DNA of 64,000 bases, taken from positions 234,352,646 through 234,416,645 of the forward strand of contig CM077163.1 of the NCBI GenBank assembly GCA_039583875.1, read 5' to 3'. Below the pieces are notes generated by a model. It saw only the letters and a program-made list of their open reading frames with translations, ran no database searches and was not told where the DNA came from. The translations under genes and the position numbers were made by a program. Of the stretch, positions 1 to 64,000 are shown piece after piece; the first letter of the stretch is position 1, and each line of letters begins with the position of its first letter. This DNA comes from Platanthera guangdongensis (lineage: Eukaryota > Streptophyta > Magnoliopsida > Asparagales > Orchidaceae).

Positions 1-36
<36 letters not shown>
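1..36. repeat. (AT)18 microsatellite at left edge
   Basis: A pure AT dinucleotide run occupies the first 36 bases and may continue beyond the window. Confidence 0.98.
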
Positions 37-44
<8 letters not shown>

Positions 45-1643
45 TACATTTGGGATAACCCCGGTTCAGAGGAAGCCCAGCGGAAAGAAAAAGGGGCACT
101 GTTCATCTTCCCGGTCACCCGATCCCTCCATGGCGCACGGTTCAACCGCAGCTTCTCCCGCACGATCGGCCCGCTATTCTTCCACGATCGGCTCCCTCCC
201 GCACTCCTCCGACTTCGGCGCAACTCCAGAAGAACCTCCGACGGTTCTGCAACCGCCGCTCCGCCATTTCCGCTCCGCCAACAGCGTCGGCCACACCTGC
301 AGCCTCCAACAGCTTCGGCGACTTTGCTGCTCCACGCCCGCCTACCACCGCTGCCCTATAAAAAGAAGGAGAAGAACATTAATGGAGGATTGATGAAGAA
401 GAAAATGTTGAAATCAAAACTGCAATAATTGTTACTTCCGTGTGAGGTTGCTGTGTGCTTCCTGTTAGAAATTAGGCGTGATTAAACTCTGTGTGGGAGT
501 TGTAGGTGTTAGGAATGATTTGAGATTACCTGTGTTTGTTTCCCGTATGAGGATGGCTGAACTTGTGGTTGTTGATGTTGAAGTTTAACTTCTTTTTGCT
601 GTATTCTTGATTCCAGTTAGTGAGAATAGTTGAATGATAGTGTGATTTCTTTAGTGTGCCTGTTGCTCCTTCCGATTGGAAGGGTGTGAATTTGCTGCTT
701 GCGTTTTTCCCTCTTGAGGGTTAAGAGGTGTTGCATGCTGCTGTTGCCGGTGAAATGCGAGAGATGATGACAGTAAAGTTAACTTTACTGGGTTGTTGGG
801 ATGTTAGGCTAATTATATAGATGAGAATTGCTGATTAGGTCCTTCCGATGGAGAGTCCATTTGGTTTATGTTAGTGAGATTTAGTCTTACTTTTCTGTAA
901 GACTAGAGGAGTCCCGGTTTAAGTGCTGAGATTTCGTGGAACCTCTTTGAGCGTGAAGTGCGAGTGAATTTTAGGAATGTTAGTTTGTGGCTCCTTATTT
1001 ATTGAGTGATTCCGTGGAACCACCTTGTGTGAGCGAGCGATTGAATTCCTTGGTGCCCGTGTGCGATAGCGGCCGACCTCGGAGCGGAGACGAAGGTGAC
1101 GAGGATTTCCTCGCGTGATCGCCATCGACTTCGGATACGGAAAGACGCATTTTCCGTGGGTAATTGTTTCTGTTCTTTCCTTTGTGTGTGCCTCTAAAAT
1201 TTCTCGTAGGTTAATAGACTCACTGCCGGGTTTTCGTCTGAATTTTGTCAGCAAACGCTACGTCGAAAACTCCAAACGGAAACGTACTTGGAGTTCAAGA
1301 TTTCCGTGTTGCTACGACAAAGGGAACGGAACGAAAGTTGCAAAACTTCTTTCCACGGATTTAAAACTGAACCATCTTTAAGAAATTTCATTTTCTAACA
1401 ACATAGTGATTTCGTGCCTACAAAATTACGTTGTTTAATTTCATAACTCCATGCAACGCACGCTCAAATTTTTTTTTTAAAAGTCATATTTCGTTGCATG
1501 CATTTAGGGTTTCCTAGAAATAGCCGACAGGTGCGTAAACCCTACGCATCGTCCTGCATCAGCCATCTACTTCATTGTCATCTTCCTATGCTCACTAAGG
1601 GATATCAGGTGCCCTTTTTGCAACCAGCCGCTCTTCTACTTAG
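37..1643. other. unassigned intronic, leader/LTR-like DNA
   Basis: No open frame here matches a known domain. A GC-rich stretch (about 120-355) is followed by a TATA-like tataaaaag at 357-365 and then T-rich DNA, which resembles the promoter end of a retroelement. I could not pair it with a second LTR or find a primer-binding site. It lies in the last intron of the minus-strand host gene. Confidence 0.35.
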
Positions 1644-1946
1644 TGGGACATTGACTCCAGAGCTACTAACCACATGACTGGCTCAACCACAAGTTTTGTG
1701 TCCTAGATACCATTGTCGTGTAGAGACAAAGTGAGTATTACAAATGGAACATTTTCTTCTATTGCAGGAAAAGAATCCAAACCTTATTCCTCACTCACCC
1801 TCTTCTGTTATTCATGTTCCTAAGTTTACTCGCAATCTTCTTTCTATTAGTCACTTAATGAACTCTATGAATTGCTCTGTGATCTTTTTTTACACCTCAT
1901 GTGTCAATCAGGCCCCGAAGACAGGAATACTGATTGCCTCTGATAG
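1644..1946 (+). pseudogene. Ty1/copia protease remnant (left half of a split element)
   Basis: The frame beginning at 1644 reads WDIDSRATNHMTG, a decayed form of the copia aspartic-protease motif W-I-I-D-S-G-A-T-D-H-M. Stops interrupt the frame soon after. A second frame continues with SVIHVPKFTRNLLSIS, which matches the segment following the protease in the copia element at 16117-21249 (SVLHVPSFPRSLLSIS). The catalytic DSG is mutated to DSR, so it is inactive. The copy is cut at 1946 by a gypsy-type solo LTR, and its integrase part resumes at 5989. Confidence 0.8.
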
Positions 1947-3878
1947 TGTAACTTTCGTTATCTGACGCAAAATTATTTTAATTGTAGGGTCAACTCGCGA
2001 CGAATTTTGATCGAGACAGCGTGTCATCGAGGTACGATATTAGTGGAGTCAAAAGGTCGCATTTATTAATTTGTGAATTATGTCAATTATATTTAGTAAG
2101 ATGCATTTTAATTTAGGGACGTAGCGCGACAAATTGTAATGCTAAATAGGAGTTAAGGTGAATTGGCTCATTTTGGGGTGCCAATAGCAGGTCTCAAATC
2201 CCCCCTCTTCTCATGCGATTATCAAAACCGCAAGCCATGTTTTATTTTCCCGTAAATCTCTATTCACAGGAGAATAGAAAAACGCAGCCTCCCGACGTTT
2301 CTCGATCAGTCTCCCGCGAGCGCCGAGCCGACGCCTCCCGCAGACCCTAGCCGGTGGCTGATCCCCCTCCGGAACTCATCTCTGACTTCTCCTCCTTCCT
2401 CAACAGGCGCCGGTGGATATTCCTTTTCCTTAGCCGTGGAAGAACCGATTTCAACCCTAATCGGTGGAAGTTGAACGTTTTAGTTCCGGTGAGTTCGTTT
2501 TCTCTCTTTTCTTCATTCCTTCATGGAAATCCTTCGATTTGAAAGTTAATCTAAACTAGGATTTCTTCCTCTTGCCCTAATTAGGTTTTGGAGTACGGAA
2601 TCCACCGCGAAATTGGAGTTGGGCGCATTGGGAGCATCAATCCCTCCCACGTAAAGGTAATACGCTATGTTAGCCGTTAATTTTGGACTACCCTAGCATT
2701 TTGGAATTTTTCCAACGTTAACCCTAAGGGGAAAATGCGAGATTTAAGTGTTGCTTGGTTTGCAGATTTGTGGTGGCCTCAAAACAAGGCTTTGGAAGCC
2801 TCAGCAGTCGGATTTCCATTGGAAAATCAAATGTCACCGCGCCGAGTGTACGAGCGTCGCACCACTACAGTAAGGAAGCCTAATTCATGTTAGTTAGACA
2901 TAACAAGAAAAATATTTTGTATACACATGTGCATGCTTTGTACAAATATCATGACCATGCATAGAAAGGTGTGCTGGTAGGAAAACGATCGCGGAAAATG
3001 CGTAGGATGACACCCTTCGTCAAGACCAAAGTAGTCAGATCATGAACAGTAACGTAAGGTACGAAACCTATACCCGTACACCTAAGCTTGAAGTTTGTCC
3101 GACCAAGGCGTGAATGTCCCTTCTAGTCGACCACGAGAAAGTCAAGGGTAGCTCAGTAGTACACTAAAAGAGATGTCCCAAGCAGAGTAGCATCAGACCA
3201 AAAAGGTCGGTAAGCACATATAAGTCTTTTCGTGCTACGTAGAGGCGCACTACCTTTCTCATAAGGCATATGGTACCCAATGAGCAGTACAGTCTTGGGA
3301 GTTGACTTCCCTTTGAGACAGTTAGCGGATTCGAGACCGTGTCCGCGCGACACTAGAACAATTGAGTTTGTCAGATGGTCTCGAGTCGTCAGTTTCAGAT
3401 GTGCGTTAGGAGCTACTCTGTCTATAGCCTTCCAAGTAGATGTGCAGGCTAGAAACCGTCTAGGTCTCAAGTATAAACCTGATGTGAGACGGTACACTAG
3501 TTATTGAACGCCGGGACTTGAAAAAATAATAATGAGAGCCCATGAGCGTAGAGTGAGTAAATCTGTTGACCAGGGAGCATAGTAAACGCATGCATATCAT
3601 AACATAAAGATTTTAATGAACAAAAACATTTTTCAAAAGCATGCATTCATCATTTAAGAAAAAGTTTTTAGTGTCACTAGCAGGAGTTATTTTTCCTTAC
3701 TCTGACCCCCCGTGGATAATGTTTTTACAGGTGACCCAGGTGGGAAGCTACGTCTAGGATGAGCGTTTTGTGGAGTCAGTTTGTAGTAGCTTCTACTTTC
3801 AGTTTTCTCTTTTTCAGCATGTATTTGCAAATATGGACAATGTATCTTGTTAATGATTTATATGCCTTGTATCAGACT

Positions 3879-5732
3879 TGAAAGTGAGGGTTAGACCTGA
3901 TATACTCTAGAGGGGGGGGGGGGGTGAATAGAGTATCTTTAAACTTTACAGCTTTTTGCTAATTAATAAACACTGCAGAGTAAGGAAGCTATTTGATACC
4001 AAAATATGTTGCAATTAAAAGAGCTATCCTAAGATAAATTAATCCACCACAGACACAGCAAAAATTAAACCGACTAAAACTAGCACAACAAAACCAACTA
4101 ACACAGGCACAGCAAGAACAAAAGAAAGAGAGCAACTAGACAACACAAGAATTTTATAATGGTTCCCCAACCTGAGTACTTCCACTCTTCTACCACCCTG
4201 ATAGGAATCCACTAACAGGTTTTGATCAGGTGACTGCCACCAATGAGCTTTTGATCTGGTGCTTCAAAAACCAATCCCAAGTCTTTTGATCAGGTGACTT
4301 GCAACCAGGAATAACTTTTGAAGGAAGTTAAAGAACCATTTATACAGTGAGGGGATGAGAGAGTGATGATGTCTTCTCTTTCTCAAATACAACTGAGAAG
4401 ACTTAGTGGATCTTTGATGTTAACAAAGCTCCCCCTGAGATATTGAACTCAGGAAGTCTTAAGCTTTGCTTCAGGGTGAGTAGGTCTTCAATCTTTAGCC
4501 TTGATCAGAAGATATCCAGGAACTTCTTGACTGATAGAGTTTTTGTTGTCTTTGAAGAATCCTGGAATGAAAAATGAAAAAGTCTCTTGATTTTAATGAA
4601 TGTTCTTCTTCTTCTTCAGCTTGCTATTATTTCTCTGGACTGGTCTAGGGCTTCTTGTTTCTTGACTGTGTTACTGTATATTTTCTCTCTGTATTGCTTG
4701 TCTTACAGTTCTCTGTTTGTCATGTTCTATCGTGAAGAAGGAAGAAATCCCTTTTATATTTTCTATGAAATTCTCTTTTGAATTTTTGAATTCCTTTCTG
4801 CATTGATTACTGACGGCCTTGAGAATGTCTGCATTAATTGATTTTCCCAACTGTCCCATTGAAAAACGACAAATAATAATCCTGATTAAGGTCATAATCA
4901 ATACTGCTTGTAACGGTAATATTCAGAGAATATTGAGCATTGATTATTCAGGAATTACTGCAATAAAATAAGGACAGAAGGAAGGAAAAGTCTATGTCTG
5001 GAACTGCACAGAAATCGTCGAGCAAAGAACAGAATTCGTCGACCTGGGTCCAGAGTTCGTCGAGCTGAGAAGCTATGTTCGTCGACCAGATAATTGTTGT
5101 TCGTCGACCTGAGATACAAGATCGTCGACCTAAGAACAGTTAACTGCTTTCTCTAGAACCTTGTCAATTCTGTGCATCAAGATCGTCGAGCTGAGAATCT
5201 AACTTCGTCGAGTAGTGTTCAGAGAAATGATTCTTGGACTTTAGAATGTTGAAGTAGAGTATCCAGAAATCGTCGACCTGAGAACTAAGTTCGTCGACCT
5301 GAGAACTCCTAACTGCTACTTGATAAAACTTGTCAAGACAGTGGTCTAAGTTCGTCGAGCTGAGAATATGAATTCGTCGACTGGAGTTCAGAGAAATGAT
5401 TCTGGACTTGGAATGTTGAAGTAGAGCATCCAGAAATCGTCGACCTGAGAACTAGGTTCGTCGAGCTCAACTCAGAGAATTGTCTCTGAGTTCGTCGAGC
5501 TGAGCACGACTTTCGTCGAGCTGAGTTCGACGAACGTCGAACTCATTTTCCTGAGTCTTTGAAATTTCTCTAAGTATTGAGTCTTCTGCAGTCTGTTGAT
5601 GGCTGGTCCATGCAGTGTTGATTCTAAGGACATAACATATACTGTAGGACACAGACATGACTCTGGCTATACATGTTGGGTCAAACATCTTAGTTTAGTG
5701 AATCTAGCCCAAATCCAACTAGTGATCCAACA
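3879..5732. mobile_element. nested 1.85-kb solo LTR
   Basis: This 1,854-bp segment begins tgaaagtgag and ends gatccaaca (TG...CA). The 5-bp target duplication agact is at 3874-3878 and 5733-5737. The homologous site in solo LTR copy 2 (near 34030) is uninterrupted and has a single agact, which serves as the empty site. Near its start lies the ctctagagg-G-run-gtgaatagagtat motif, which I recall from LTRs of several plant retrotransposon families. It contains no protein-coding domain. The family is not assigned. Confidence 0.85.
5010..5545 (+). repeat. irregular tcgtcga(g/c)ctgag repeat array
   Basis: About seventeen copies of a short motif, (a/t)tcgtcga followed by gctgag or cctgag, are spread over roughly 530 bp. 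Spacing is irregular, at 15-60 bp. A longer unit including the words agaaatgattct and gttgaagtagag is present twice (about 5218-5300 and 5388-5466), pointing to local tandem duplication inside the LTR. Confidence 0.85.
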
Positions 5733-5988
5733 AGACTTATGATGTTATTTCAGAATTTCAGTCATTTCACTTCTATTCATGTTTAGTGGCTCTGTGAATC
5801 CAGATATCAGGTATGGGGTTACCCTTAGTTTACTTTCTTAGCTTCCGTTGTAAGTTTTCAGATTTTTAGTAGCTTCTACTTTATACCTGCTGTGTACTAG
5901 TTTTGATACTGTTTCCTAGTTCTCTTTATATCGCTGACCCGACCGGATGACTGATTATTGTAAAACTGGGAAGGGGTGTTACAGATAG

Positions 5989-6950
5989 CATGTGTGATTA
6001 CCTCATGCGTCTTTGAAGTTGTGTGTATTCATTTAATCACGCCTAATACTACGCCTTTTGCTATTGTTCATATTGATGTTTTGGGTCTTTGCCTCGTTGC
6101 CACTATTTTTGGTTTGTTCATAGAATGATTTTTTGTATTACTTGAGTTTGTTTGATGAAAAACAAAAATGAACTGTTTCATCTTTTTTAGTGTTTCCTAA
6201 AAATGATAGCCACCCAGTTTAACACCAATATTAAAATTCAACATAGTGATAATAATAATGAGTACATTGCTTCTCAGTTTGAAAAATACCTCAAAGATCT
6301 AATCATTATCCAACAAACATCTTCTGTCCACACACTCAGAATGAGGTGCTAAAGCGCAAGAATCGTCATCTTCTTCAAGTGGAAGGATACCTCTTACATA
6401 AGATGCACAACCTTAAATATTATTGGGGGATGATATTCTCACCGCCGCTTACCTCATTAATCGCATGCCTACCCGTGTCCTTAGACATAAACTCCACTTA
6501 ATACTCTCCAGGTTACCCCCACTCAACTCATCCTCATATCTGTGTATGTGCTTTGTTCAAGTGCATCACATATCCAAACTTGATTCCCGAGCCTTGAAGT
6601 GTCTTTATTGCGCATTATCCCATGTAAAAAAGGTTACAAATGCTTTCCTCTTGTGACCAAAAAGACCTCTATTACCATGGATGTTACTTTTCTGGAATCA
6701 AAGGCTTACTATTGGACCTCATTTTAGAGGGAGCCCTTACCTACAATGGAAGTGAGTTCACTTCCTATTCCTCTACCCATTCCTCCAAGCCTCCCATCCC
6801 TACTTCTCATATGTTCACCATGGGCAAGAGATATCTCCTCCTCTCCGTTTGTTGGTTTACATTCGAAGGAACAAAGGTATAAACACGTAGACTTCGCCCA
6901 TGATATCAAAATCGATACGAGATCCATCTTCAGATTCTAAAGGTATTCTT
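5989..6950 (+). pseudogene. Ty1/copia integrase and linker remnant (right half of split element)
   Basis: Scattered frames resemble copia integrase: a degraded I-H-S-D-V-W-G block near 6070, then KRKNRHLL and LTAAYLINRMPTRVL around 6350-6480, a capsid-side linker, and LVYIRRNKG near 6850, which marks the linker before reverse transcriptase. Many stops and shifts are present. Together with 1644-1946 this is one old element interrupted by the solo LTR between them. No 3' LTR or reverse transcriptase core is recognisable downstream. Confidence 0.72.
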
Positions 6951-7476
6951 ACTTCTACCTAACATCCTCTACCCAAGTTTCTGACATGTGATTAAGCTGT
7001 ACATATTGATATTGGTTTGTACATAGTCGTTGACTGTCTATAGTCATCTATGGTGTGACACTTGTTTAATCATTCATTAATAGAATTATAATTTCAACAG
7101 TAAGAGAATGGCATTCCCAAAAAAAGAACAATCATGTCCTAACCCACATGCAGTGAGAAATGGAAAATAATTAGCTAACCTAACATGCAGTGAGAAATGA
7201 GAAAGAATTGGCTTAGACATTAATGATAGAAAATAGACAAGGTTTTGCTGAAGCCACCCACAAGTGATGCCACAATTTATCCCAATGGTGGTGAAACGTG
7301 GGAATGTATTTAGTCTCTAACTCTCAAACCAAGATTACAATTTCTGTAGGAATTTAAGACACTGAATGGAAAGTAAAAAAAGAATTAGGTTGCAGAGCAA
7401 TTACAAGGAAAATGAATAACAGACAAAAATTATCTAGTGAAAAGGACAAAAAGGCCTAGTCAGGTCAAAAACTTAC
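6951..7476. other. AT-rich intron sequence next to exon
   Basis: Non-coding, AT-rich sequence directly downstream (in gene sense) of the exon ending at 7477. No repeat, RNA or coding feature could be recognised. Confidence 0.5.
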
Positions 7477-7716
7477 TATGTTTGACATTGAAGTAGCATT
7501 CCACAATGCATAAATTCGAGCAAGTGAAGATCGCCTTAGCCCTCTACTAAAGAGTGCATTTAGCCCAGCAGGAAAGGGTGATAGCAAAGATAAAGGCAGA
7601 ATCAGTAAGACTGCAAGGAAAGCCCCCAACGAAATCCAGTAGTACTGAATCAATGTGAGCAGAGTGATGGTGAAATCAGCCAATATCAATATACAGATGA
7701 GCAGTTGAAGCGTCTC
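7477..7716 (-). CDS. host gene exon 9 of 9 in window (membrane segments)
   Basis: This 240-bp exon (80 codons, phase 0 to 0) has the acceptor tatatttcag before 7716 and the donor gtaagt after 7477. It encodes two hydrophobic spans separated by a short loop (from about ETLQLLICILILADF to FLAVLLILPLSLLSP). The conserved PFPAGLNALFS block follows, and the exon ends ARIYALWNATS plus MSNI. The family protein continues beyond this point, so at least one further exon must lie left of the window. It is separated from the preceding exon by only 95 bp. Confidence 0.92.
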
Positions 7717-7811
7717 CTGAAATATAATAATTTGCATCAAAATTGTAATTTGGAAAGCTTTCACTGAACAGACTGATTTCAGAGAGGAACTAGATGTCTT
7801 CATAAAGTTAC

Positions 7812-8019
7812 CTGGAGACCGATGGGTCTGGCATTCAGCAATAGAAGAGAAAATGGGAACAAGAAATCTCTTTTATAATCCAAATATTTCAATGTTTCCT
7901 GATTTAATATACCTCCATTCACTCCTCCTGTCAATCTCTTGCGGGAAATTGATGAACTAACTGAAGGTTGGGTCTGTTGAATCTGTTTAGAATTCCTACG
8001 TAAAACAGGGATATTTTTC
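7812..8019 (-). CDS. host gene exon 8 of 9 in window
   Basis: This exon is 208 bp. Its first base completes the AG-G arginine codon split across the 28.6-kb intron; 69 codons follow and it ends in phase 0 at CAG|gtaact. The acceptor is ttctgtgtag. It encodes a variable polar, glutamine-rich stretch and then the conserved RKRLTGGVNGG and RDFLFPFSLLL blocks, the latter beginning a membrane-associated region. The exact phase match with the exon at 36609, 28.6 kb away, is the main evidence that the two belong to the same transcript. Confidence 0.9.
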
Positions 8020-8699
8020 CTACACAGAAACATTAGGTCAAAAGGATTCTAATTGTTCTAAAGTAGTACAGTTATATATTTTTCATAAAAATCATTAACA
8101 ATCAATCTAAAACCTAATCGAGTCAATTTAGACTGAGCAAGGCTTGATTCAAAATCAAAATTTACAAATCTAGCTCGGCACGAGCCGGCTTGAAACAAAC
8201 TCAAGCCTGTTTGATATATGGAACATTAATTAATCAATTATAAAATAAAATATAGTTTTTTAAATGCTTTGCAATTTTTAACTGTCTCAGGGATTTAAAA
8301 GTATGGTGTATTAAAGATAAGATAAATGATAAAAGATCAGATGACACATGATTTTAAGTTGACTCAAATCAGATTTCGAGTGAGCCAGACCCGGCTTGAA
8401 ACTGGATTCAAACCATTTTATTTGACAAATCGTCACCGTAGTTCCGTTGAGCTCTCCTCAAAATCAAATAGCTCAAAGTTTTAAAAGGTAGAAGGATGTT
8501 ACAAAAATGAAAAAAAAAATAGAAAAGAACAAAGAGAAATAAGATGAGACAAACATTTGTAAGGTTCAAAAACATGTGTAATTCTCCCATCGCATTATGA
8601 TAGAAAAAACTCCAACTCCAAGAGGTTAAGTGCACAAGTCATACTATGGACAACTCACACACCCCCTAATAGTCTTTGTTTGTCGAGTCATTGTCAGCC
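8020..8699. other. intron sequence, possible degraded MITE
   Basis: AT-rich non-coding DNA at the acceptor side of the giant intron. Two GC-richer patches (gcacgagccggcttg near 8176 and gagccagacccggcttg near 8382) resemble the inverted ends of a small non-autonomous DNA transposon. I could not define its ends or target duplication. Confidence 0.35.
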
Positions 8700-8844
8700 T
8701 ATTTGTGACTTTGTGTATTGGGGTTTATTCCCACATCGTTTATGTGAGTAAATGTGTCTATGTAAGTCCTATATATTGCCCCTATGAGAAAGAATAAATT
8801 ATAACTTCTATTTTCCATTCACTCTTCCAACATGGTATCAGAGG
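8700..8844 (+). repeat. 3' part of a Ty1/copia-type LTR and primer-binding site
   Basis: The sequence from about 8700 carries a TATA-like tatatattgcc and ends ttccaaca at 8832, immediately followed by tggtatcagagg, the methionine-initiator tRNA primer site used by plant copia elements. The LTR's left boundary is not clear and no matching right LTR was found, so this is the 5' end of a truncated or rearranged element. Confidence 0.6.
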
Positions 8845-8899
8845 GTGAGATCTGTTGAGAACACTTCTGCTCTCTCCTACCTTAGGGATCCCGTGGGCT

Positions 8900-9356
8900 T
8901 AGTTATTAAAGGTGCAAGGTGCACCTAGGCGCAAACGAGTCTTGGAGCCTAGGCGCGAGGCTCAAGACGCAGGCGTGCGTCTGACGAAGGGAAGGCGCAA
9001 CCACATCCATTTTAAATAATCAACAACAAACATCATTTCAGCTTCTCGATCAAATTATTCATCTAATTAACTAATTAATCATTCATTATCATCGTTTATC
9101 TCTTAAAAATAAAATCAATATGATCACTTGCATCATATCTAAGTTTCAACGCACAATTATCTTTCACAAACACTAAATCAACAAAAAAATATTTAGTACT
9201 TGCATTATTTTTTTCTTGATTTTTGAAGAAAATATTTACAGTAAAAATCTCGCTCAAGCGCGCATTTTATATTCCTAAGACGCAAATAAGACGCACGGAG
9301 ACACAAACCTCTGAGACTGGTGAGCCTTGAGCCTTAGGCGCGCCTTTAATAACATA
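8900..9356. mobile_element. MITE-like element with imperfect terminal inverted repeats
   Basis: The left end tagttattaaaggtgc and the reverse complement of the right end (tatgttattaaaggcgc) are near-identical, and both are followed by gcctaggcgc-type GC blocks. The interior is AT-rich with no coding frame. Flanking cgtgggct and tgtgggtt are similar 8-mers but not adjacent or identical on both sides, so the target duplication is uncertain. It is inserted in the leader of the copia-type element at 8700. A hAT-type origin is possible. Confidence 0.55.
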
Positions 9357-10735
9357 GCATGTGGGTTGCTCCCGCCCCTCCAACTTTTTTCCTCGCTTCC
9401 GCGCCACTGCTACTGATCCTGATGGGGAGTTTTTCCACTCTTGTCGACGGGACCATCCTCTGATTCCGTCGACGGGAGGCTGTCCTTCCTTCATCGAAGA
9501 TCCCGTCGACACGTCTGCTTTCTCGCATCGTCGATCCCGTCGGCGTGTCTGCCTTCTCACGTCGTCGATCCCGTCGGCTATCGTTTTCGTTGGATCTTCT
9601 CCCGTCGAGCTCGCCTGCTTCGGATCGATGCTCCTGTCGCTACTTCTCCCGACGTTGGATCCCTCAGATATCACTACTCTCCTTCTCATCGACGGAACCG
9701 CTCCTCTCCTCCCTCGATCCCGTTTCCAGGGGGCGTCGCTGCTGCACCTGTTCCATCCCGTCGAACCGCTGCTACGCATGTTCCATCATGTTGTGCCACT
9801 GCTGCACATATTCCTCTCCTCCCATCCAGTCCTGCTTCCAGCCACTTGCTACTATGGACGATGGCTTCTCGTGTTGTAGCCCTCTTCGTTGATGCATTCA
9901 AGCCTTGTTGTTGCTACCTCCATGGATCCCTGTTGTTGATGCCTCCATGGATCCCTGTTGTTGATGCCTCCATGGCTCCCTTCATCTCGAGCTCCTCTCT
10001 TCCTTGCTGGGCTCCCTCCTCGCTCGTCGTTGTTCGAGTCCTTTTTGTTGGCCGCTGCTTGAGCACTCTGCTCGTAGCTGCTTGAGCCTTCTGCTCGCCA
10101 CATGCTTGTGCTCGTGCTTTACCCGCTGCATCTTGGAATGTGTTCCCTCTGAGGCTCCGACAAACATTCTTCATAGCAGTTTTATGTTATATTTTTGTGT
10201 GTGTGTCGTGTTTATGTCTAATATTTGTCTTGTATTAGTGTTATGCTTTCTTGCACGTATTAAACACAAAAGGGGGAGTGTTAGGATGAAGGGGACTCGG
10301 ATGATCTTTCTCGACTTTTTCGCCTTTGTTCCACAGGACCTCCAGGCTTATGTCGTCTGTTGTTATGTGTCTCCTCATATTTATTTTGATTGGTCGTGCA
10401 AGGGCACGACTGATGTTGGTGTTCTACTCTCAGTGGATTGTGTCGCGTGAGACCGTGTTGTGTGGGTCTGTGTCGTGTGGGACCGCAGTTTGTGCGGATT
10501 ATCTCTGACAGATTATCCTCGGTTGCCAGTTTGATGATTTGCTCCACACTTTTTGTTCTCTTTCGCATGTTGTCTATAGGTTATGTTGATTGCCCGGTTT
10601 CCAGCGAGTCTACGTCGTATGTGGGTCCTGCGTCGTGTGTGGGTCAGCGTCGCGTGGTTATGTCCACGTCTTGATTCCCCGGTTTGAAATTTCTCTGATG
10701 GCTCGTCTGATGTTTTGTCCTGCATCACCTACCCT
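9357..10735 (+). other. GC-rich retroelement leader without recognisable protein
   Basis: Long open frames exist on both strands, but they follow base composition and match no domain. The segment continues the leader of the copia-type 5' end at 8832. At 10262-10280 it contains gggggagtgttagg, which resembles a polypurine tract followed by an LTR start, but what follows does not match the LTR at 8700-8832. No gag, protease or polymerase motif was seen. Confidence 0.4.
9905..9979 (+). repeat. 25-bp tandem repeat (about 3 copies)
   Basis: The unit catggatccctgttgttga plus tgcctc recurs nearly perfectly, with a degenerate copy at each end. It lies in the retroelement leader. Confidence 0.85.
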
Positions 10736-10923
10736 CCAGCGGTTTCGGCCAGCCGTCCCCACCTCGACATCTAGCCACAAATCCTCCTCCAGCGGCCATT
10801 TCCCTCGGATTCTCCACCGACGGACGTTCCCACCTTGCGGCCTCTACCGGGCTGCTACCGCCACCGACCCGTCCCTTCAACAGCCCTTATGGCGCCGACC
10901 ACCCACCAATTTTTCTGCACGAA

Positions 10924-11916
10924 ATGGCCGACCAGCCCTCCGTCTCGCAAATTTTCGAGTCCCTCGCCAAGCTCCTCACAAAAAACAATAACGTCATCAT
11001 TGCCACCGTCACCACCCAACTAGCGGCGAACTGCCCGACCCAACCAGCCACGGGCTCCTCCAGTGAAGCGTCGACCCCGCCAACCTTGCTAGAATTTTTT
11101 CCCCCGCGGTACGAGGGCAACGGGGTGCCACGATACTTGCGGTTGGACATTCCAATATTCGACGTCCACGAAGACCCCTTAGCTTTACTCTCTCGTTGCG
11201 AGCAGTTTTTCACCCACCAGCGCACCCCTTGGAAAGAGTGGCTCAGCATTGCTGCCTTACACCTAATGGGACCCGCGCAACTTTGGTTTTCCCAATTGCA
11301 ACAGGAGAAATCACTCCTCTTGGGAAGATTTCAAGGTGAACTGCACACTCCGCTTCAGCCCACCCCTCTACAGCAATCCTTGGGGGATCTCATTTCCCTC
11401 CGGTAGACAGGTCCGATCGATGAGTACCTCGAACAGTTTCAAGTCCACCTGGCCCGCACTACCTCCGTTCTTCCGACACAACAGGTATCCATCTTCACGA
11501 CGGGACTCCATGAGCGCCTCCGCATGGACGTAAAATTTCAGGCACCCGCAGATCTGACCACTGCAATGAGTTTGGCTCGCATTTGCGAGAAGCGTCTGCT
11601 TTTGGATCTCCCTCATCTACATCACCAGGACACAAAGGGGTCCAAGCGTCCTCTGCGGCCTCTGTCATCGACCACAGCCAGTCTCCTCGCCCCGGACCGC
11701 GACGACGAGCGCCCAACTACCATTCATCGATTGTCACCACAGGAGATGAATGACCGACGCGCCAAGGGCCTTTGTTACAACTGTGACGAGCCATTTTTTC
11801 GTGGACATCACTGCAAGCCCCTATTCTTGTTGGAGATCGACGACTCGACTTCTGAACGAGATGCTGACACTGATACAGGAGATCCGACGCCCACCATCAC
11901 TACAGAACAAGCTTGA
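10924..11916 (+). pseudogene. chromovirus gag with one in-frame stop
   Basis: The frame starts MADQPSVSQIFESLAK. It contains the gypsy gag block FFPPRYEGN to WLSIAALHLMGPAQLWF, and a TAG stop at 11404-11406 just before GPIDEYLEQFQ. It then continues in the same frame through NDRRAKGLCYNCDE to the knuckle C-x2-C-x4-H-x4-C-like region (CYNCDEPFFRGHHC), which has a two-residue-longer spacing than usual. Total length is about 330 residues. Protease and polymerase do not follow, because the sequence jumps to the end of pol at about 12017. In a live element gag forms the virus-like particle. Confidence 0.85.
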
Positions 11917-12016
11917 GGGCAAGCTTGTCAACGGGCAGGGTGGGGATGTTACGGGTCCCGCCTGGGTCGCGCATGTCGTGAACTACGTATCTAGTCTACT
12001 TTATATTTTCGCATAC

Positions 12017-12164
12017 TGATGGAGACGTCGTCCCCCAAATTGCTAATGATGACGGCATGCTAGCGGAAGATCCTCCTTCGTCGCCTTCAAAAGACTTGCG
12101 TCGTCATGGTGATCGTGTGGAGCGACGCTACAACCTCCGCCCTCGGCGCAAGACCGCTTCATAA
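12017..12164 (+). pseudogene. chromovirus pol C-terminal tail (orphan)
   Basis: This short piece is nearly identical to the last 49 codons of the pol frame ending at 14636 (VERRYNLRPRRKTAS at its end). It is joined directly to the gag remnant by a large deletion and is followed by the LTR. Confidence 0.85.
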
Positions 12165-12172
12165 TAATTAGT

Positions 12173-13226
12173 TGATCACTATCAATTTTATTTGGATAAA
12201 TTTATTTTGTTATTTGCTTAAGCTTGTTTAATTTTTCTTTATGGTTTAGACTTTAGAGTGCATGTTTATTTTTATGGGCTGCATGTAGCCTAGCCATTGT
12301 TGTAAGCCTATATAAGGCCTAGGATATTTCATTATGAAGGCAAGTTGAATGAGAATTTGAAATCCCACCTCCAAAAGGAATCTCCCCCCTCTCCCTCCTA
12401 TTCTAATTTCGGCTCCCTCTCAATCCTAGCCTTCTTTCCCCTCTTGGCCACCAACCTCCTCTCCCCCTCAAGCCGCCAACTTCTCCCCTTCTTCCCCCTC
12501 ACAACTCGGCCACCAGCCCTCCACCATTCCAAGCCGCCACCCATCACAAGCCCCCTCTCGGCCACCAACATCTCCCACTCTAGCCGCCGCCAACCCCCTT
12601 CATCCACCAACCACAAAGCCAGCCCCCTCCCCTCCCCCATTCAAGTCTACATCCGACCACCACGGGCGTGACGCGACGACGGCGGAAGAACTTTTCTCCA
12701 TCCGGCGTAACTCCGACGGAGCCGTGGACGAGCGTTCCAAGTGAGATAGTCGGAATCATCCATTCCGACTTGGGTAACGAAACTTCTACTCCCGTGTGTT
12801 TTCCCTCTTGGATATTCTTGTGGCGGCCAATTGTTGCGTTGGATTTCGAAGCTTGAAAATAAATCGTGGTTTATTTCAATTGAATTGTGTTCATCTTAAT
12901 TGTTTTAATTTTCGAAAGGTTTGGCGAACCTCGTAGCGTTTTGTTGGGAGAGATCTACCGTTTTCCGGATCGTAATTTTGGTAGATCTTTTTTGGTACAA
13001 CTCGCTCGGTCGGATCTAATATTGATCCTTTTAGCCGGAACGGATATTGGTCTATAGCCTCTATTCGGTCCCTAAATGGTTTGGCTTCCCGTGCGTTAGC
13101 ATAATCGTGATAAAATTGCTTGGAGTGTGCGCGGCGGAACTTCTGTGCGAGTGCCGATTTTAAATCATCGAGAGGCGAATGTAGTGATCCGTAGGTCTCC
13201 CGGCGACGACGCTTAGGCCTGCATCA
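12173..13226 (+). repeat. chromovirus LTR (central, shared)
   Basis: This 1,054-bp LTR begins tgatcactatc and ends ggcctgcatca, followed by aatttggtatcagagg with the primer-binding site. It has a TATA-like tatataagg near 12310 and a CT/C-rich leader region. It matches the copy at 14645-15698 over its full length. Confidence 0.85.
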
Positions 13227-13310
13227 AATTTGGTATCAGAGGGAGGTTCCAGTCAATTTCCTAATTGCCTCCCTTCCCCTGTTGTTTGCACGCTCTTATC
13301 TTGCACGTTT

Positions 13311-14636
13311 AGACGTCATGACTCTATCTTGGTCGTCGTAGATCGCTTCTCCAAAATGGCATATTTTATCGCGTGTAATAAAACCAACGATGCGTCACAC
13401 GTTGCACAATTATATTTTAAGGAAGTAGTTGGTCATCGAGGCGTTCCAAAATCTATAGTTACTGATAGGGATGTGAAGTTTACAAGTTATTTTTGAAAGA
13501 CCTTGTGTAGGATTATGGGCACCAAACTTCTGTTCTCTTCAGCCTACCATCCACAGACGGATGGGCAAACGGAAGTGGTAAACAGAAGTTTAGGTAGTTT
13601 ACTACGATGCCTTGTGGGAGACCACAAGGGTACATGGGACCTTCTCCTCCCTCATGCCCAGTTAGCATATAATAATTCCAAAAATAGGTTCACTGGCTTG
13701 TCTCCGAATGAGATCGTGCACGGATATAAAGCACCGGTGCCACTCGACTTGATTCCTTTACCGCCGTCTTTTAAATCAAGTCAATTTGCACTAGATTTTG
13801 CCTCTCATATTCATAATCTGCATAAGCACATAAAGGACACGCTAATCACACAATACGCGTCTTATCAAGCTCATGCTAACGTACATAAGAGAGCTTCTCA
13901 CTTAAAAGTTGGCGATCTAGTCATGGTGTGTCTCATCCCTGAACGGTTGTCTACGGGCACCTTAAAAAAGTTAGCGGATAGGAGAGCGGGACCTTATCGG
14001 ATTTTAAAGAAATTAGGGGACAATGCATTTCTTTTGGACTTACCAACTGATTGGGGTATTTCCTCTATTTTTAATGTTTCGGATTTAACGTCATATGTTG
14101 CTCCGCCGCAAGAACTATCTTCATGTCCGTTTAGCTCCACTACAGGTTCTAATGGGTTTGGGGTCGAGGGTGTTATTGGATCGCTCCCTCCATCGGTCTC
14201 CAGCGGAGGTACGTTGAATGTTGAAGAAAATGCTTTTCCTCCCTTGTCGCCTAAAGCTTTTCCCAGGTTTCCCCGGACACACTTTTTGTCAGACAGGATT
14301 CTACAGGATGAAGTGCTTCCCTCTCCAGATGGCGATGTGCACCGCTACTTGATTCGATGGTGCGGTCGTCCCGCCTCCGATGACTCTTGGCTCCCGGAAT
14401 CGGAGGTGGCTCTATTGGATGACGCTCTTCTTCGACGGTACCTTCAAGACAACTCATCGGTGATGAGTCCTTTCGAGCGGGGGAGGATTGATGGAGACGC
14501 CGTCCCCCAAATTGCTAATGATGACGGCATGCTAGGGGAAGATCCTCCTTCGTCGCCTTCAAAGGACTTGCGTCGTCATGGTGATCGTGTGGAGCGACGC
14601 TACAACCTCCGCCCTCGGCGCAAGACCGCTTCATAA
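13311..14636 (+). pseudogene. chromovirus integrase plus chromodomain, one stop
   Basis: The frame carries the integrase core with [14 protein letters not shown] (first Asp), VTDRDVKF (second Asp) and a TGA at 13494-13496 where a Trp is normally found. It continues with AYHPQTDGQTEVVNRSL (catalytic Glu), a GPYRILKKLGDNAF block of the C-terminal domain, and a chromodomain-like end with YLIRWCGR and SWLPESEV. It ends VERRYNLRPRRKTAS. The zinc-binding N-terminus of integrase and all upstream domains are missing. The chromodomain is a targeting module of chromoviruses, thought to read histone marks. Confidence 0.88.
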
Positions 14637-14644
14637 TAATTAGT

Positions 14645-15698
14645 TGATTACTATCAATTTTATTTGGATAAATTTATTTTGTTATTTGCTTAAGCTTGTT
14701 TAATTTTTCCTTATGGTTTAAACTTTAGAGTGCATGTCTATTTTTATGGGCTGCATGTAGCCTAGCCATTGTTGTAAGCCTATATAAGGCCTAGGATATT
14801 TCATTATGAAGGCAAGTTGAATGAGAATTTGAAATCCCACCTCCAAAAGGAATCTCCCCCCTCTCCCTCCTATTCTAATTTCGGCCCACTCAATCCTAGC
14901 CTTCTTTCCCCTCTTGGCCACCAACCTTCTCTCCCCCCCCAAGCCGCCAACTTCTCCCCTTCTTCCCCCTCACAACTCGGCCACCAGCCCTCCACCATTC
15001 CAAGCCGCCACCCATCACAAGCCCCCTCTCGGCTACCAACATCTCCCACTCTAGCCGCCGCCAACCCCCTTCCTCCACCAACCACAAAGCCGGCCCCCTC
15101 CTCTCCCCCATTCAAGTTTACATCCGACCACCACGGGCGTGACGCGACGACGGCGGAAGAACTTTTCTCCATCCGGCGTAACTCCGACGGAGCCGTGGAC
15201 GAGCGTTCCAAGTGAGATAGTCAGAATCATTCATTCCGACTTGGGTAACGAAACTTCTACTCCCGTGTGTTTTCCCTCTTGGATATTCTTGTGGCGGCCA
15301 ATTGTTTCGTTGGATTTCGAAGCTTGAAAATAAATCGTGGTTTATTTCAATTGAATTGCGTTCATCTTAATTGTTTTAATTTTCGAAAGGTTTGACGAAC
15401 CTCGTAGCTTTTTGTTGGGAGAGATCTACCGTTTTCCGGATCGTAATTTTGGTAGATCTCTTTTGGTACAACCCGCTCGGTCGGATCTAATATTGATCCT
15501 TTTTAGCCGGAACGGATATTGGCCTATAGCCTCTATTCGGTCCCTAAACGGTTTGGCTACCCGTGCGTTAGAATAATCGTGATAAAATTGCTTGGAGTGT
15601 GCGCGGCGGGACTTCTGTGCGAGTGCCGATTTTAAATCGTCGAGAGGCGAACGTAGTGATCCGTAGGTCTCCCGGCGACGACGCTTAGGCCTGCATCA
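14645..15698 (+). repeat. chromovirus 3' LTR
   Basis: Same length (1,054 bp) and near-identical to 12173-13226, beginning tgattactatc and ending ggcctgcatca. It lies eight bases after the pol stop codon. Confidence 0.85.
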
Positions 15699-16111
15699 CA
15701 TACGTAATGGATCCTCCGTGTCTAAGCCCAAGGAGGGGGCACTTTTATGAACAATTTATATATGTGTGGTGTGTGCCAAGAGAAGGCAAGAAGGATATTT
15801 TCATTTTTATTTGTCTAAACCTCTCTCTAGTTCTCTCTCTACCATTCTCTAACCTGCCCCATCCAACCCTAGCGCTCAGCACACCGAAACCACCGCTACC
15901 CATCACGATACCACGCGATCCCGCCAGCGCCGCTCCGCCGATCGCCGCCGCCTCCATCATAGCTCGCCAGACCAATCTCTCCTCTCTTGAGGACTTCCTG
16001 CCTCTTCCCCCGCGCATACGTTCGCAATCTCAAGCCCGTAACAAAATACTACCAAAATAAATCGTTGTCAAATTATAAATTGTAGGCTCAAACATCTATA
16101 AGATCCGAGTC
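15699..16111. other. unassigned segment between two retroelements
   Basis: This carries CT-rich, GC-rich leader-like DNA (about 15800-16020) with open frames on both strands that match nothing. It directly precedes the target duplication cacat of the copia element at 16117. Confidence 0.3.
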
Positions 16112-16116
16112 CACAT

Positions 16117-16267
16117 AGTTGTAATATGTCAAGTATGGTTTATATTTGTGTTATTTGTATTTTACCCTCAAAAGAGTGTTTTGGTCTTTGTATGATTTTC
16201 CCTTTACTCAATATATATGAGTAATGGGCTGATAATAAACTTAACTTTTGGTATTTTCCTCTAAACT
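16117..16267 (+). repeat. copia 5' LTR
   Basis: It aligns with 21103-21249 from gttgtaatatg to cctct(a/c)aact, with about a dozen differences by eye. It contains the TATA-like tatatatgag. Confidence 0.88.
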
Positions 16268-16845
16268 CGGTATCAAAGCATATACAAAAAAAACTCTAGC
16301 CCTTCCGCCGCTCATCTGTCCTGTCCAGTTGCTTCGACTCCCATCTCTGCTCCGTTGCTTCGACCCCTTCCCTGCTGATTTGAGGTTTCCTCCATGGTGT
16401 GTTGTGGCCTTCTCGCCGGCATTGGAGCACGCTGAAGGAGACTGCCGCCTCTCCTCTTGATGTGCGTTGTGCCACTGTCGTTGTTTCTCCTCTGAGTTCG
16501 CCAGTTTTTTCGCCGGCCTCTATCTCTGTTCCACTGCTGTCGGGTGTTTCTTCTGGCTCCAGCTCCGCCGTCTGCCTCAGATCTGCCGTCTGCCTCCAGA
16601 TCTGTTGTTTGCCTCCAGGTTTGCTGTCGCTACCTCCGCCTGCTTCCAGTTTTGTCTCCATCTGCTTCCAGAACCGCAAGTGCAGGAGATCTGCCCTGAT
16701 GTTTCCAGATTTGCCATCAGTTTCCATTGTCCCTTGATCTTCCATGTTGTTTTCAGATCTTCACTGCTGTTTTCAGATCTTCACTGCTGTTTCCAGATCT
16801 GCCCTGATGGTTTACATTGTTCCCTGATTTTCCTGGTTGCGTCTC

Positions 16846-18565
16846 ATGGATGATTCTTCTGCTACCATTGATTCTACTTTGCCAAGTGTAGTGGTACCTC
16901 AGATGGGTGACCCTCGACATTCTTCTGGCCATGCTGGCTCTCTGAAGATCACCATTGTGCCCTTAGATGAGACAAATTACCTTAAATGATCTCGTGCGAC
17001 ACAACATGGCATTCGCAGTCATCAGCTATTTGGATACATTGGTGGCACCCCTTCTGGGTGATCCTACTTGGCGGCGTTGGGACTCGGAAAATTCCATGGT
17101 GGTCTCCTGGCTTCTTCATTCCATGTATCCAAAGGTGTACCAGAGTTATATGTTGATGGACTCTGCATATGAGATCTGGATTCGAGCACGCGAGAAATAC
17201 TCTCAGATCGGCAATTCCACTCAGATTTATGAGTTAACGCGTCATATGTTGGAGTTGCGTCGGGGATCCATGACAGTGTATACCTACTCTGAGTTCGAGC
17301 GTATCTCTCAGGAATTGGATTATTTTGAACAGTTTACTCATGCCTGTACTGCTGAAGCAGTCTTGTTGCAGAAAAGGGACGAACGATTTCATCTACATGT
17401 GTTTCTGATGGGTTTGAGCATGGAAATGGATATGATTCAAACAAATATTCTACACCGATCTCCTCTTCCATCTCTTCGGGAGGCCTTTAGCATGGTTCTT
17501 GGCATTGAAGACCGTCGGAGGTCCCTTAGCACGGCTGCTACTCCTGATCGCACTACCTTTACTAGTGTTGGTCAAGGTGGCTCCAACCATACAAATGTTG
17601 TTCCTACTTGTGATTACTGTGGTCGCAGGGGCCATACTCGGGACGTGTGCTTCAAGCTCCATCCCCACCTTGCTCCACCTGGATCCGGTCGTAGTCGTGG
17701 ATGTGGTCGTGGCCCAGGACGAGGGGGATACCGTCAGAGTGGCTCTAGCCCTTATGAAGTTGCTTACTCCACTGAGGTTCATGACGACCATCATGGTCAG
17801 CTCCCAGGACATTTTACCACGTCGGAATTGGATGTTCTCTGTCGCCTCCTGCACTCCCAGTCAGACACTTCCCAGAGTGGTACTTCTACTTCATTTGCTA
17901 CTGTTGCTATGCCCAATGCCAATGCTGCTGCGACACCTCCGTCTGAGTGGATCATTGACTCGGGAGCTACTGATCACATGTCCGGCTCCTCCTCAGGTTT
18001 TTCTTCCTACACTCTCTTATCTGGTAAAGACAAGGTTATCTCCGCAAATGGCACCTTACCCCCTATTGCAGGCAATGGCAACATTTCATGTTCCTCCTCT
18101 CTTTCCCTTTCTTCTGTCTTGCATGTTCCTTCTTTTCCTCGCAGTCTTCTTTCCATTAGCAATCTTACTCGGTCACTTACCTGTTCTGTAATCTTCTTTC
18201 CTGATTCTTGTGTTTTACAGGAACTGGGTACAAAGCGGATCATTGGCAGTGGTAGGAATCGCAGTGGTCTATACTATCTGGATGCCACTTCATCGTCTCT
18301 TGCCCTCTTTTTGTCCGTTGTTACTGTTGTTGATGCTCGACGCTGACACTTGCATCTTGGTCATCCTTCTCTAGTCTATCTTCAGAAATTATTGCCTACT
18401 TTATCGTCGTTTGTTCAAACTTTAAAATGTGATGTTTGTGAAACGTCAAAACATGTTCGTCATTCATCGTCGCATTTATCTTCTCCGAGTACTACTCATT
18501 TTGCTATTATACATTCTGATGTTTGGGGGTCTTCCCCTGTTGCATCTTTAATTGGTTATCGTTAG
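16846..18565 (+). pseudogene. copia gag, protease and integrase N-terminus (broken)
   Basis: The start ATG at 16846 opens MDDSSATIDSTLP. The frame meets TGA at 16987 where W of the copia YLKW motif is expected, then a shift near 17040. The rest is open to 18346: gag helices, zinc knuckle CDYCGRRGHTRDVC, and protease WIIDSGATDHMSG. A second W-to-TGA change at 18344-18346 precedes HLHLGHPSL of the integrase zinc region, which runs to IIHSDVWGSSPVAS. Both Trp-to-stop changes are G-to-A on this strand, the change expected from decay of methylated cytosine on the other strand. Confidence 0.88.
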
Positions 18566-18569
18566 TTTG

Positions 18570-21095
18570 TTACCTTTATCGATTGTTTTTCCGCACTGTT
18601 TGGGTTAACTCTTAAAGGAAAAAAATGAAGTGTTTTCGGTACTTCAAACCTTTCATAAAATGGTGCAAACCCAGTTCAATGGTACTATCTGTGTTCTTCG
18701 TAGTGATAATGAGCGAGAATATGATGCTCGTGGAATGTTTGGCTCATATTTCACTAGTCATGGAATTATTCATCAAACCACTTGCGTTTACACCTCCACC
18801 CAAAATGGTGTGGCTGAACAAAAAAACAGGAATCTTCTTGATGTTGCCCGGTGCCTTCTCACCACCATGCACCTCCCGAAATCATATTGTGGTGATGTCA
18901 TCCTAACTGCTACTCATCAATCGTCTCCCTTCACGTGTTCTAAACTATACTACCCCTATATGTTGTCTCTCCTCTACTTTCATTGTTCATACCTCTCATC
19001 TTCCACCCCACGTATTTGGGTGCGTTTGTTTTGTTCACGTCTATCAGCCTCATCGTGACAAGCTTGACCCTCGGGCTCTCCGTTGTGTCTTTCTTGGCTA
19101 TTCTGTCCACCATTGAGGGTTATTGGTGTTATCATCCCCCTTCCAGACGTGTTTTTTGTACTTGGATTCGACTCGCTCCACTTGTCAGGGGGAGAATTAT
19201 TCAGTGTCACTCCCTCTGATTCCTCCTACACCTGTCATGTCTCCCACCATAACTACTCTTCCTACACCTACACCCCCTTCGTTACCTACACCTACGTCAT
19301 TTTCTCTATATATCATCATTTGTCCCTCATCTCTCCTTTTCCTCATATATATCATCGTCGGCAAACAAGTAAACAATCCACCGTTGTTCCGTCGATGTCG
19401 GTACCGTCTTTGGACTCAGAGTATGATGTTGATCTGCATGTTCCCCTGGCTGTGCTAAGAGGTAAGGCTGTGTGTACGGAACACCCTATCTCAAATCATG
19501 TTGCTTATGATCACCTTTCTCAGCTTCATCAGGGTTTTATATCTTCCTTGTCTGTGATTACTATTCCTAAGACGTGGCAGGAGGCGGTTTGCATTCTGGC
19601 ATGGGCTCAAGCAATGAAGGAGTAAATAACTGTCTTGGATAAGAATCACACATGGGATGTCTCTTCCCTTCCTCCTAACAAGAAAGCCATCGGTTCAAGG
19701 TGAGTCTTCTCCGTTAAGCAAAATCAGGATGGTAAAGTTGAGCGATATAAAGCCCGTCTGGTGGCTCGTGGTTACGCCCAGACTCCGAGAGTCGACTACC
19801 AGGAGACCTTTGCCCCGGTAGCAAAGATGGACATTGTTCGTGTGATTTTATCTTGTGATGCGTGCTTGGGCTGGAATTTACATCAACTGGACGTCAAAAA
19901 TATTTTTTGCACGGTGATCTTAATGAAGAAGTGTACATGACATTTCCCCCAGGTTTTGTGAAGAAGGGACAAGGACATGTTTGTCACTTAAGGAAGCCTT
20001 TGTATGGGCTGAAACAGTCTTTCAGGGCTTGGTATGACAAATTTCACAAGATTGTGATCAAATTTAGCTACAAACAGGGACATTCTGAACATAACTTGTT
20101 TGTCAGGAAGAATGAGGTAAAAATTAAGTTCTTATTTTCTATGTTGATGACACTGTGATCACCGAATATGACTCCGATGAAATCTCAAAGCTAAAGGCTC
20201 TTCTGTCAGCTGAGTTTGAAGTAAAGGACTTGGGAATGCTACGTTATTTCCTAGGAATTGAAGTGACACGTTCTGATCAGGGTATCATCATCTCTCAGCG
20301 CAAGTATGTGTTAGATTTGTTGAAAAAGACTGGGATACTTGGTTATGTTCATGTTAACACCTCTATGGAGGAGAACCATGAGATTGATGAAGATAGCGAC
20401 GGCGATCACACAGATGTTTCAAGTAATCAGAGTTTGGTTGGAAAGCTTTTATACCTCTCACACACTCGTCCCGACATCACATATGTGGTTGGTATCTTGA
20501 GTAGATAAATGCATGCCCCCGGGATCAGGCATAAGGATGTTTCTTACCGCGTAATACGGTACTTAAAGAAGGCTCCCGGTCGGGGGCAGATGTTTTCAAA
20601 GAACAATAATTTAAAGTTTGAAGTTTTACTGATGCGGATTGGGCCGGAAGCCGTGATGACAAGAAATCTACAACGGGGTATTGCACATTCGTTGGTGGAA
20701 ATTTGGTCATGTGGCGTAGCAAGAAGCAAAATGTTGTGCCTAGATCTAGCACTGAAGCCGAGTATCGGTCAATGTCACAAGGCCTCTGTGAAGGTTTATG
20801 GTTGCACACCTTATTGCAAGACCTGGACCTTCAGGAGGATGCCCCCATCTCTCTATTCTGCGACAACAAAGCTGCTATCAGCATAGCTCGCAATCCGATC
20901 CAACATGACCGAACTAAGCATGTTGAGCTTGATCGTCATTTTATTAAAGACCATCTAGAAAAAGGAAACTTAGTCACTCCTTTAATTCACACCAAAGATC
21001 AGTTAGTTGATGTTTTCACCAAGAGCTTAGGGTGCGATGCTTTTATTGATGATATCCATAAACTCGGAATGACAGATATCTACCGTTCGACTTGA
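18570..21095 (+). pseudogene. copia integrase core, reverse transcriptase and RNase H (broken)
   Basis: Pieces in shifting frames include the integrase blocks RSDNEREYDARGMF and TQNGVAEQKNRNLLDVARC, then a poorly conserved linker. Reverse transcriptase follows at about 19630-20510 (KARLVARGYAQTPR, YGLKQSFRAWYDKF, and a YVDD site whose frame is broken at about 20140-20155). RNase H runs from about 20515 to 21095 (MWRSKKQNVVPRSSTEAEY, FCDNKAAISIARNP). At least five frame breaks make it non-functional. In an active copy these domains copy the RNA into DNA and integrate it. Confidence 0.87.
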
Positions 21096-21102
21096 GGGGG
21101 AG

Positions 21103-21249
21103 GGTTGTAATATGCAAGTCCGGTTTATATGTGTTATTTGTATTTTACCCTCATAAGGGTGTTTCGGTCTTTGTATGGTTTTCCCTTGCTCAATATATAT
21201 GAGTATAGGGCGGATAATAAACTTAACTTTTGGTATTTTCCTCTCAACT
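21103..21249 (+). repeat. copia 3' LTR
   Basis: It follows the polypurine tract and ends cctctcaact, immediately before the target duplicate cacat. Confidence 0.88.
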
Positions 21250-21254
21250 CACAT

Positions 21255-22030
21255 ACCCACACGTGCATCATTGTCAGCACTCCAAAACATAAGAAAGGCT
21301 AGAATACCCTCTCAAGTATTTGAGAATCTATTTCATCACCATCCAATGTTCCTTCAGTGGGTTTTGCACTAGTTTTCTACCACTGCAGTTACATGTGTTA
21401 TATTCAACCTTGGGTTTACCATTACATATATGAGACTCCAAAGAAAAATAAGAATAAGGTACCATCTCCATTTATTTTTCTCTTCCTTTATAGACACAAC
21501 TCCTTGGATAGTTTGAGGTGACTAGCAAGAGGACTCATCATTAGCTTAGAGTCAACCATATTAATTTTTTTTCCATCAACTTTTCAATGTATTCTTCCCC
21601 GACAACTATCATTTCTTCTAATTTTTCTGTCTAATAATTTTCATTCCAACAGGTTGCTTTACCTTACTCAAATACTTAATGGGAAAAGTTTTTACCAACT
21701 TCTTTAGGTCATCAACCTTTCCATGCCGGAGGCACCCCAAACATGCCATCCACAAGGTTAACACTATTCCATCACTATCATCAACCCATTGTAAATAAAC
21801 ACAATGGTCAAATATGCTTCTAGCAAGTATATTTCAAATCCTGCATGAAACTATCAAATCTCAAATACCACTTTCTATGGGCTTGTTGGGTTCATACAAG
21901 TACCTTCCATACTATTTCTTCCCTGCCTTTGACTTCAAAACCTTCAAGTTGATATACATATCTCCTCCTCCAAATCACCATGAAAGCAAGCAGTCCTCAC
22001 CAAACTGCTTAAACTATAATTTTCAACAAC
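21255..22030 (-). pseudogene. antisense Ty1/copia reverse transcriptase remnant
   Basis: Read on the minus strand, broken frames give ACFHGDLEEEICI near 21995, DHCVYLQWVDDSDGIVL near 21810, DDLKKLVKTFPIKYL near 21700, SPLASHLKLSKELC near 21500, and VAVVENxLQNPLKEHW-like sequence near 21380. This is the order of a copia reverse transcriptase of a different lineage (Tork or Sirevirus-like by these words) from the other copia elements here. It is cut at its 3' side by the element at 16117-21249. Confidence 0.7.
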
Positions 22031-23939
22031 TAAAATAATAATATTTTTTAGTAACAATGAACAAATATCACATTAAATTCCTTGCACTTCTTATTCCACT
22101 AATTTTATGTTTCACCCGTTCCATTTATTTTGCATATCCTTATTTTCCAGCAAACCACCATTACGGGCTTCACATGTTATCATTATTATTATTGTCCTTT
22201 ACTATTTTTTTCTTTTATTATGTTGACTTTTAGTGTTGGCTTTTAATTAGTGGCTGGGGGTTATTGGTTAGGAGTTATCATTTGTGGGGATCTTGAAGCC
22301 TATTTAAAGACAGTTGTTGCTTGTATGAAGATATTAAAGAAGTTAATCTATTTCCTTATTTTGTTAAGAGATTGTGGTAGCTCTCTCCCGATTATACCAC
22401 ACTTAGGCAACAGCGGTTTCGGCTCCGTATTATCCTTTGCCTTCGTCATCCCTGCCTCCCGCCACCCTGTGGGGATTCTACTGACGTTCTAAAGCGAGCC
22501 CCTATCAACCACATCATCAACTACCAAGCATGATTTTGTTCAAGTGAATTTATCTCATTTTCATAGCTACTCCCAATTAAGCCAAAACTAATCCTGCATA
22601 GCTTGCTCCGGCAGGATCGAACAAAAATCTCATTAATATTATCTTTTATTATAGCCCCACAATCAATTACTCAGTTTTCTGAGCTGGAATTAGGTTTATG
22701 ATGGCCATCATTTTTTCAAGTTAAGTTCCATATGATCATCTCTTCCAACGTTTGTATCCTTTTTTTACATTCTATGCTTATACATGCGTGTCTGATAGAA
22801 TATTACATCTCGCTTCGAATGATTTTGTTCTGGTCATAATCTCATAACAACCATAACAATCACCTCATACCAATGAATACTTATTTTTGAAATTTGGACT
22901 CTCAAGTTCTTTATCTTATCCCTGTCAATATGACCAAAACAGTTGCAACCAAAAATTTCCAAAGTAATTCACACCCATAACTGACCATGTCCCTTCTGCA
23001 ATCCCTGCATCTATGGCACTTGATTGGTTTCTATTATCAAGAATATTATTGTAACATGTAGAATTTGCACGTCGTCCCTTAAAATTTTATGATTCGATCA
23101 CAAGTAATTTTGAATGGCAGCAACATCAAATAGAGGTATCTACGTCCTTATGGTTAATTTTGTGTAAATTGTAAATTAAATTATCTTTTTAGCAAGAAAT
23201 TTTATGAGATTTCATTAGATGCGATTCAAGAGTTCGTGAGGGCATTTCCAACTCGAAATAATAAGTGTTAATGCGCTATGGAAATTTGGTAATTAAAGTG
23301 AAAAGATTAATTAACTCGGCCCCTCCCACACTTAAGGAAATGAGGATTTCAAGTTCCCTCCAAGTCTAAATACCACACGCTAGGTTAAAAGAAATCTTGT
23401 TCCTTTTAATTGCTTTGTTGTCCTTTAACAAAAGACCTCAATGCAGGAAAGGGAGAAACAACCACTCGATGTAGGAAAAGGAGAAAACTCCCGCGTCGAC
23501 ACAGCAGATCGATAATTCCGCCGATCAGATTCTACCTTCCTCCCAACGGTCAAAAAGGAGATCGTCTTCTCCCTAATCGACAGTACAGGCACAACTTCCT
23601 GCCGATTTTGCATCCCTTTTATGGGCTTGTCCGTTTTTCCAAAAGTAAGGCTAGGCCTCAACCCTAGACTCTTCTTCCCTCTATCCTACACATATCTATC
23701 GATTCTCATTACTATTTTTCCTGATTTCAAATTCCTCCTAGTGAAATCTGAGGCTTATGTAAACGGTTTGACACAACAAGACCGTTCTCCACCTCATGCA
23801 ACCATGTTTTTGGTACCTATTTTAAAACGTAGCAAGTTCTCTTCTCGGTGAGTTCTCATTAACTTCTTAGTGGTTCCTTTATTTTCTTCGGTCATCGTCC
23901 CTTTATTTTTCTTCAGTCATCGCCCCTTTCTAGTCTACA
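22031..23939. other. intron sequence with no recognised feature
   Basis: This is mostly AT-rich. A short richer stretch (23410-23690) has small open frames on both strands without similarity to any domain I know. No LTR pair, tRNA-like fold or inverted repeat was recognised. Confidence 0.4.
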
Positions 23940-23947
23940 CTTGCACG

Positions 23948-24481
23948 CAGTCATGGTCAAAAAACCTGATCGGGCCGGGCTTGGCCAGGCCCGGTCGGGC
24001 CCGGGCTTTTTATCAACCGGGCTTGGCTCGGGCCCAGTTTGAACGGGGTCGGGCCGGGCTCGGGCTCCCTCTCAAAAGGTGAGCCCGGTTAGGCCCTTCA
24101 GGTCGGACCGGGCCGGCCTGAACACAAAAGGCGGGATTTTAATCCCGCCTATGATTAGGCAGGATTAAATCCCGCCTATGATAACCCCTCCTAATCATAG
24201 GCGGGATTTAATCCCGCTTATGATTAGGCGGGATTAAATCCCGCCTATGATTAGGCGGGATTAAATCCCGCCTATGATTAGGCGGGATTAAATCCCGCCT
24301 ATGATTAGGAGGGGTTATCATAGGCGGGATTAAATCCCGCCTATGATTAGGCGGGATTAAAATCCCGCCTGCCAGGATTAAAATCCCGCATGCCGGGCTT
24401 TTCCCGGGTCGGGCCTTGCTGGGCTTTTGCCGGGCCCGGGCCGGCCGGGCTTTCCGGGCCCGGGCTATTTGCCCATGACTA
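23948..24481. mobile_element. hAT-like MITE with 8-bp target duplication
   Basis: The terminal inverted repeats cagtcatggtcaaa (left) and tagtcatgggcaaa (right, reverse complement) bound a 534-bp segment. It is flanked by the exact 8-bp direct repeat cttgcacg (23940-23947 and 24482-24489). The 8-bp duplication and the Y-A-G start suggest the hAT superfamily. Subterminal regions are very GC-rich (gggcccgggc words) and the core is a palindromic array. No transposase is encoded, so movement would depend on an autonomous relative. Confidence 0.82.
24130..24389. repeat. palindromic 27-bp repeat array in the MITE core
   Basis: The unit gcgggattaaatcccgcc followed by tatgattag recurs about nine times. 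Each unit is nearly self-complementary, and the array as a whole folds back: taacccctcctaatcatagg on the left is mirrored by cctatgattaggaggggtta on the right. A long single-stranded form would make an extended hairpin. Confidence 0.9.
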
Positions 24482-24489
24482 CTTGCACG

Positions 24490-25599
24490 TGATCTTTTGT
24501 AGGCAATCCCACTTAATTTAGAGGATCATTCGTTGTGTTTTGCTCATTTTTGTCTTGGTTTAGGCAGATTAGGGTAAGGTGAGAACTTCTTCCCATATTA
24601 AGTTGGAATCAATTTCCTCTTCTCTAGCTTAGAAAATGATTGCCGCTTTTGGCGCATCTATGAATGTCACAACACCAATGCAAGAAATCTGATTCCTTTT
24701 AATTAAGCATATCATGTAGATTTATGAATGATTTTTTCCAATACAATTTTTACCATATTATGAAGAATAGAATAATGCATGAAATTATGAAAATCACATC
24801 TTACGAATAGATGAAAATAGTGATGTATAGTTTAAATATTGAGTTACAATAATACAAATAATGTGGATTACGATGCAAGAAATTCCTTATGCAATTTCCT
24901 ATGATCACAAGTAAATATATAAATTATATGAATGTGAGAAACTAAGTATTTTGTAGATAAAAATCATGGCAGGTGAAAATCATAATATAACTAATTATTC
25001 GTGTTGATATCAGTATCATTAAAATAAACATAAGATATAAACCCTATGAAATTCATAGTTTAAGATTAAAATCCTATGTGAATGTTCCCCTAAGATTAAT
25101 CATGTAAACTACTAATAAGAATGTAATCAATTAATGGAAAAATTAAAATTAGTGGCTTTAAGTGGGTGTTCCTTTTTGTTGCTCATGTCGGCCATAATGA
25201 GAACATAAATAGGAGGCACGATAAAGATTTTTCTTTCATGATTGATAGAGACACTATCTTACTCAGGGCGTAGCAGACCATATGAGCCTCAAATTGGGGA
25301 GTCTGTGACCAAGATGGGAGTCCATGATCGAGATGCACTGGGCCACCTATGTTCGTTATTGGGGACTCAAATTGCTAGATTGGGCATACGAACTTATATC
25401 ACCAAGAATAATATGAATTGATATAAGGCATCTTAATTTCAAAAGAGTTCAGGAACATAGAATTCCTATACTTTAATGATTCTTAAAGAGAAGAATTTTT
25501 TTAGAATAAGATCTAATAGAAAAGATATTACGTTCAAAATACTTTCATAGAAATGCATGCATAAAACCATAATATACATTTCTTCAGTATCAAATGTTA
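24490..25599. other. AT-rich intron sequence
   Basis: No coding, repeat or RNA feature was recognised. It may include the upstream part of the LTR-like remnant that follows. Confidence 0.4.
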
Positions 25600-26050
25600 T
25601 TTTAAGAGAATGCACGTATATTTTATTTAAGAAATTTTAATGTCACTAAAAGGGATAGTTTTTTTCACTCAACAGTTGGGCTGACCCCGTTTTGTGATAT
25701 TTCTTTTCAGGGGTCATAGGTTGGGAGATATTTCTAGCATAAACTTCCGAAGATTTCTACTTTTAGTTTGTTTTTCCTTTAATTTGTTGTATTATATATT
25801 TATGAACTCAGATGTATCAGCTCTTTTAAATTTTAGTATTTCAGACCATTTGCTCATTCCATTCCTAGTTGGCCCGGTGAATTAGATTTTGAGGTATTTT
25901 TTTAACCTTAACTTCTATTTTAAAATTGTCCATTATGTACTTTAGATATTACCTGCTATGTAACAATTTATTTACTATTGCTTAGTTTGCTTCATATCAC
26001 AAGTGTCGTCCAAACTTATGAATTGATGTTAAACTAGGTATGAGAGTTAC
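25600..26050 (+). repeat. old gypsy-type LTR remnant, distantly related to the two solo LTRs
   Basis: The order gtcactaaaaggg, gctgaccccg, caggggtcataggttggga, gatttctacttttag, then acctgctatgtaac and aggtatgagagttacag parallels the 3' part of the solo LTRs (3680-5983 and 33820-34280), with much divergence. The boundaries are not defined. Confidence 0.5.
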
Positions 26051-26330
26051 AGTTGTTGTATATGTAATTGTTGCAAAAAAATGTAACTGTAATCCAACAT
26101 GTAACCTCCTACATGGCTACATATAGCACAATCTATGATAGTCCTATTCATCCTCCGCATCATTCCATTATGTTGCATCATCCTTGAGATTTTCTCAATT
26201 CTCAAGATACCATTATCGAAATTGTCTTCTAATCTCCCATTACAGGACTGGCCATAATTATCAATTTGAGACACTTGACATCCTTTCTTTCTTAATTTTT
26301 TTTTCATTTTAACATGAAGTTTCTAACTTT
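26050..26330 (-). pseudogene. antisense Ty1/copia integrase remnant
   Basis: The minus-strand frame contains KKGCQVSQIDNYG and then QHNGMMRRMNRTIID, matching the copia integrase block around the catalytic Glu (Q-N-G-V-A-E-R-M-N-R-T), here changed to MMRRMNRT. It is probably part of the same old antisense element as the remnant at 21255-22030, since integrase precedes reverse transcriptase in that orientation. Confidence 0.6.
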
Positions 26331-26658
26331 CGGAAGTATCAAAGACATAAGATTTTCCGCCAATTCAAAAAATCATGTTTTCCTGTTAGAATAATATATG
26401 GAGGCAGAAAAAATTCCCACCAAAAGACATTACAAGGGAGGGTTTCATGCATTGTTACAAATGTGAAGTAACTACCCGGACTTCGTGTTACTAGTGTCAG
26501 TTCGTGAAGGAATGCTCGGACTAGTTATTTTAATTCTTGTTTTAATATCTCATTTCCTTCTTGGATGTTGTACTCTACTGTATAAGGGAATGAGTTTAAG
26601 GGCTAGGTATCTTTTGAATCCATCTTTCTTTTGAGGATTTCAACTCAGAGCAGTTGGA
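26331..26658. other. unassigned intron sequence left of solo LTR copy 2
   Basis: Nothing coding was recognised. It may belong to the antisense copia remnant, but no domain is readable. Confidence 0.3.
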
Positions 26659-27806
26659 CAGGCTGTAACATCCGTAAGTTTTGACGCGAAATTATTTAAT
26701 TGTAGGGTCAAGTCGCGACGAATTTTAATCGAGACAGCGCGTCGTCGAGGTACGATATTTGTGTGGTCAAAAGGTCGCATTTATTAATTGGTGAATTATG
26801 TTAGTCATATTTAGTGAGACACATTTTAATTTAATGACGTAGCGCGACAAATTGTTATGTTAAATAGGAGTTAAGGAGAATTGACTCATTTTGAGGTGCC
26901 AATAGCAGGTCTCAATTCCCCCCCCCCCTCCTCATGCGGTTATCAACAAAACCGCAAGGCATGAAATTAAAATCCCGCGCACTCTCATTCTCACGGGATT
27001 TAGCCAAACCGCAAGCCGACGCCTCCCGATTTCTTTCTCCCGTTCCGCATGCAGTGACGCCGAGCCCGACGCCTCCCGCGGGCCCTAGCCGGCGGCCAAT
27101 CCCCCTCCAGAACCCCTCTCCGACCTCTCCTCCTTCCTCTATGGGCGCCGATGGGTGTTCCTTTTCCTTGGCCGTGGAAGAACCGATTTCAACCCTAATC
27201 GCTGGAAGTTGAACGTTTTGGCTCCGGTGAGTTCGTTTTCTCCATTTTCTCCATTTCTTCATGGAAATCCTTTGATTTGGAAGTTAATCTGAACTGGATT
27301 TTTCGTCCTCTTGCCCTAATTAGGTTTTGGTGTACGGATTCCACCGCGAAATTGGAGTTGGGCGCATTGGGAGCATCAATCCCTCTCGCGTAAAGGTAAT
27401 ACGCTATGTTAGCTGTTAATTTTGGACTACCCTAGCATTTCGGAATTTTTCCAACGTTAACCCTAAGGGGAAAATGCGAGATTTAAGCGTTGCTTGGTTT
27501 TCAGATTTGTGGTGCCCTCGGAACAAGGCTTCGGAAGCCCCAACAATTGGATTTCCTTTGGAAAATCAAATGTCGCCGCGTAGAGTGTACGAGCGCCGCA
27601 CCACCACTGTAAGGAAGCCTAATTCTTGTTAGTTAGACATAGCAAGAAATGTATTTTGTATACGCATGTGTAGGCTTTGTACAAATATCATGACCGTGCA
27701 TAAAAAGGTGTGGTGGTAGGATAACGATCGCGAAAAATGTATAGGATGACACCCTTCTCCAAGACCAAAGTATTCAGATCCTGAACAGTAACATGAGGTA
27801 CGAAAC

Positions 27807-27978
27807 TATTAGAAAAGCCCATGTAAAAGGCCCATTTGATGGCCTATTTTTCTTCCTCCTTCTTTAGTCCCACATCATGTATAGGATTTATTCTTCTCTC
27901 TTCTCTCCTATATATTTGTATTCTCTCCTTGTATTTACATACTGAAATAATACATACAAGCTTTGGGCTCTTTCAACA
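27807..27978 (+). repeat. 5' LTR of intact copia element
   Basis: It runs from tattagaaaagccc to ctttcaaca and contains a TATA-like tatatatttgt near 27911. The primer site begins at 27979. Confidence 0.95.
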
Positions 27979-27991
27979 TGGTATCAGAGCC
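27979..27991 (+). other. primer-binding site
   Basis: tggtatcagagcc, directly adjoining the LTR, is complementary to the 3' end of plant initiator methionine tRNA and primes minus-strand DNA synthesis. Confidence 0.9.
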
Positions 27992-28004
27992 AGGTTGCGT
28001 CTAG

Positions 28005-28640
28005 CAGCGGACTGCCCCTTCTCTGTCCGCCCGGTCTCCTGCGGACTGCCCCTTCTCTGTCCGCCCGGTCTTCTGCGGACTGCCCCTTCTCTGTCCGCCC
28101 GGTATCCTGCGGACTGCCCCTCTGCTTCTGTCCGCCCGGTCTCGTGCGGACTGCCTTCTGCATCCGCTCCGGTCTCGTGCGGACTGCCCTTCTGATTCCG
28201 CTCCTCTTCTCTCCCTCCGTGGTTCCACCCTCCCCAGGCTTCTTATAGCCATCTTCTGCTCTGACTCGTGGGGCCCACCTCTCTCCATCCGCTCCGGACG
28301 CTCATTCCTGTCCGCTGCGGGCTCTGCTTGTATCCGCTCGAGCCTCTCTGCTCACGGACTGCTCCCTCTAACTTCTCTCTCTCTCGCTGCGGGCTCTGCT
28401 TGTATCCGCTCGAGCCTCCTTGCTCGCGGACTGCTCCCTCTTGTCTGCTGCGGCTCCGCTTGTATCCGCTCGAGCCTCTTTGCTCGCGGACTGCTCCCTT
28501 TAGCTTCTCTCTCTCTCGCTCGCTGCGGGCTCTGCTGGTATCCGCTCGAGCCTCCTTGCTCGCGGACTGCTCCATCTAGCTCGCTCCTTTTTTGTCCGCT
28601 CGAGCCTCTGCTCGCGGACTCTCTCTCTCCGCCTTCCCTT
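28005..28640 (+). repeat. GC-rich tandem repeats in the copia leader
   Basis: Two repeat series are present. One unit, about 31 bp, contains gcggactgccccttctctgt and recurs about six times (28005-28200). A longer unit of about 75-80 bp, containing tatccgctcgagcctc and gctcgcggactgctcc, recurs about four times (28310-28640). They lie between the primer site and gag. Confidence 0.88.
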
Positions 28641-28930
28641 GCGGACTGCTCCTGTCCGCTGCGGGCTCTGCTTGTCTCCGCTGTGCTCCTCTTCCAGCGA
28701 CCTGCCCACAGTTCGTCGCGACCTCTTGCGGACTGCTCCTTGTTCGCTGCTGCGACCTGCCCCAGTTCGCCGCGGCCTCTGTCGCGGACTGCTCCTGTTC
28801 GTCGCGGCCTCACTCTACTCGCCGCGACCTCCAGACCGCCGCGGCCTCCAGCCCGCCGCGACCTCCAGCCGCCGCGACCTCCAGACCGCTGCGGTTTGTT
28901 CTCTCTGAGCCCTGCTGCTCTTCAGTCGCC

Positions 28931-31900
28931 ATGTCCTCCAGCGACTCCACTACCGCTCAACCCCCTGCCGACCACGTGGCTCCTCTCGAACTCCGGGATG
29001 AGCTTCGGATTACTACTATTTCTCTCTCTGGCAAGGCTAATTTCATTCCCTGGGTCCACTCTGTCCGCCGGGTCTTACAGGCCAAGGGCCTTGCCCGCCA
29101 CCTTACCCAGGGCCCACCAACTCCGTCTACTGATGATTGGCTCCGCAATGACGGTCGTGTCCAGACCTGGATCCTCAACTCGGTCGAGGGTGAGCCGTAC
29201 CAGATGATCATGTATCATGAGACTGCTAAAGCCATGTGGGCTGAACTTCATTCGCTGTACTCCGGAAAGGACAGCCTTCAACACCTTTTCGACATCCTCA
29301 CTGATCTTCAAGCCTTGGATGTTGGCAAAGCTCTGGACATGACCTCCTTCGTGGCCCGTGCTAAAACTCTCACGGAAGCCTGGATTCAGCACCAGCCCGC
29401 GACTACTGATCTCGCTGCCCAACGCGCCCAGAAGGAGGCTGTTTGTATTGCTATGATTATGGCTCGCGTCCCGCCACACCTACATAGTATTCGGGCCCAG
29501 GTTCTGGCTTCACCCACTACCCCTTCTTTCTCTGATGTCTGCTCGATGTTACTTCGCGTACCACCTCCTCCGGAGGCTCCTGCACCACCCTCGTCGGCTC
29601 TTCTTCAGCAGGCCCTTCCTCCTTTACTCCCACAACCCTCCTTTCCTCGGGGTGGCCGTACGGGCTCCCGTGGGCGGGGCCGTGGTGGCCGCGGACGGCC
29701 CAAGTGCACCTACTGCGGCCGGGATGGCCATACTGAAGCCGTTTGTCACAAGAAACATGGCTACCCCCCTCGCCCGCCTACTGCTGCTGTTACCGATAGC
29801 TCTCCTCCGACTGGTACGGATCTTGAGGCTCTTCGCCTACAGCTGCAACAACTCCAGGGGCTCCTCAACCCCCCTTCGGCTTCCCATGCCTCCACCTCCC
29901 ATGCAGGTATTGTCTCCACCTCCGCTGCAGGTACTGCCTGTCTCTCTTCCAGCTCTCGCTGGATCCTGGACTCGGGAGCCACCCACCATATCACTTCCAT
30001 GCGGCCGCCCCAGTTCTCTGCTGCTGCTCACCCCCCGTCTATTACTGTGGCCAATGGTGCGCTTGTCCCGGTCTCCGGCTGCGCGGACCTCCTCCTTCCT
30101 CCCTCTCTCTCTCTTCGCTCCGTTCTTTATGTGCCGGCCTCGCCTTTTAATTTACTCTCTGTTGGTCGTCTTACTACTGATATGAATTGCTTTATCACCT
30201 TCACCTCTTCTGGTTTTTTGATACAGGATCGGCAGACGCGGATTACCATTGGTAGGGGTCGGCTGCAGAACGGGCTTTACCTCCTCGATGTCTCTCCCAC
30301 ATCCCTTTCCTCTGTTTCCTCGTCTGATTGGCATTGTCGGCTTGGGCATGCCCCTCTACCTATCCTCCAGAAGGCGCTTCCAGACATTTCTCTTCCTGCT
30401 TTTCAATGTGATTCTTGTATTATTGGCAAACAGCCTCGCTCTTCTTTTCCAGCTCATTGTACTAGGAGCTCAGCTCCCTTTGATTTAATACATTCTGATA
30501 TTTGGGGCCCCTATAAAGTTCCTAGCATTTCTGGTTATCGTTATTTTATAACATTTATTGATGATTACTCTCGTACTACTTGGTTGTATCTCCTGCATGA
30601 TCGCTCTGAGCTTCCGCGTGTCTTTCAGGCGTTTGTGTTAGAGACTCGTACGCAATTCTCTACCACCATTAAAACTTTCCGCTCTGATAATGCTCGGGAA
30701 TACACTAGCCACGAGTTTGTCACTCTCTGCGCAAACTTCGGTATTGTTCACCAGACCTCGTGTCCCTACACCCCTCAACAAAACGGGGTCGCTGAACGCA
30801 AGAACCGCCACTTGCTCGATGTGGCTCGCTCTCTCATGCTTCACATGCACGTTCCCAAAGTCTTCTGGAACTTTGCGGTGTCCACAGCATGTTTTCTTAT
30901 CAACCGTCTCCCCTCTCCCGTTCTCCACAACGCTACCCCCTTCAGCCTTCTTTTTCCCTCCACACCCGCCTTCCCCCTCACCCCCCGGGTTTTCGGCTGT
31001 ACCTGCTTTGTCCATAAACTGGGCCCCCCTCTTGACAAACTGGATCCCCGCGCGGCCAAACACATTTTTGTCGGCTACTCACGTACCCAAAAGGGCTATG
31101 TTTGCTACTCTCCGCTCACCCGGAAGGTCTCTGTTTCGGCTGATGTTACTTTCCGGAAGGATCAACCCTTCTTCCCTCCTCCTTTGCCACCACTTCTACC
31201 ACCACCTACTACAACATCCTCCCTTCCCCGGCCGGTGATCCCCGTCCACTCACCTCCCACCATCCCTCCGCCTCCTCCAACCATTGACCCTCCTCGACCC
31301 CCAGTTATTCGGGTCTATGCTCGTCGCCCTCTTCCTCCCGTTGCTCCTCTGCAGTCGGCTTCGACCTCGGCTTCTCCGTGTTCTACTGCTCCGGTGTCGG
31401 CCTCTACCGCTCATCCAATGGCGGACTATGTTTCTCTCCATCGCCTCTCTCCACCTCTACAGGCCTTGGCTACTTCGCTCTCCTCGGTCTCTATTCCTAC
31501 TTCTGTCCAGGACGCTCTTCAACATCCTGGGTGGCGTGCGGCCATGGAAGAAGAGATGGCTGCTCTTTGGGCCAACCAGACTTGGACCCTGGTGCCCCTT
31601 CCTCCCGGCCAGAAACCCGTTGGGTGCAAATGGGTTTTCGTCATTAAACATGCTCCTGATGGGACCATTGATCGCCTCAAAGCTCGGTTGGTTGCTCGTG
31701 GCTTCACCCAGCAACCGGGGCTGGACTATGACGAGACCTTCTCTCCGGTCGCTAAGCTCAACACGGTCCGCATTCTCCTCTCTGTGGCTGTCCATCGCCA
31801 GTGGCCCTTGTTTCAACTCGACGTCAAGAACGCTTTCCTGAACGGCGACCTTCAGGAAACGGTTTACATGCAACAACCTCCCGGGTTTGAGACCACGGGG

Positions 31901-33067
31901 GAGTCACGGGTTTGTCATCTTCTCAAATCTCTATATGGTCTCAAACAATCCCCTCGGGCATGGTTCGACAAGTTCAGCAAAGCTCTCCGGGACGTTGGCT
32001 TCACTCGCAGCTCGGCTGACTTCTCATTGTTTACTCGTCACCAGGCCACTGGTACGGTTCTCCTGTTGGTATATGTCGACGACATCATTATTACTGGCAG
32101 TGACTTGGACGGCATACAGGCCGTTAAGCTACATCTGAGCTCCGTCTTCCAAACTAAAGATCTGGGTCCTCTTCGGTACTTCCTCGGTCTGGAAGTGGCC
32201 AGACGGTCAGATGGATTGGTTCTCTCTCAGCGCAAATATTGCCTGGATCTCCTTCATGATGCAGGCTACTCTGGTTGCAAACCTATTAACACTCCCATGG
32301 ATGCAAATCACAAAATATGTGCTCAGGGCTCAGATTCTGATTCGCTTCTACCAAATCCAGAATATTACCGTCGTCTAGTTGGGAAGCTTATCTATCTAAC
32401 AGTTACAAGACCTGATATATCTTTCGCTGTGGGACTTGTGAGTCGCTATATGCACTCTCCTCGAAGCTCTCATCTCCAGGCTGTGGAACGCATTCTCAGA
32501 TATCTTAAGACAGCTCCTGGCCAAGGACTTGTATACAAAACCTCATCCTCCATTCCTACACTAGTGGCATACTCTGATGCCGACTACGCTGGCTCCCTCG
32601 ACGATCGACGATCTACTAGCGGGTTTTGTACCTATTTTGGAGGACATCTGATTACTTGGCGAAGCAAGAAACAAGCAGTGGTTGCTCGATCCTCAGCAGA
32701 AGCAGAATATCGGGCAATGGCTGCTGTGGTCTCTGAACTCACATGGATTGAGAGTCTCCTTACCGACCTTGGAGTTAAACTACCTTCACCAGCTCTCCTC
32801 CTTTGTGACAGTCAAGCTGTCATACATATTGCCAAAAACCCGGTCTTCCATGAAAGAACGAAGCATATTGAGGTAGATTGTCATTTCATCCGAGAGAAAG
32901 TCCACATGAAGAAGATCGAGCTCAAGCACGTTCCGGGTACTGAACAGGTTGCTGACATCCTCACCAAAGCTCTTCCTAGTACCCTCTTCTATCAGTGCCT
33001 ATCCAAGCTTGGCGCATACGACTTGTACGCTCCAGCTTGCGGGGGAGTATTAGAAAAGCCCATGTAA
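28931..33067 (+). CDS. Ty1/copia gag-pol polyprotein, intact
   Basis: This is a 1,378-residue frame. I chose the ATG at 28931 (MSSSDSTTAQPP) because gag homology (DELRITTISLSGKANFIPW) starts just after it. The frame is open upstream to 28592, but only through leader repeats. Domains in order: gag; zinc knuckle CTYCGRDGHTEAVC from residue 259; protease WILDSGATHH at 344; integrase zinc region HCRLGH; DD35E residues Asp523, Asp586 and Glu622; reverse transcriptase with YVDD at 1048; RNase H with Asp1216 in YSDADYAG. The C-terminus (GGVLEKPM) and the stop lie inside the 3' LTR. The length is normal for copia. No stop or shift is seen, so it is probably functional. The polyprotein is cut by its own protease and acts in cytoplasmic virus-like particles. 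Confidence 0.95.
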   Translation: MSSSDSTTAQPPADHVAPLELRDELRITTISLSGKANFIPWVHSVRRVLQAKGLARHLTQGPPTPSTDDWLRNDGRVQTWILNSVEGEPYQMIMYHETAKAMWAELHSLYSGKDSLQHLFDILTDLQALDVGKALDMTSFVARAKTLTEAWIQHQPATTDLAAQRAQKEAVCIAMIMARVPPHLHSIRAQVLASPTTPSFSDVCSMLLRVPPPPEAPAPPSSALLQQALPPLLPQPSFPRGGRTGSRGRGRGGRGRPKCTYCGRDGHTEAVCHKKHGYPPRPPTAAVTDSSPPTGTDLEALRLQLQQLQGLLNPPSASHASTSHAGIVSTSAAGTACLSSSSRWILDSGATHHITSMRPPQFSAAAHPPSITVANGALVPVSGCADLLLPPSLSLRSVLYVPASPFNLLSVGRLTTDMNCFITFTSSGFLIQDRQTRITIGRGRLQNGLYLLDVSPTSLSSVSSSDWHCRLGHAPLPILQKALPDISLPAFQCDSCIIGKQPRSSFPAHCTRSSAPFDLIHSDIWGPYKVPSISGYRYFITFIDDYSRTTWLYLLHDRSELPRVFQAFVLETRTQFSTTIKTFRSDNAREYTSHEFVTLCANFGIVHQTSCPYTPQQNGVAERKNRHLLDVARSLMLHMHVPKVFWNFAVSTACFLINRLPSPVLHNATPFSLLFPSTPAFPLTPRVFGCTCFVHKLGPPLDKLDPRAAKHIFVGYSRTQKGYVCYSPLTRKVSVSADVTFRKDQPFFPPPLPPLLPPPTTTSSLPRPVIPVHSPPTIPPPPPTIDPPRPPVIRVYARRPLPPVAPLQSASTSASPCSTAPVSASTAHPMADYVSLHRLSPPLQALATSLSSVSIPTSVQDALQHPGWRAAMEEEMAALWANQTWTLVPLPPGQKPVGCKWVFVIKHAPDGTIDRLKARLVARGFTQQPGLDYDETFSPVAKLNTVRILLSVAVHRQWPLFQLDVKNAFLNGDLQETVYMQQPPGFETTGESRVCHLLKSLYGLKQSPRAWFDKFSKALRDVGFTRSSADFSLFTRHQATGTVLLLVYVDDIIITGSDLDGIQAVKLHLSSVFQTKDLGPLRYFLGLEVARRSDGLVLSQRKYCLDLLHDAGYSGCKPINTPMDANHKICAQGSDSDSLLPNPEYYRRLVGKLIYLTVTRPDISFAVGLVSRYMHSPRSSHLQAVERILRYLKTAPGQGLVYKTSSSIPTLVAYSDADYAGSLDDRRSTSGFCTYFGGHLITWRSKKQAVVARSSAEAEYRAMAAVVSELTWIESLLTDLGVKLPSPALLLCDSQAVIHIAKNPVFHERTKHIEVDCHFIREKVHMKKIELKHVPGTEQVADILTKALPSTLFYQCLSKLGAYDLYAPACGGVLEKPM

Positions 33068-33219
33068 AAGGCCCATTTGATGGCCTATTTTTCTTCCTCC
33101 TTCTTTAGTCCCACATCATGTATAGGATTTATTCTTCTCTCTTCTATCCTATATATTTGTATTCTCTCCTTGTATTTACATACTGAAATAATACATACAA
33201 GCTTTGGGCTCTTTCAACA
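33048..33219 (+). repeat. 3' LTR of intact copia element
   Basis: Same length as the 5' LTR with one visible difference (ttctctcct versus ttctatcct). It includes the last codons and stop of gag-pol and is followed by the target duplicate gaaac. Confidence 0.95.
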
Positions 33220-33851
33220 GAAACCATTACCCACGTACGTAAGCTTGGAATTTGTCCAACCAAGGGCGTGAATGTCCCTTCTAATCGACCACGAGAAAGT
33301 CAAGGGTCGCTCAGTAGTACACCAAAAGAAATGTTCCATGCAGAGTAGCATGAGACCAAAAAGGTCGGTAAGCACACATAAGTCTTTTCGTGCTACGTAA
33401 AGGCGCACTACCTTTCTCATAAGGCATTTGGTACCCTATGAGCAATACAGTCTTGGGAGTTGACTTCCCTTTGAGACAGTTAGTAGATTCGAGACCGTGC
33501 GACACTAAAACAATTGAGTTCGTCAGATGGTCTCGGGTCGTCAGTTTCAGATGCGCGTTAGGAGCTACTCTTCCTAGAGCCTTCCAAGTAGATGTGCAGA
33601 CTAGAAACCGCTTAGAACTCAAGTATAAACTTGACGTGAGACAGTACACTATTTAGTGAACGCCGGGACTTGGGAAAATAATGAGAGCTCATGAACGTAG
33701 AGCGAGTAGGTCTGTTGACCAGGGAGCATAGTAAACGCATGCATATCATAGCATAAAGATTTTAATGAACAAAACCATTTTTCAAAAGGCATGCATTCAT
33801 CATTTGAGAAAAAGTTTTTAGTGTCACTAGGAGGAGTTACTTTTTCCTTAC

Positions 33852-33867
33852 TCCCCCCCCCCCCCCC
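33852..33867 (+). repeat. C homopolymer run
   Basis: A run of about 16 C in solo LTR copy 2, where copy 1 has ctgaccccccgtgg. Copy-number errors are likely in assemblies here. Confidence 0.8.
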
Positions 33868-34280
33868 GTAGGCACTGTTTTTATAGGTGACCAAGGTGGG
33901 AGACTACGCCTAAGATGAGCGTTTTGTGCAGTCAGTTTGTAGTAGCTTCCACTTTCAGTTTTCTCTTTTTCAGCATATATTTGTAAATATGAACAATGTA
34001 ACTTGTTAATGTTTTATATGTCATGTATCAGACTTATGATATTATTTCAGAATTTCAGTCATTTCACTTCTATTCATGTTTAGTGGCTCTGGGAAACCAG
34101 ATATCAGGTACATGGTTATCCTTATTTTACTTTCTTAGCTTCCGTTGTAAGTTTTAAAATTTTTAGTAGCTTCTACTTTATACCTGATGTGTACTAGTTT
34201 TGAAACTGTTTCTTAGTTTTCTTTATATCGCTGACCCGGCCGGATGACTGATTATTGTAAAACTTGGAAGGGGTGCTACA

Positions 34281-35420
34281 TAAGCAAGGTCCAATTTATC
34301 TCCTTCCGAATTGAATGCAATGTCATCACTTCATCTCAAATCCAGCAACCCGCAACTCCTCTCGATCAAACCTTGACAACAGCCTGACTTGCCACTTCCA
34401 ACTCTTATAAATTCCTTGGGTATTCCTCTACGTCCTATGTACAGCAAGCAGAAACATGTCCTTCATCGCCTCTTCGACACAGATCCATACAATTTTTATG
34501 CCCGAGTTTTTTCGTGTTAGAAGTGTATCTCCGTTTGTACGACTCCTGCATGCTTGCTCTTATATATGTGTGACGTATAACCATTGCCACAATCAGTGTC
34601 TCCCTCAGACGCCGCAAAAACATCAACAAGCTTTGTATGCCCTTAATGTAGACGATGGCCAATTGCATTAATGACATTGCTGATGAAGTCGACAGTGTTT
34701 CATCGCGCTTAGCGTCCTCAAATCCTACATCAACGTGATTGAAATGCAGCAAAATGGGCATTCCGTGTCTCTCCTCTCCTCGGGCCTCTCTATGCCCACC
34801 AACAACCACAATGTCATGAATACTCCTCAATTAGCCACAATGTCACCCAACCATCATCGGTCTTCCACCGAGTTGGGTGGACATTCTAATTTTCAAGGGA
34901 ACCAACCCCATCAAATTGATTCTTGAACTGACCAATTTTTTGAGCTTCAAGGAACACCATTGGAGAACAAATTGCCCCTCAAAATGATTTGCATAAAGGG
35001 TTGACCTCTTCATCGAATGTGATATCCCCGTCAGGCATCAAGCGAACTCGGCCTTAACTTAGTCATCTTTAAAATATGAATTGATTATGTGCTGTGACAC
35101 CAACCAAGCTAGCAATGCCTTCGAAAGCATTTGCACAAGGGATGCAAGTTGGTTAGGATCTGTTTAACTGAAAACCAAATTAAAACAAAAAATGCTCGGT
35201 TATTTTATTTCCAAACCTAAACCAATTGGTTCAGTTCAACGATCAAGATGGTTTAGGGCGGTTATTTTTGGTTACCCACGATCCATATTCGAAAGAAAAG
35301 GACTGGTTTTTGGATACCCACGATCCAAATTAGAAATATTAGTAGATTGCAATATTATTGTTTGAGGCGGCACAGCTCGGTGCGGTTTGATCTGTTTTAA
35401 AGATTCAGTATCCACAACGA

Positions 35421-35452
<32 letters not shown>

Positions 35453-36608
35453 AGCCTCATAACCACCCGCTTCTTGTGCTATCTCATGCATGACCTCAAG
35501 CTGAACATCAGGTATCACCTCGGGAGAATGACTTCACCGCTACCTAACTTCTAATCGGCTGTCCCACCACCAATATTCACCCTGTCTATACAACGCCATG
35601 CACAAATCCCAACCCTCCTCTTTGCAAGCCACACCACAAGACAATTGCACTATCTCCAACTGAAACCTTCAAAACACCCACTGAAAGTACAAAATGTGTG
35701 GATAACCTCTGGTGGTGGGGCAATAGAGGCTCTTTAAAACTTTTCAAACTAATGTAAAACCTTGCCACAGAGTGACAATGTGAACCAGACTCTAGTAGTG
35801 GTCAAGAATATATCAAAAATGAATCCAAAACAGATAAAAGAATAACAATGCAAAGGAGAAATATTATAAGGTTTGGAATTTTCCCTCTTCTCCTCCCAGG
35901 ACACTACAAAAAAAATCTTCTTAGGTTAGCATGTATAATCCTGACCCTTGACAGGTCTCACAAAATCCCACAAGCATTGAACATCAGATTTATAGTAAAT
36001 TCCTAATAGAAAAACTGTAAATATGCTACAAAATAGTGTCAAGGGGGATCACTCAGACATCTCATCAATGTTGGATAAATATGTATAGCCTTTAGATAAT
36101 AAATTGCAGACCAAGATAAGTCCCACATCCATTCAAGGATGGGTCGAGGATCTTGAGAAGCAGAACACAGTGAAGTATAAGACCAACATCAATAAAATTG
36201 AAAAGATGCTGCCAAAAATGCTAGACTTGAAAAAGTTGATTGCTGTATATGGCCATAGTAATCATAAGAGATGCAGAGTCAACATTAACGGGCAGGGACA
36301 TAGTTATAGCCTTAATGTCGCCTTCAACCAAAGATTCGCGGCAGGGGAATTAGAAAGGGGAAGAAGGGTAAAGCCTTCCATCAGAATTAAGAGGACAGGA
36401 ACGAAGTGAAATGTAAGGATATTTTGTCCTTTTCCAACATTTGACTGTTCTGCTAAAGAAAGGGCATCCATAAAATCTTATATGCGAGGGACCATGATAA
36501 TGATAAAGAGTTTGCAAAACAAGGGGCGTGAATGAAGAACAGTTTCAAATCTCAGGAAACTATGTCATATTTTCCTAAATTATATATTAGTAAAAAGTAC
36601 CATAATAC
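34281..36608. other. intron sequence, no gene recognised
   Basis: This runs from the end of solo LTR copy 2 to the donor of the 28.6-kb intron. Open frames on either strand (about 34435-34830 and 36104-36409) match no domain I know. Around 35160-35420 words such as cggttattttggttaccc are spaced as in small MITE-like elements, but the ends are not clear. Confidence 0.4.
35424..35452 (+). repeat. G29 homopolymer
   Basis: An uninterrupted run of 29 G. It could form quadruplex structures and its length may be a sequencing artefact. Confidence 0.85.
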
Positions 36609-36877
36609 CTTGTATCTAAGATATCTGCCTGATGCACATTGTTGAAAAACTGTTCATTAACAGTAACTACAATTCCTAATTGATTATAACCAGAAGCAGT
36701 TGCCTGGAACCAACCGAGTTCAATCCTAACACCATGGGGCTCAAGCTGTGGATTTCCATGACTGTTGATCCATAAAATAACAGAAACTAGGGAAGAACGA
36801 ATGTTTCCTTGTCTCACACTCCGTAAATGAGCATCTAATCCAGCAACAAATCTAGTCCAAATGGCTGTAGACAAATA
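36609..36877 (-). CDS. host gene exon 7 of 9 in window
   Basis: This 269-bp exon starts in phase 0 after acceptor gactgcag, and its last two bases (AG) are completed by G in the exon at 8019. The donor is gtatta. It encodes RFVAGLDAHLR, a basic stretch, and the family-typical RIELGWFQATASGYNQ, then a poorly conserved VNEQFFNNVHQ tail. It is probably cytosolic. The donor borders the 28.6-kb transposon-filled intron, and 85 bp separate it from the preceding exon. Confidence 0.92.
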
Positions 36878-36962
36878 CTGCAGTCAAAATAACATTTATT
36901 AATGGAATTAAACAAATAACATAAAGTTTGAATGCTGATACAATCAGACACAAAAAAGATAC

Positions 36963-37148
36963 CTGGCCAAGGAGATTTGTCAATAACATGTCACTATGGA
37001 GATAGTACGGTGACATGTAACTTCCATCACCCCCGAAAATACACATTGGGAATCTCTGCATAATAGTCGATGCAACATCTAGCCGTTTTTCATCACCACC
37101 CAGAAAAAAGTCAATATATGCAACCATCAAATCAGGCGTTGAACCAAC
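36963..37148 (-). CDS. host gene exon 6 of 9 in window
   Basis: This exon of 186 bp is 62 whole codons, with acceptor gattgcag and donor CAG|gtatct. It encodes two strongly conserved blocks, DLMVAYIDFFLGGDEKR and GGDGSYMSPYYLHSD, diagnostic of this plant membrane-protein family. The function of the blocks is unknown to me. Confidence 0.94.
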
Positions 37149-37886
37149 CTGCAATCACTTGATTTTTAGTTGATCACAAAGATAATAGCCTAATGCTGAA
37201 GGCGAAGTAATATTATTCTGTAGTATAACAACAACATCATCTGAATCAAAGAACAAAAATTAGAATAACAATAACAAAATTCTAGATATTTGATTTTATA
37301 TTTTTTTAATAAAAGATTAGTAGGTTCTTAGTCTCTAGTTAACTGCATGAACAATCTAGAAGATTAAAACTGGAGCATCACTCTCTATCCACTAATAAAA
37401 AAAACAAATCCATGGAAAGAGAAGGGAATGCTTAAAAGTGGAGAGTACAACTAGGCTTTAATCAAAATTAAATATACATAGTAGTCTTTCAGTAATTAGA
37501 AAAAGGTAAAAATAATTGTAATTTAATCATTTATACCACTTAAGAAGAAAATGTAAAATTTAAAAATTGTATGAAATGTACATCAGACAGATGTGATTTA
37601 TCGATTTTGAATTGAAAGTAAATTTTTCCATTAACAGTACACAAAAGGAGAACAATTTCTAAATGAAGCATTTCGCTGATTGCAGATTTAAAGTAGAAGT
37701 TTCTCTCATCAAAGTTAATTATATTTTACATAGAATATAAATATATATTTTATATAGCCAACCCCACTATAGTGGGATAAAGTCTTGAGTGTTGTTGTAT
37801 AAATATATATTTTATAAATGAGATTAGTTTTGCTTAAATTGCACTCAGAATATACTTATAACGTCTAATAATCATGAGAGAAGTTT
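37149..37886. other. AT-rich intron sequence left of rearranged copia
   Basis: Non-coding. A phrase near 37760-37800 (ccccactatagtgggataaag) is a short palindromic motif seen in many plant introns. Confidence 0.4.
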
Positions 37887-38329
37887 TGAAAAGGTTCATC
37901 GATCAATGTCGATAGTGATGCAGAGTATGGGGTGGCAAGATCTGCAGGAAATGAGGAGATGGGAAGGCTTGGGCAGTTGTAGTGGTGGTATATGGGATTG
38001 ATAGAGCTTGAACTACTGTTGGAAATGGGTATTGCTCGAATGCCTCAGCTGTTGAAGCCTGCAAAGAAGCTAGATTGGCCATGAAGACGTCAATGGAGGT
38101 GTGAGGAGGGTGCTGGGAGTAGGAAAGCAGGTGGATGTTTTGGGTAAAAGCGTTGTAGAAGGTGGCTGGGGAGAGGGGTGTGGAGAAAATGAGACGAGTT
38201 GTTGGTTGCAATCGGCAGGGACAAAGGTGTTAGGGCGGGTACAAGTTTCAGCATCATTAGTGGATCCAGAGGAGTTGTCTAAGAGTTTGATGGAACTGGC
38301 ATACGGGGGCAATCAAAATTGAAAAGGAT
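37887..38329 (-). other. unassigned gene-like segment joined to the inverted copia piece
   Basis: On the minus strand it has open stretches with ordinary amino-acid composition (for instance MANLASLQASTAEAFEQYPF and TRPNTFVPADCN), but in at least two frames. It matches no copia domain. It could be a captured host fragment or simply intron sequence. It begins immediately where copia similarity stops (after SSADFS). Confidence 0.35.
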
Positions 38330-39849
38330 GGAAAAATCAGCCGAGCTCCGAGTGAAGCCACTAGCACAGACCACCTTACTGAACTTTTCAAACCACGCAC
38401 GCGGGGACTGTTTGAGAGCATAAATGGATTTCCGAAGATGACAGACCAAAGACTCCCCCGTGGTCTCAAACCCGGGAGGCTGCTGCATATAAACTGTCTC
38501 CTGTAGATCGCCGTTGAGGAAGGCATTCTTGATATCCAGCTGATAAAGTGGCCAGTGACGATGAACAGCCAAGGAGAGAAGAACGCGGACCGTGTTCAAT
38601 TTGGCCACGGGAGAGAAGGTTTCCTCGTAATCAAGACCATGTTGCTGAGTAAACCCCTGTGCCACAAGACGGGCCTTCAGACGGTCGATAGTGTCATCCT
38701 CCGCATGTTTAATGACAAAGACCCATTTGCAGCTAACAGGGGTGTGGCCAGCAGGAAGAGGAACCAGATCACAGGTCTGGTTAGCCCAGAGAGCCTGCAT
38801 TTCATCGTGCATAGCAGCCCGCCATCCTGGGTGGTGAAGCGCCTCCTGCACATTGTTAGGAAGAGAAATAGATGAAAGGGAGGTGGCAAATGCGTAGAGA
38901 GGCGGTGTTAGCCGATGTAGAGAGACATAGGTTGCCAAGGGATGAGCTGTAGAGACGGGAGCGTGATCGACCGCAGCCGAACTATCGCTGGCAGCAGGGA
39001 GCTGGGTCACGGGAGCATCCTTGGATGGGCGACGAGAGTAGACACGGATTAGCGGTGGAGGAACCCGAGGAGGAACGGGGGGGAGGAGGAAGAAGACGGC
39101 ACAGATGGCGTGACCAGGACAACGGGCCGGGGAAGAGAGGGAGCAGAAGACGAGGTGGTGCTGGGTAAGTGGAAGGGCTGGTCTTCGCAGAAGGTGACAT
39201 CTGCAGAAACGACCATTTTGCCGGTAGTAGGAGAGTAGCAGACGTACCCCTTTTTAGTGCGGGAGTAGCCAACAAACATATACTTGGCGGCCCGAGGAGA
39301 AAGTTTGTCGGAAGGAGGGCCAAGAAGGTGGACATAACAAACACACCCGAAGATCCGTGGTGTGAGAGAGGTGAGGGGGATGGAGGGATAGAGGAGTTTG
39401 ATGAGCGAGGCAAAATCAAGGACAGAGGAGGGAAGGCGGTTGATGAGATGACCGGCGGTGGAAACAGCAAAGTTCCAATATTCGGTGGGAACGTGCATTT
39501 GGAACATAAGGGAGCGGGCAACATCGAGAAGATGACGATTTTTGCGTTCGGCCACCCCGTTTTGCTGAGGGGTATACGCACATGAAGTTTGATGGATGAC
39601 ACCAAAGTCAGTGCAGATATTGGAGAAGGCACGACCCGTATACTCCCGAGCATTATCAGTGTGAATGATTTTGAGAGTAGCGAACTGCGTACGCATCTCA
39701 AGTAAAAAGGCGCGAAAGACAGAGGGAAGTTCAGTGCGATCATGTAGTAAATAGAGCCACGTGGTACGGCAGTAATCGTCAATGAACGTGACAAAATAAC
39801 GAAAGCAAAAAATACTAGGGATCCTATAAGGACCCCAAACATCGGTCAA
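38330..39849 (-). pseudogene. inverted copia integrase core to reverse transcriptase N-half
   Basis: On the minus strand it reads TDVWGPYRIPSIF, TFIDDYCRTTWLYLL, HTDNAREYTGRAFS, PQQNGVAERKNRHLL (Glu), a proline-rich linker, then reverse transcriptase KWVFVIKHAEDDTIDRLKA to RSSADFS, where homology ends. There is one frame change in the linker (near 39030). It is the nearest relative in the window to the corresponding part of the intact element, clearly diverged. Confidence 0.88.
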
Positions 39850-39857
39850 CTGGGACT

Positions 39858-40865
39858 GTGATTCTTCTGGTCTACGTTGATGATATCCTGATTACTGGCG
39901 ACGACACGGCAGGAATACAACAGATCAAGGCACAGTTGAATTCTGCCTTTCAAACCAAAGATCTGGGCAACCTTCGGTACTTTCTTGGGCTCGAGGTCGC
40001 CCGACGCCCTGATGGTCTTATGTTATCTCAAAGGAAGTATTGTATGGACCTCCTTCGTGATGCAGGTTATTCTGGGTGCAAACCTGCGGAGACTCCTATG
40101 GACGCAAATCACAAGCTCTCGGCCCATAGCTCTGACTCTGACAAGCTACTTACAAATCCGGAATATTACAGACGCTTGGTTGGGAAGCTGATCTACCTTA
40201 CGGTGACTCGACCAGACATCTCATTTGTTGTGGGAGTTGTGAGCCGTTTCATGCACGCTCCTCGGACATCTCATCTTCAAGTTGTCGAGCGCATCCTTCG
40301 ATATCTCAAGATCGCCCTCGGACAAGGACTCGTGTACAAGCCATCCACATCTCTATCTCTTGTCGCGTACTCTGACGCTGACTACGCAGGATCTATTGAT
40401 GATAGACGCTCCACAACTGGATTCTGCACTTACTTTGGTGGACACCTCATAACTTGGCGTAGCAAGAAACAGAATGTGGTTGCGCGTTCCTCTGCCGAAG
40501 CTGAGTACCGGGCTATGGCTGTTGTTGTCTCTGAGCTAACCTGCCTTGAAGGCCTTCTGGGAGACTTAGGTGTTCGTCTCTCATCTCCGGCAACCTTATT
40601 TTGCGACAGTCAGGCAGCAATTCATATTGCCAAGAATCCGGTTTTTCACGAACGAACAAAGCATATCGAAGTTGACTGTCACTTTATCCGGGAAAAGGTA
40701 CAGTCAAAGAAGATAGATTTGGAGCATGTTTCTGCTACCGACCAAGTTGCGGACATCCTGACGAAAGCCCTCTCCAGGCCGCTATACTATCAGTTCTTAT
40801 CCAAGCTTGGCGCCTACGACTTGTACGCTCCAGCTTGCGGGGGAGTGTTAGAAAAGCCCACTTAA
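39858..40865 (+). pseudogene. copia reverse transcriptase C-half and RNase H (open frame)
   Basis: An uninterrupted frame of 335 codons starts MILLVYVDDILITGDD, with the polymerase active-site YVDD at its very start. It contains SQRKYCMDLLRDAGYSG, TRPDISFVVGVVSRFMH and RNase H YSDADYAGSIDDRRS, and ends GGVLEKPT inside the LTR. It lacks the N-terminal half of the enzyme, which lies inverted upstream, so it cannot act as made. Confidence 0.88.
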
Positions 40866-41018
40866 GGGCCCATGTTGTTTCTTCTTTTTCTCTCTTCTTG
40901 TATTAGTCCCACATCATGTATTAGGATTTCTCTCTTCCTTCTTCTCCTATATAAGTGTGTGTATACTTGTAACTATTACTTAAATGAATATATACAAGGT
41001 TTTGGGCTTATTTCTACA
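40846..41018 (+). repeat. 3' LTR of rearranged copia element
   Basis: This 173-bp LTR starts tgttagaaaagccc after the purine tract and ends tttctaca. It shares tcccacatcatgta with the LTRs at 27807 and 41769, which shows one broader family. Confidence 0.88.
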
Positions 41019-41242
41019 AGTTTAAAGGATAAGTTTGTATTAAAGAATTAACAGTAAAGGGGATCTCACTAGAGAGACACACTAGCTTGAATACTGTAGG
41101 AAATGATGAGTAGTGACTGAATTTTGATTTGATGATCAACGTGAATAAAGTTAATCTATAGTCCATGGAATAATTATGAAATGCATATTATAGGAAAAAG
41201 AACTGCAGAAAAATCACTTAGGTTGTGGTATAATAATCAAAC

Positions 41243-41477
41243 CTTCATCCCTTTGTAAAGAGCACGTGATCTACAAGACTGAAGACATGAATGATCATAC
41301 TCTGATTTAACATATTCCTGAAGACGGTGAATTTTCTTTCTTCGACGCCATTGCTTCCAAGACCAGGCACAAGGGTAGGCAAGCACTGAAAGAATGCTAT
41401 GTACTGATCCTTCCCACCACTCATATGCAGAAACTGAGTTGATGGCGTCAATAAACCGGTTGAAAGCGTCTTCGTAC
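41243..41477 (-). CDS. host gene exon 5 of 9 in window
   Basis: This exon is 235 bp. Its first base completes the GT|G valine codon begun in the exon at 47935, and it ends in phase 0 at AAG|gtttga. The acceptor is attttttag. It encodes YEDAFNRFIDAIN, then WWEGSVHSILSVLAYPCAW with a hydrophobic segment, then the basic SWKQWRRRKKIHRL and SEYDHSCLQSCRSRALYKG. All are strongly conserved in the family. Confidence 0.95.
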
Positions 41478-41763
41478 CTAAAAAATATATTCTTCAATAA
41501 TTAAACAAATAAAGATATACAATTACCCCTAAAGGTCGTCATATTGCCCTTAAATCCAGTTGTTTATTAAGATAAAAAAATTCTATTGTAAGAAAATCAG
41601 GTCAAATACCAACAACTTTATACTGAAAACTGAGAGCTTGCCCGGCTAAAGATAGTGCATACAATTGAGAAATATTCAATATAAGCCCCTATTTATCTCA
41701 CTTGATAGAGATTACGCCGTATAAATAACAGCAAGCTTGAAAAGAAGAGACAAACTGATAAAG
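41478..41763. other. short intron flank
   Basis: AT-rich intron sequence between exon and copia element. No feature was recognised. Confidence 0.4.
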
Positions 41764-41768
41764 CTCAG

Positions 41769-41956
41769 TGTTAGAAAAGTTCATCTAAAGAACCTATTAT
41801 TGGGCCCAAGTTTTTATTGTTGTTTTTCCTTCTTCTCCTATTAGTCCCACATCATGTATAGGATCTCTCCTCTCCTTTTCCCTTCCTATATATTTGTATT
41901 CTCTCTTTGTATTTACATACACAAGCAATACATACAAGTTTTCAGCTCTTTCAACA
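41769..41956 (+). repeat. copia 5' LTR
   Basis: It runs from tgttagaaaagttc to ctctttcaaca and contains a tatatatttg TATA-like box. The primer site starts at 41957. Confidence 0.9.
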
Positions 41957-42844
41957 TGGTATCTGAGGGAGGTTCCCGGTCCATGTGGTTTCCCATTTTC
42001 TAACCGCCCAGACCGCCTTCCTCCCCTGTCCGCAGACTGTTCTGCGGCCTCCCCTTTCCTACCCGCTTCTATCCGCGGGTTCCTCTCCTCCGGCTCTTCT
42101 CGCCGGCCTCCCTGCGGTCTACCCGCCTCTTCTCCCTCTCTCCCGTGGTTCCACCCCCCCCTCTTTTATACCATTTTCTCTCCCTCACCCGTGAGACCCT
42201 CTCCCGGTTCGACCTGTGTTCTGTCCGCTGCGGTTTCTTCCTTGCCGCGCGGTCTCTTCGTCGCGCGACCTGTTTTATGTCTGTTGCGGCTTCTTCCTTG
42301 CCACGCGCGAGTCCTTTTCTTCTTATTGCACGAAGGTCGCCCCTCACTTGTTGCTCGAGTTCTCCTACTCGCGGCCTCTTCTCGAGACTTATCCTACTCG
42401 CTGCCTTCTCTTGTTGCTCGAGTTCTACTACTCGCGACCTCTTCTCGCGGCTTCTCCTACCTGCTGCCTTCTCTTGCCGCTCGAGTTCTCCTAATTGCGG
42501 CTTCTTATACCCGTTGTCTTCTCTTTGCCGCTCGGGTTCTCCTTTCTCGCGCGGTCTCCCTCCCTAACCGCTGCGCCTTCGACAATGTTCTGTTCGAGCC
42601 AACCTCTCTTGTCGTTCATTCTCTGACCGCTAGTGTCCTCACTGTGACCGTGCAGTTTGTTTCTCCTCACTCTGGTCGCGGCCTCCCTCTCTCCTTCATT
42701 GCATGCCGCTGCTCTTGTCGCCTTGACTACCCGTTGCGACCTCTTCTGCAAAACGCGTGGGCTTGTCGTGCAAGAATACTCTCCGGCGGCGACCTCGTCT
42801 ACCCACAGTGTCCTTTCCTGCTCTCTGCGGCCTCTCCGGTCTAC

Positions 42845-45800
42845 ATGGGATCCTCCGTTGACTCCACCAGCCAGGCGGCTAACCCCTCTGCAGACCGCCC
42901 GGCTTCTCCTCCTGAACTTGGTGATGAGCTGCGGATCACCACCATTTCCCTGTCTGGAAAGAAGAATTTCATCTCATGGGTGCACTCGGTTCGCTAAGTT
43001 CTTCAGGCCAAAGGCCTTCATCTCACTCAGCAACCTCCTTCTCCTCCTACCGACGACTGGTTGTGCAACGACGGTCGCGTTCAGACGTGGCTCCTCAATT
43101 CCCTGGAGGGTGAGCCCTACCAGATGGTCATGTATTGTGAGACCACAAAGGCTATGTGGGATGAGCTCCACTCCTTATACTCCGACAAGGACGGCCTCTA
43201 GCACCTCTATGACATTATTACCGATCTTCAGGCTCTTGATGTCGGCAGGGCGGCGGACATGACTTCGTTTGTAGCTCGTGCTAAGACTCTTGCGGAGGCC
43301 TGCATCCAACATCAGCCTTCTACCGCTGATCTTGCTGCGCAGCGAGCACAAAAGGAGGCCGTTTGCATTGCTATGATAATGGCTTGCATCCCGACACACC
43401 TCCAGGTATTCGTGCTCAGGTTCTGGCTTCGGCCACTACTCCTTCCTCATCTGATGTTTGCTCTATGCTCCTTCGAGTGTCACCGCCCCCGGATACTCCA
43501 GCACCCTCCTCTTCGGCCCTTCTCCATCAGACCCTCCCCTCTTACTTCCCCCACCGTCCTCTACTCATGGTGGACGTTCGGGCTCCCGCGGAAGGGAGTG
43601 TGGTGGTCGGGTCCGCCCAAAGTATTCCTATTGTGGATGGGATGACCACACTGAGGCAGTTTGCTACAAGAAACACGGCTACCCTCCTCGTCCGACTGCT
43701 GCTGTTGCAGCTGACTGCTCTTCTGCCACAAGTGCCAACCTTGAGGCCGTTCGCCTCCATCTATAGCAACTTCATGGGCTGCTCAACCCTCCATCAGCTT
43801 ATGTTGCCTCCACCTCCACTGCAGGTATGGCTTGTTTTTCCTCCAGTCCGAGCTGGATCTTGGACTCAGGTGTCACTCATCACATCACCTCGTTGTGGCC
43901 GCCCAAGTACTCGGATGCTCCTCATCTGAAGTGTATCACCATGGCTAATGGGGCGATTGTTCCAGTCTCCGGTTGTGCTAACATCTCCCTCAACCCCTCC
44001 ATCTCTCTTTGCTCGGCTCTTTATGTTTCGGGCTTCTCATTCAATTTCCTTTCTGTTGGTCGTCTTACTAAAGATATGGATTGCTCTGTTACATTCACCT
44101 TTTCTGCTTTTTTGATACAAGATCGGCAGACGCAGATTACCATTGGTAAGGGTCGACTGCAAAACGAGCTCGACCTTCTCGATGCCTCTCCTACCGTCCT
44201 TTCCTCCGTCTCATCCATTGATTGGCATCGCCATCTCGGACATGCCCCTCTGCCAGTCCTCCAGAAGGCGTTTCCTGATGTATCTCTTCCTCTCTTTAAG
44301 TGTGATTCTTGTATTTTCGGCAAACAGCTGCGTTCTTCTTTTTCCGCACATTGTACTCGGAGCTCGCCTCTTTTTGATTTACTGCACTCCGATATTTGGG
44401 GTCCTTACAAAATTACTAGTATTTCCGGTTATCGCTACTTTATCACCTTTATTGATGATTACTCTCGCATGATGTGGCTTTATTTACTTTGTCATCGCTC
44501 CGAGCTTCCTCGCGTATTTCGCGCTTTTGTGCTAGAGACTCGTACGCAATTCTCCACTACCATAAAAACGTTGCGCACTGACAATGCTCGCGAGTACACG
44601 AGCCACGAATTTGCAAATCTGTGCGCGGAGTTCAGTATCATTCATCAGACATCATGTGTCTACACCCCCCAGCAAAACGGCATTGCCGAACGGAAAAAAC
44701 CGACACCTGCTTGACGTTGCCCGCTCCCTCATACTTCACATGCATGTTCCCAAAGTTTACTGGAACATTGTGGTCTCCACTGCTTGCTTCCTCATCAACT
44801 GTCTCCCTTTCTCGGTTCTCCACCATGCAACTCCGTTCAGCCTCCTATTTCCCTCCACTCCGGCATTCCCAATGACACCCAGGGTCTTTGGTTGCACCTG
44901 CTTCGTCCATCTTCTGGGTCCATCCACGGACAAGTTGGATCCCCGGGCGGCTAAACAAATTTTTGTCGGCTATTCCCGGGCTCAGAAGGGTTATATGTGT
45001 TATTCTCCGGTTACCCGGAAGGTCTCCATATCAGCTGATGTTACCTTCCGGGAGGATCAACCTTTCTTCTCTACTCTACCACAGACACCTCCACCGTCAT
45101 CCCTCCCACGACCTGTTATTCCCGTTATTGCGCATCTTCCACAGGTTTTTCCTGACCCAGCCCTTGCTCCTTCCAAGCCGCCTGTTATCCGTGTCTACAC
45201 TCGCCTCCCTCTTTGTTTTGTTGCCCCTATACAGTCGGCCTCGGCGTCGGCTTCTCCGTGTCCTGCTGATCCGGTGCCCGCCTCTACAGCTCATCCGATG
45301 GCAAACTTTGTCTCCATGCATCGCCTCTCTCCCCACCTTCGGACATTTGCTACTTCACTGTTCTCGGTTTCTGTTCATACCTCTGTGCAGGAGGCGCTCC
45401 AACATCCTGGCTGGCGGGCCGCCATGGGGGAGAAAATAGCTGCCCTCTGGGCCAATCAGACATGGATTCTCGCCCCCCTTCCTCCGGGTCAGAAACTGGT
45501 TAGGTGTAAGTGAGTCTTTGTCATCAAACATGCTGCTGATGGGACGATTGACCGACTGAAAGCTCGGCTGGTGACTCGTGGCTTCACCCAACAATAGGAG
45601 CTTGACTATGAAGAAACTTTTTTCTCCGATAGCCAAACTCAACACCGTTCGAGTCCTCATATTTGTGGTTGTCCATCTCTGGTGGCCCTTCAATTGGATA
45701 TTAAGAATATCTTTCTAAATGGAGATCTCCAGGAGACAGTGTATATGCAGCAACCTCCCGGATTTGAGACCACAGGGGAGTCTCAGGTCTGTCGTCATAT

Positions 45801-46943
45801 GAAAGCTTTGTATGGTCTCAAACAATCCCCACGGGCGTGGTTTGACAAGTTCAGTAAGGCCCTTCGGGAGGTTGCTTTTACTCGAAGCTCGACAGACTTC
45901 TCGTTGTTCACTCGTCACCGAACAACGGGAACGGTTCTTCTGTTAGTATACGTTGACTATATCAAAATTACAGGAGACGACTTGAAAGGAATACAGGAGG
46001 TCAAACTACACCTGAGCATAGTTTTCAAACAAAAGATCTGGGGCCCCTTTGATACTTCTTGGGTCTTGAGGTTGCCAGACGGCCAGACGGTCTCGTCGTC
46101 TCTCAGCGAAAGTATTGTCTTAACCTCCTTCATGATGCTGGCTACTCAGGTTGTAAGTCGGTTGACACCCCAATGGATGTAAATCACAAGTTGTGCGCTC
46201 AGGCTTCTGACTCAGACATCCTACTCCAGAATCCAGAATACTATCGTCGTCTCGTTGGAAAATTGATCTATCTCACGGTTACCAGACCAGATATTTCCTT
46301 CGTTGTTGGTATTGTCGGTCGGTATATACATTCCTCTCGAATATCTCATCTTCAGGTCGTTGAAGGCATTCTCAGATACCTTAAGACGGCTCCTGGTCAA
46401 GGACTGGTATACAAAACCTCATCTTTAGCTCCAACATTGGTGACATATTCTGATGCTGATTATGTTGGTTCTCTTGATGATCGACGGTCAACCAGTGGCT
46501 TTTGCACATATTTTGGAGAACATTTGATTACCTGGGGAAGCAAGAAACAAGCGGTCATTGCTCGATCATCAGCCGAGGCAGAATACCGGGCAATGGCTTC
46601 AGTGGTTTCTGAAATAACTTGGCTTGAAAGTCTTCTTATCGATTTGGGTGTAAAGCTCCCTTCCCCAGCTATCCTCCTCTGTGACAGCCATGCTGCTATA
46701 CATATATCCAAGAACCCGGTCTTCCACGAGAGAACAAAATATATTGAAGTCGACTGTCACTTTATCCGGGAAAAGGTTCAAATGAAGAAGCTCGACCTGA
46801 AGAATGTTCTAGGGTCTGAACAAGTTGCAGATGTCCTCACAAAGGCTCTTTCCAGTACTCTCTTCTATCAGTGCTTGTCCAAGCTTGGCGCATACGATTT
46901 GTACGCTCCAGCTTGCGGGGGAGTGTTAGAAAAGCCCATGTAA
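42845..46943 (+). pseudogene. copia gag-pol with multiple stops and frameshifts
   Basis: The start MGSSVDSTSQAANP lies at 42845. A TAA follows the gag words WVHSVR at 42995-42997. Gag then continues with stops (for example TAG at 43199) and shifts through the knuckle YCGWDDHTEAVC. Protease WILDSGVTHHITS carries DSGV in place of DSGA. Integrase is open to NGIAERKK, where a one-base shift occurs (about 44695). Reverse transcriptase has TGA at about 45511, TAG near 45596 and YVDY replacing YVDD, and RNase H is open to the LTR. The changed active site alone would abolish polymerase activity. Confidence 0.9.
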
Positions 46944-47110
46944 AGAGCTCATTATTGGGCCAAAGTTTTTATTGTTGTTTTCCTTCTTCTCCTATTAATC
47001 ACACATCATGTATAGGATCTCTCCTCTCCTTTTCCCTTCCTATATATTTGTATTCTCTCTTTGTATTTACATACACAAGCATTACATACAAGTTTTCAGC
47101 TCTTTCAACA
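46924..47110 (+). repeat. copia 3' LTR
   Basis: It follows the purine tract gcgggggag, ends ctctttcaaca, and is followed by the target duplicate ctcag. Confidence 0.9.
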
Positions 47111-47115
47111 CTCAG

Positions 47116-47760
47116 CATCCATTCCATAGTCCATTATAACAGGTGTTTACCCGGAAGACCGCGACCAGATTTTTTGCCAAGTTCAACCAGCGCAATTAGG
47201 ATTCTGCTAGCCGCACTAGCCGCCAAGTCGCCAAGCTGCAATCCCAAGGAGAGGCAGTCCAGACTCAAGCCTGACAGCCTAGTTGCGCAGTCAAAGTGTT
47301 TTTCTCTTTATTCGCACACCATGTATCACGTCACCCCAGCCCGATTCTTATGTACACCGAGCAGCCGGTAATCTTAACCATGCCCGCTTGGGCAAGCCCT
47401 CAAGCCTATAAATAGGGAGGAGCAACACTCTCAAAGTACGCAGATCAGAATCCTAGAGCTCGCCTGTTGTGAGTTGCGGTCTCGAATTTAGTGCTTTTGT
47501 GATCTCCTTCTCACGCGACTTCTTCATTCTTAACCGCTGTAACCGCATTTTACTAAATCAATAAATAGCCCGCCGCAAGTGGGTATTTGCTGTGGCGGGT
47601 CAGTCTGGTGTTGCCGCTCGGGTGGCCCTCTCATTTCTCGCATTCACTCGACCGCTAGAAGCAGATAACTCGCAGCCTCCTCCTTCCCTCTAGCTCCCCT
47701 CTACCATGTTGTTGTGAAGGTGCATTTCTGAGCACCAACAACAGGTGCATGTTTTCTTAA
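47116..47760 (+). repeat. LTR-like promoter segment, unpaired
   Basis: The GC-richer segment has a TATA box gcctataaataggg (47405-47417) and, about 150 bp downstream, aataaa at 47560-47565, the spacing of a plant LTR with its R region. There is no matching second LTR or primer site in the window, so it may be a solo LTR or a short TRIM-like remnant. Its boundaries are not resolved. Confidence 0.4.
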
Positions 47761-47934
47761 TAGCTTTACATCTTGGTTTGGGCAGATTAATGTTTGCAAT
47801 TGCATATTATCTCTCGATTGGTTTCTAGCTTTATTTAGACATGATCTATTCACAATGTGGATGAACATCTGAAAATAGTAATCTAGAACAAATACTTTGA
47901 AATTAAGGACTCCAAAGTTAGAGATTTTCTGTAC

Positions 47935-48062
47935 ACAAGTCCAATAATTGCATCTGGTGGAGAGTAAGGAAGATGCCAAGGTTCTCTGAATGTGTTTGGA
48001 CCCATAAAGTACAGCCTATGCACATGACTTTGAGTTTCTTCAGCTCTGCTAGTCCCAGGAAC
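47935..48062 (-). CDS. host gene exon 4 of 9 in window
   Basis: This exon of 128 bp starts in phase 0 after atgaattag and ends GGACTTGT|gtacag, leaving two bases completed 6.5 kb away at 41477. It encodes RAEETQSHVHRLYFMG and then NTFREPWHLPYSPPD, highly conserved in the family and probably cytosolic after the membrane span of the previous exon. Confidence 0.95.
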
Positions 48063-48157
48063 CTAATTCATAAATCATAAATCATTTCTACATAAATTTA
48101 CACAATACTGTATTTTAATATGCATATTAGCTTTGAATTAAACAAATTTAATCATAC

Positions 48158-48426
48158 CTCAGCCAGTGACAGAAGGTATGGAAAGGAAGATGAACCATCA
48201 TTTTGAATAGGATTTGAAGTTCGATATCTAAAATCAGTTCCAACCATTTTTATTCTTAAAGCACTTAAAATAAGTGCTAAGAGTACCAGTATAAATGAGA
48301 GAAGAACTGCAAATGGCCAAGGACCTCCAAAAGTATATATCAATTCTTCAAGTGGAGTGAAGCATTTTGGCATCTTGTACTTGTCAGATAAACATTTATA
48401 CGGGCAGAATGACTGTGTGACCCCAC
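48158..48426 (-). CDS. host gene exon 3 of 9 in window (membrane span)
   Basis: This 269-bp exon has acceptor ctatacag and donor GAG|gtatga. It starts with the last two bases of a glycine codon and ends in phase 0. It encodes SFCPYKCLSDKYKMPKC, which closes the cysteine module, then LEELIYTFGGPWPFAVLL and a strongly hydrophobic transmembrane segment (about 22 residues), then a polar stretch ending SLAE. This is the first clear membrane span visible in the window, separating the extracellular cysteine part from the cytosolic part by inference. Confidence 0.95.
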
Positions 48427-48573
48427 CTGTATAGATCCCATTAGAATACCTTCTAGACCAAAATATTACTCTCTATCGTAAAAAAGAAACCACTGTATAT
48501 ATAGCCCAAAGTTAAGCGTTTGAAATAAGTTATAATATATAATCTCTATAACTGAAGTTAAGAAAGAAGTTAC

Positions 48574-48682
48574 CTCGAACATATATGAAGTCCGCTCTCT
48601 GGGGAAGTAAATCAAGCGAGCAGGAAGTACAGAGTGATGGATCAGATCCAACAACATCTTTGTATGTACCAACAGGACATTC
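48574..48682 (-). CDS. host gene exon 2 of 9 in window (cysteine module)
   Basis: This exon is 109 bp, with acceptor gttatttcag and donor CGAG|gtaact, and ends after the first base of a glycine codon. It encodes ECPVGTYKDVVGSDPSLC and then CSLDLLPQRADFIYVRG. The C-P-x-G-T-Y pattern is like the GCC2/GCC3 cysteine-rich repeats also found in ephrin receptors. That probably explains the ephrin-receptor-like label this plant family carries, and no kinase domain is implied. Confidence 0.95.
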
Positions 48683-49020
48683 CTGAAATAACATTGCAGA
48701 ACATCTCATTATATCAACTAAACAGTAGATCAAGAGAACGGATCTTGGAAAAACATGACATGGTATCCTATATCATTATCATAATCATCAGAGTTGTTAG
48801 CCTAATCCCCATTAGCTGGGATTAATTTCAATAGCAACTCTACACAAAAGATAATTTTCAGAAACTAAATTCTATGAGAAATATTGAGTGAGTGGTCCGA
48901 ACACTCCATGAAATTAACTACCGCCATTGCTAAGTACTGAAAGAACGCGAAAACTATTACCGAATAGCCTGTAACAGCCTAGAAGTCTAACAATAGTAAA
49001 GTATATGAGCAATTTCCTTA
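48683..49020. other. intron sequence between exon and copia remnant
   Basis: AT-rich. No feature was recognised apart from the exon acceptor at its left edge. Confidence 0.4.
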
Positions 49021-50373
49021 GTAAACTCTAACAATAGTTTAGGATTTGGTAAGAATATCAACGATTTGCTCTGTAGTAGAAACATGTCTCATGTCCAATT
49101 TCCTTAGTTGAACTTTTTTTCCCGAATAAAGTGACTATTGACCTCAATATGCTTGGTACGTTCATGGAACATAGGAATTTTGGCAATATGAATAGCATCA
49201 TGACTGTCGCAGAATAAGGTGGCAAGAGAGGAGAGTTTGACACTCAGGTCTCCCAGAAGACTTTCCATCCATATGAGTTCAAAGATAACAGAGGTCATTG
49301 ATTGATACTAAGCTTCTGCAGATGAGCATGCGACGAATCTGCTTCTTGCTTCATAACAAAATGTCCACCAAAGTATGTGCAAAACACACTTATGGAACAA
49401 TGATCATCCAAAGATCCAATATAATCAGCATTAGAATTGAGAGAGAAATAAAGAGGGCTTATATATGAGCCCTTGTCCAGGAGCAGACTTCAGGTATCGA
49501 AAAATGCACTCAACTTTCTGGAGATGAGAGTTCTGTGAAGCATGCATAAGCCGACTGACAATCCCAACAGGAAAAGATATATCAGGTCTTGTAACTGTAA
49601 GATATATCAACTTTCCCACAAGACGGCGATAGCATTCTAGATTTGGTGGGAGTGTACCAGAGTCAGAAGTAAAAGCACAGAGCATGTGGTTGACATCCAT
49701 GGGTGTGTCAGCTGGCTTGCAACCAAAGTAGTCAGCGTCATGAAGAAGATCAAGACAATACTTTCTTTGAGATAGGACAAGGTCATAAGGACGATGAACT
49801 ACCTCGATGCCACGAAAGTATCGGAGCTTCTCCAAATCTTTGGTCTGGAACACGGTGGTCAAGTGTTCCTTGATCATGTGAATGACATTTGAATCGTCGC
49901 TCGTAAGTAAAATGTCATCAACATAAACCAGGAGTATCACGGTGGCTGTCACATAATGACGGATGAATAGACAGAAGTCAACCGAGCTTCGAATAAACCC
50001 AACATCACTAACAACCCGACTGAACTTGACAAACCATGTCCGAGAAGACAGTTTGAGATCATAGAAAGATTTCCTGAGGTGACATACAAGTGACTCTCGT
50101 GGTCTCAAATCCTAGAGTCTGATGCATGTAGACAATCTCTGCAAGATTACCATTTAGATAAGATATTTTTGGCATTCGACTGATGCAACAGCCAATGATG
50201 ATGAACAACAAGAGAGATCAAAACGCGGACAGTATTTAACTTTATAACAGGTGAGAAGGTCTCTTTGTAGTCAAGGCCGTGTTGTTGAGTAAAATCATGG
50301 AAGACAAGGCGAGCCTTTGGACGTTCAACTGTCCCATTTGGAGCATGTTTGACAGTAAAGACTCATTTGCAAC
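49021..50373 (-). pseudogene. outer copia reverse transcriptase and RNase H half
   Basis: On the minus strand, degraded reverse transcriptase N-half words (near 50370-50200) are followed by an open stretch 50108-49431. This contains ATVILLVYVDDILLTSDD (YVDD intact), SQRKYCLDLLHDADYFG and TRPDISFPVGIVSRLMH. RNase H fragments (FCDSHDAIHIAK, ERTKHIEVNSHFIREK) run to about 49100 with stops. Homology fades before an LTR. Confidence 0.85.
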
Positions 50374-50990
50374 AGTGAAAAATGGACAAAGAGCTAAATA
50401 AACCGCAAACTTTATTGTTCCAAAAAGATAATTATTACATAGGTATGCCCCTTATTTATATAAACTGGGGAGATGAGAGAATTACAACAAAGGATGTGAG
50501 ACTAAATACAATTTGTGTTGTTTATGAGGTTTGACAACATCAAACAGCACACTATACAAAAGAATAACAAAACTCACAACACCACCAAGGGAAACCGACA
50601 GTCCGCCAAGGAAGACCGTTGGGCAAGCCGCCAGACCGCAACTGCGGGTTGCCACCAGACCGCAGTTGCGGCTACCGACCAGATCGCAGCGCTGCAAGCT
50701 ACCAGACGCAACTGTGGGATGCCACTAGAGCGCAGTTGTGGTTAACCACCAGTCCACTGCCGCGGCTTCTACCAGACCGCTGCGGCTTCATGCAGACCGC
50801 TGCGGCTAACCGATATCGAACAACCGTTGTTAACTGCTAGACCGCTGCGGCTACCTTCAGACCGTTGTTGGTGCTCCTGATCGCAAGCTGAGGTTTACCA
50901 CCAGACCGCTGGACCAAACTGCCAGGTCGCTAGGACCAGTAGACTGTTGCGGTTAAGAACAAGACCGCCCGGTCTCCACTAGATCCAACA
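50374..50990 (-). repeat. inner copia 3' LTR
   Basis: It matches 54906-55542. Its transcribed part holds repeated accagaccgc(a/t)gttgcgg words. Confidence 0.9.
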
Positions 50991-50999
50991 CTCCCTCTC

Positions 51000-53900
51000 A
51001 AGATGGAGCATATATATCTACCATGCCCAGCTTACTACAAACCTCCTCAAAAGAAGTAACCGGTTTGGCGAAGTCAGCTAGTTCTTTCTCATAGGTAACA
51101 AATGGTGCGCAGATCTGATTCTTCAAAATCTTATCTCTGATGAAATGACAATCCACCTCGATATGCTTTGTTCACTCATGAAAAACTAGATTTCTCGAAA
51201 TATATATAGCTGTTTTATTGTCACAGAACATGGGTAGGGGATGATCATAAAACTCTCCCAGATCAAGTAAGAGAGTCTGTAGCCACTTCAACTCGCAAGC
51301 AGTCTGAGTCATGTTTATGTATTCAGCTTCTGCACTTGACCGGGCAACTACAGTCTGTTACTTACTCTTCCAGCTGACAAGGTTACCTCCAACGTAAGTG
51401 CAAAAGCCAAATGTAGATCTCCTATCTTCCTTATCATCTGCGTAGCTAGCATCAGAATAAGTCTCAACCTTCAAATGCCCTCTTTTCTGAAACAAGAGCC
51501 CTTTTTCCTGGCGGACCTTTTACATACTCTAAAATCTTTAGAGCTGACTGCAAATGACATTCTTTGGGGGCTTGCATAAACTGGCTTATTTTTCCTACTG
51601 CATACCAAATATCTGGTCTTGTAACCGTCAAATAAATGAGTTTACCCACAAGACGTCTGTATCTGATAACATCTTCAAGAATAGGAGAATTTTCATTCCA
51701 ACATTTATCATCCCCAACAGCCATAGGAGTCCCAGCGGGTTTATCCCCAAGAAGGCATGTCTCCTTCAAGAGATCTAACGCATACTTTCTCTGTGAAAGA
51801 ACAACAAAACCAGATTTCCGATATATCTCAATCCCCAGAAAATATTTAGGAGACCTCATATCTTTGGTGACAAAATGTTGAAGCAGATGCTTCTTTGTCA
51901 TGTCAATACCATTTTTTTCATCCCCTGTAATAAGAATATCATCCACATAAACCGCAAGAATAACCAGAACAGACGAGGATTTGCGGATGAACAAAGAATG
52001 ATCTGCAGCACTACGGGAGAACCCAATCACAGAAATAACTTCATTAAACTTGTCAAACCAGGCTCTGGGACTTTGCTTAAGACCGTAGAATGTCTTTCGC
52101 AGCTTGCAGACCTGAGACTCCCCCGGAGCAACATACCCAGAAGGTTGCTCCATATAGACAGTTTTATGTAAATCACCATAAAGAAAGACATTGTTCACAT
52201 TCAGCTGAGACATTTCCCAGTCTCGGTTGACGGCCACAGAAAAGAGCACACGGATCGTAGTTATCCTTGTCAAAGGAGAGAAAGTATCAAAGAAATCCAC
52301 ACCATAAGTCTGCGTGAAATATTTGGTAACAAGTCGGGCCTTGTAACGATCAATTGACCCATCCGGGAGAAACTTTATAACAAAGACCCAGCGACAACCA
52401 ACAATATCAGCACCTGCAGGTGTAGGAACAAGAGTCCATGTACACCGATCAGTAAAAGTACGCATCTCTTCATCCATAGCAGCCTTCCAATGGGGAATAA
52501 GAAGAGCATCTTGATACAAGACGGGAACACTATTGGTCGAGAGGGCCAGAACAAAGCTCCTAGACGAAGGAGAGAGCTGAGCATAAGAAACCACAGCCTG
52601 CAGAGGATGCTGGGTGCAGGAGCGAACACACTTTCGAAGAGCAATCGGAAGATCAAGATCACTCGTGGCCAAGGAAGGCAAGTCACCGTCAAAAAAAAGA
52701 GGAGGCTCCAGAACAGGCACAGAGGGCCCTAAGGGCAACACAACAAGCTCCAGCGAAACAGACGGAGCAGCAGGAGTAGAGGTGGAAAGAACCGGCTCTG
52801 GAGGAAATGACGAGAGAATAGGCAGGGAAGAAGAAGTATCAGCAGGCACTAGAGAAGAAGTAGGGGAGAAATACAGAGTATCTTCAAAGAAGGTAACATC
52901 TGCGGAAACATACTGTTTACGCAAGAGAGGATCAAGACATCGATACCCCTTCTGAGTAGGACAATAGCCAAGGAAAATACATTTAACCGAACGAGGAGAA
53001 AGTTTGTCACGTCCAGAAGAAGGAACATGGACAAACGCCGTACACCCAAAAGTTTTAAGGGGCAAAGGAAAAGGTTTCGGCCTCTGCATATAGAAGAGAA
53101 AATGGAGTCCTTCCCTGAAGAACGGATGAGGGAATACGGTTAATACGATAGCAAGAGAGAAGAACCGCATGACCCCAGTAAGACTGAGGGTCATTCATTT
53201 GTAAAGAAAGACTGCGAGCAACCTCCAGAAGATGACGATTTTTGCGTTCAGCAATGCTATTCCGTTGAGATGTATATGGACAACCTGTTTGATGAACCAA
53301 AATCTTGCCCGCACAGAAGTCAGAGAATTGATGGCTTACATATTCTTTGGCATTATCAGTACGAATAACTTGAATGGGCACACGAAACTGTGTGAAGATC
53401 TCATGATAAAAGGCAGTGAATACAAAGAACAGTTCAGAACGATCCTTCAAGAGATACAGCCAAGTGCACCTGAAGAAATCATCAATGAATGTGACAAAGT
53501 ATAAGCTTCCTCGACCAACAGTCGCAACAGGAGAAGGACCTCAGATGTCAGAGTGAACTAGTTCAAAAGGACGCGAAGAATAACGGCCTGTTCGAGCTGG
53601 GAAAGAAGAACGATGATGTTTACCCAACTCACAAGCTTCACAATTCAAAGGCAAATCGTCTGAAGGAAATCCGAAAAAAGCTGATGAATGAAGCGAGAAG
53701 GAGGATGACCAAGACGACGATGCCACATCTGAACAGAAGAAGAAGCAGAAAGAGCAACATCGTGGTGAAGATAAAAAAGGCCACAACGAGCAGTACCAGT
53801 AGCAATTGTAGCATTCGAGACAGAATCAGTGAAAAAATAGTGGGTGCCAGTAAAAATAACCGTGTAATTTAACTTAGTACAAAGAGCATGAACAGAGAGT

Positions 53901-54140
53901 AAATTGCACGGGAAAGTAGGGACATAGAGAGTGTTCTCTAGCAGCAAAGACAGAGAGAGATGCACAGTGTCAATACCACGCACAGGAACAGAAGTCTCAT
54001 CAGCAATAACAACATGATAGCGTGTTCTTCTCAAGCAAATAGGAAAACAAACGAGAGTTGTCAGTCATGTGACAAGTTGCACCAGAGTCAATAAGCCACT
54101 TGTCAGAGAAGGCCACAAAAGCACAAGTAGTAGAAGAGAG
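51000..54140 (-). pseudogene. inner copia protease to RNase H (several breaks)
   Basis: Minus-strand order: protease KWLIDSGATCHMTD (about 54100); QMWHRRLGHPPSRF of the integrase zinc region (about 53710); integrase core with RTDNAKEYVSHQFSD and SQRNSIAERKNRHLLEVA (Glu kept); a serine/proline-rich linker. Reverse transcriptase from about 52480 contains GCRWVFVIKFLPDGS, YGLKQSPRAWFDKF and VILAVYVDDILITGDE. RNase H words run to about 51010 with stops. The stretch 53194-51464 is one open frame. This copia lineage differs from the 27807 family (KPAGTPMAVGDDKCW in place of the DANHK region). Confidence 0.87.
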
Positions 54141-54279
54141 AAGGGAAGCTATATGTAAGAAGAAACCGGAAAGCAGAAATACTAACCACACGGTTAGAAA
54201 CAAGTCGTACAAGAACAAGTCGGCAAAGAAGGCGCAGAAGAAACCGACCACCGGAAAGGTAGCGGAAAAAAGAAGAAAT

Positions 54280-54830
54280 CGCACGGTCATGGTGTCAACA
54301 CACCAGCGGCTAGAAATGAGGCCGCGGCCAAAATGCAGTACTCGCAGCAAAGAAGAAACAAGGCGCAAGAGGACAGCCCGCGGGAAGAAGGAGAAGGGCA
54401 AGAGTCCGCCCAGTCAAGGTGACAACACACCGGCAGCAAGGAAAAAAGTCACGACCAAAAGGCGGAACGCGCAACAAGGATGAGAAACCGCGCAAACACA
54501 ACAAGTCGCAGAGACAAGCGACGAGCAAAGAAACTGCGGCAAGAAGAAGAAAGAGAAGAGCCAGAGCCCGCCCGGTCAAGGTGACAACACACCAACGACC
54601 ACGAAGAAGTTGCGACCAAAAGGCGAAACTCGCAAAAGAAGAGCGGGCAGCAGAGAAAGTCAGGCGAACAGAAACACCCGGTAAGAAGCAAGTCGCAAGC
54701 ACAGCGAGAAGGGAGGGAAGGGAAAGGAAAGAAACCAGACAAACCGGAAGAAGTTGGACAAACCGGAAGAAGCAAGGGAGGGAAGGGAAGGGAAAGAAAC
54801 CGGACAAACCGAAAGAAGCCGGACGAAGCC
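54280..54830 (-). repeat. leader repeats of the inner copia element
   Basis: Words caaggtgacaacacaccgg (54416) and caaggtgacaacacaccaac (54574), each followed by cgaccaaaaggcg(g)aac, mark a tandem unit of about 158 bp, with a degenerate copy near 54290. A second short repeat with aaccggaagaag follows (54730-54830). Confidence 0.8.
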
Positions 54831-54905
54831 GGTGGAAGAGGCCGCGCGGTTAAAACAACAAATCCCGATCTTTTTGAAGTAAAGGATCTGTTGGCTCTGA
54901 TACCA

Positions 54906-55542
54906 AGTGAAAAATGGACAAATAGCTAAATAAACCGCAAACTTCATTGCTCCAAAAAAATAATTATTACATAGGTATGCCCCCTTATTTATAGAAACTG
55001 GGGGAGATGAGAGAATTACAACAAACGATGTGAGACTAAATACAATCCGTGCGGTTTATACGGTTTGACAACATCAAATCGCACATTATACAAAAGAATA
55101 ACAAAACTACCAACAACACCAAGGGAAACCGCCAGTCCGCCAGGGAAGACCGTTGGGCAAGCCGCCAGACCGCAACTGCGGGTTGCCACCAGACTGCAAC
55201 TGCGGGTTGCCACCAGACCGCAATTGCGGCTACTGACCAGATCGTAGCGCTGCAAGCTACCAGACGCAACTGTGGGATGCCAATAGACCGCAGTTGCGGT
55301 TAACCATCAGTCCACTGTTGCGGCTTCTACCAGACCGTTGCGTGCAGACCGCTGCGGCTAATTGATATCAAACAACCGCTACTAACTGCTAGACCGTTGC
55401 GGCTACCTTCAGACCGCCGCTACTACTCCTGATCGCAAGCTGAGGTTTACCACCAGGCCGCTGGACCAAACCGTCAGGTCACTAGGACCAGTAGACCGCT
55501 GCAGTTAGGAACAAGACCGCCCGGTCTCCACTAGCTCCAACA
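54906..55542 (-). repeat. inner copia 5' LTR
   Basis: It matches the LTR at 50374-50990 with small indels and is adjacent to the primer site (minus strand tggtatcagagcc ending at 54905). Confidence 0.9.
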
Positions 55543-58060
55543 GCAACTCACACGTGTCTATCCAGGAGGGAGAGAGACAAGATCACAGGTGATTGGCCCA
55601 GAGAGCAGCCATTTTCTCTTCCATAGCCGTCCGATACCCCGAATGTTGAAGAGGCTCCAGCAAAGAAGTACGGGTGGAAACATATGACAATGAGATCGCA
55701 AATGTGTGAAGCATTGTAGATGGTCGATGAAAGGAAACAGAATTAGTGATGGAGTGAGCTGTAGAAGTCATGGCCGGATCAGCAGAGCGCAGAGCTTCAT
55801 CAGCAGGGGTAAAAAACCTTGGGGCATCAAAGCGAGGATGACGACAAGTGTACACATGGAGAAGAGGAGGTGGGTTGGTGGGTCTGGTGGATGGTGTGGA
55901 AAGAAGAGGTGGTGCAGGAGTGGTGACAGCAAAGGCGAGACGTAGTAGGAGAGGAGGTGCAGGAGAAGCCAGAAGTGATGAGTGAAAAGGCTGATCTCTG
56001 AGGAAATTTACATCTGCAGTCGTTACTAATTTGCGAATGAAAGGAGAATAACAAACATAGCTTTTATGAGTGCGGGAGTAACCAACAAACATATACTGCG
56101 TAGCTGGAGTATCAAGCTTGTCAGTAACAGAATCAGGAGAGTGAACAAAGCAGGTGCAGCAAAAAACATGAGGCGTTACGGGAAAGGTAGGGGTGGAGGG
56201 GAAGAGAAGACTGAAGGGAGTGGTAAAATTGAGAATGGAGGATGAGATGTGATTGATGAGAGAACAGGTGATGGACACCGCAACATGCCAATAGACATTG
56301 GGCACCTGCATTTGAAACATAGTGAACGAGCAACATTCAGAAGATTACGATTCTTACGCTCAACAATGTCATTTTGTTGTGGTCTGAGGTTTGATGAATG
56401 ACACCAAACTCAATACAAAGGTTTTGAAATGCATGACTCGTATACTCGCGTGCATTATCGATCTGAAGAGTTTTAATAGTGGCAAAAAATTGAGTATGTA
56501 TCTATTATTAAAGGCTTGAAAGATACAAAGTAATTCAGAGTGATCACGAAGTACAAGTCATGCGAGAGTAATCATCAATAAAAGTAAGAAAATAGTGATA
56601 ACCAGAAACACTAGCCATTTTATAAGGACCTCAAATGTCTGAATGAACTAAAACAAAAGTAGTATTGTTCTGAGTGCAATGAGAAGAAAAGGACGAGCGG
56701 TGTTGCTTGTCGAATATGTAGGATTCGCAGTTGAAGTCAGCGAGGGACAGATCTGGAAGAGCTTTCTTCAAAATTGGGAGAGGAGCATGTCCAAAACGTG
56801 GATGCTAGTCAACAGAGATAGCAGAAGAGAGAGTGGTGGAAGAAATATCCAAGGTGTACAATCCATTAGAAAATCTCCCTCTACTAAATGATATTATGCG
56901 TCTGTCGATCCTCCACAACAAAGGAGGAGGAAGAAAATGTTCCAGAACAGACGATGTCATGAGTAAGACGACTGACAGAAAGAAGATTAAATTGAGAACC
57001 CGGAAAACGAAGAATTGAGAGAAGAGAGATGAGGTAAGGTTTGTCCATGTTGCCAGAACCATAAACGGGAGTGGTGTCACCATTGGCCACAATGATGAAC
57101 TTAGTACAAACAGTGTAAGTATTGAGGAGGCTTCTGAAGAGTAATATGATTGGCGGCCCCAGAGCCCATAATTAAAGTTGTATTATAGGATAAACAGGAG
57201 ATACTTTCATTGAAAATGGTTGTAACAGAGTTCGAAGACCGACTAAGCAGACCCTGAAGATTTTGGAGTTGAGTATGTAATATAGAAACATCAGGGGAAG
57301 CAATGGTGGGAGCAGCAGTCGTCATACACGCACGGTGTGTAGGAGGGGCACCATGCTTACGATAGCAAGTAGCCTCAAGATGACTTGCAACAATAGTAAG
57401 AGCATTTGGGGCGCGGCCTAACAAATGGACCTCTCCCCCGAGAGCCGGTGTAAACTCCACGAGCCGTCAAAGGAGTGAGGTGAGTTACAGAAGATTGTTG
57501 AATAAGAGCTGGAGAGACAGTGTCGAGAGTATCAGGAGGCAGTGTCACTTTTAAGAACATCGAGCACACATCGAAGAGAGAGGGCAGAGTTGAGCATGAG
57601 AGGATATTGGGACGGACGGTATGGAAATGTGGAGGAACACGAGCGCTGTGAAAATGTCAAATAGGTGTTGCAAACTGTCTTTGTCATAGTATAAGGAGTG
57701 AAATTCATCCCACATAGCTTTGTTTGTTTCATGGTTGTACATACAACATGGTTCATTGTCCATGGAGTTCAGAATCCAAGTTTGGATGTGCCCATCATCA
57801 CGGAATCATTCCTTGGTGGAGGTAGTAGGTTGTGCATTGCTAAGGTGATGACGGAGTCTTTTGATCTAGAGGACACGACACACCGAGTGGACCAACTCCA
57901 CAAAATTTTTTCGGCCACAAAGAGAGAGAGTGGTTATCTGGAGCTCATCCCGAACTTGAAGAGTAGTCATGACACGAGTCGGAAGAGCCGAGGCATCATT
58001 CAAGATCATGGTCGTCAAGGAGGAGAGAAGAAAATGGAGATGGGAGATCAAGAAGAGGAG
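55543..58060 (-). pseudogene. outer copia gag, protease and integrase half
   Basis: On the minus strand, gag words DELQITTLSLCGRKNF (about 57970) and KAMWDEFHSLYYDKDSLQHL (about 57690) are followed by a mutated knuckle region near 57400 and a degraded protease (IMGSGAANHITLQ) near 57160. Integrase fragments follow. The last open part, 56320-55583, holds AVSITCSLINHISSS, the capsid-like YMFVGYSRTHKSYVCYSP, and the proline-rich linker into TAMEEKMAALWANH, where the inner element interrupts. There are many stops. Confidence 0.85.
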
Positions 58061-58879
58061 TGTGGCAAGGCACAGTCAGGAACTTGGAAAAGTTAGAACT
58101 TGCAGTCACGTTCGGTCAGGAGAACGTGCGGGTAGCAGCACTGATACTGCCGAGGAGAGCGGCAAGTGCCAAGGAGATCAACGGACAGGCGATTAAGACC
58201 TAGCCCGCTGACTAGCTTGCAGACGTGGCAAGCGCGGACGAGAACTGGCGGGCAGGAGCAGCAGCGTACAGCTCTGTCAAACATGGGATCTGCAATTTAA
58301 GCAGCAAGGCAACGAGAAAACGAGCAAAGCTCGACAATGCCTAGAAGCGGAGGTTAGATAAGATGGGGGCCGGCAGTAGCTAGAAGCAGCGAGAAAAAGG
58401 ACAAAGTAGAGGCAAGGGTTGGCGGCTTTGAGCAGTCTAGCGGCGCGATCTTTACAACTTGAGTAAGAGTTAGAGGCGAGCAGAGGTCAACAACCAGAAG
58501 AACGAGAAGATCGGAGCGACCATGAGAGCACGGTATCGGAGCAGTCAAAGGCACAAGTAGAAGGGGGAATGTGATCACAGGACCTAGTAACCGAAGGGAG
58601 TTCAGCGATGGAGAGATCGCAAAAGAGCTAGTTGCGAGCAGAGCGAGCGGATCAGTTAGAAAGGAAAGGTCGCGGATATCATCAGTCAAGTGGGGCCCCG
58701 TTGGCAGCAGGAAAAGCCTAAAAAAGGCGAGGAAGAGTAACTCAGAGAGAACAAGGGGGAATTCCTCGTGAAGGGAGCTGATCTATAGTTAGAAGAGCTG
58801 ACCACGGAGAAGGGAGAACTCGGAGGACTAGGAACTCAAGCCACGCGAGAAATTTGAGGATCGGTTTGCTCTAATACCA
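58061..58879 (-). other. leader of the outer copia element
   Basis: GC-rich, repeat-poor leader between the primer site tggtattagagc (minus strand, ending at 58879) and gag. It contains short open frames with no recognisable domain. Confidence 0.55.
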
Positions 58880-59080
58880 TGTAGAGAATTACGACAAAAG
58901 AAAAAGAAAATCAATATTTTATTAATTTCTCGTATATTTCTCATGAATACAACACTAGTATTCGTGCATATATACATAGGAGGAGAGAGAAAAGTCTAAA
59001 CGTCATCCTAAGGTATGGGACTAATCCCTAAGAGGGTCATGGGCCTATTATATAGGTCTTTCTTTACAAGTTATTTAACA
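58880..59080 (-). repeat. outer copia 5' LTR
   Basis: This is 201 bp, in minus orientation tgttaaataac to ctctaca, directly followed by the primer site. It shares general layout but not sequence with the other copia LTRs here. No second copy is in the window. Confidence 0.8.
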
Positions 59081-59627
59081 AACATAAATTCAGAAATCAT
59101 TGGACGTAAACTTGTCATGTGCACATAACCCATGGTCTGTGCTAATATCAAAATGAACAAGCATATACAACAGAACACTAGATTGGGCACGCAATCTAAT
59201 AATCTCCTTTTTCTTCCAAAAGCGAAAACTTTCAAACTTCTGTACATTTTTCTCGTGGTTACAGCAACCTTTAAAAATAAATAAGACAAATCCCAAACCA
59301 CGTTAGAACCTTCAATCTCAAACTGTTTCTACCCATTTAGCCTTCTATCACTGTAAGTCTTGGTTAGCTTCTCTCTCTCTCTACAGAAAATAACTTCATG
59401 GGCTTGCGCATGGTAAAAATTATGAAATTCTTGGTTATTTCATTTTAGCCTTGTGCAAGTATTTGCATGAATTTCCTGCATACTAAGCTCATTTAATTGA
59501 TAATCATGTATGCATGCATGCTACATGGCGAACAAAATACAAAAACAGGAAACCTTGATGTGCAGTTAATTCCATCTGCAGTTAGGCTAAAAAAACAAAT
59601 GTATGAAATTGGGATAATTAGACGTAC
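59081..59627. other. intron flank at the donor side of exon 1
   Basis: AT-rich intron sequence between the outer copia LTR and the exon donor gtacgt. Nothing else was recognised. Confidence 0.45.
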
Positions 59628-59721
59628 AACGCAGAAAGTGCCATAGAGTCCATTAGGACACTTCTTTCCTGTAATTGTTCCCTCTGCGCCTTGATAGCCA
59701 CCACTGTTACCAGCCCCTCCA
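59628..59721 (-). CDS. host gene exon 1 of 9 in window (end of glycine-rich region)
   Basis: This exon is 94 bp. Acceptor ttcatacag is followed by one base of a split codon and 31 codons, ending in phase 0 at GCGTT|gtacgt. It encodes a glycine-rich stretch and then GTITGKKCPNGLYGTFC, the conserved end of the family's glycine-rich ectodomain. ECPVGTYK in the exon at 48682 continues this directly. About 10.9 kb of nested copia elements separate the two. Earlier exons, including the signal peptide, are outside the window. Confidence 0.92.
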
Positions 59722-60699
59722 CTGTATGAAAAACAACTCCTTAAAGAACATGAAAATTGGTTCTAAAAGATAATAACACAAATATTTCTGTGTTTCTGTC
59801 GTAAGAACATCTTTTCCAAGAGAGACGATCTCATTAGCAATATAATATTAAATTTCACAGATACAAAATTGAAATGACAGCATGCATTTATATATTTAAG
59901 CCAAAGCTCAACTTTCTGCATCATGGCCCAAGAGTAAAGAAAGTAAATAAGAAAATTCTTAGCAATGGGCAATGGAATTTGTTTTTGCATAAATCCAATT
60001 TTCTGATCCCCATACACAAACTCAAGTGCTACATAGGTTTATTTGATGGATGTTTTTATATATTTGGAAGTGTGATAGCCTACGAAGCACAGATACTTGC
60101 AACGGGCTTATGAATTGTATCCAAAATGTTTGGGGATCGGGAATTTGTGGGAAACCAATACCTGAACTCAAAAAAAATTATTTTAATTTTATATTAAAAA
60201 AGTTTTAGAAACTTTCAGATACTATCAAATACACCTGAATGTGCCAAAAAATGTTTGTTTTGTGATGTGACATGGATAAAGACATGTGAAAGAGAATGAG
60301 TTGAATGATAAGTAGTGAGGTTCAATTGATTACATGCTTTGTTCATGCCTCTTATTTAGGACATGATACAATTTTGTGATACATAAACCTTATCTTCACT
60401 AATATATACTATGTGAGAAATAATTATGAAAATAATGAAGAAAACATGAAGGTCACACATGTCTTTGTATGAATTTGTACTTATAATTAATATTAAAATT
60501 TTCATAAAAGTATCACGTATCCTAGGTTTTTTGAAAATCACAACTCTCGTATCTATATAATATCATAGCCCGTCCCCGTCCCAACATAGGTGATATCCAT
60601 GACTTCATATATTAAACTATGGATGGGGTTAAATTAAAGATTTTGTTCGATTCCAAGCAACTTTTTTCTTATGCTCTCCTTGGAAGAGATTTTGGGGAG
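59722..60699. other. AT-rich intron sequence
   Basis: No coding, LTR or RNA feature was recognised. Short open frames on both strands are consistent with chance. Confidence 0.45.
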
Positions 60700-61530
60700 T
60701 AGAAAATTCTGAAACTGTAGCTCATGGAGAGGGGGTACAACCACTCAGGAGGGGTACAAGATTAACAAGAATATTAACACAAGAAGATATTAGAACACTC
60801 GAAGAACACTCAATCTTTATTGCTTAAAATATTGGTCAAGGCTGAGATGCTCCAAATCATTACACTGAATCCTTATTTATAGTTGTCTCTTGAGGGGATA
60901 ACTTACATCACACGCTATCTTATCTTAAGAGATAAGATTTTTTTTTACAATACAAGTTATTCCTTTCTTGACTTCCACGGCATGCCAGAATAACTTTATA
61001 TTATATCATACTTTATGTCTTATCTTAAGTGATAAGTTTCTTTCTTGACTTCTACGACATGCCAGAATAATTTTATATCATATCATACTTTAAGACATAC
61101 TTTACACATCAAACTTTAAGAGAATCTTTCATCATTTCCCCTGGTGAAAAAAGGTGATGGTTCCACGTCATCGCGATCGATGTCGATGGAGGACAGTTTT
61201 GTAGACGTTCTTCTGTGGAGCCTAAAGTCGGGGTGATCCATATTGGTTGAAGCGGTAATGAGCATCTCCAAACTTAATTGGAAGTAGCAGTGTCGGATCT
61301 CTTTAATATACTTGAGCGGAATGATCATGGGATTGCGCCAGTAAGCTGTTGGCAGGTCCAGTGGGACATCTGTGATGGGTACACCATTAATAATATATAA
61401 GATTACAGATTGTTGTTATTTGAAATGAATAAGAATATGTTTTTGTTCTCGGACGTCATTTAGACTGTTTCCTTCGGGCCTTAATTTCCCGTGCCAAAAG
61501 CTGGTATCGCCAAATAGTCATTTAAGGAGT
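60700..61530 (-). other. possible endogenous pararetrovirus fragment with promoter
   Basis: On the minus strand a short open frame (61328-61116, extended upstream by a further readable stretch with stops) is followed by a non-coding region. This holds tgatgtaagttatc near 60910, a TATA box tataaataagg at 60881-60871, and an aataaa signal at 60821-60816, about 55 bases further on. A TATA box closely followed by a polyadenylation signal after the last open frame is the layout of the large intergenic region of plant pararetroviruses (Caulimoviridae). The protein piece was not matched to a viral protein, so the call is tentative. The copy is short and interrupted. Confidence 0.4.
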
Positions 61531-61804
61531 TGCTTGTGCTTTTGCTTACATAGATGCATGTCAACTAGGGCATTATACTGGAGTAGTCTCCTTTTATCAA
61601 AGATAATTCCAAATGGGCAAGTTTCTTAGTATCATAGAACCATGTAGGCTTCTTTAGGAAAATCGTAATAAAAGTCTTCCCTACATTCAATTATGGTGAA
61701 AAAAAGAAACTTGGGATGTAACGGAAAGCTGGCAAGAGGACCTTCATTCAGGCCGTATCGTCTGATATAGATTTTCTGAAAAACGAGCAAACTTGGTAGA
61801 GATC

Positions 61805-62115
61805 TGTTACGGGTCCTCCATTGGTTATCTTATACTATTAGTTTATTATTATTATTATTAGTCGTGTCGTATGTGTAGAGTCGTATTTTAATATTTTGGC
61901 GTCTGTTGTATTTACGATCAAGCCATTAGGGGTTCTATTTAAGGGAAACTCATGGGGTCTTTGTGGTATGAAAAGTATTAAGCAAGTTCTCTTTCTCTCT
62001 CAAGCTTCTCTTTTCTCTCTCTAGTTCTTCTCATCTCCTCTCTCATTCTAGGATTTACCCCCTTGTATCTCCGCCTTTTCCCCACGCACACAATCACAAT
62101 CACGTGCCCGTAACA
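61805..62115 (+). repeat. 5' LTR of a right-edge retroelement
   Basis: It starts tgttacgggtcc, ends gtgcccgtaaca, and is followed two bases later by ttggtatcagag, the primer site. It holds a (tta) microsatellite near 61845 and a CT-rich transcribed part. The 5 bases before it are agatc. The partner LTR and target duplicate are beyond the window. Confidence 0.8.
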
Positions 62116-63045
62116 ACTTGGTATCAGAGAAACCGGTCCTTCCAACCACCGACATCGTCATTTCCTCACCATCGCTTCTAACAGGTATCGCCGACAGCCC
62201 CGATCCGGACTGTAGCAGCCATAGCTGCGCTGCTCCGCCATTTCTGCGCCCGAATCCGACGGAAACCGCCCCGATCTACCTTTCCCGGCCGATCTGCACT
62301 GCCAGCAGGTCGTCCAACCCTCCGACCTAGAACAGCACCTCCAGCCCTCTTCCACCTCCAGCCATTAACAGTACGCAGCTTTCTCCTCACACCGCGTTCT
62401 TCGTCCCCGGCCAGAATCGCGGGCTCCTCCCCTAGCGCCCCCTCTAGCTATCATTTTGCAACCCCGTGTGGCTCTGCCTCCGTCATTCGTCCGCCTGAAT
62501 AGACAACGGGCTCGTCTCCCTCAGCAAACCCTGTCCGTCATCCTCAAGCCCTCTGCTTCGTTTCCCCAGCGGCAGATCTTTAGCCCTAGCCCCTGCTTCG
62601 TCGAGCAGCCATCATCCCAGTGCGTTGACGCATCGCCTGCAGCACCGAGCAGGATGGATACGCCCCTGCGCCATCGAGCCGCCTGCCAAATCACTTTTTG
62701 AGCCTATACACACGGTAATTCCACCCATCCTTTCTAATCCATCCATCTTTCCTAATTTTTTCTTTTTTTATTTTTTCCCTAGGGCCCACCAATCTATCCC
62801 TCTTTATTATTTTTCTTTTTTCTCCTAGTCCGGTTGCACACTCACATCCCGCCTCTTCCATTCTTGTGTTATTGTTTCCCGAGCCCACCACCACTCAACC
62901 CCACTTCTTTTTTAATTTATTTTTCTTCCTCCAGTCCCGCCACCCCCCCCCAAACTCATTTTATTTCCTCTAATTAATTACTTTCTTCCTTCTAAGTACT
63001 TAATTAATGTTCTAATCCTTAATTAATTATTACATCATTTTCATC

Positions 63046-63714
63046 ATGTCACGTACCGTTGCCGACCGCATTGAGCTCCTCACCACCCTCGCCAAGCAGG
63101 ACCGTCGTATTGCTCATCGGGAGGCTCGACTCAACCACGTCGATGCTCAGCTCGACCTCACGCTCGACGCCCTCCGCATGTCTCGCGACTCGTTGGTGGT
63201 TTTTCTGTCACCAACACCACCGGAGCTGGACTCCTCGCCTCCCCCTCCAATGATGGTGCCACTACCGTACTCCATGGTTCATGACGTGTCGCCGCCTCCG
63301 CCGCCGTCGTCATCATCGTTGTCGCCGTTGTCGGCCGCCGCTGTACCACCACTCTTCACAGTGGTCGTCCTTCCGCCGTTGTCGCCTCCTCTCCGGTCAC
63401 CCGCTCCGCCGCCGCCGGCCATATCGCCGCCTTCTCTACCGGCTCTTCCTATGCCGACCCCTGCCTTGCCGCTTCGACCAACCAAATCGGCGCCTCTTTT
63501 GTCGGCTCGTGCTACGCTGACATCGACGGATCCGTTCCTGCCACCAGTCGTCGCTTCTCCTACCTCCGTTCTGCTGCTCCTCAACACCGCTCCACCAACC
63601 CCGACGAAGTCATTCCATATGCCGTTCATTTTACTGTTGGCACCGCCGCTTTTCGCCGATGCCACCGCCGCCACTACGCATTTCTGCGTGTTGTACTGGA
63701 GGGAGATCAAGTGA
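63046..63714 (+). CDS. hypothetical first frame of the right-edge retroelement
   Basis: A 222-codon frame starts MSRTVADRIELLTTLAKQ. Its first 45 residues are charged and probably helical or coiled-coil (to about DLTLDALRM), which is common at the N-terminus of plant retroelement gag proteins. The rest is a serine/proline/leucine-rich low-complexity run without a gag core or zinc knuckle. The opposite strand is open too, so the later part may be composition only. I do not recognise the family. Confidence 0.35.
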   Translation: MSRTVADRIELLTTLAKQDRRIAHREARLNHVDAQLDLTLDALRMSRDSLVVFLSPTPPELDSSPPPPMMVPLPYSMVHDVSPPPPPSSSSLSPLSAAAVPPLFTVVVLPPLSPPLRSPAPPPPAISPPSLPALPMPTPALPLRPTKSAPLLSARATLTSTDPFLPPVVASPTSVLLLLNTAPPTPTKSFHMPFILLLAPPLFADATAATTHFCVLYWREIK

Positions 63715-63739
63715 TGCAACCTGCGTCGCGTCGTTATTA

Positions 63740-63900
63740 TTATTGTTTTATCGCACGTGTCTTTTATTATTGTAGCGCACGTTTTTGCGCATTTTTGGAT
63801 TATGGTGTAGCGTCAATTTGTATCGCGCACGTATTAGCGCTTTTCATGTAATTTTGTATCGTGCACGCTTTCACGCAATTTTTGTTTGGATCGTTGGTGT
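63740..63900 (+). repeat. imperfect repeat of about 50 bp
   Basis: Three similar units, each with gta(g/t)cg(c/t)g or gcgcacg followed about 12 bases later by (a/t)gcgc or cacgc and then a T-rich tail, lie at about 63770, 63820 and 63860. Confidence 0.5.
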
Positions 63901-64000
63901 GACCGGCCAACGTGACCCTAAATACATAGGTCTGGTAACTTAGGTGGTATATTAGCATAGGGCAAGTTTATAATAATTAGTTATTCAAAGTTATATATAA

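Follow-up and report, generated by a model that had tools for sequence, protein, structure and literature searches.

The genome report of Cycas panzhihuaensis, in the part available to us, gives 2.1 Mb for the longest gene of that species and about 1.5 Mb for its longest intron (PMC9023351). For the two sequenced genomes of the orchid genus Platanthera, average mRNA and intron lengths are stated to be above those of most other sequenced plants, and the genome of Platanthera guangdongensis is described as 82.18% repeats and 73.24% LTR elements, in the part of that report that we could consult (PMC9023349). The capture of host sequences by LTR retrotransposons through template switching has also been reviewed, and the accessible portion of that review mentions sorghum, in which LTR elements contain many such captures (PMC13317346).

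The window analysed here is a stretch of 64 kb from P. guangdongensis, a fully mycoheterotrophic orchid, corresponding to C17:234352646-234416645. It almost certainly contains coding exons 12 to 20 of the 22 that make up a single intact nuclear gene encoding a large conserved plant protein. A preliminary description, made from the letters of the window, had proposed that nine minus-strand pieces join through GT-AG borders, with continuous phase, into one protein. When the borders were read and the exons cut out, the sizes, phases and borders agreed with that proposal for 9 of 9 exons, and the joined sequence of 1,738 nt has one leading base followed by 579 stop-free codons (Table 1). The two split codons that were said to be completed across introns of 6.5 and 28.6 kb are completed in exactly that way. 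No additional exons were found at positions 59722-64000 or 1-7476 of the window. Weak tblastn matches at 63210-63677 and 4192-4257 were considered as exons and discarded as glycine-rich or chance similarity, and the actual flanking exons lie at C17:234429552-234429234 and C17:234333438-234333353. Neither RNA families nor tRNAs were found in the 64-kb window.

Table 1. Coding exons and LTR retrotransposons of the window (positions are those of the window; a slash marks each exon border, with intron letters in lower case)
Feature	Position	Strand	Details
E1, coding exon 12 of 22	59628..59721	-	94 nt (1 + 31 codons); acag/TGG ... GTT/gtacgt; its first nt belongs to a split codon, the upstream junction, across a 16,867-bp intron, being solved
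E2, exon 13	48574..48682	-	109 nt (36 + 1); ttcag/GAA ... GAG/gtaact; Cys-rich ephrin-receptor-like segment
E3, exon 14	48158..48426	-	269 nt (2 + 89); tacag/GTG ... GAG/gtatga; first hydrophobic stretch
E4, exon 15	47935..48062	-	128 nt (42 + 2); attag/GTT ... TGT/gtacag
E5, exon 16	41243..41477	-	235 nt (1 + 78); tttag/GTA ... AAG/gtttga; completes a split codon across a 6,457-bp intron
E6, exon 17	36963..37148	-	186 nt (62); tgcag/GTT ... CAG/gtatct; one-residue deletion within a conserved segment
E7, exon 18	36609..36877	-	269 nt (89 + 2); tgcag/TAT ... AAG/gtatta
E8, exon 19	7812..8019	-	208 nt (1 + 69); tgtag/GAA ... CAG/gtaact; completes a split codon across a 28,589-bp intron
E9, exon 20	7477..7716	-	240 nt (80); ttcag/GAG ... 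ATA/gtaagt; two further exons lie beyond the window
Copia LTR retrotransposon, E1-E2 intron	50374..55542	-	LTRs 86.9% identical over 643 columns; flanks GCAAC/GCAAC; RVT_2
Copia LTR retrotransposon, most of the E4-E5 intron	41769..47110	+	LTRs 94.2% identical over 190 columns; flanks CTCAG/CTCAG; integrase, retrovirus-type SH3
Copia LTR retrotransposon, E7-E8 intron	27807..33219	+	LTRs 99.4% identical over 172 columns; flanks GAAAC/GAAAC; gag, integrase, RVT_2
Gypsy-type LTR remnant, E7-E8 intron	12017..15698	+	LTRs 97.1% identical over 1,215 columns; flanks CATAC/CATAC; Tf2-1-type SH3, chromo

The preliminary description had also assigned the nine pieces to one host gene with transposon-filled introns, and had proposed a protein search of the joined exons. 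That search gave a single plant family, with the exons collinear and no unrelated best matches for different exons. Of the 7,992 candidates that were scored, 115 proved to be related at E<=0.001 (lowest reported E = 0). The best is a Tetracentron protein with 75% identity across 98% of the query length, and all organism-bearing names among the listed matches are those of plants. In the reverse direction, tblastn of two relatives (P0001 and P0010) against the window found all nine exons in order, with E5 matching P0001 at 93.7% identity over 79 residues, and the Dioscorea homologue P0007 found eight of the nine, its gene model being one that lacks the E2 segment. The nine-exon match is far beyond chance. 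The autotrophic orchids Dendrobium nobile (P0120) and Apostasia shenzhenica (P0119) have collinear orthologues, with 89.9% and 85.7% identity in the part that aligns, and all eight exon junctions are free of gaps against both. The oil palm protein (P0117) is gap-free at seven of the eight, with a small insertion beside E7/E8, and some other relatives in the alignment have insertions exactly at two of the eight junctions, which we read as introns retained in their gene models.

The homology runs along the whole conserved rear half of a plant family described as DUF8003 or as glycine-rich and ephrin-receptor-like. We take this family to be the At5g47020 group of Arabidopsis (At5g11700, At5g47020 and At4g32920); one match, P0184, is named "like AT5G47020". 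Some relatives carry names with the prefix Gb_, which presumably denotes Ginkgo, and the family is probably conserved widely in plants, Ginkgo included. The protein is predicted to have a front half rich in glycine, followed by a Cys-rich ephrin-receptor-like segment, hydrophobic stretches and the conserved rear half. Judging from its sequence, the product would be an integral membrane protein located at the cell surface or along the secretory route, with its glycine-rich half outside the cytoplasm. PF26010.1 (DUF8003) is a precomputed label on the deposited P. guangdongensis protein discussed below (P0124) and on most of the relatives listed, and hmmscan did not reproduce it with the 579-residue piece, nor with P0124, P0003 or P0120. 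The E2 segment scores 18 bits for PF07699, for which the cut-off is 23.1, and full-length P0124 has no Pfam family at E<=0.01. An attempt to approach function through the fold was dropped, since the structure that AlphaFold predicted for the Tetracentron homologue P0001, from a 63-sequence alignment, was of low confidence (mean pLDDT 62.9) and Foldseek found no matches to it in the PDB at E<=0.001. A literature search returned no title or abstract naming the three Arabidopsis loci, and none for "DUF8003".

A search with the Dioscorea homologue P0007 retrieved 812 proteins, and among the 120 listed was P0124 (KSP40_PGU015913), a P. guangdongensis protein of 1397 aa. The window protein equals its residues 740-1318, with 579 of 579 positions identical. 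P0124 was predicted from the same genome as the window, and its identity therefore confirms the choice of exons and is not independent sequence evidence. Given that the joined exons equal a deposited protein and that the window lies in the genome of origin of that protein, the gene is real and is not hidden, as the preliminary description had called it, since it already stands in the public annotation. As long introns are an established phenomenon and the gene itself has been deposited, the finding, though correct, is not a new one. What the present work adds is the true size of the gene, two missing exons and a captured transcript fragment. It is also of some practical interest that the gene could be recovered from raw sequence despite introns of tens of kilobases.

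The size of the gene was obtained by searching the genome (4,245,561,818 bases in 274 contigs) with P0124, which matched 37 places: 20 on C17, 13 on C19, two on C6, one on C8 and one on C1. On C17, the whole gene consists of 22 coding exons running from C17:234528088 down to C17:234284538 on the minus strand, a span of 243,551 bp. Its coding sequence of 4,350 nt has a terminal stop as its sole stop, and its 21 introns total 239,201 bp. Introns 1 to 11 measure, in order, 21065, 18040, 6245, 16747, 103, 10626, 104, 21622, 1166, 765 and 16867 bp, and introns 12 to 21 measure 10945, 147, 95, 6457, 4094, 85, 28589, 95, 26683 and 48661 bp, the first eight of these being the introns from E1 to E9. 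More than half (13 of 21) exceed 4 kb. The coordinates of the exon 9-10 junction come from a solution of the borders that is borne out by the continuous frame of the full coding sequence. According to this map, the window lies wholly inside the gene, and the introns beyond E1 (16,867 bp) and beyond E9 (26,683 bp) run out of its two ends, in agreement with the earlier proposal that the gene crosses the whole window. The earlier figure of more than 52 kb for the gene is true as a minimum but understates an actual span of about 244 kb. A locus of this kind would be transcribed whole and spliced normally, leaving the mRNA unaffected.

The comparison with Dendrobium also showed that the deposited model KSP40_PGU015913, while representing the same gene, differs from the locus. 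The deposited protein is short by 52 residues that Dendrobium P0120 has, and these are encoded by two exons, numbers 7 and 8 of the gene, at C17:234453699-234453644 and C17:234453539-234453440, both within 32,508 bp that the deposited protein takes as one intron. The second of them has a GC donor (gcaagt), as does exon 4 (gcatgc). The corrected protein has 1,449 residues, and removing the two exons from it yields P0124 exactly. The annotation of an LTR-rich plant genome has here lost two short exons situated among long introns.

Direct evidence on splicing comes from elsewhere in the genome. A segment of 828 bp at C6:14054351-14055178 matches the coding sequence with five mismatches and no gap (99.4% identity). 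In it, exons 5 to 9, among them both of the omitted exons, follow one another directly between a piece of exon 4 and a piece of exon 10, and the six introns between exons 4 and 10, which are up to 21.6 kb long, are precisely absent from it. The fragment covers exons 4 to 10 of the gene, upstream of the window, whose own introns fall outside it. Among eight DNA matches of the fragment in the genome, a count that is a lower bound, seven are the parent exons and one is the captured copy. The copy is surrounded by two LTRs, C6:14053646-14053990 and C6:14056185-14056524, which are 98.3% identical over 345 columns, and CAATG stands at both outer flanks as a 5-bp target duplication. The 5' LTR is followed by TGGTATCAGAGC and the 3' LTR is preceded by a run of purines, which we take to be the primer site and the polypurine tract, respectively. 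A frame adjoining the inserted sequence has a Tf2-1-type SH3 domain that exceeds its cut-off, together with integrase-core and chromo matches that fall short of theirs. The simplest account is that a retroelement reverse transcriptase would have switched onto the spliced mRNA of the gene and so given rise to the copy on C6.

The fragment shows that transcripts of the gene have been made and that introns of 16.7, 10.6 and 21.6 kb have been spliced out of them. We consider it very probable that this LTR element holds a spliced transcript fragment, in effect a genomic cDNA clone, and that it records a giant gene being transcribed and spliced where retrotransposons replicate, with GC-AG introns of 16.7 and 21.6 kb properly removed. 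By the same reading, which we hold with the same confidence, the deposited protein is in error, with two exons missing from it, so that giant introns have caused real exons to be overlooked in this gene and may have done so in many more genes of the genome. Spliced host fragments within retrotransposons could serve as a general check on gene models for which there are no RNA data.

Alternatively, the exons might be remnants of a gene in decay, which has kept its frame although it is no longer required in a non-photosynthetic plant, and in which weak selection has let the introns grow long. For the comparison of constraint, 106 of 230 proteins were kept by length, coverage and identity, and removal of P0124 left 105. 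The window protein departs from them at seven of 235 near-invariant positions, against a median of two for the others, and only four of the 105 have at least seven. In addition, a conserved segment of E6 has four residues in 195 of the 196 pattern-matching proteins (of 230), P0120 and P0119 among them, and three in P0124 and the window protein alone. Decay would fit these observations, as well as the raised substitution rates that the consulted part of the genome report gives for this species (PMC9023349). However, all 22 exons are open and have usable borders across the 4,350 nt, the autotrophic Dendrobium and Apostasia have five departures each, and four other plants equal or exceed the seven of the window protein. 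The captured transcript fragment is, moreover, correctly spliced and recent enough for 99.4% identity. We therefore regard a decaying gene as quite improbable. For an intact gene, the departures and the E6 deletion may be taken as mild evidence of relaxed constraint, not of a pseudogene, and such signs agree with the raised substitution rate just mentioned.

The evidence on what fills the introns of the window comes from self-comparison of the window and from Pfam scans, in which seven of ten frames had domains of retroelement type. Four LTR elements were examined (Table 1), and all four lie between equal 5-bp flanks. Together, they amount to 19,606 bp, or 31% of the window. Two element ends were cut back to TG...CA, a shortening of two or three bases. 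For the Copia element in the E1-E2 intron, the flanks are equal only if the element starts with AG, and a start at TG gives a mismatch; this element also appears, by self-comparison, to split an older Copia copy. The Copia element that starts at 27.8 kb is nested, since it interrupts a repeat with a related uninterrupted copy at 1947-3879, and the two halves of the interrupted repeat meet with a 5-bp overlap, as expected for a target duplication. LTR elements are found in the window in both orientations relative to the gene. Serial retrotransposon insertion would be the process by which these introns have grown. That the exon groups belong instead to two or more genes, or that an assembly error mimics one gene, is hardly credible, because even though the gaps of 28.6, 26.7 and 48.7 kb between successive exons could in principle conceal the end of one gene and the start of another, the 22 exons are ordered on a single strand of C17 in one frame with matching phases, the eight window junctions align without gaps to Dendrobium and Apostasia, and each of the four LTR elements examined in the introns is complete and lies between equal target duplications, which is what continuous sequence predicts.

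A second copy of the gene within the same genome helps to judge what the length of the introns may mean. There is a collinear paralogue on C19, with 13 matching places between positions 50841719 and 51117066, which was taken as a single gene; the sizes of its introns are approximate, as they come from protein matches. Its counterparts of the E3-E4, E4-E5, E5-E6 and E6-E7 introns measure roughly 0.08, 0.13, 0.55 and 0.06 kb, whereas those of the window measure 0.095, 6.5, 4.1 and 0.085 kb. On C19, E7 and E9 are separated by less than 0.5 kb, a distance that includes E8, compared with 28.6 kb for the E7-E8 intron alone in the window, and the two introns after E9 are of about 3.6 and 0.23 kb, compared with 26.7 and 48.7 kb in the C17 gene. 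The wide gaps of the paralogue itself lie further 5'. Given that the same introns may be short or long in the two paralogues, insertion fits better than an inherent role for their length.

Compared with the systems described above, the locus resembles the transposon-expanded genes known from other plants with large genomes, such as Cycas panzhihuaensis, as far as the available part of that report describes it, in having very long introns in an expressed gene. The orchid gene is smaller, at 244 kb with a longest intron of 48.7 kb, and what has been added to it is, for the four elements examined, LTR retrotransposon DNA. The element on C6 resembles known captures of host genes by plant LTR retrotransposons in having host coding sequence between LTRs, an integrase remnant, a motif like a primer site and a 5-bp target duplication. 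It differs from them in that a single copy was found in the genome, and in that this copy is a record both of how a giant gene is spliced and of two exons that are absent from the annotation.

The exons of KSP40_PGU015913 are not fully represented in its deposited protein, P0124, as we found two that have no counterpart there, the second of which (100 nt) has a GC donor. Within the window, exon E6, coding exon 17 of 22, is one residue short in a segment for which 195 of the 196 matching proteins have four residues.

One repeat family is present as two copies in two separate introns, with blocks that are 86-93% identical, and one copy is interrupted by a Copia element with the target duplication GAAAC. 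The window also holds a tandem array of a 27-bp unit that includes the inverted word GGCGGGATTAAATCCCGCC, and a run of G.

Coordinates of the features described
Feature	Location	Size
Exons absent from P0124	C17:234453440-234453699 (L020)	56 + 100 nt, 52 residues in total
E6	window 36963-37148	186 nt
Repeat, first copy	window 1947-5983	
Repeat, interrupted copy	window 26664-34280	
Tandem array	window 24129-24370	
G run	window 35424-35452	29 consecutive G
Spliced fragment	C6:14051000-14058000 (L018), positions 3352-4179	828 bp
Paralogue	C19:50841719-51117066 (partly in L022-L025)	matches across ~275 kb

Elsewhere in the assembly, an LTR retrotransposon on contig C6, with target duplications CAATG, encloses a spliced piece of the KSP40_PGU015913 coding sequence that is 99.4% identical to it. 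Contig C19 carries a collinear paralogue, whose wide gaps lie in its 5′ half and whose introns, in contrast to those of the window's gene, are short where the latter has long ones.
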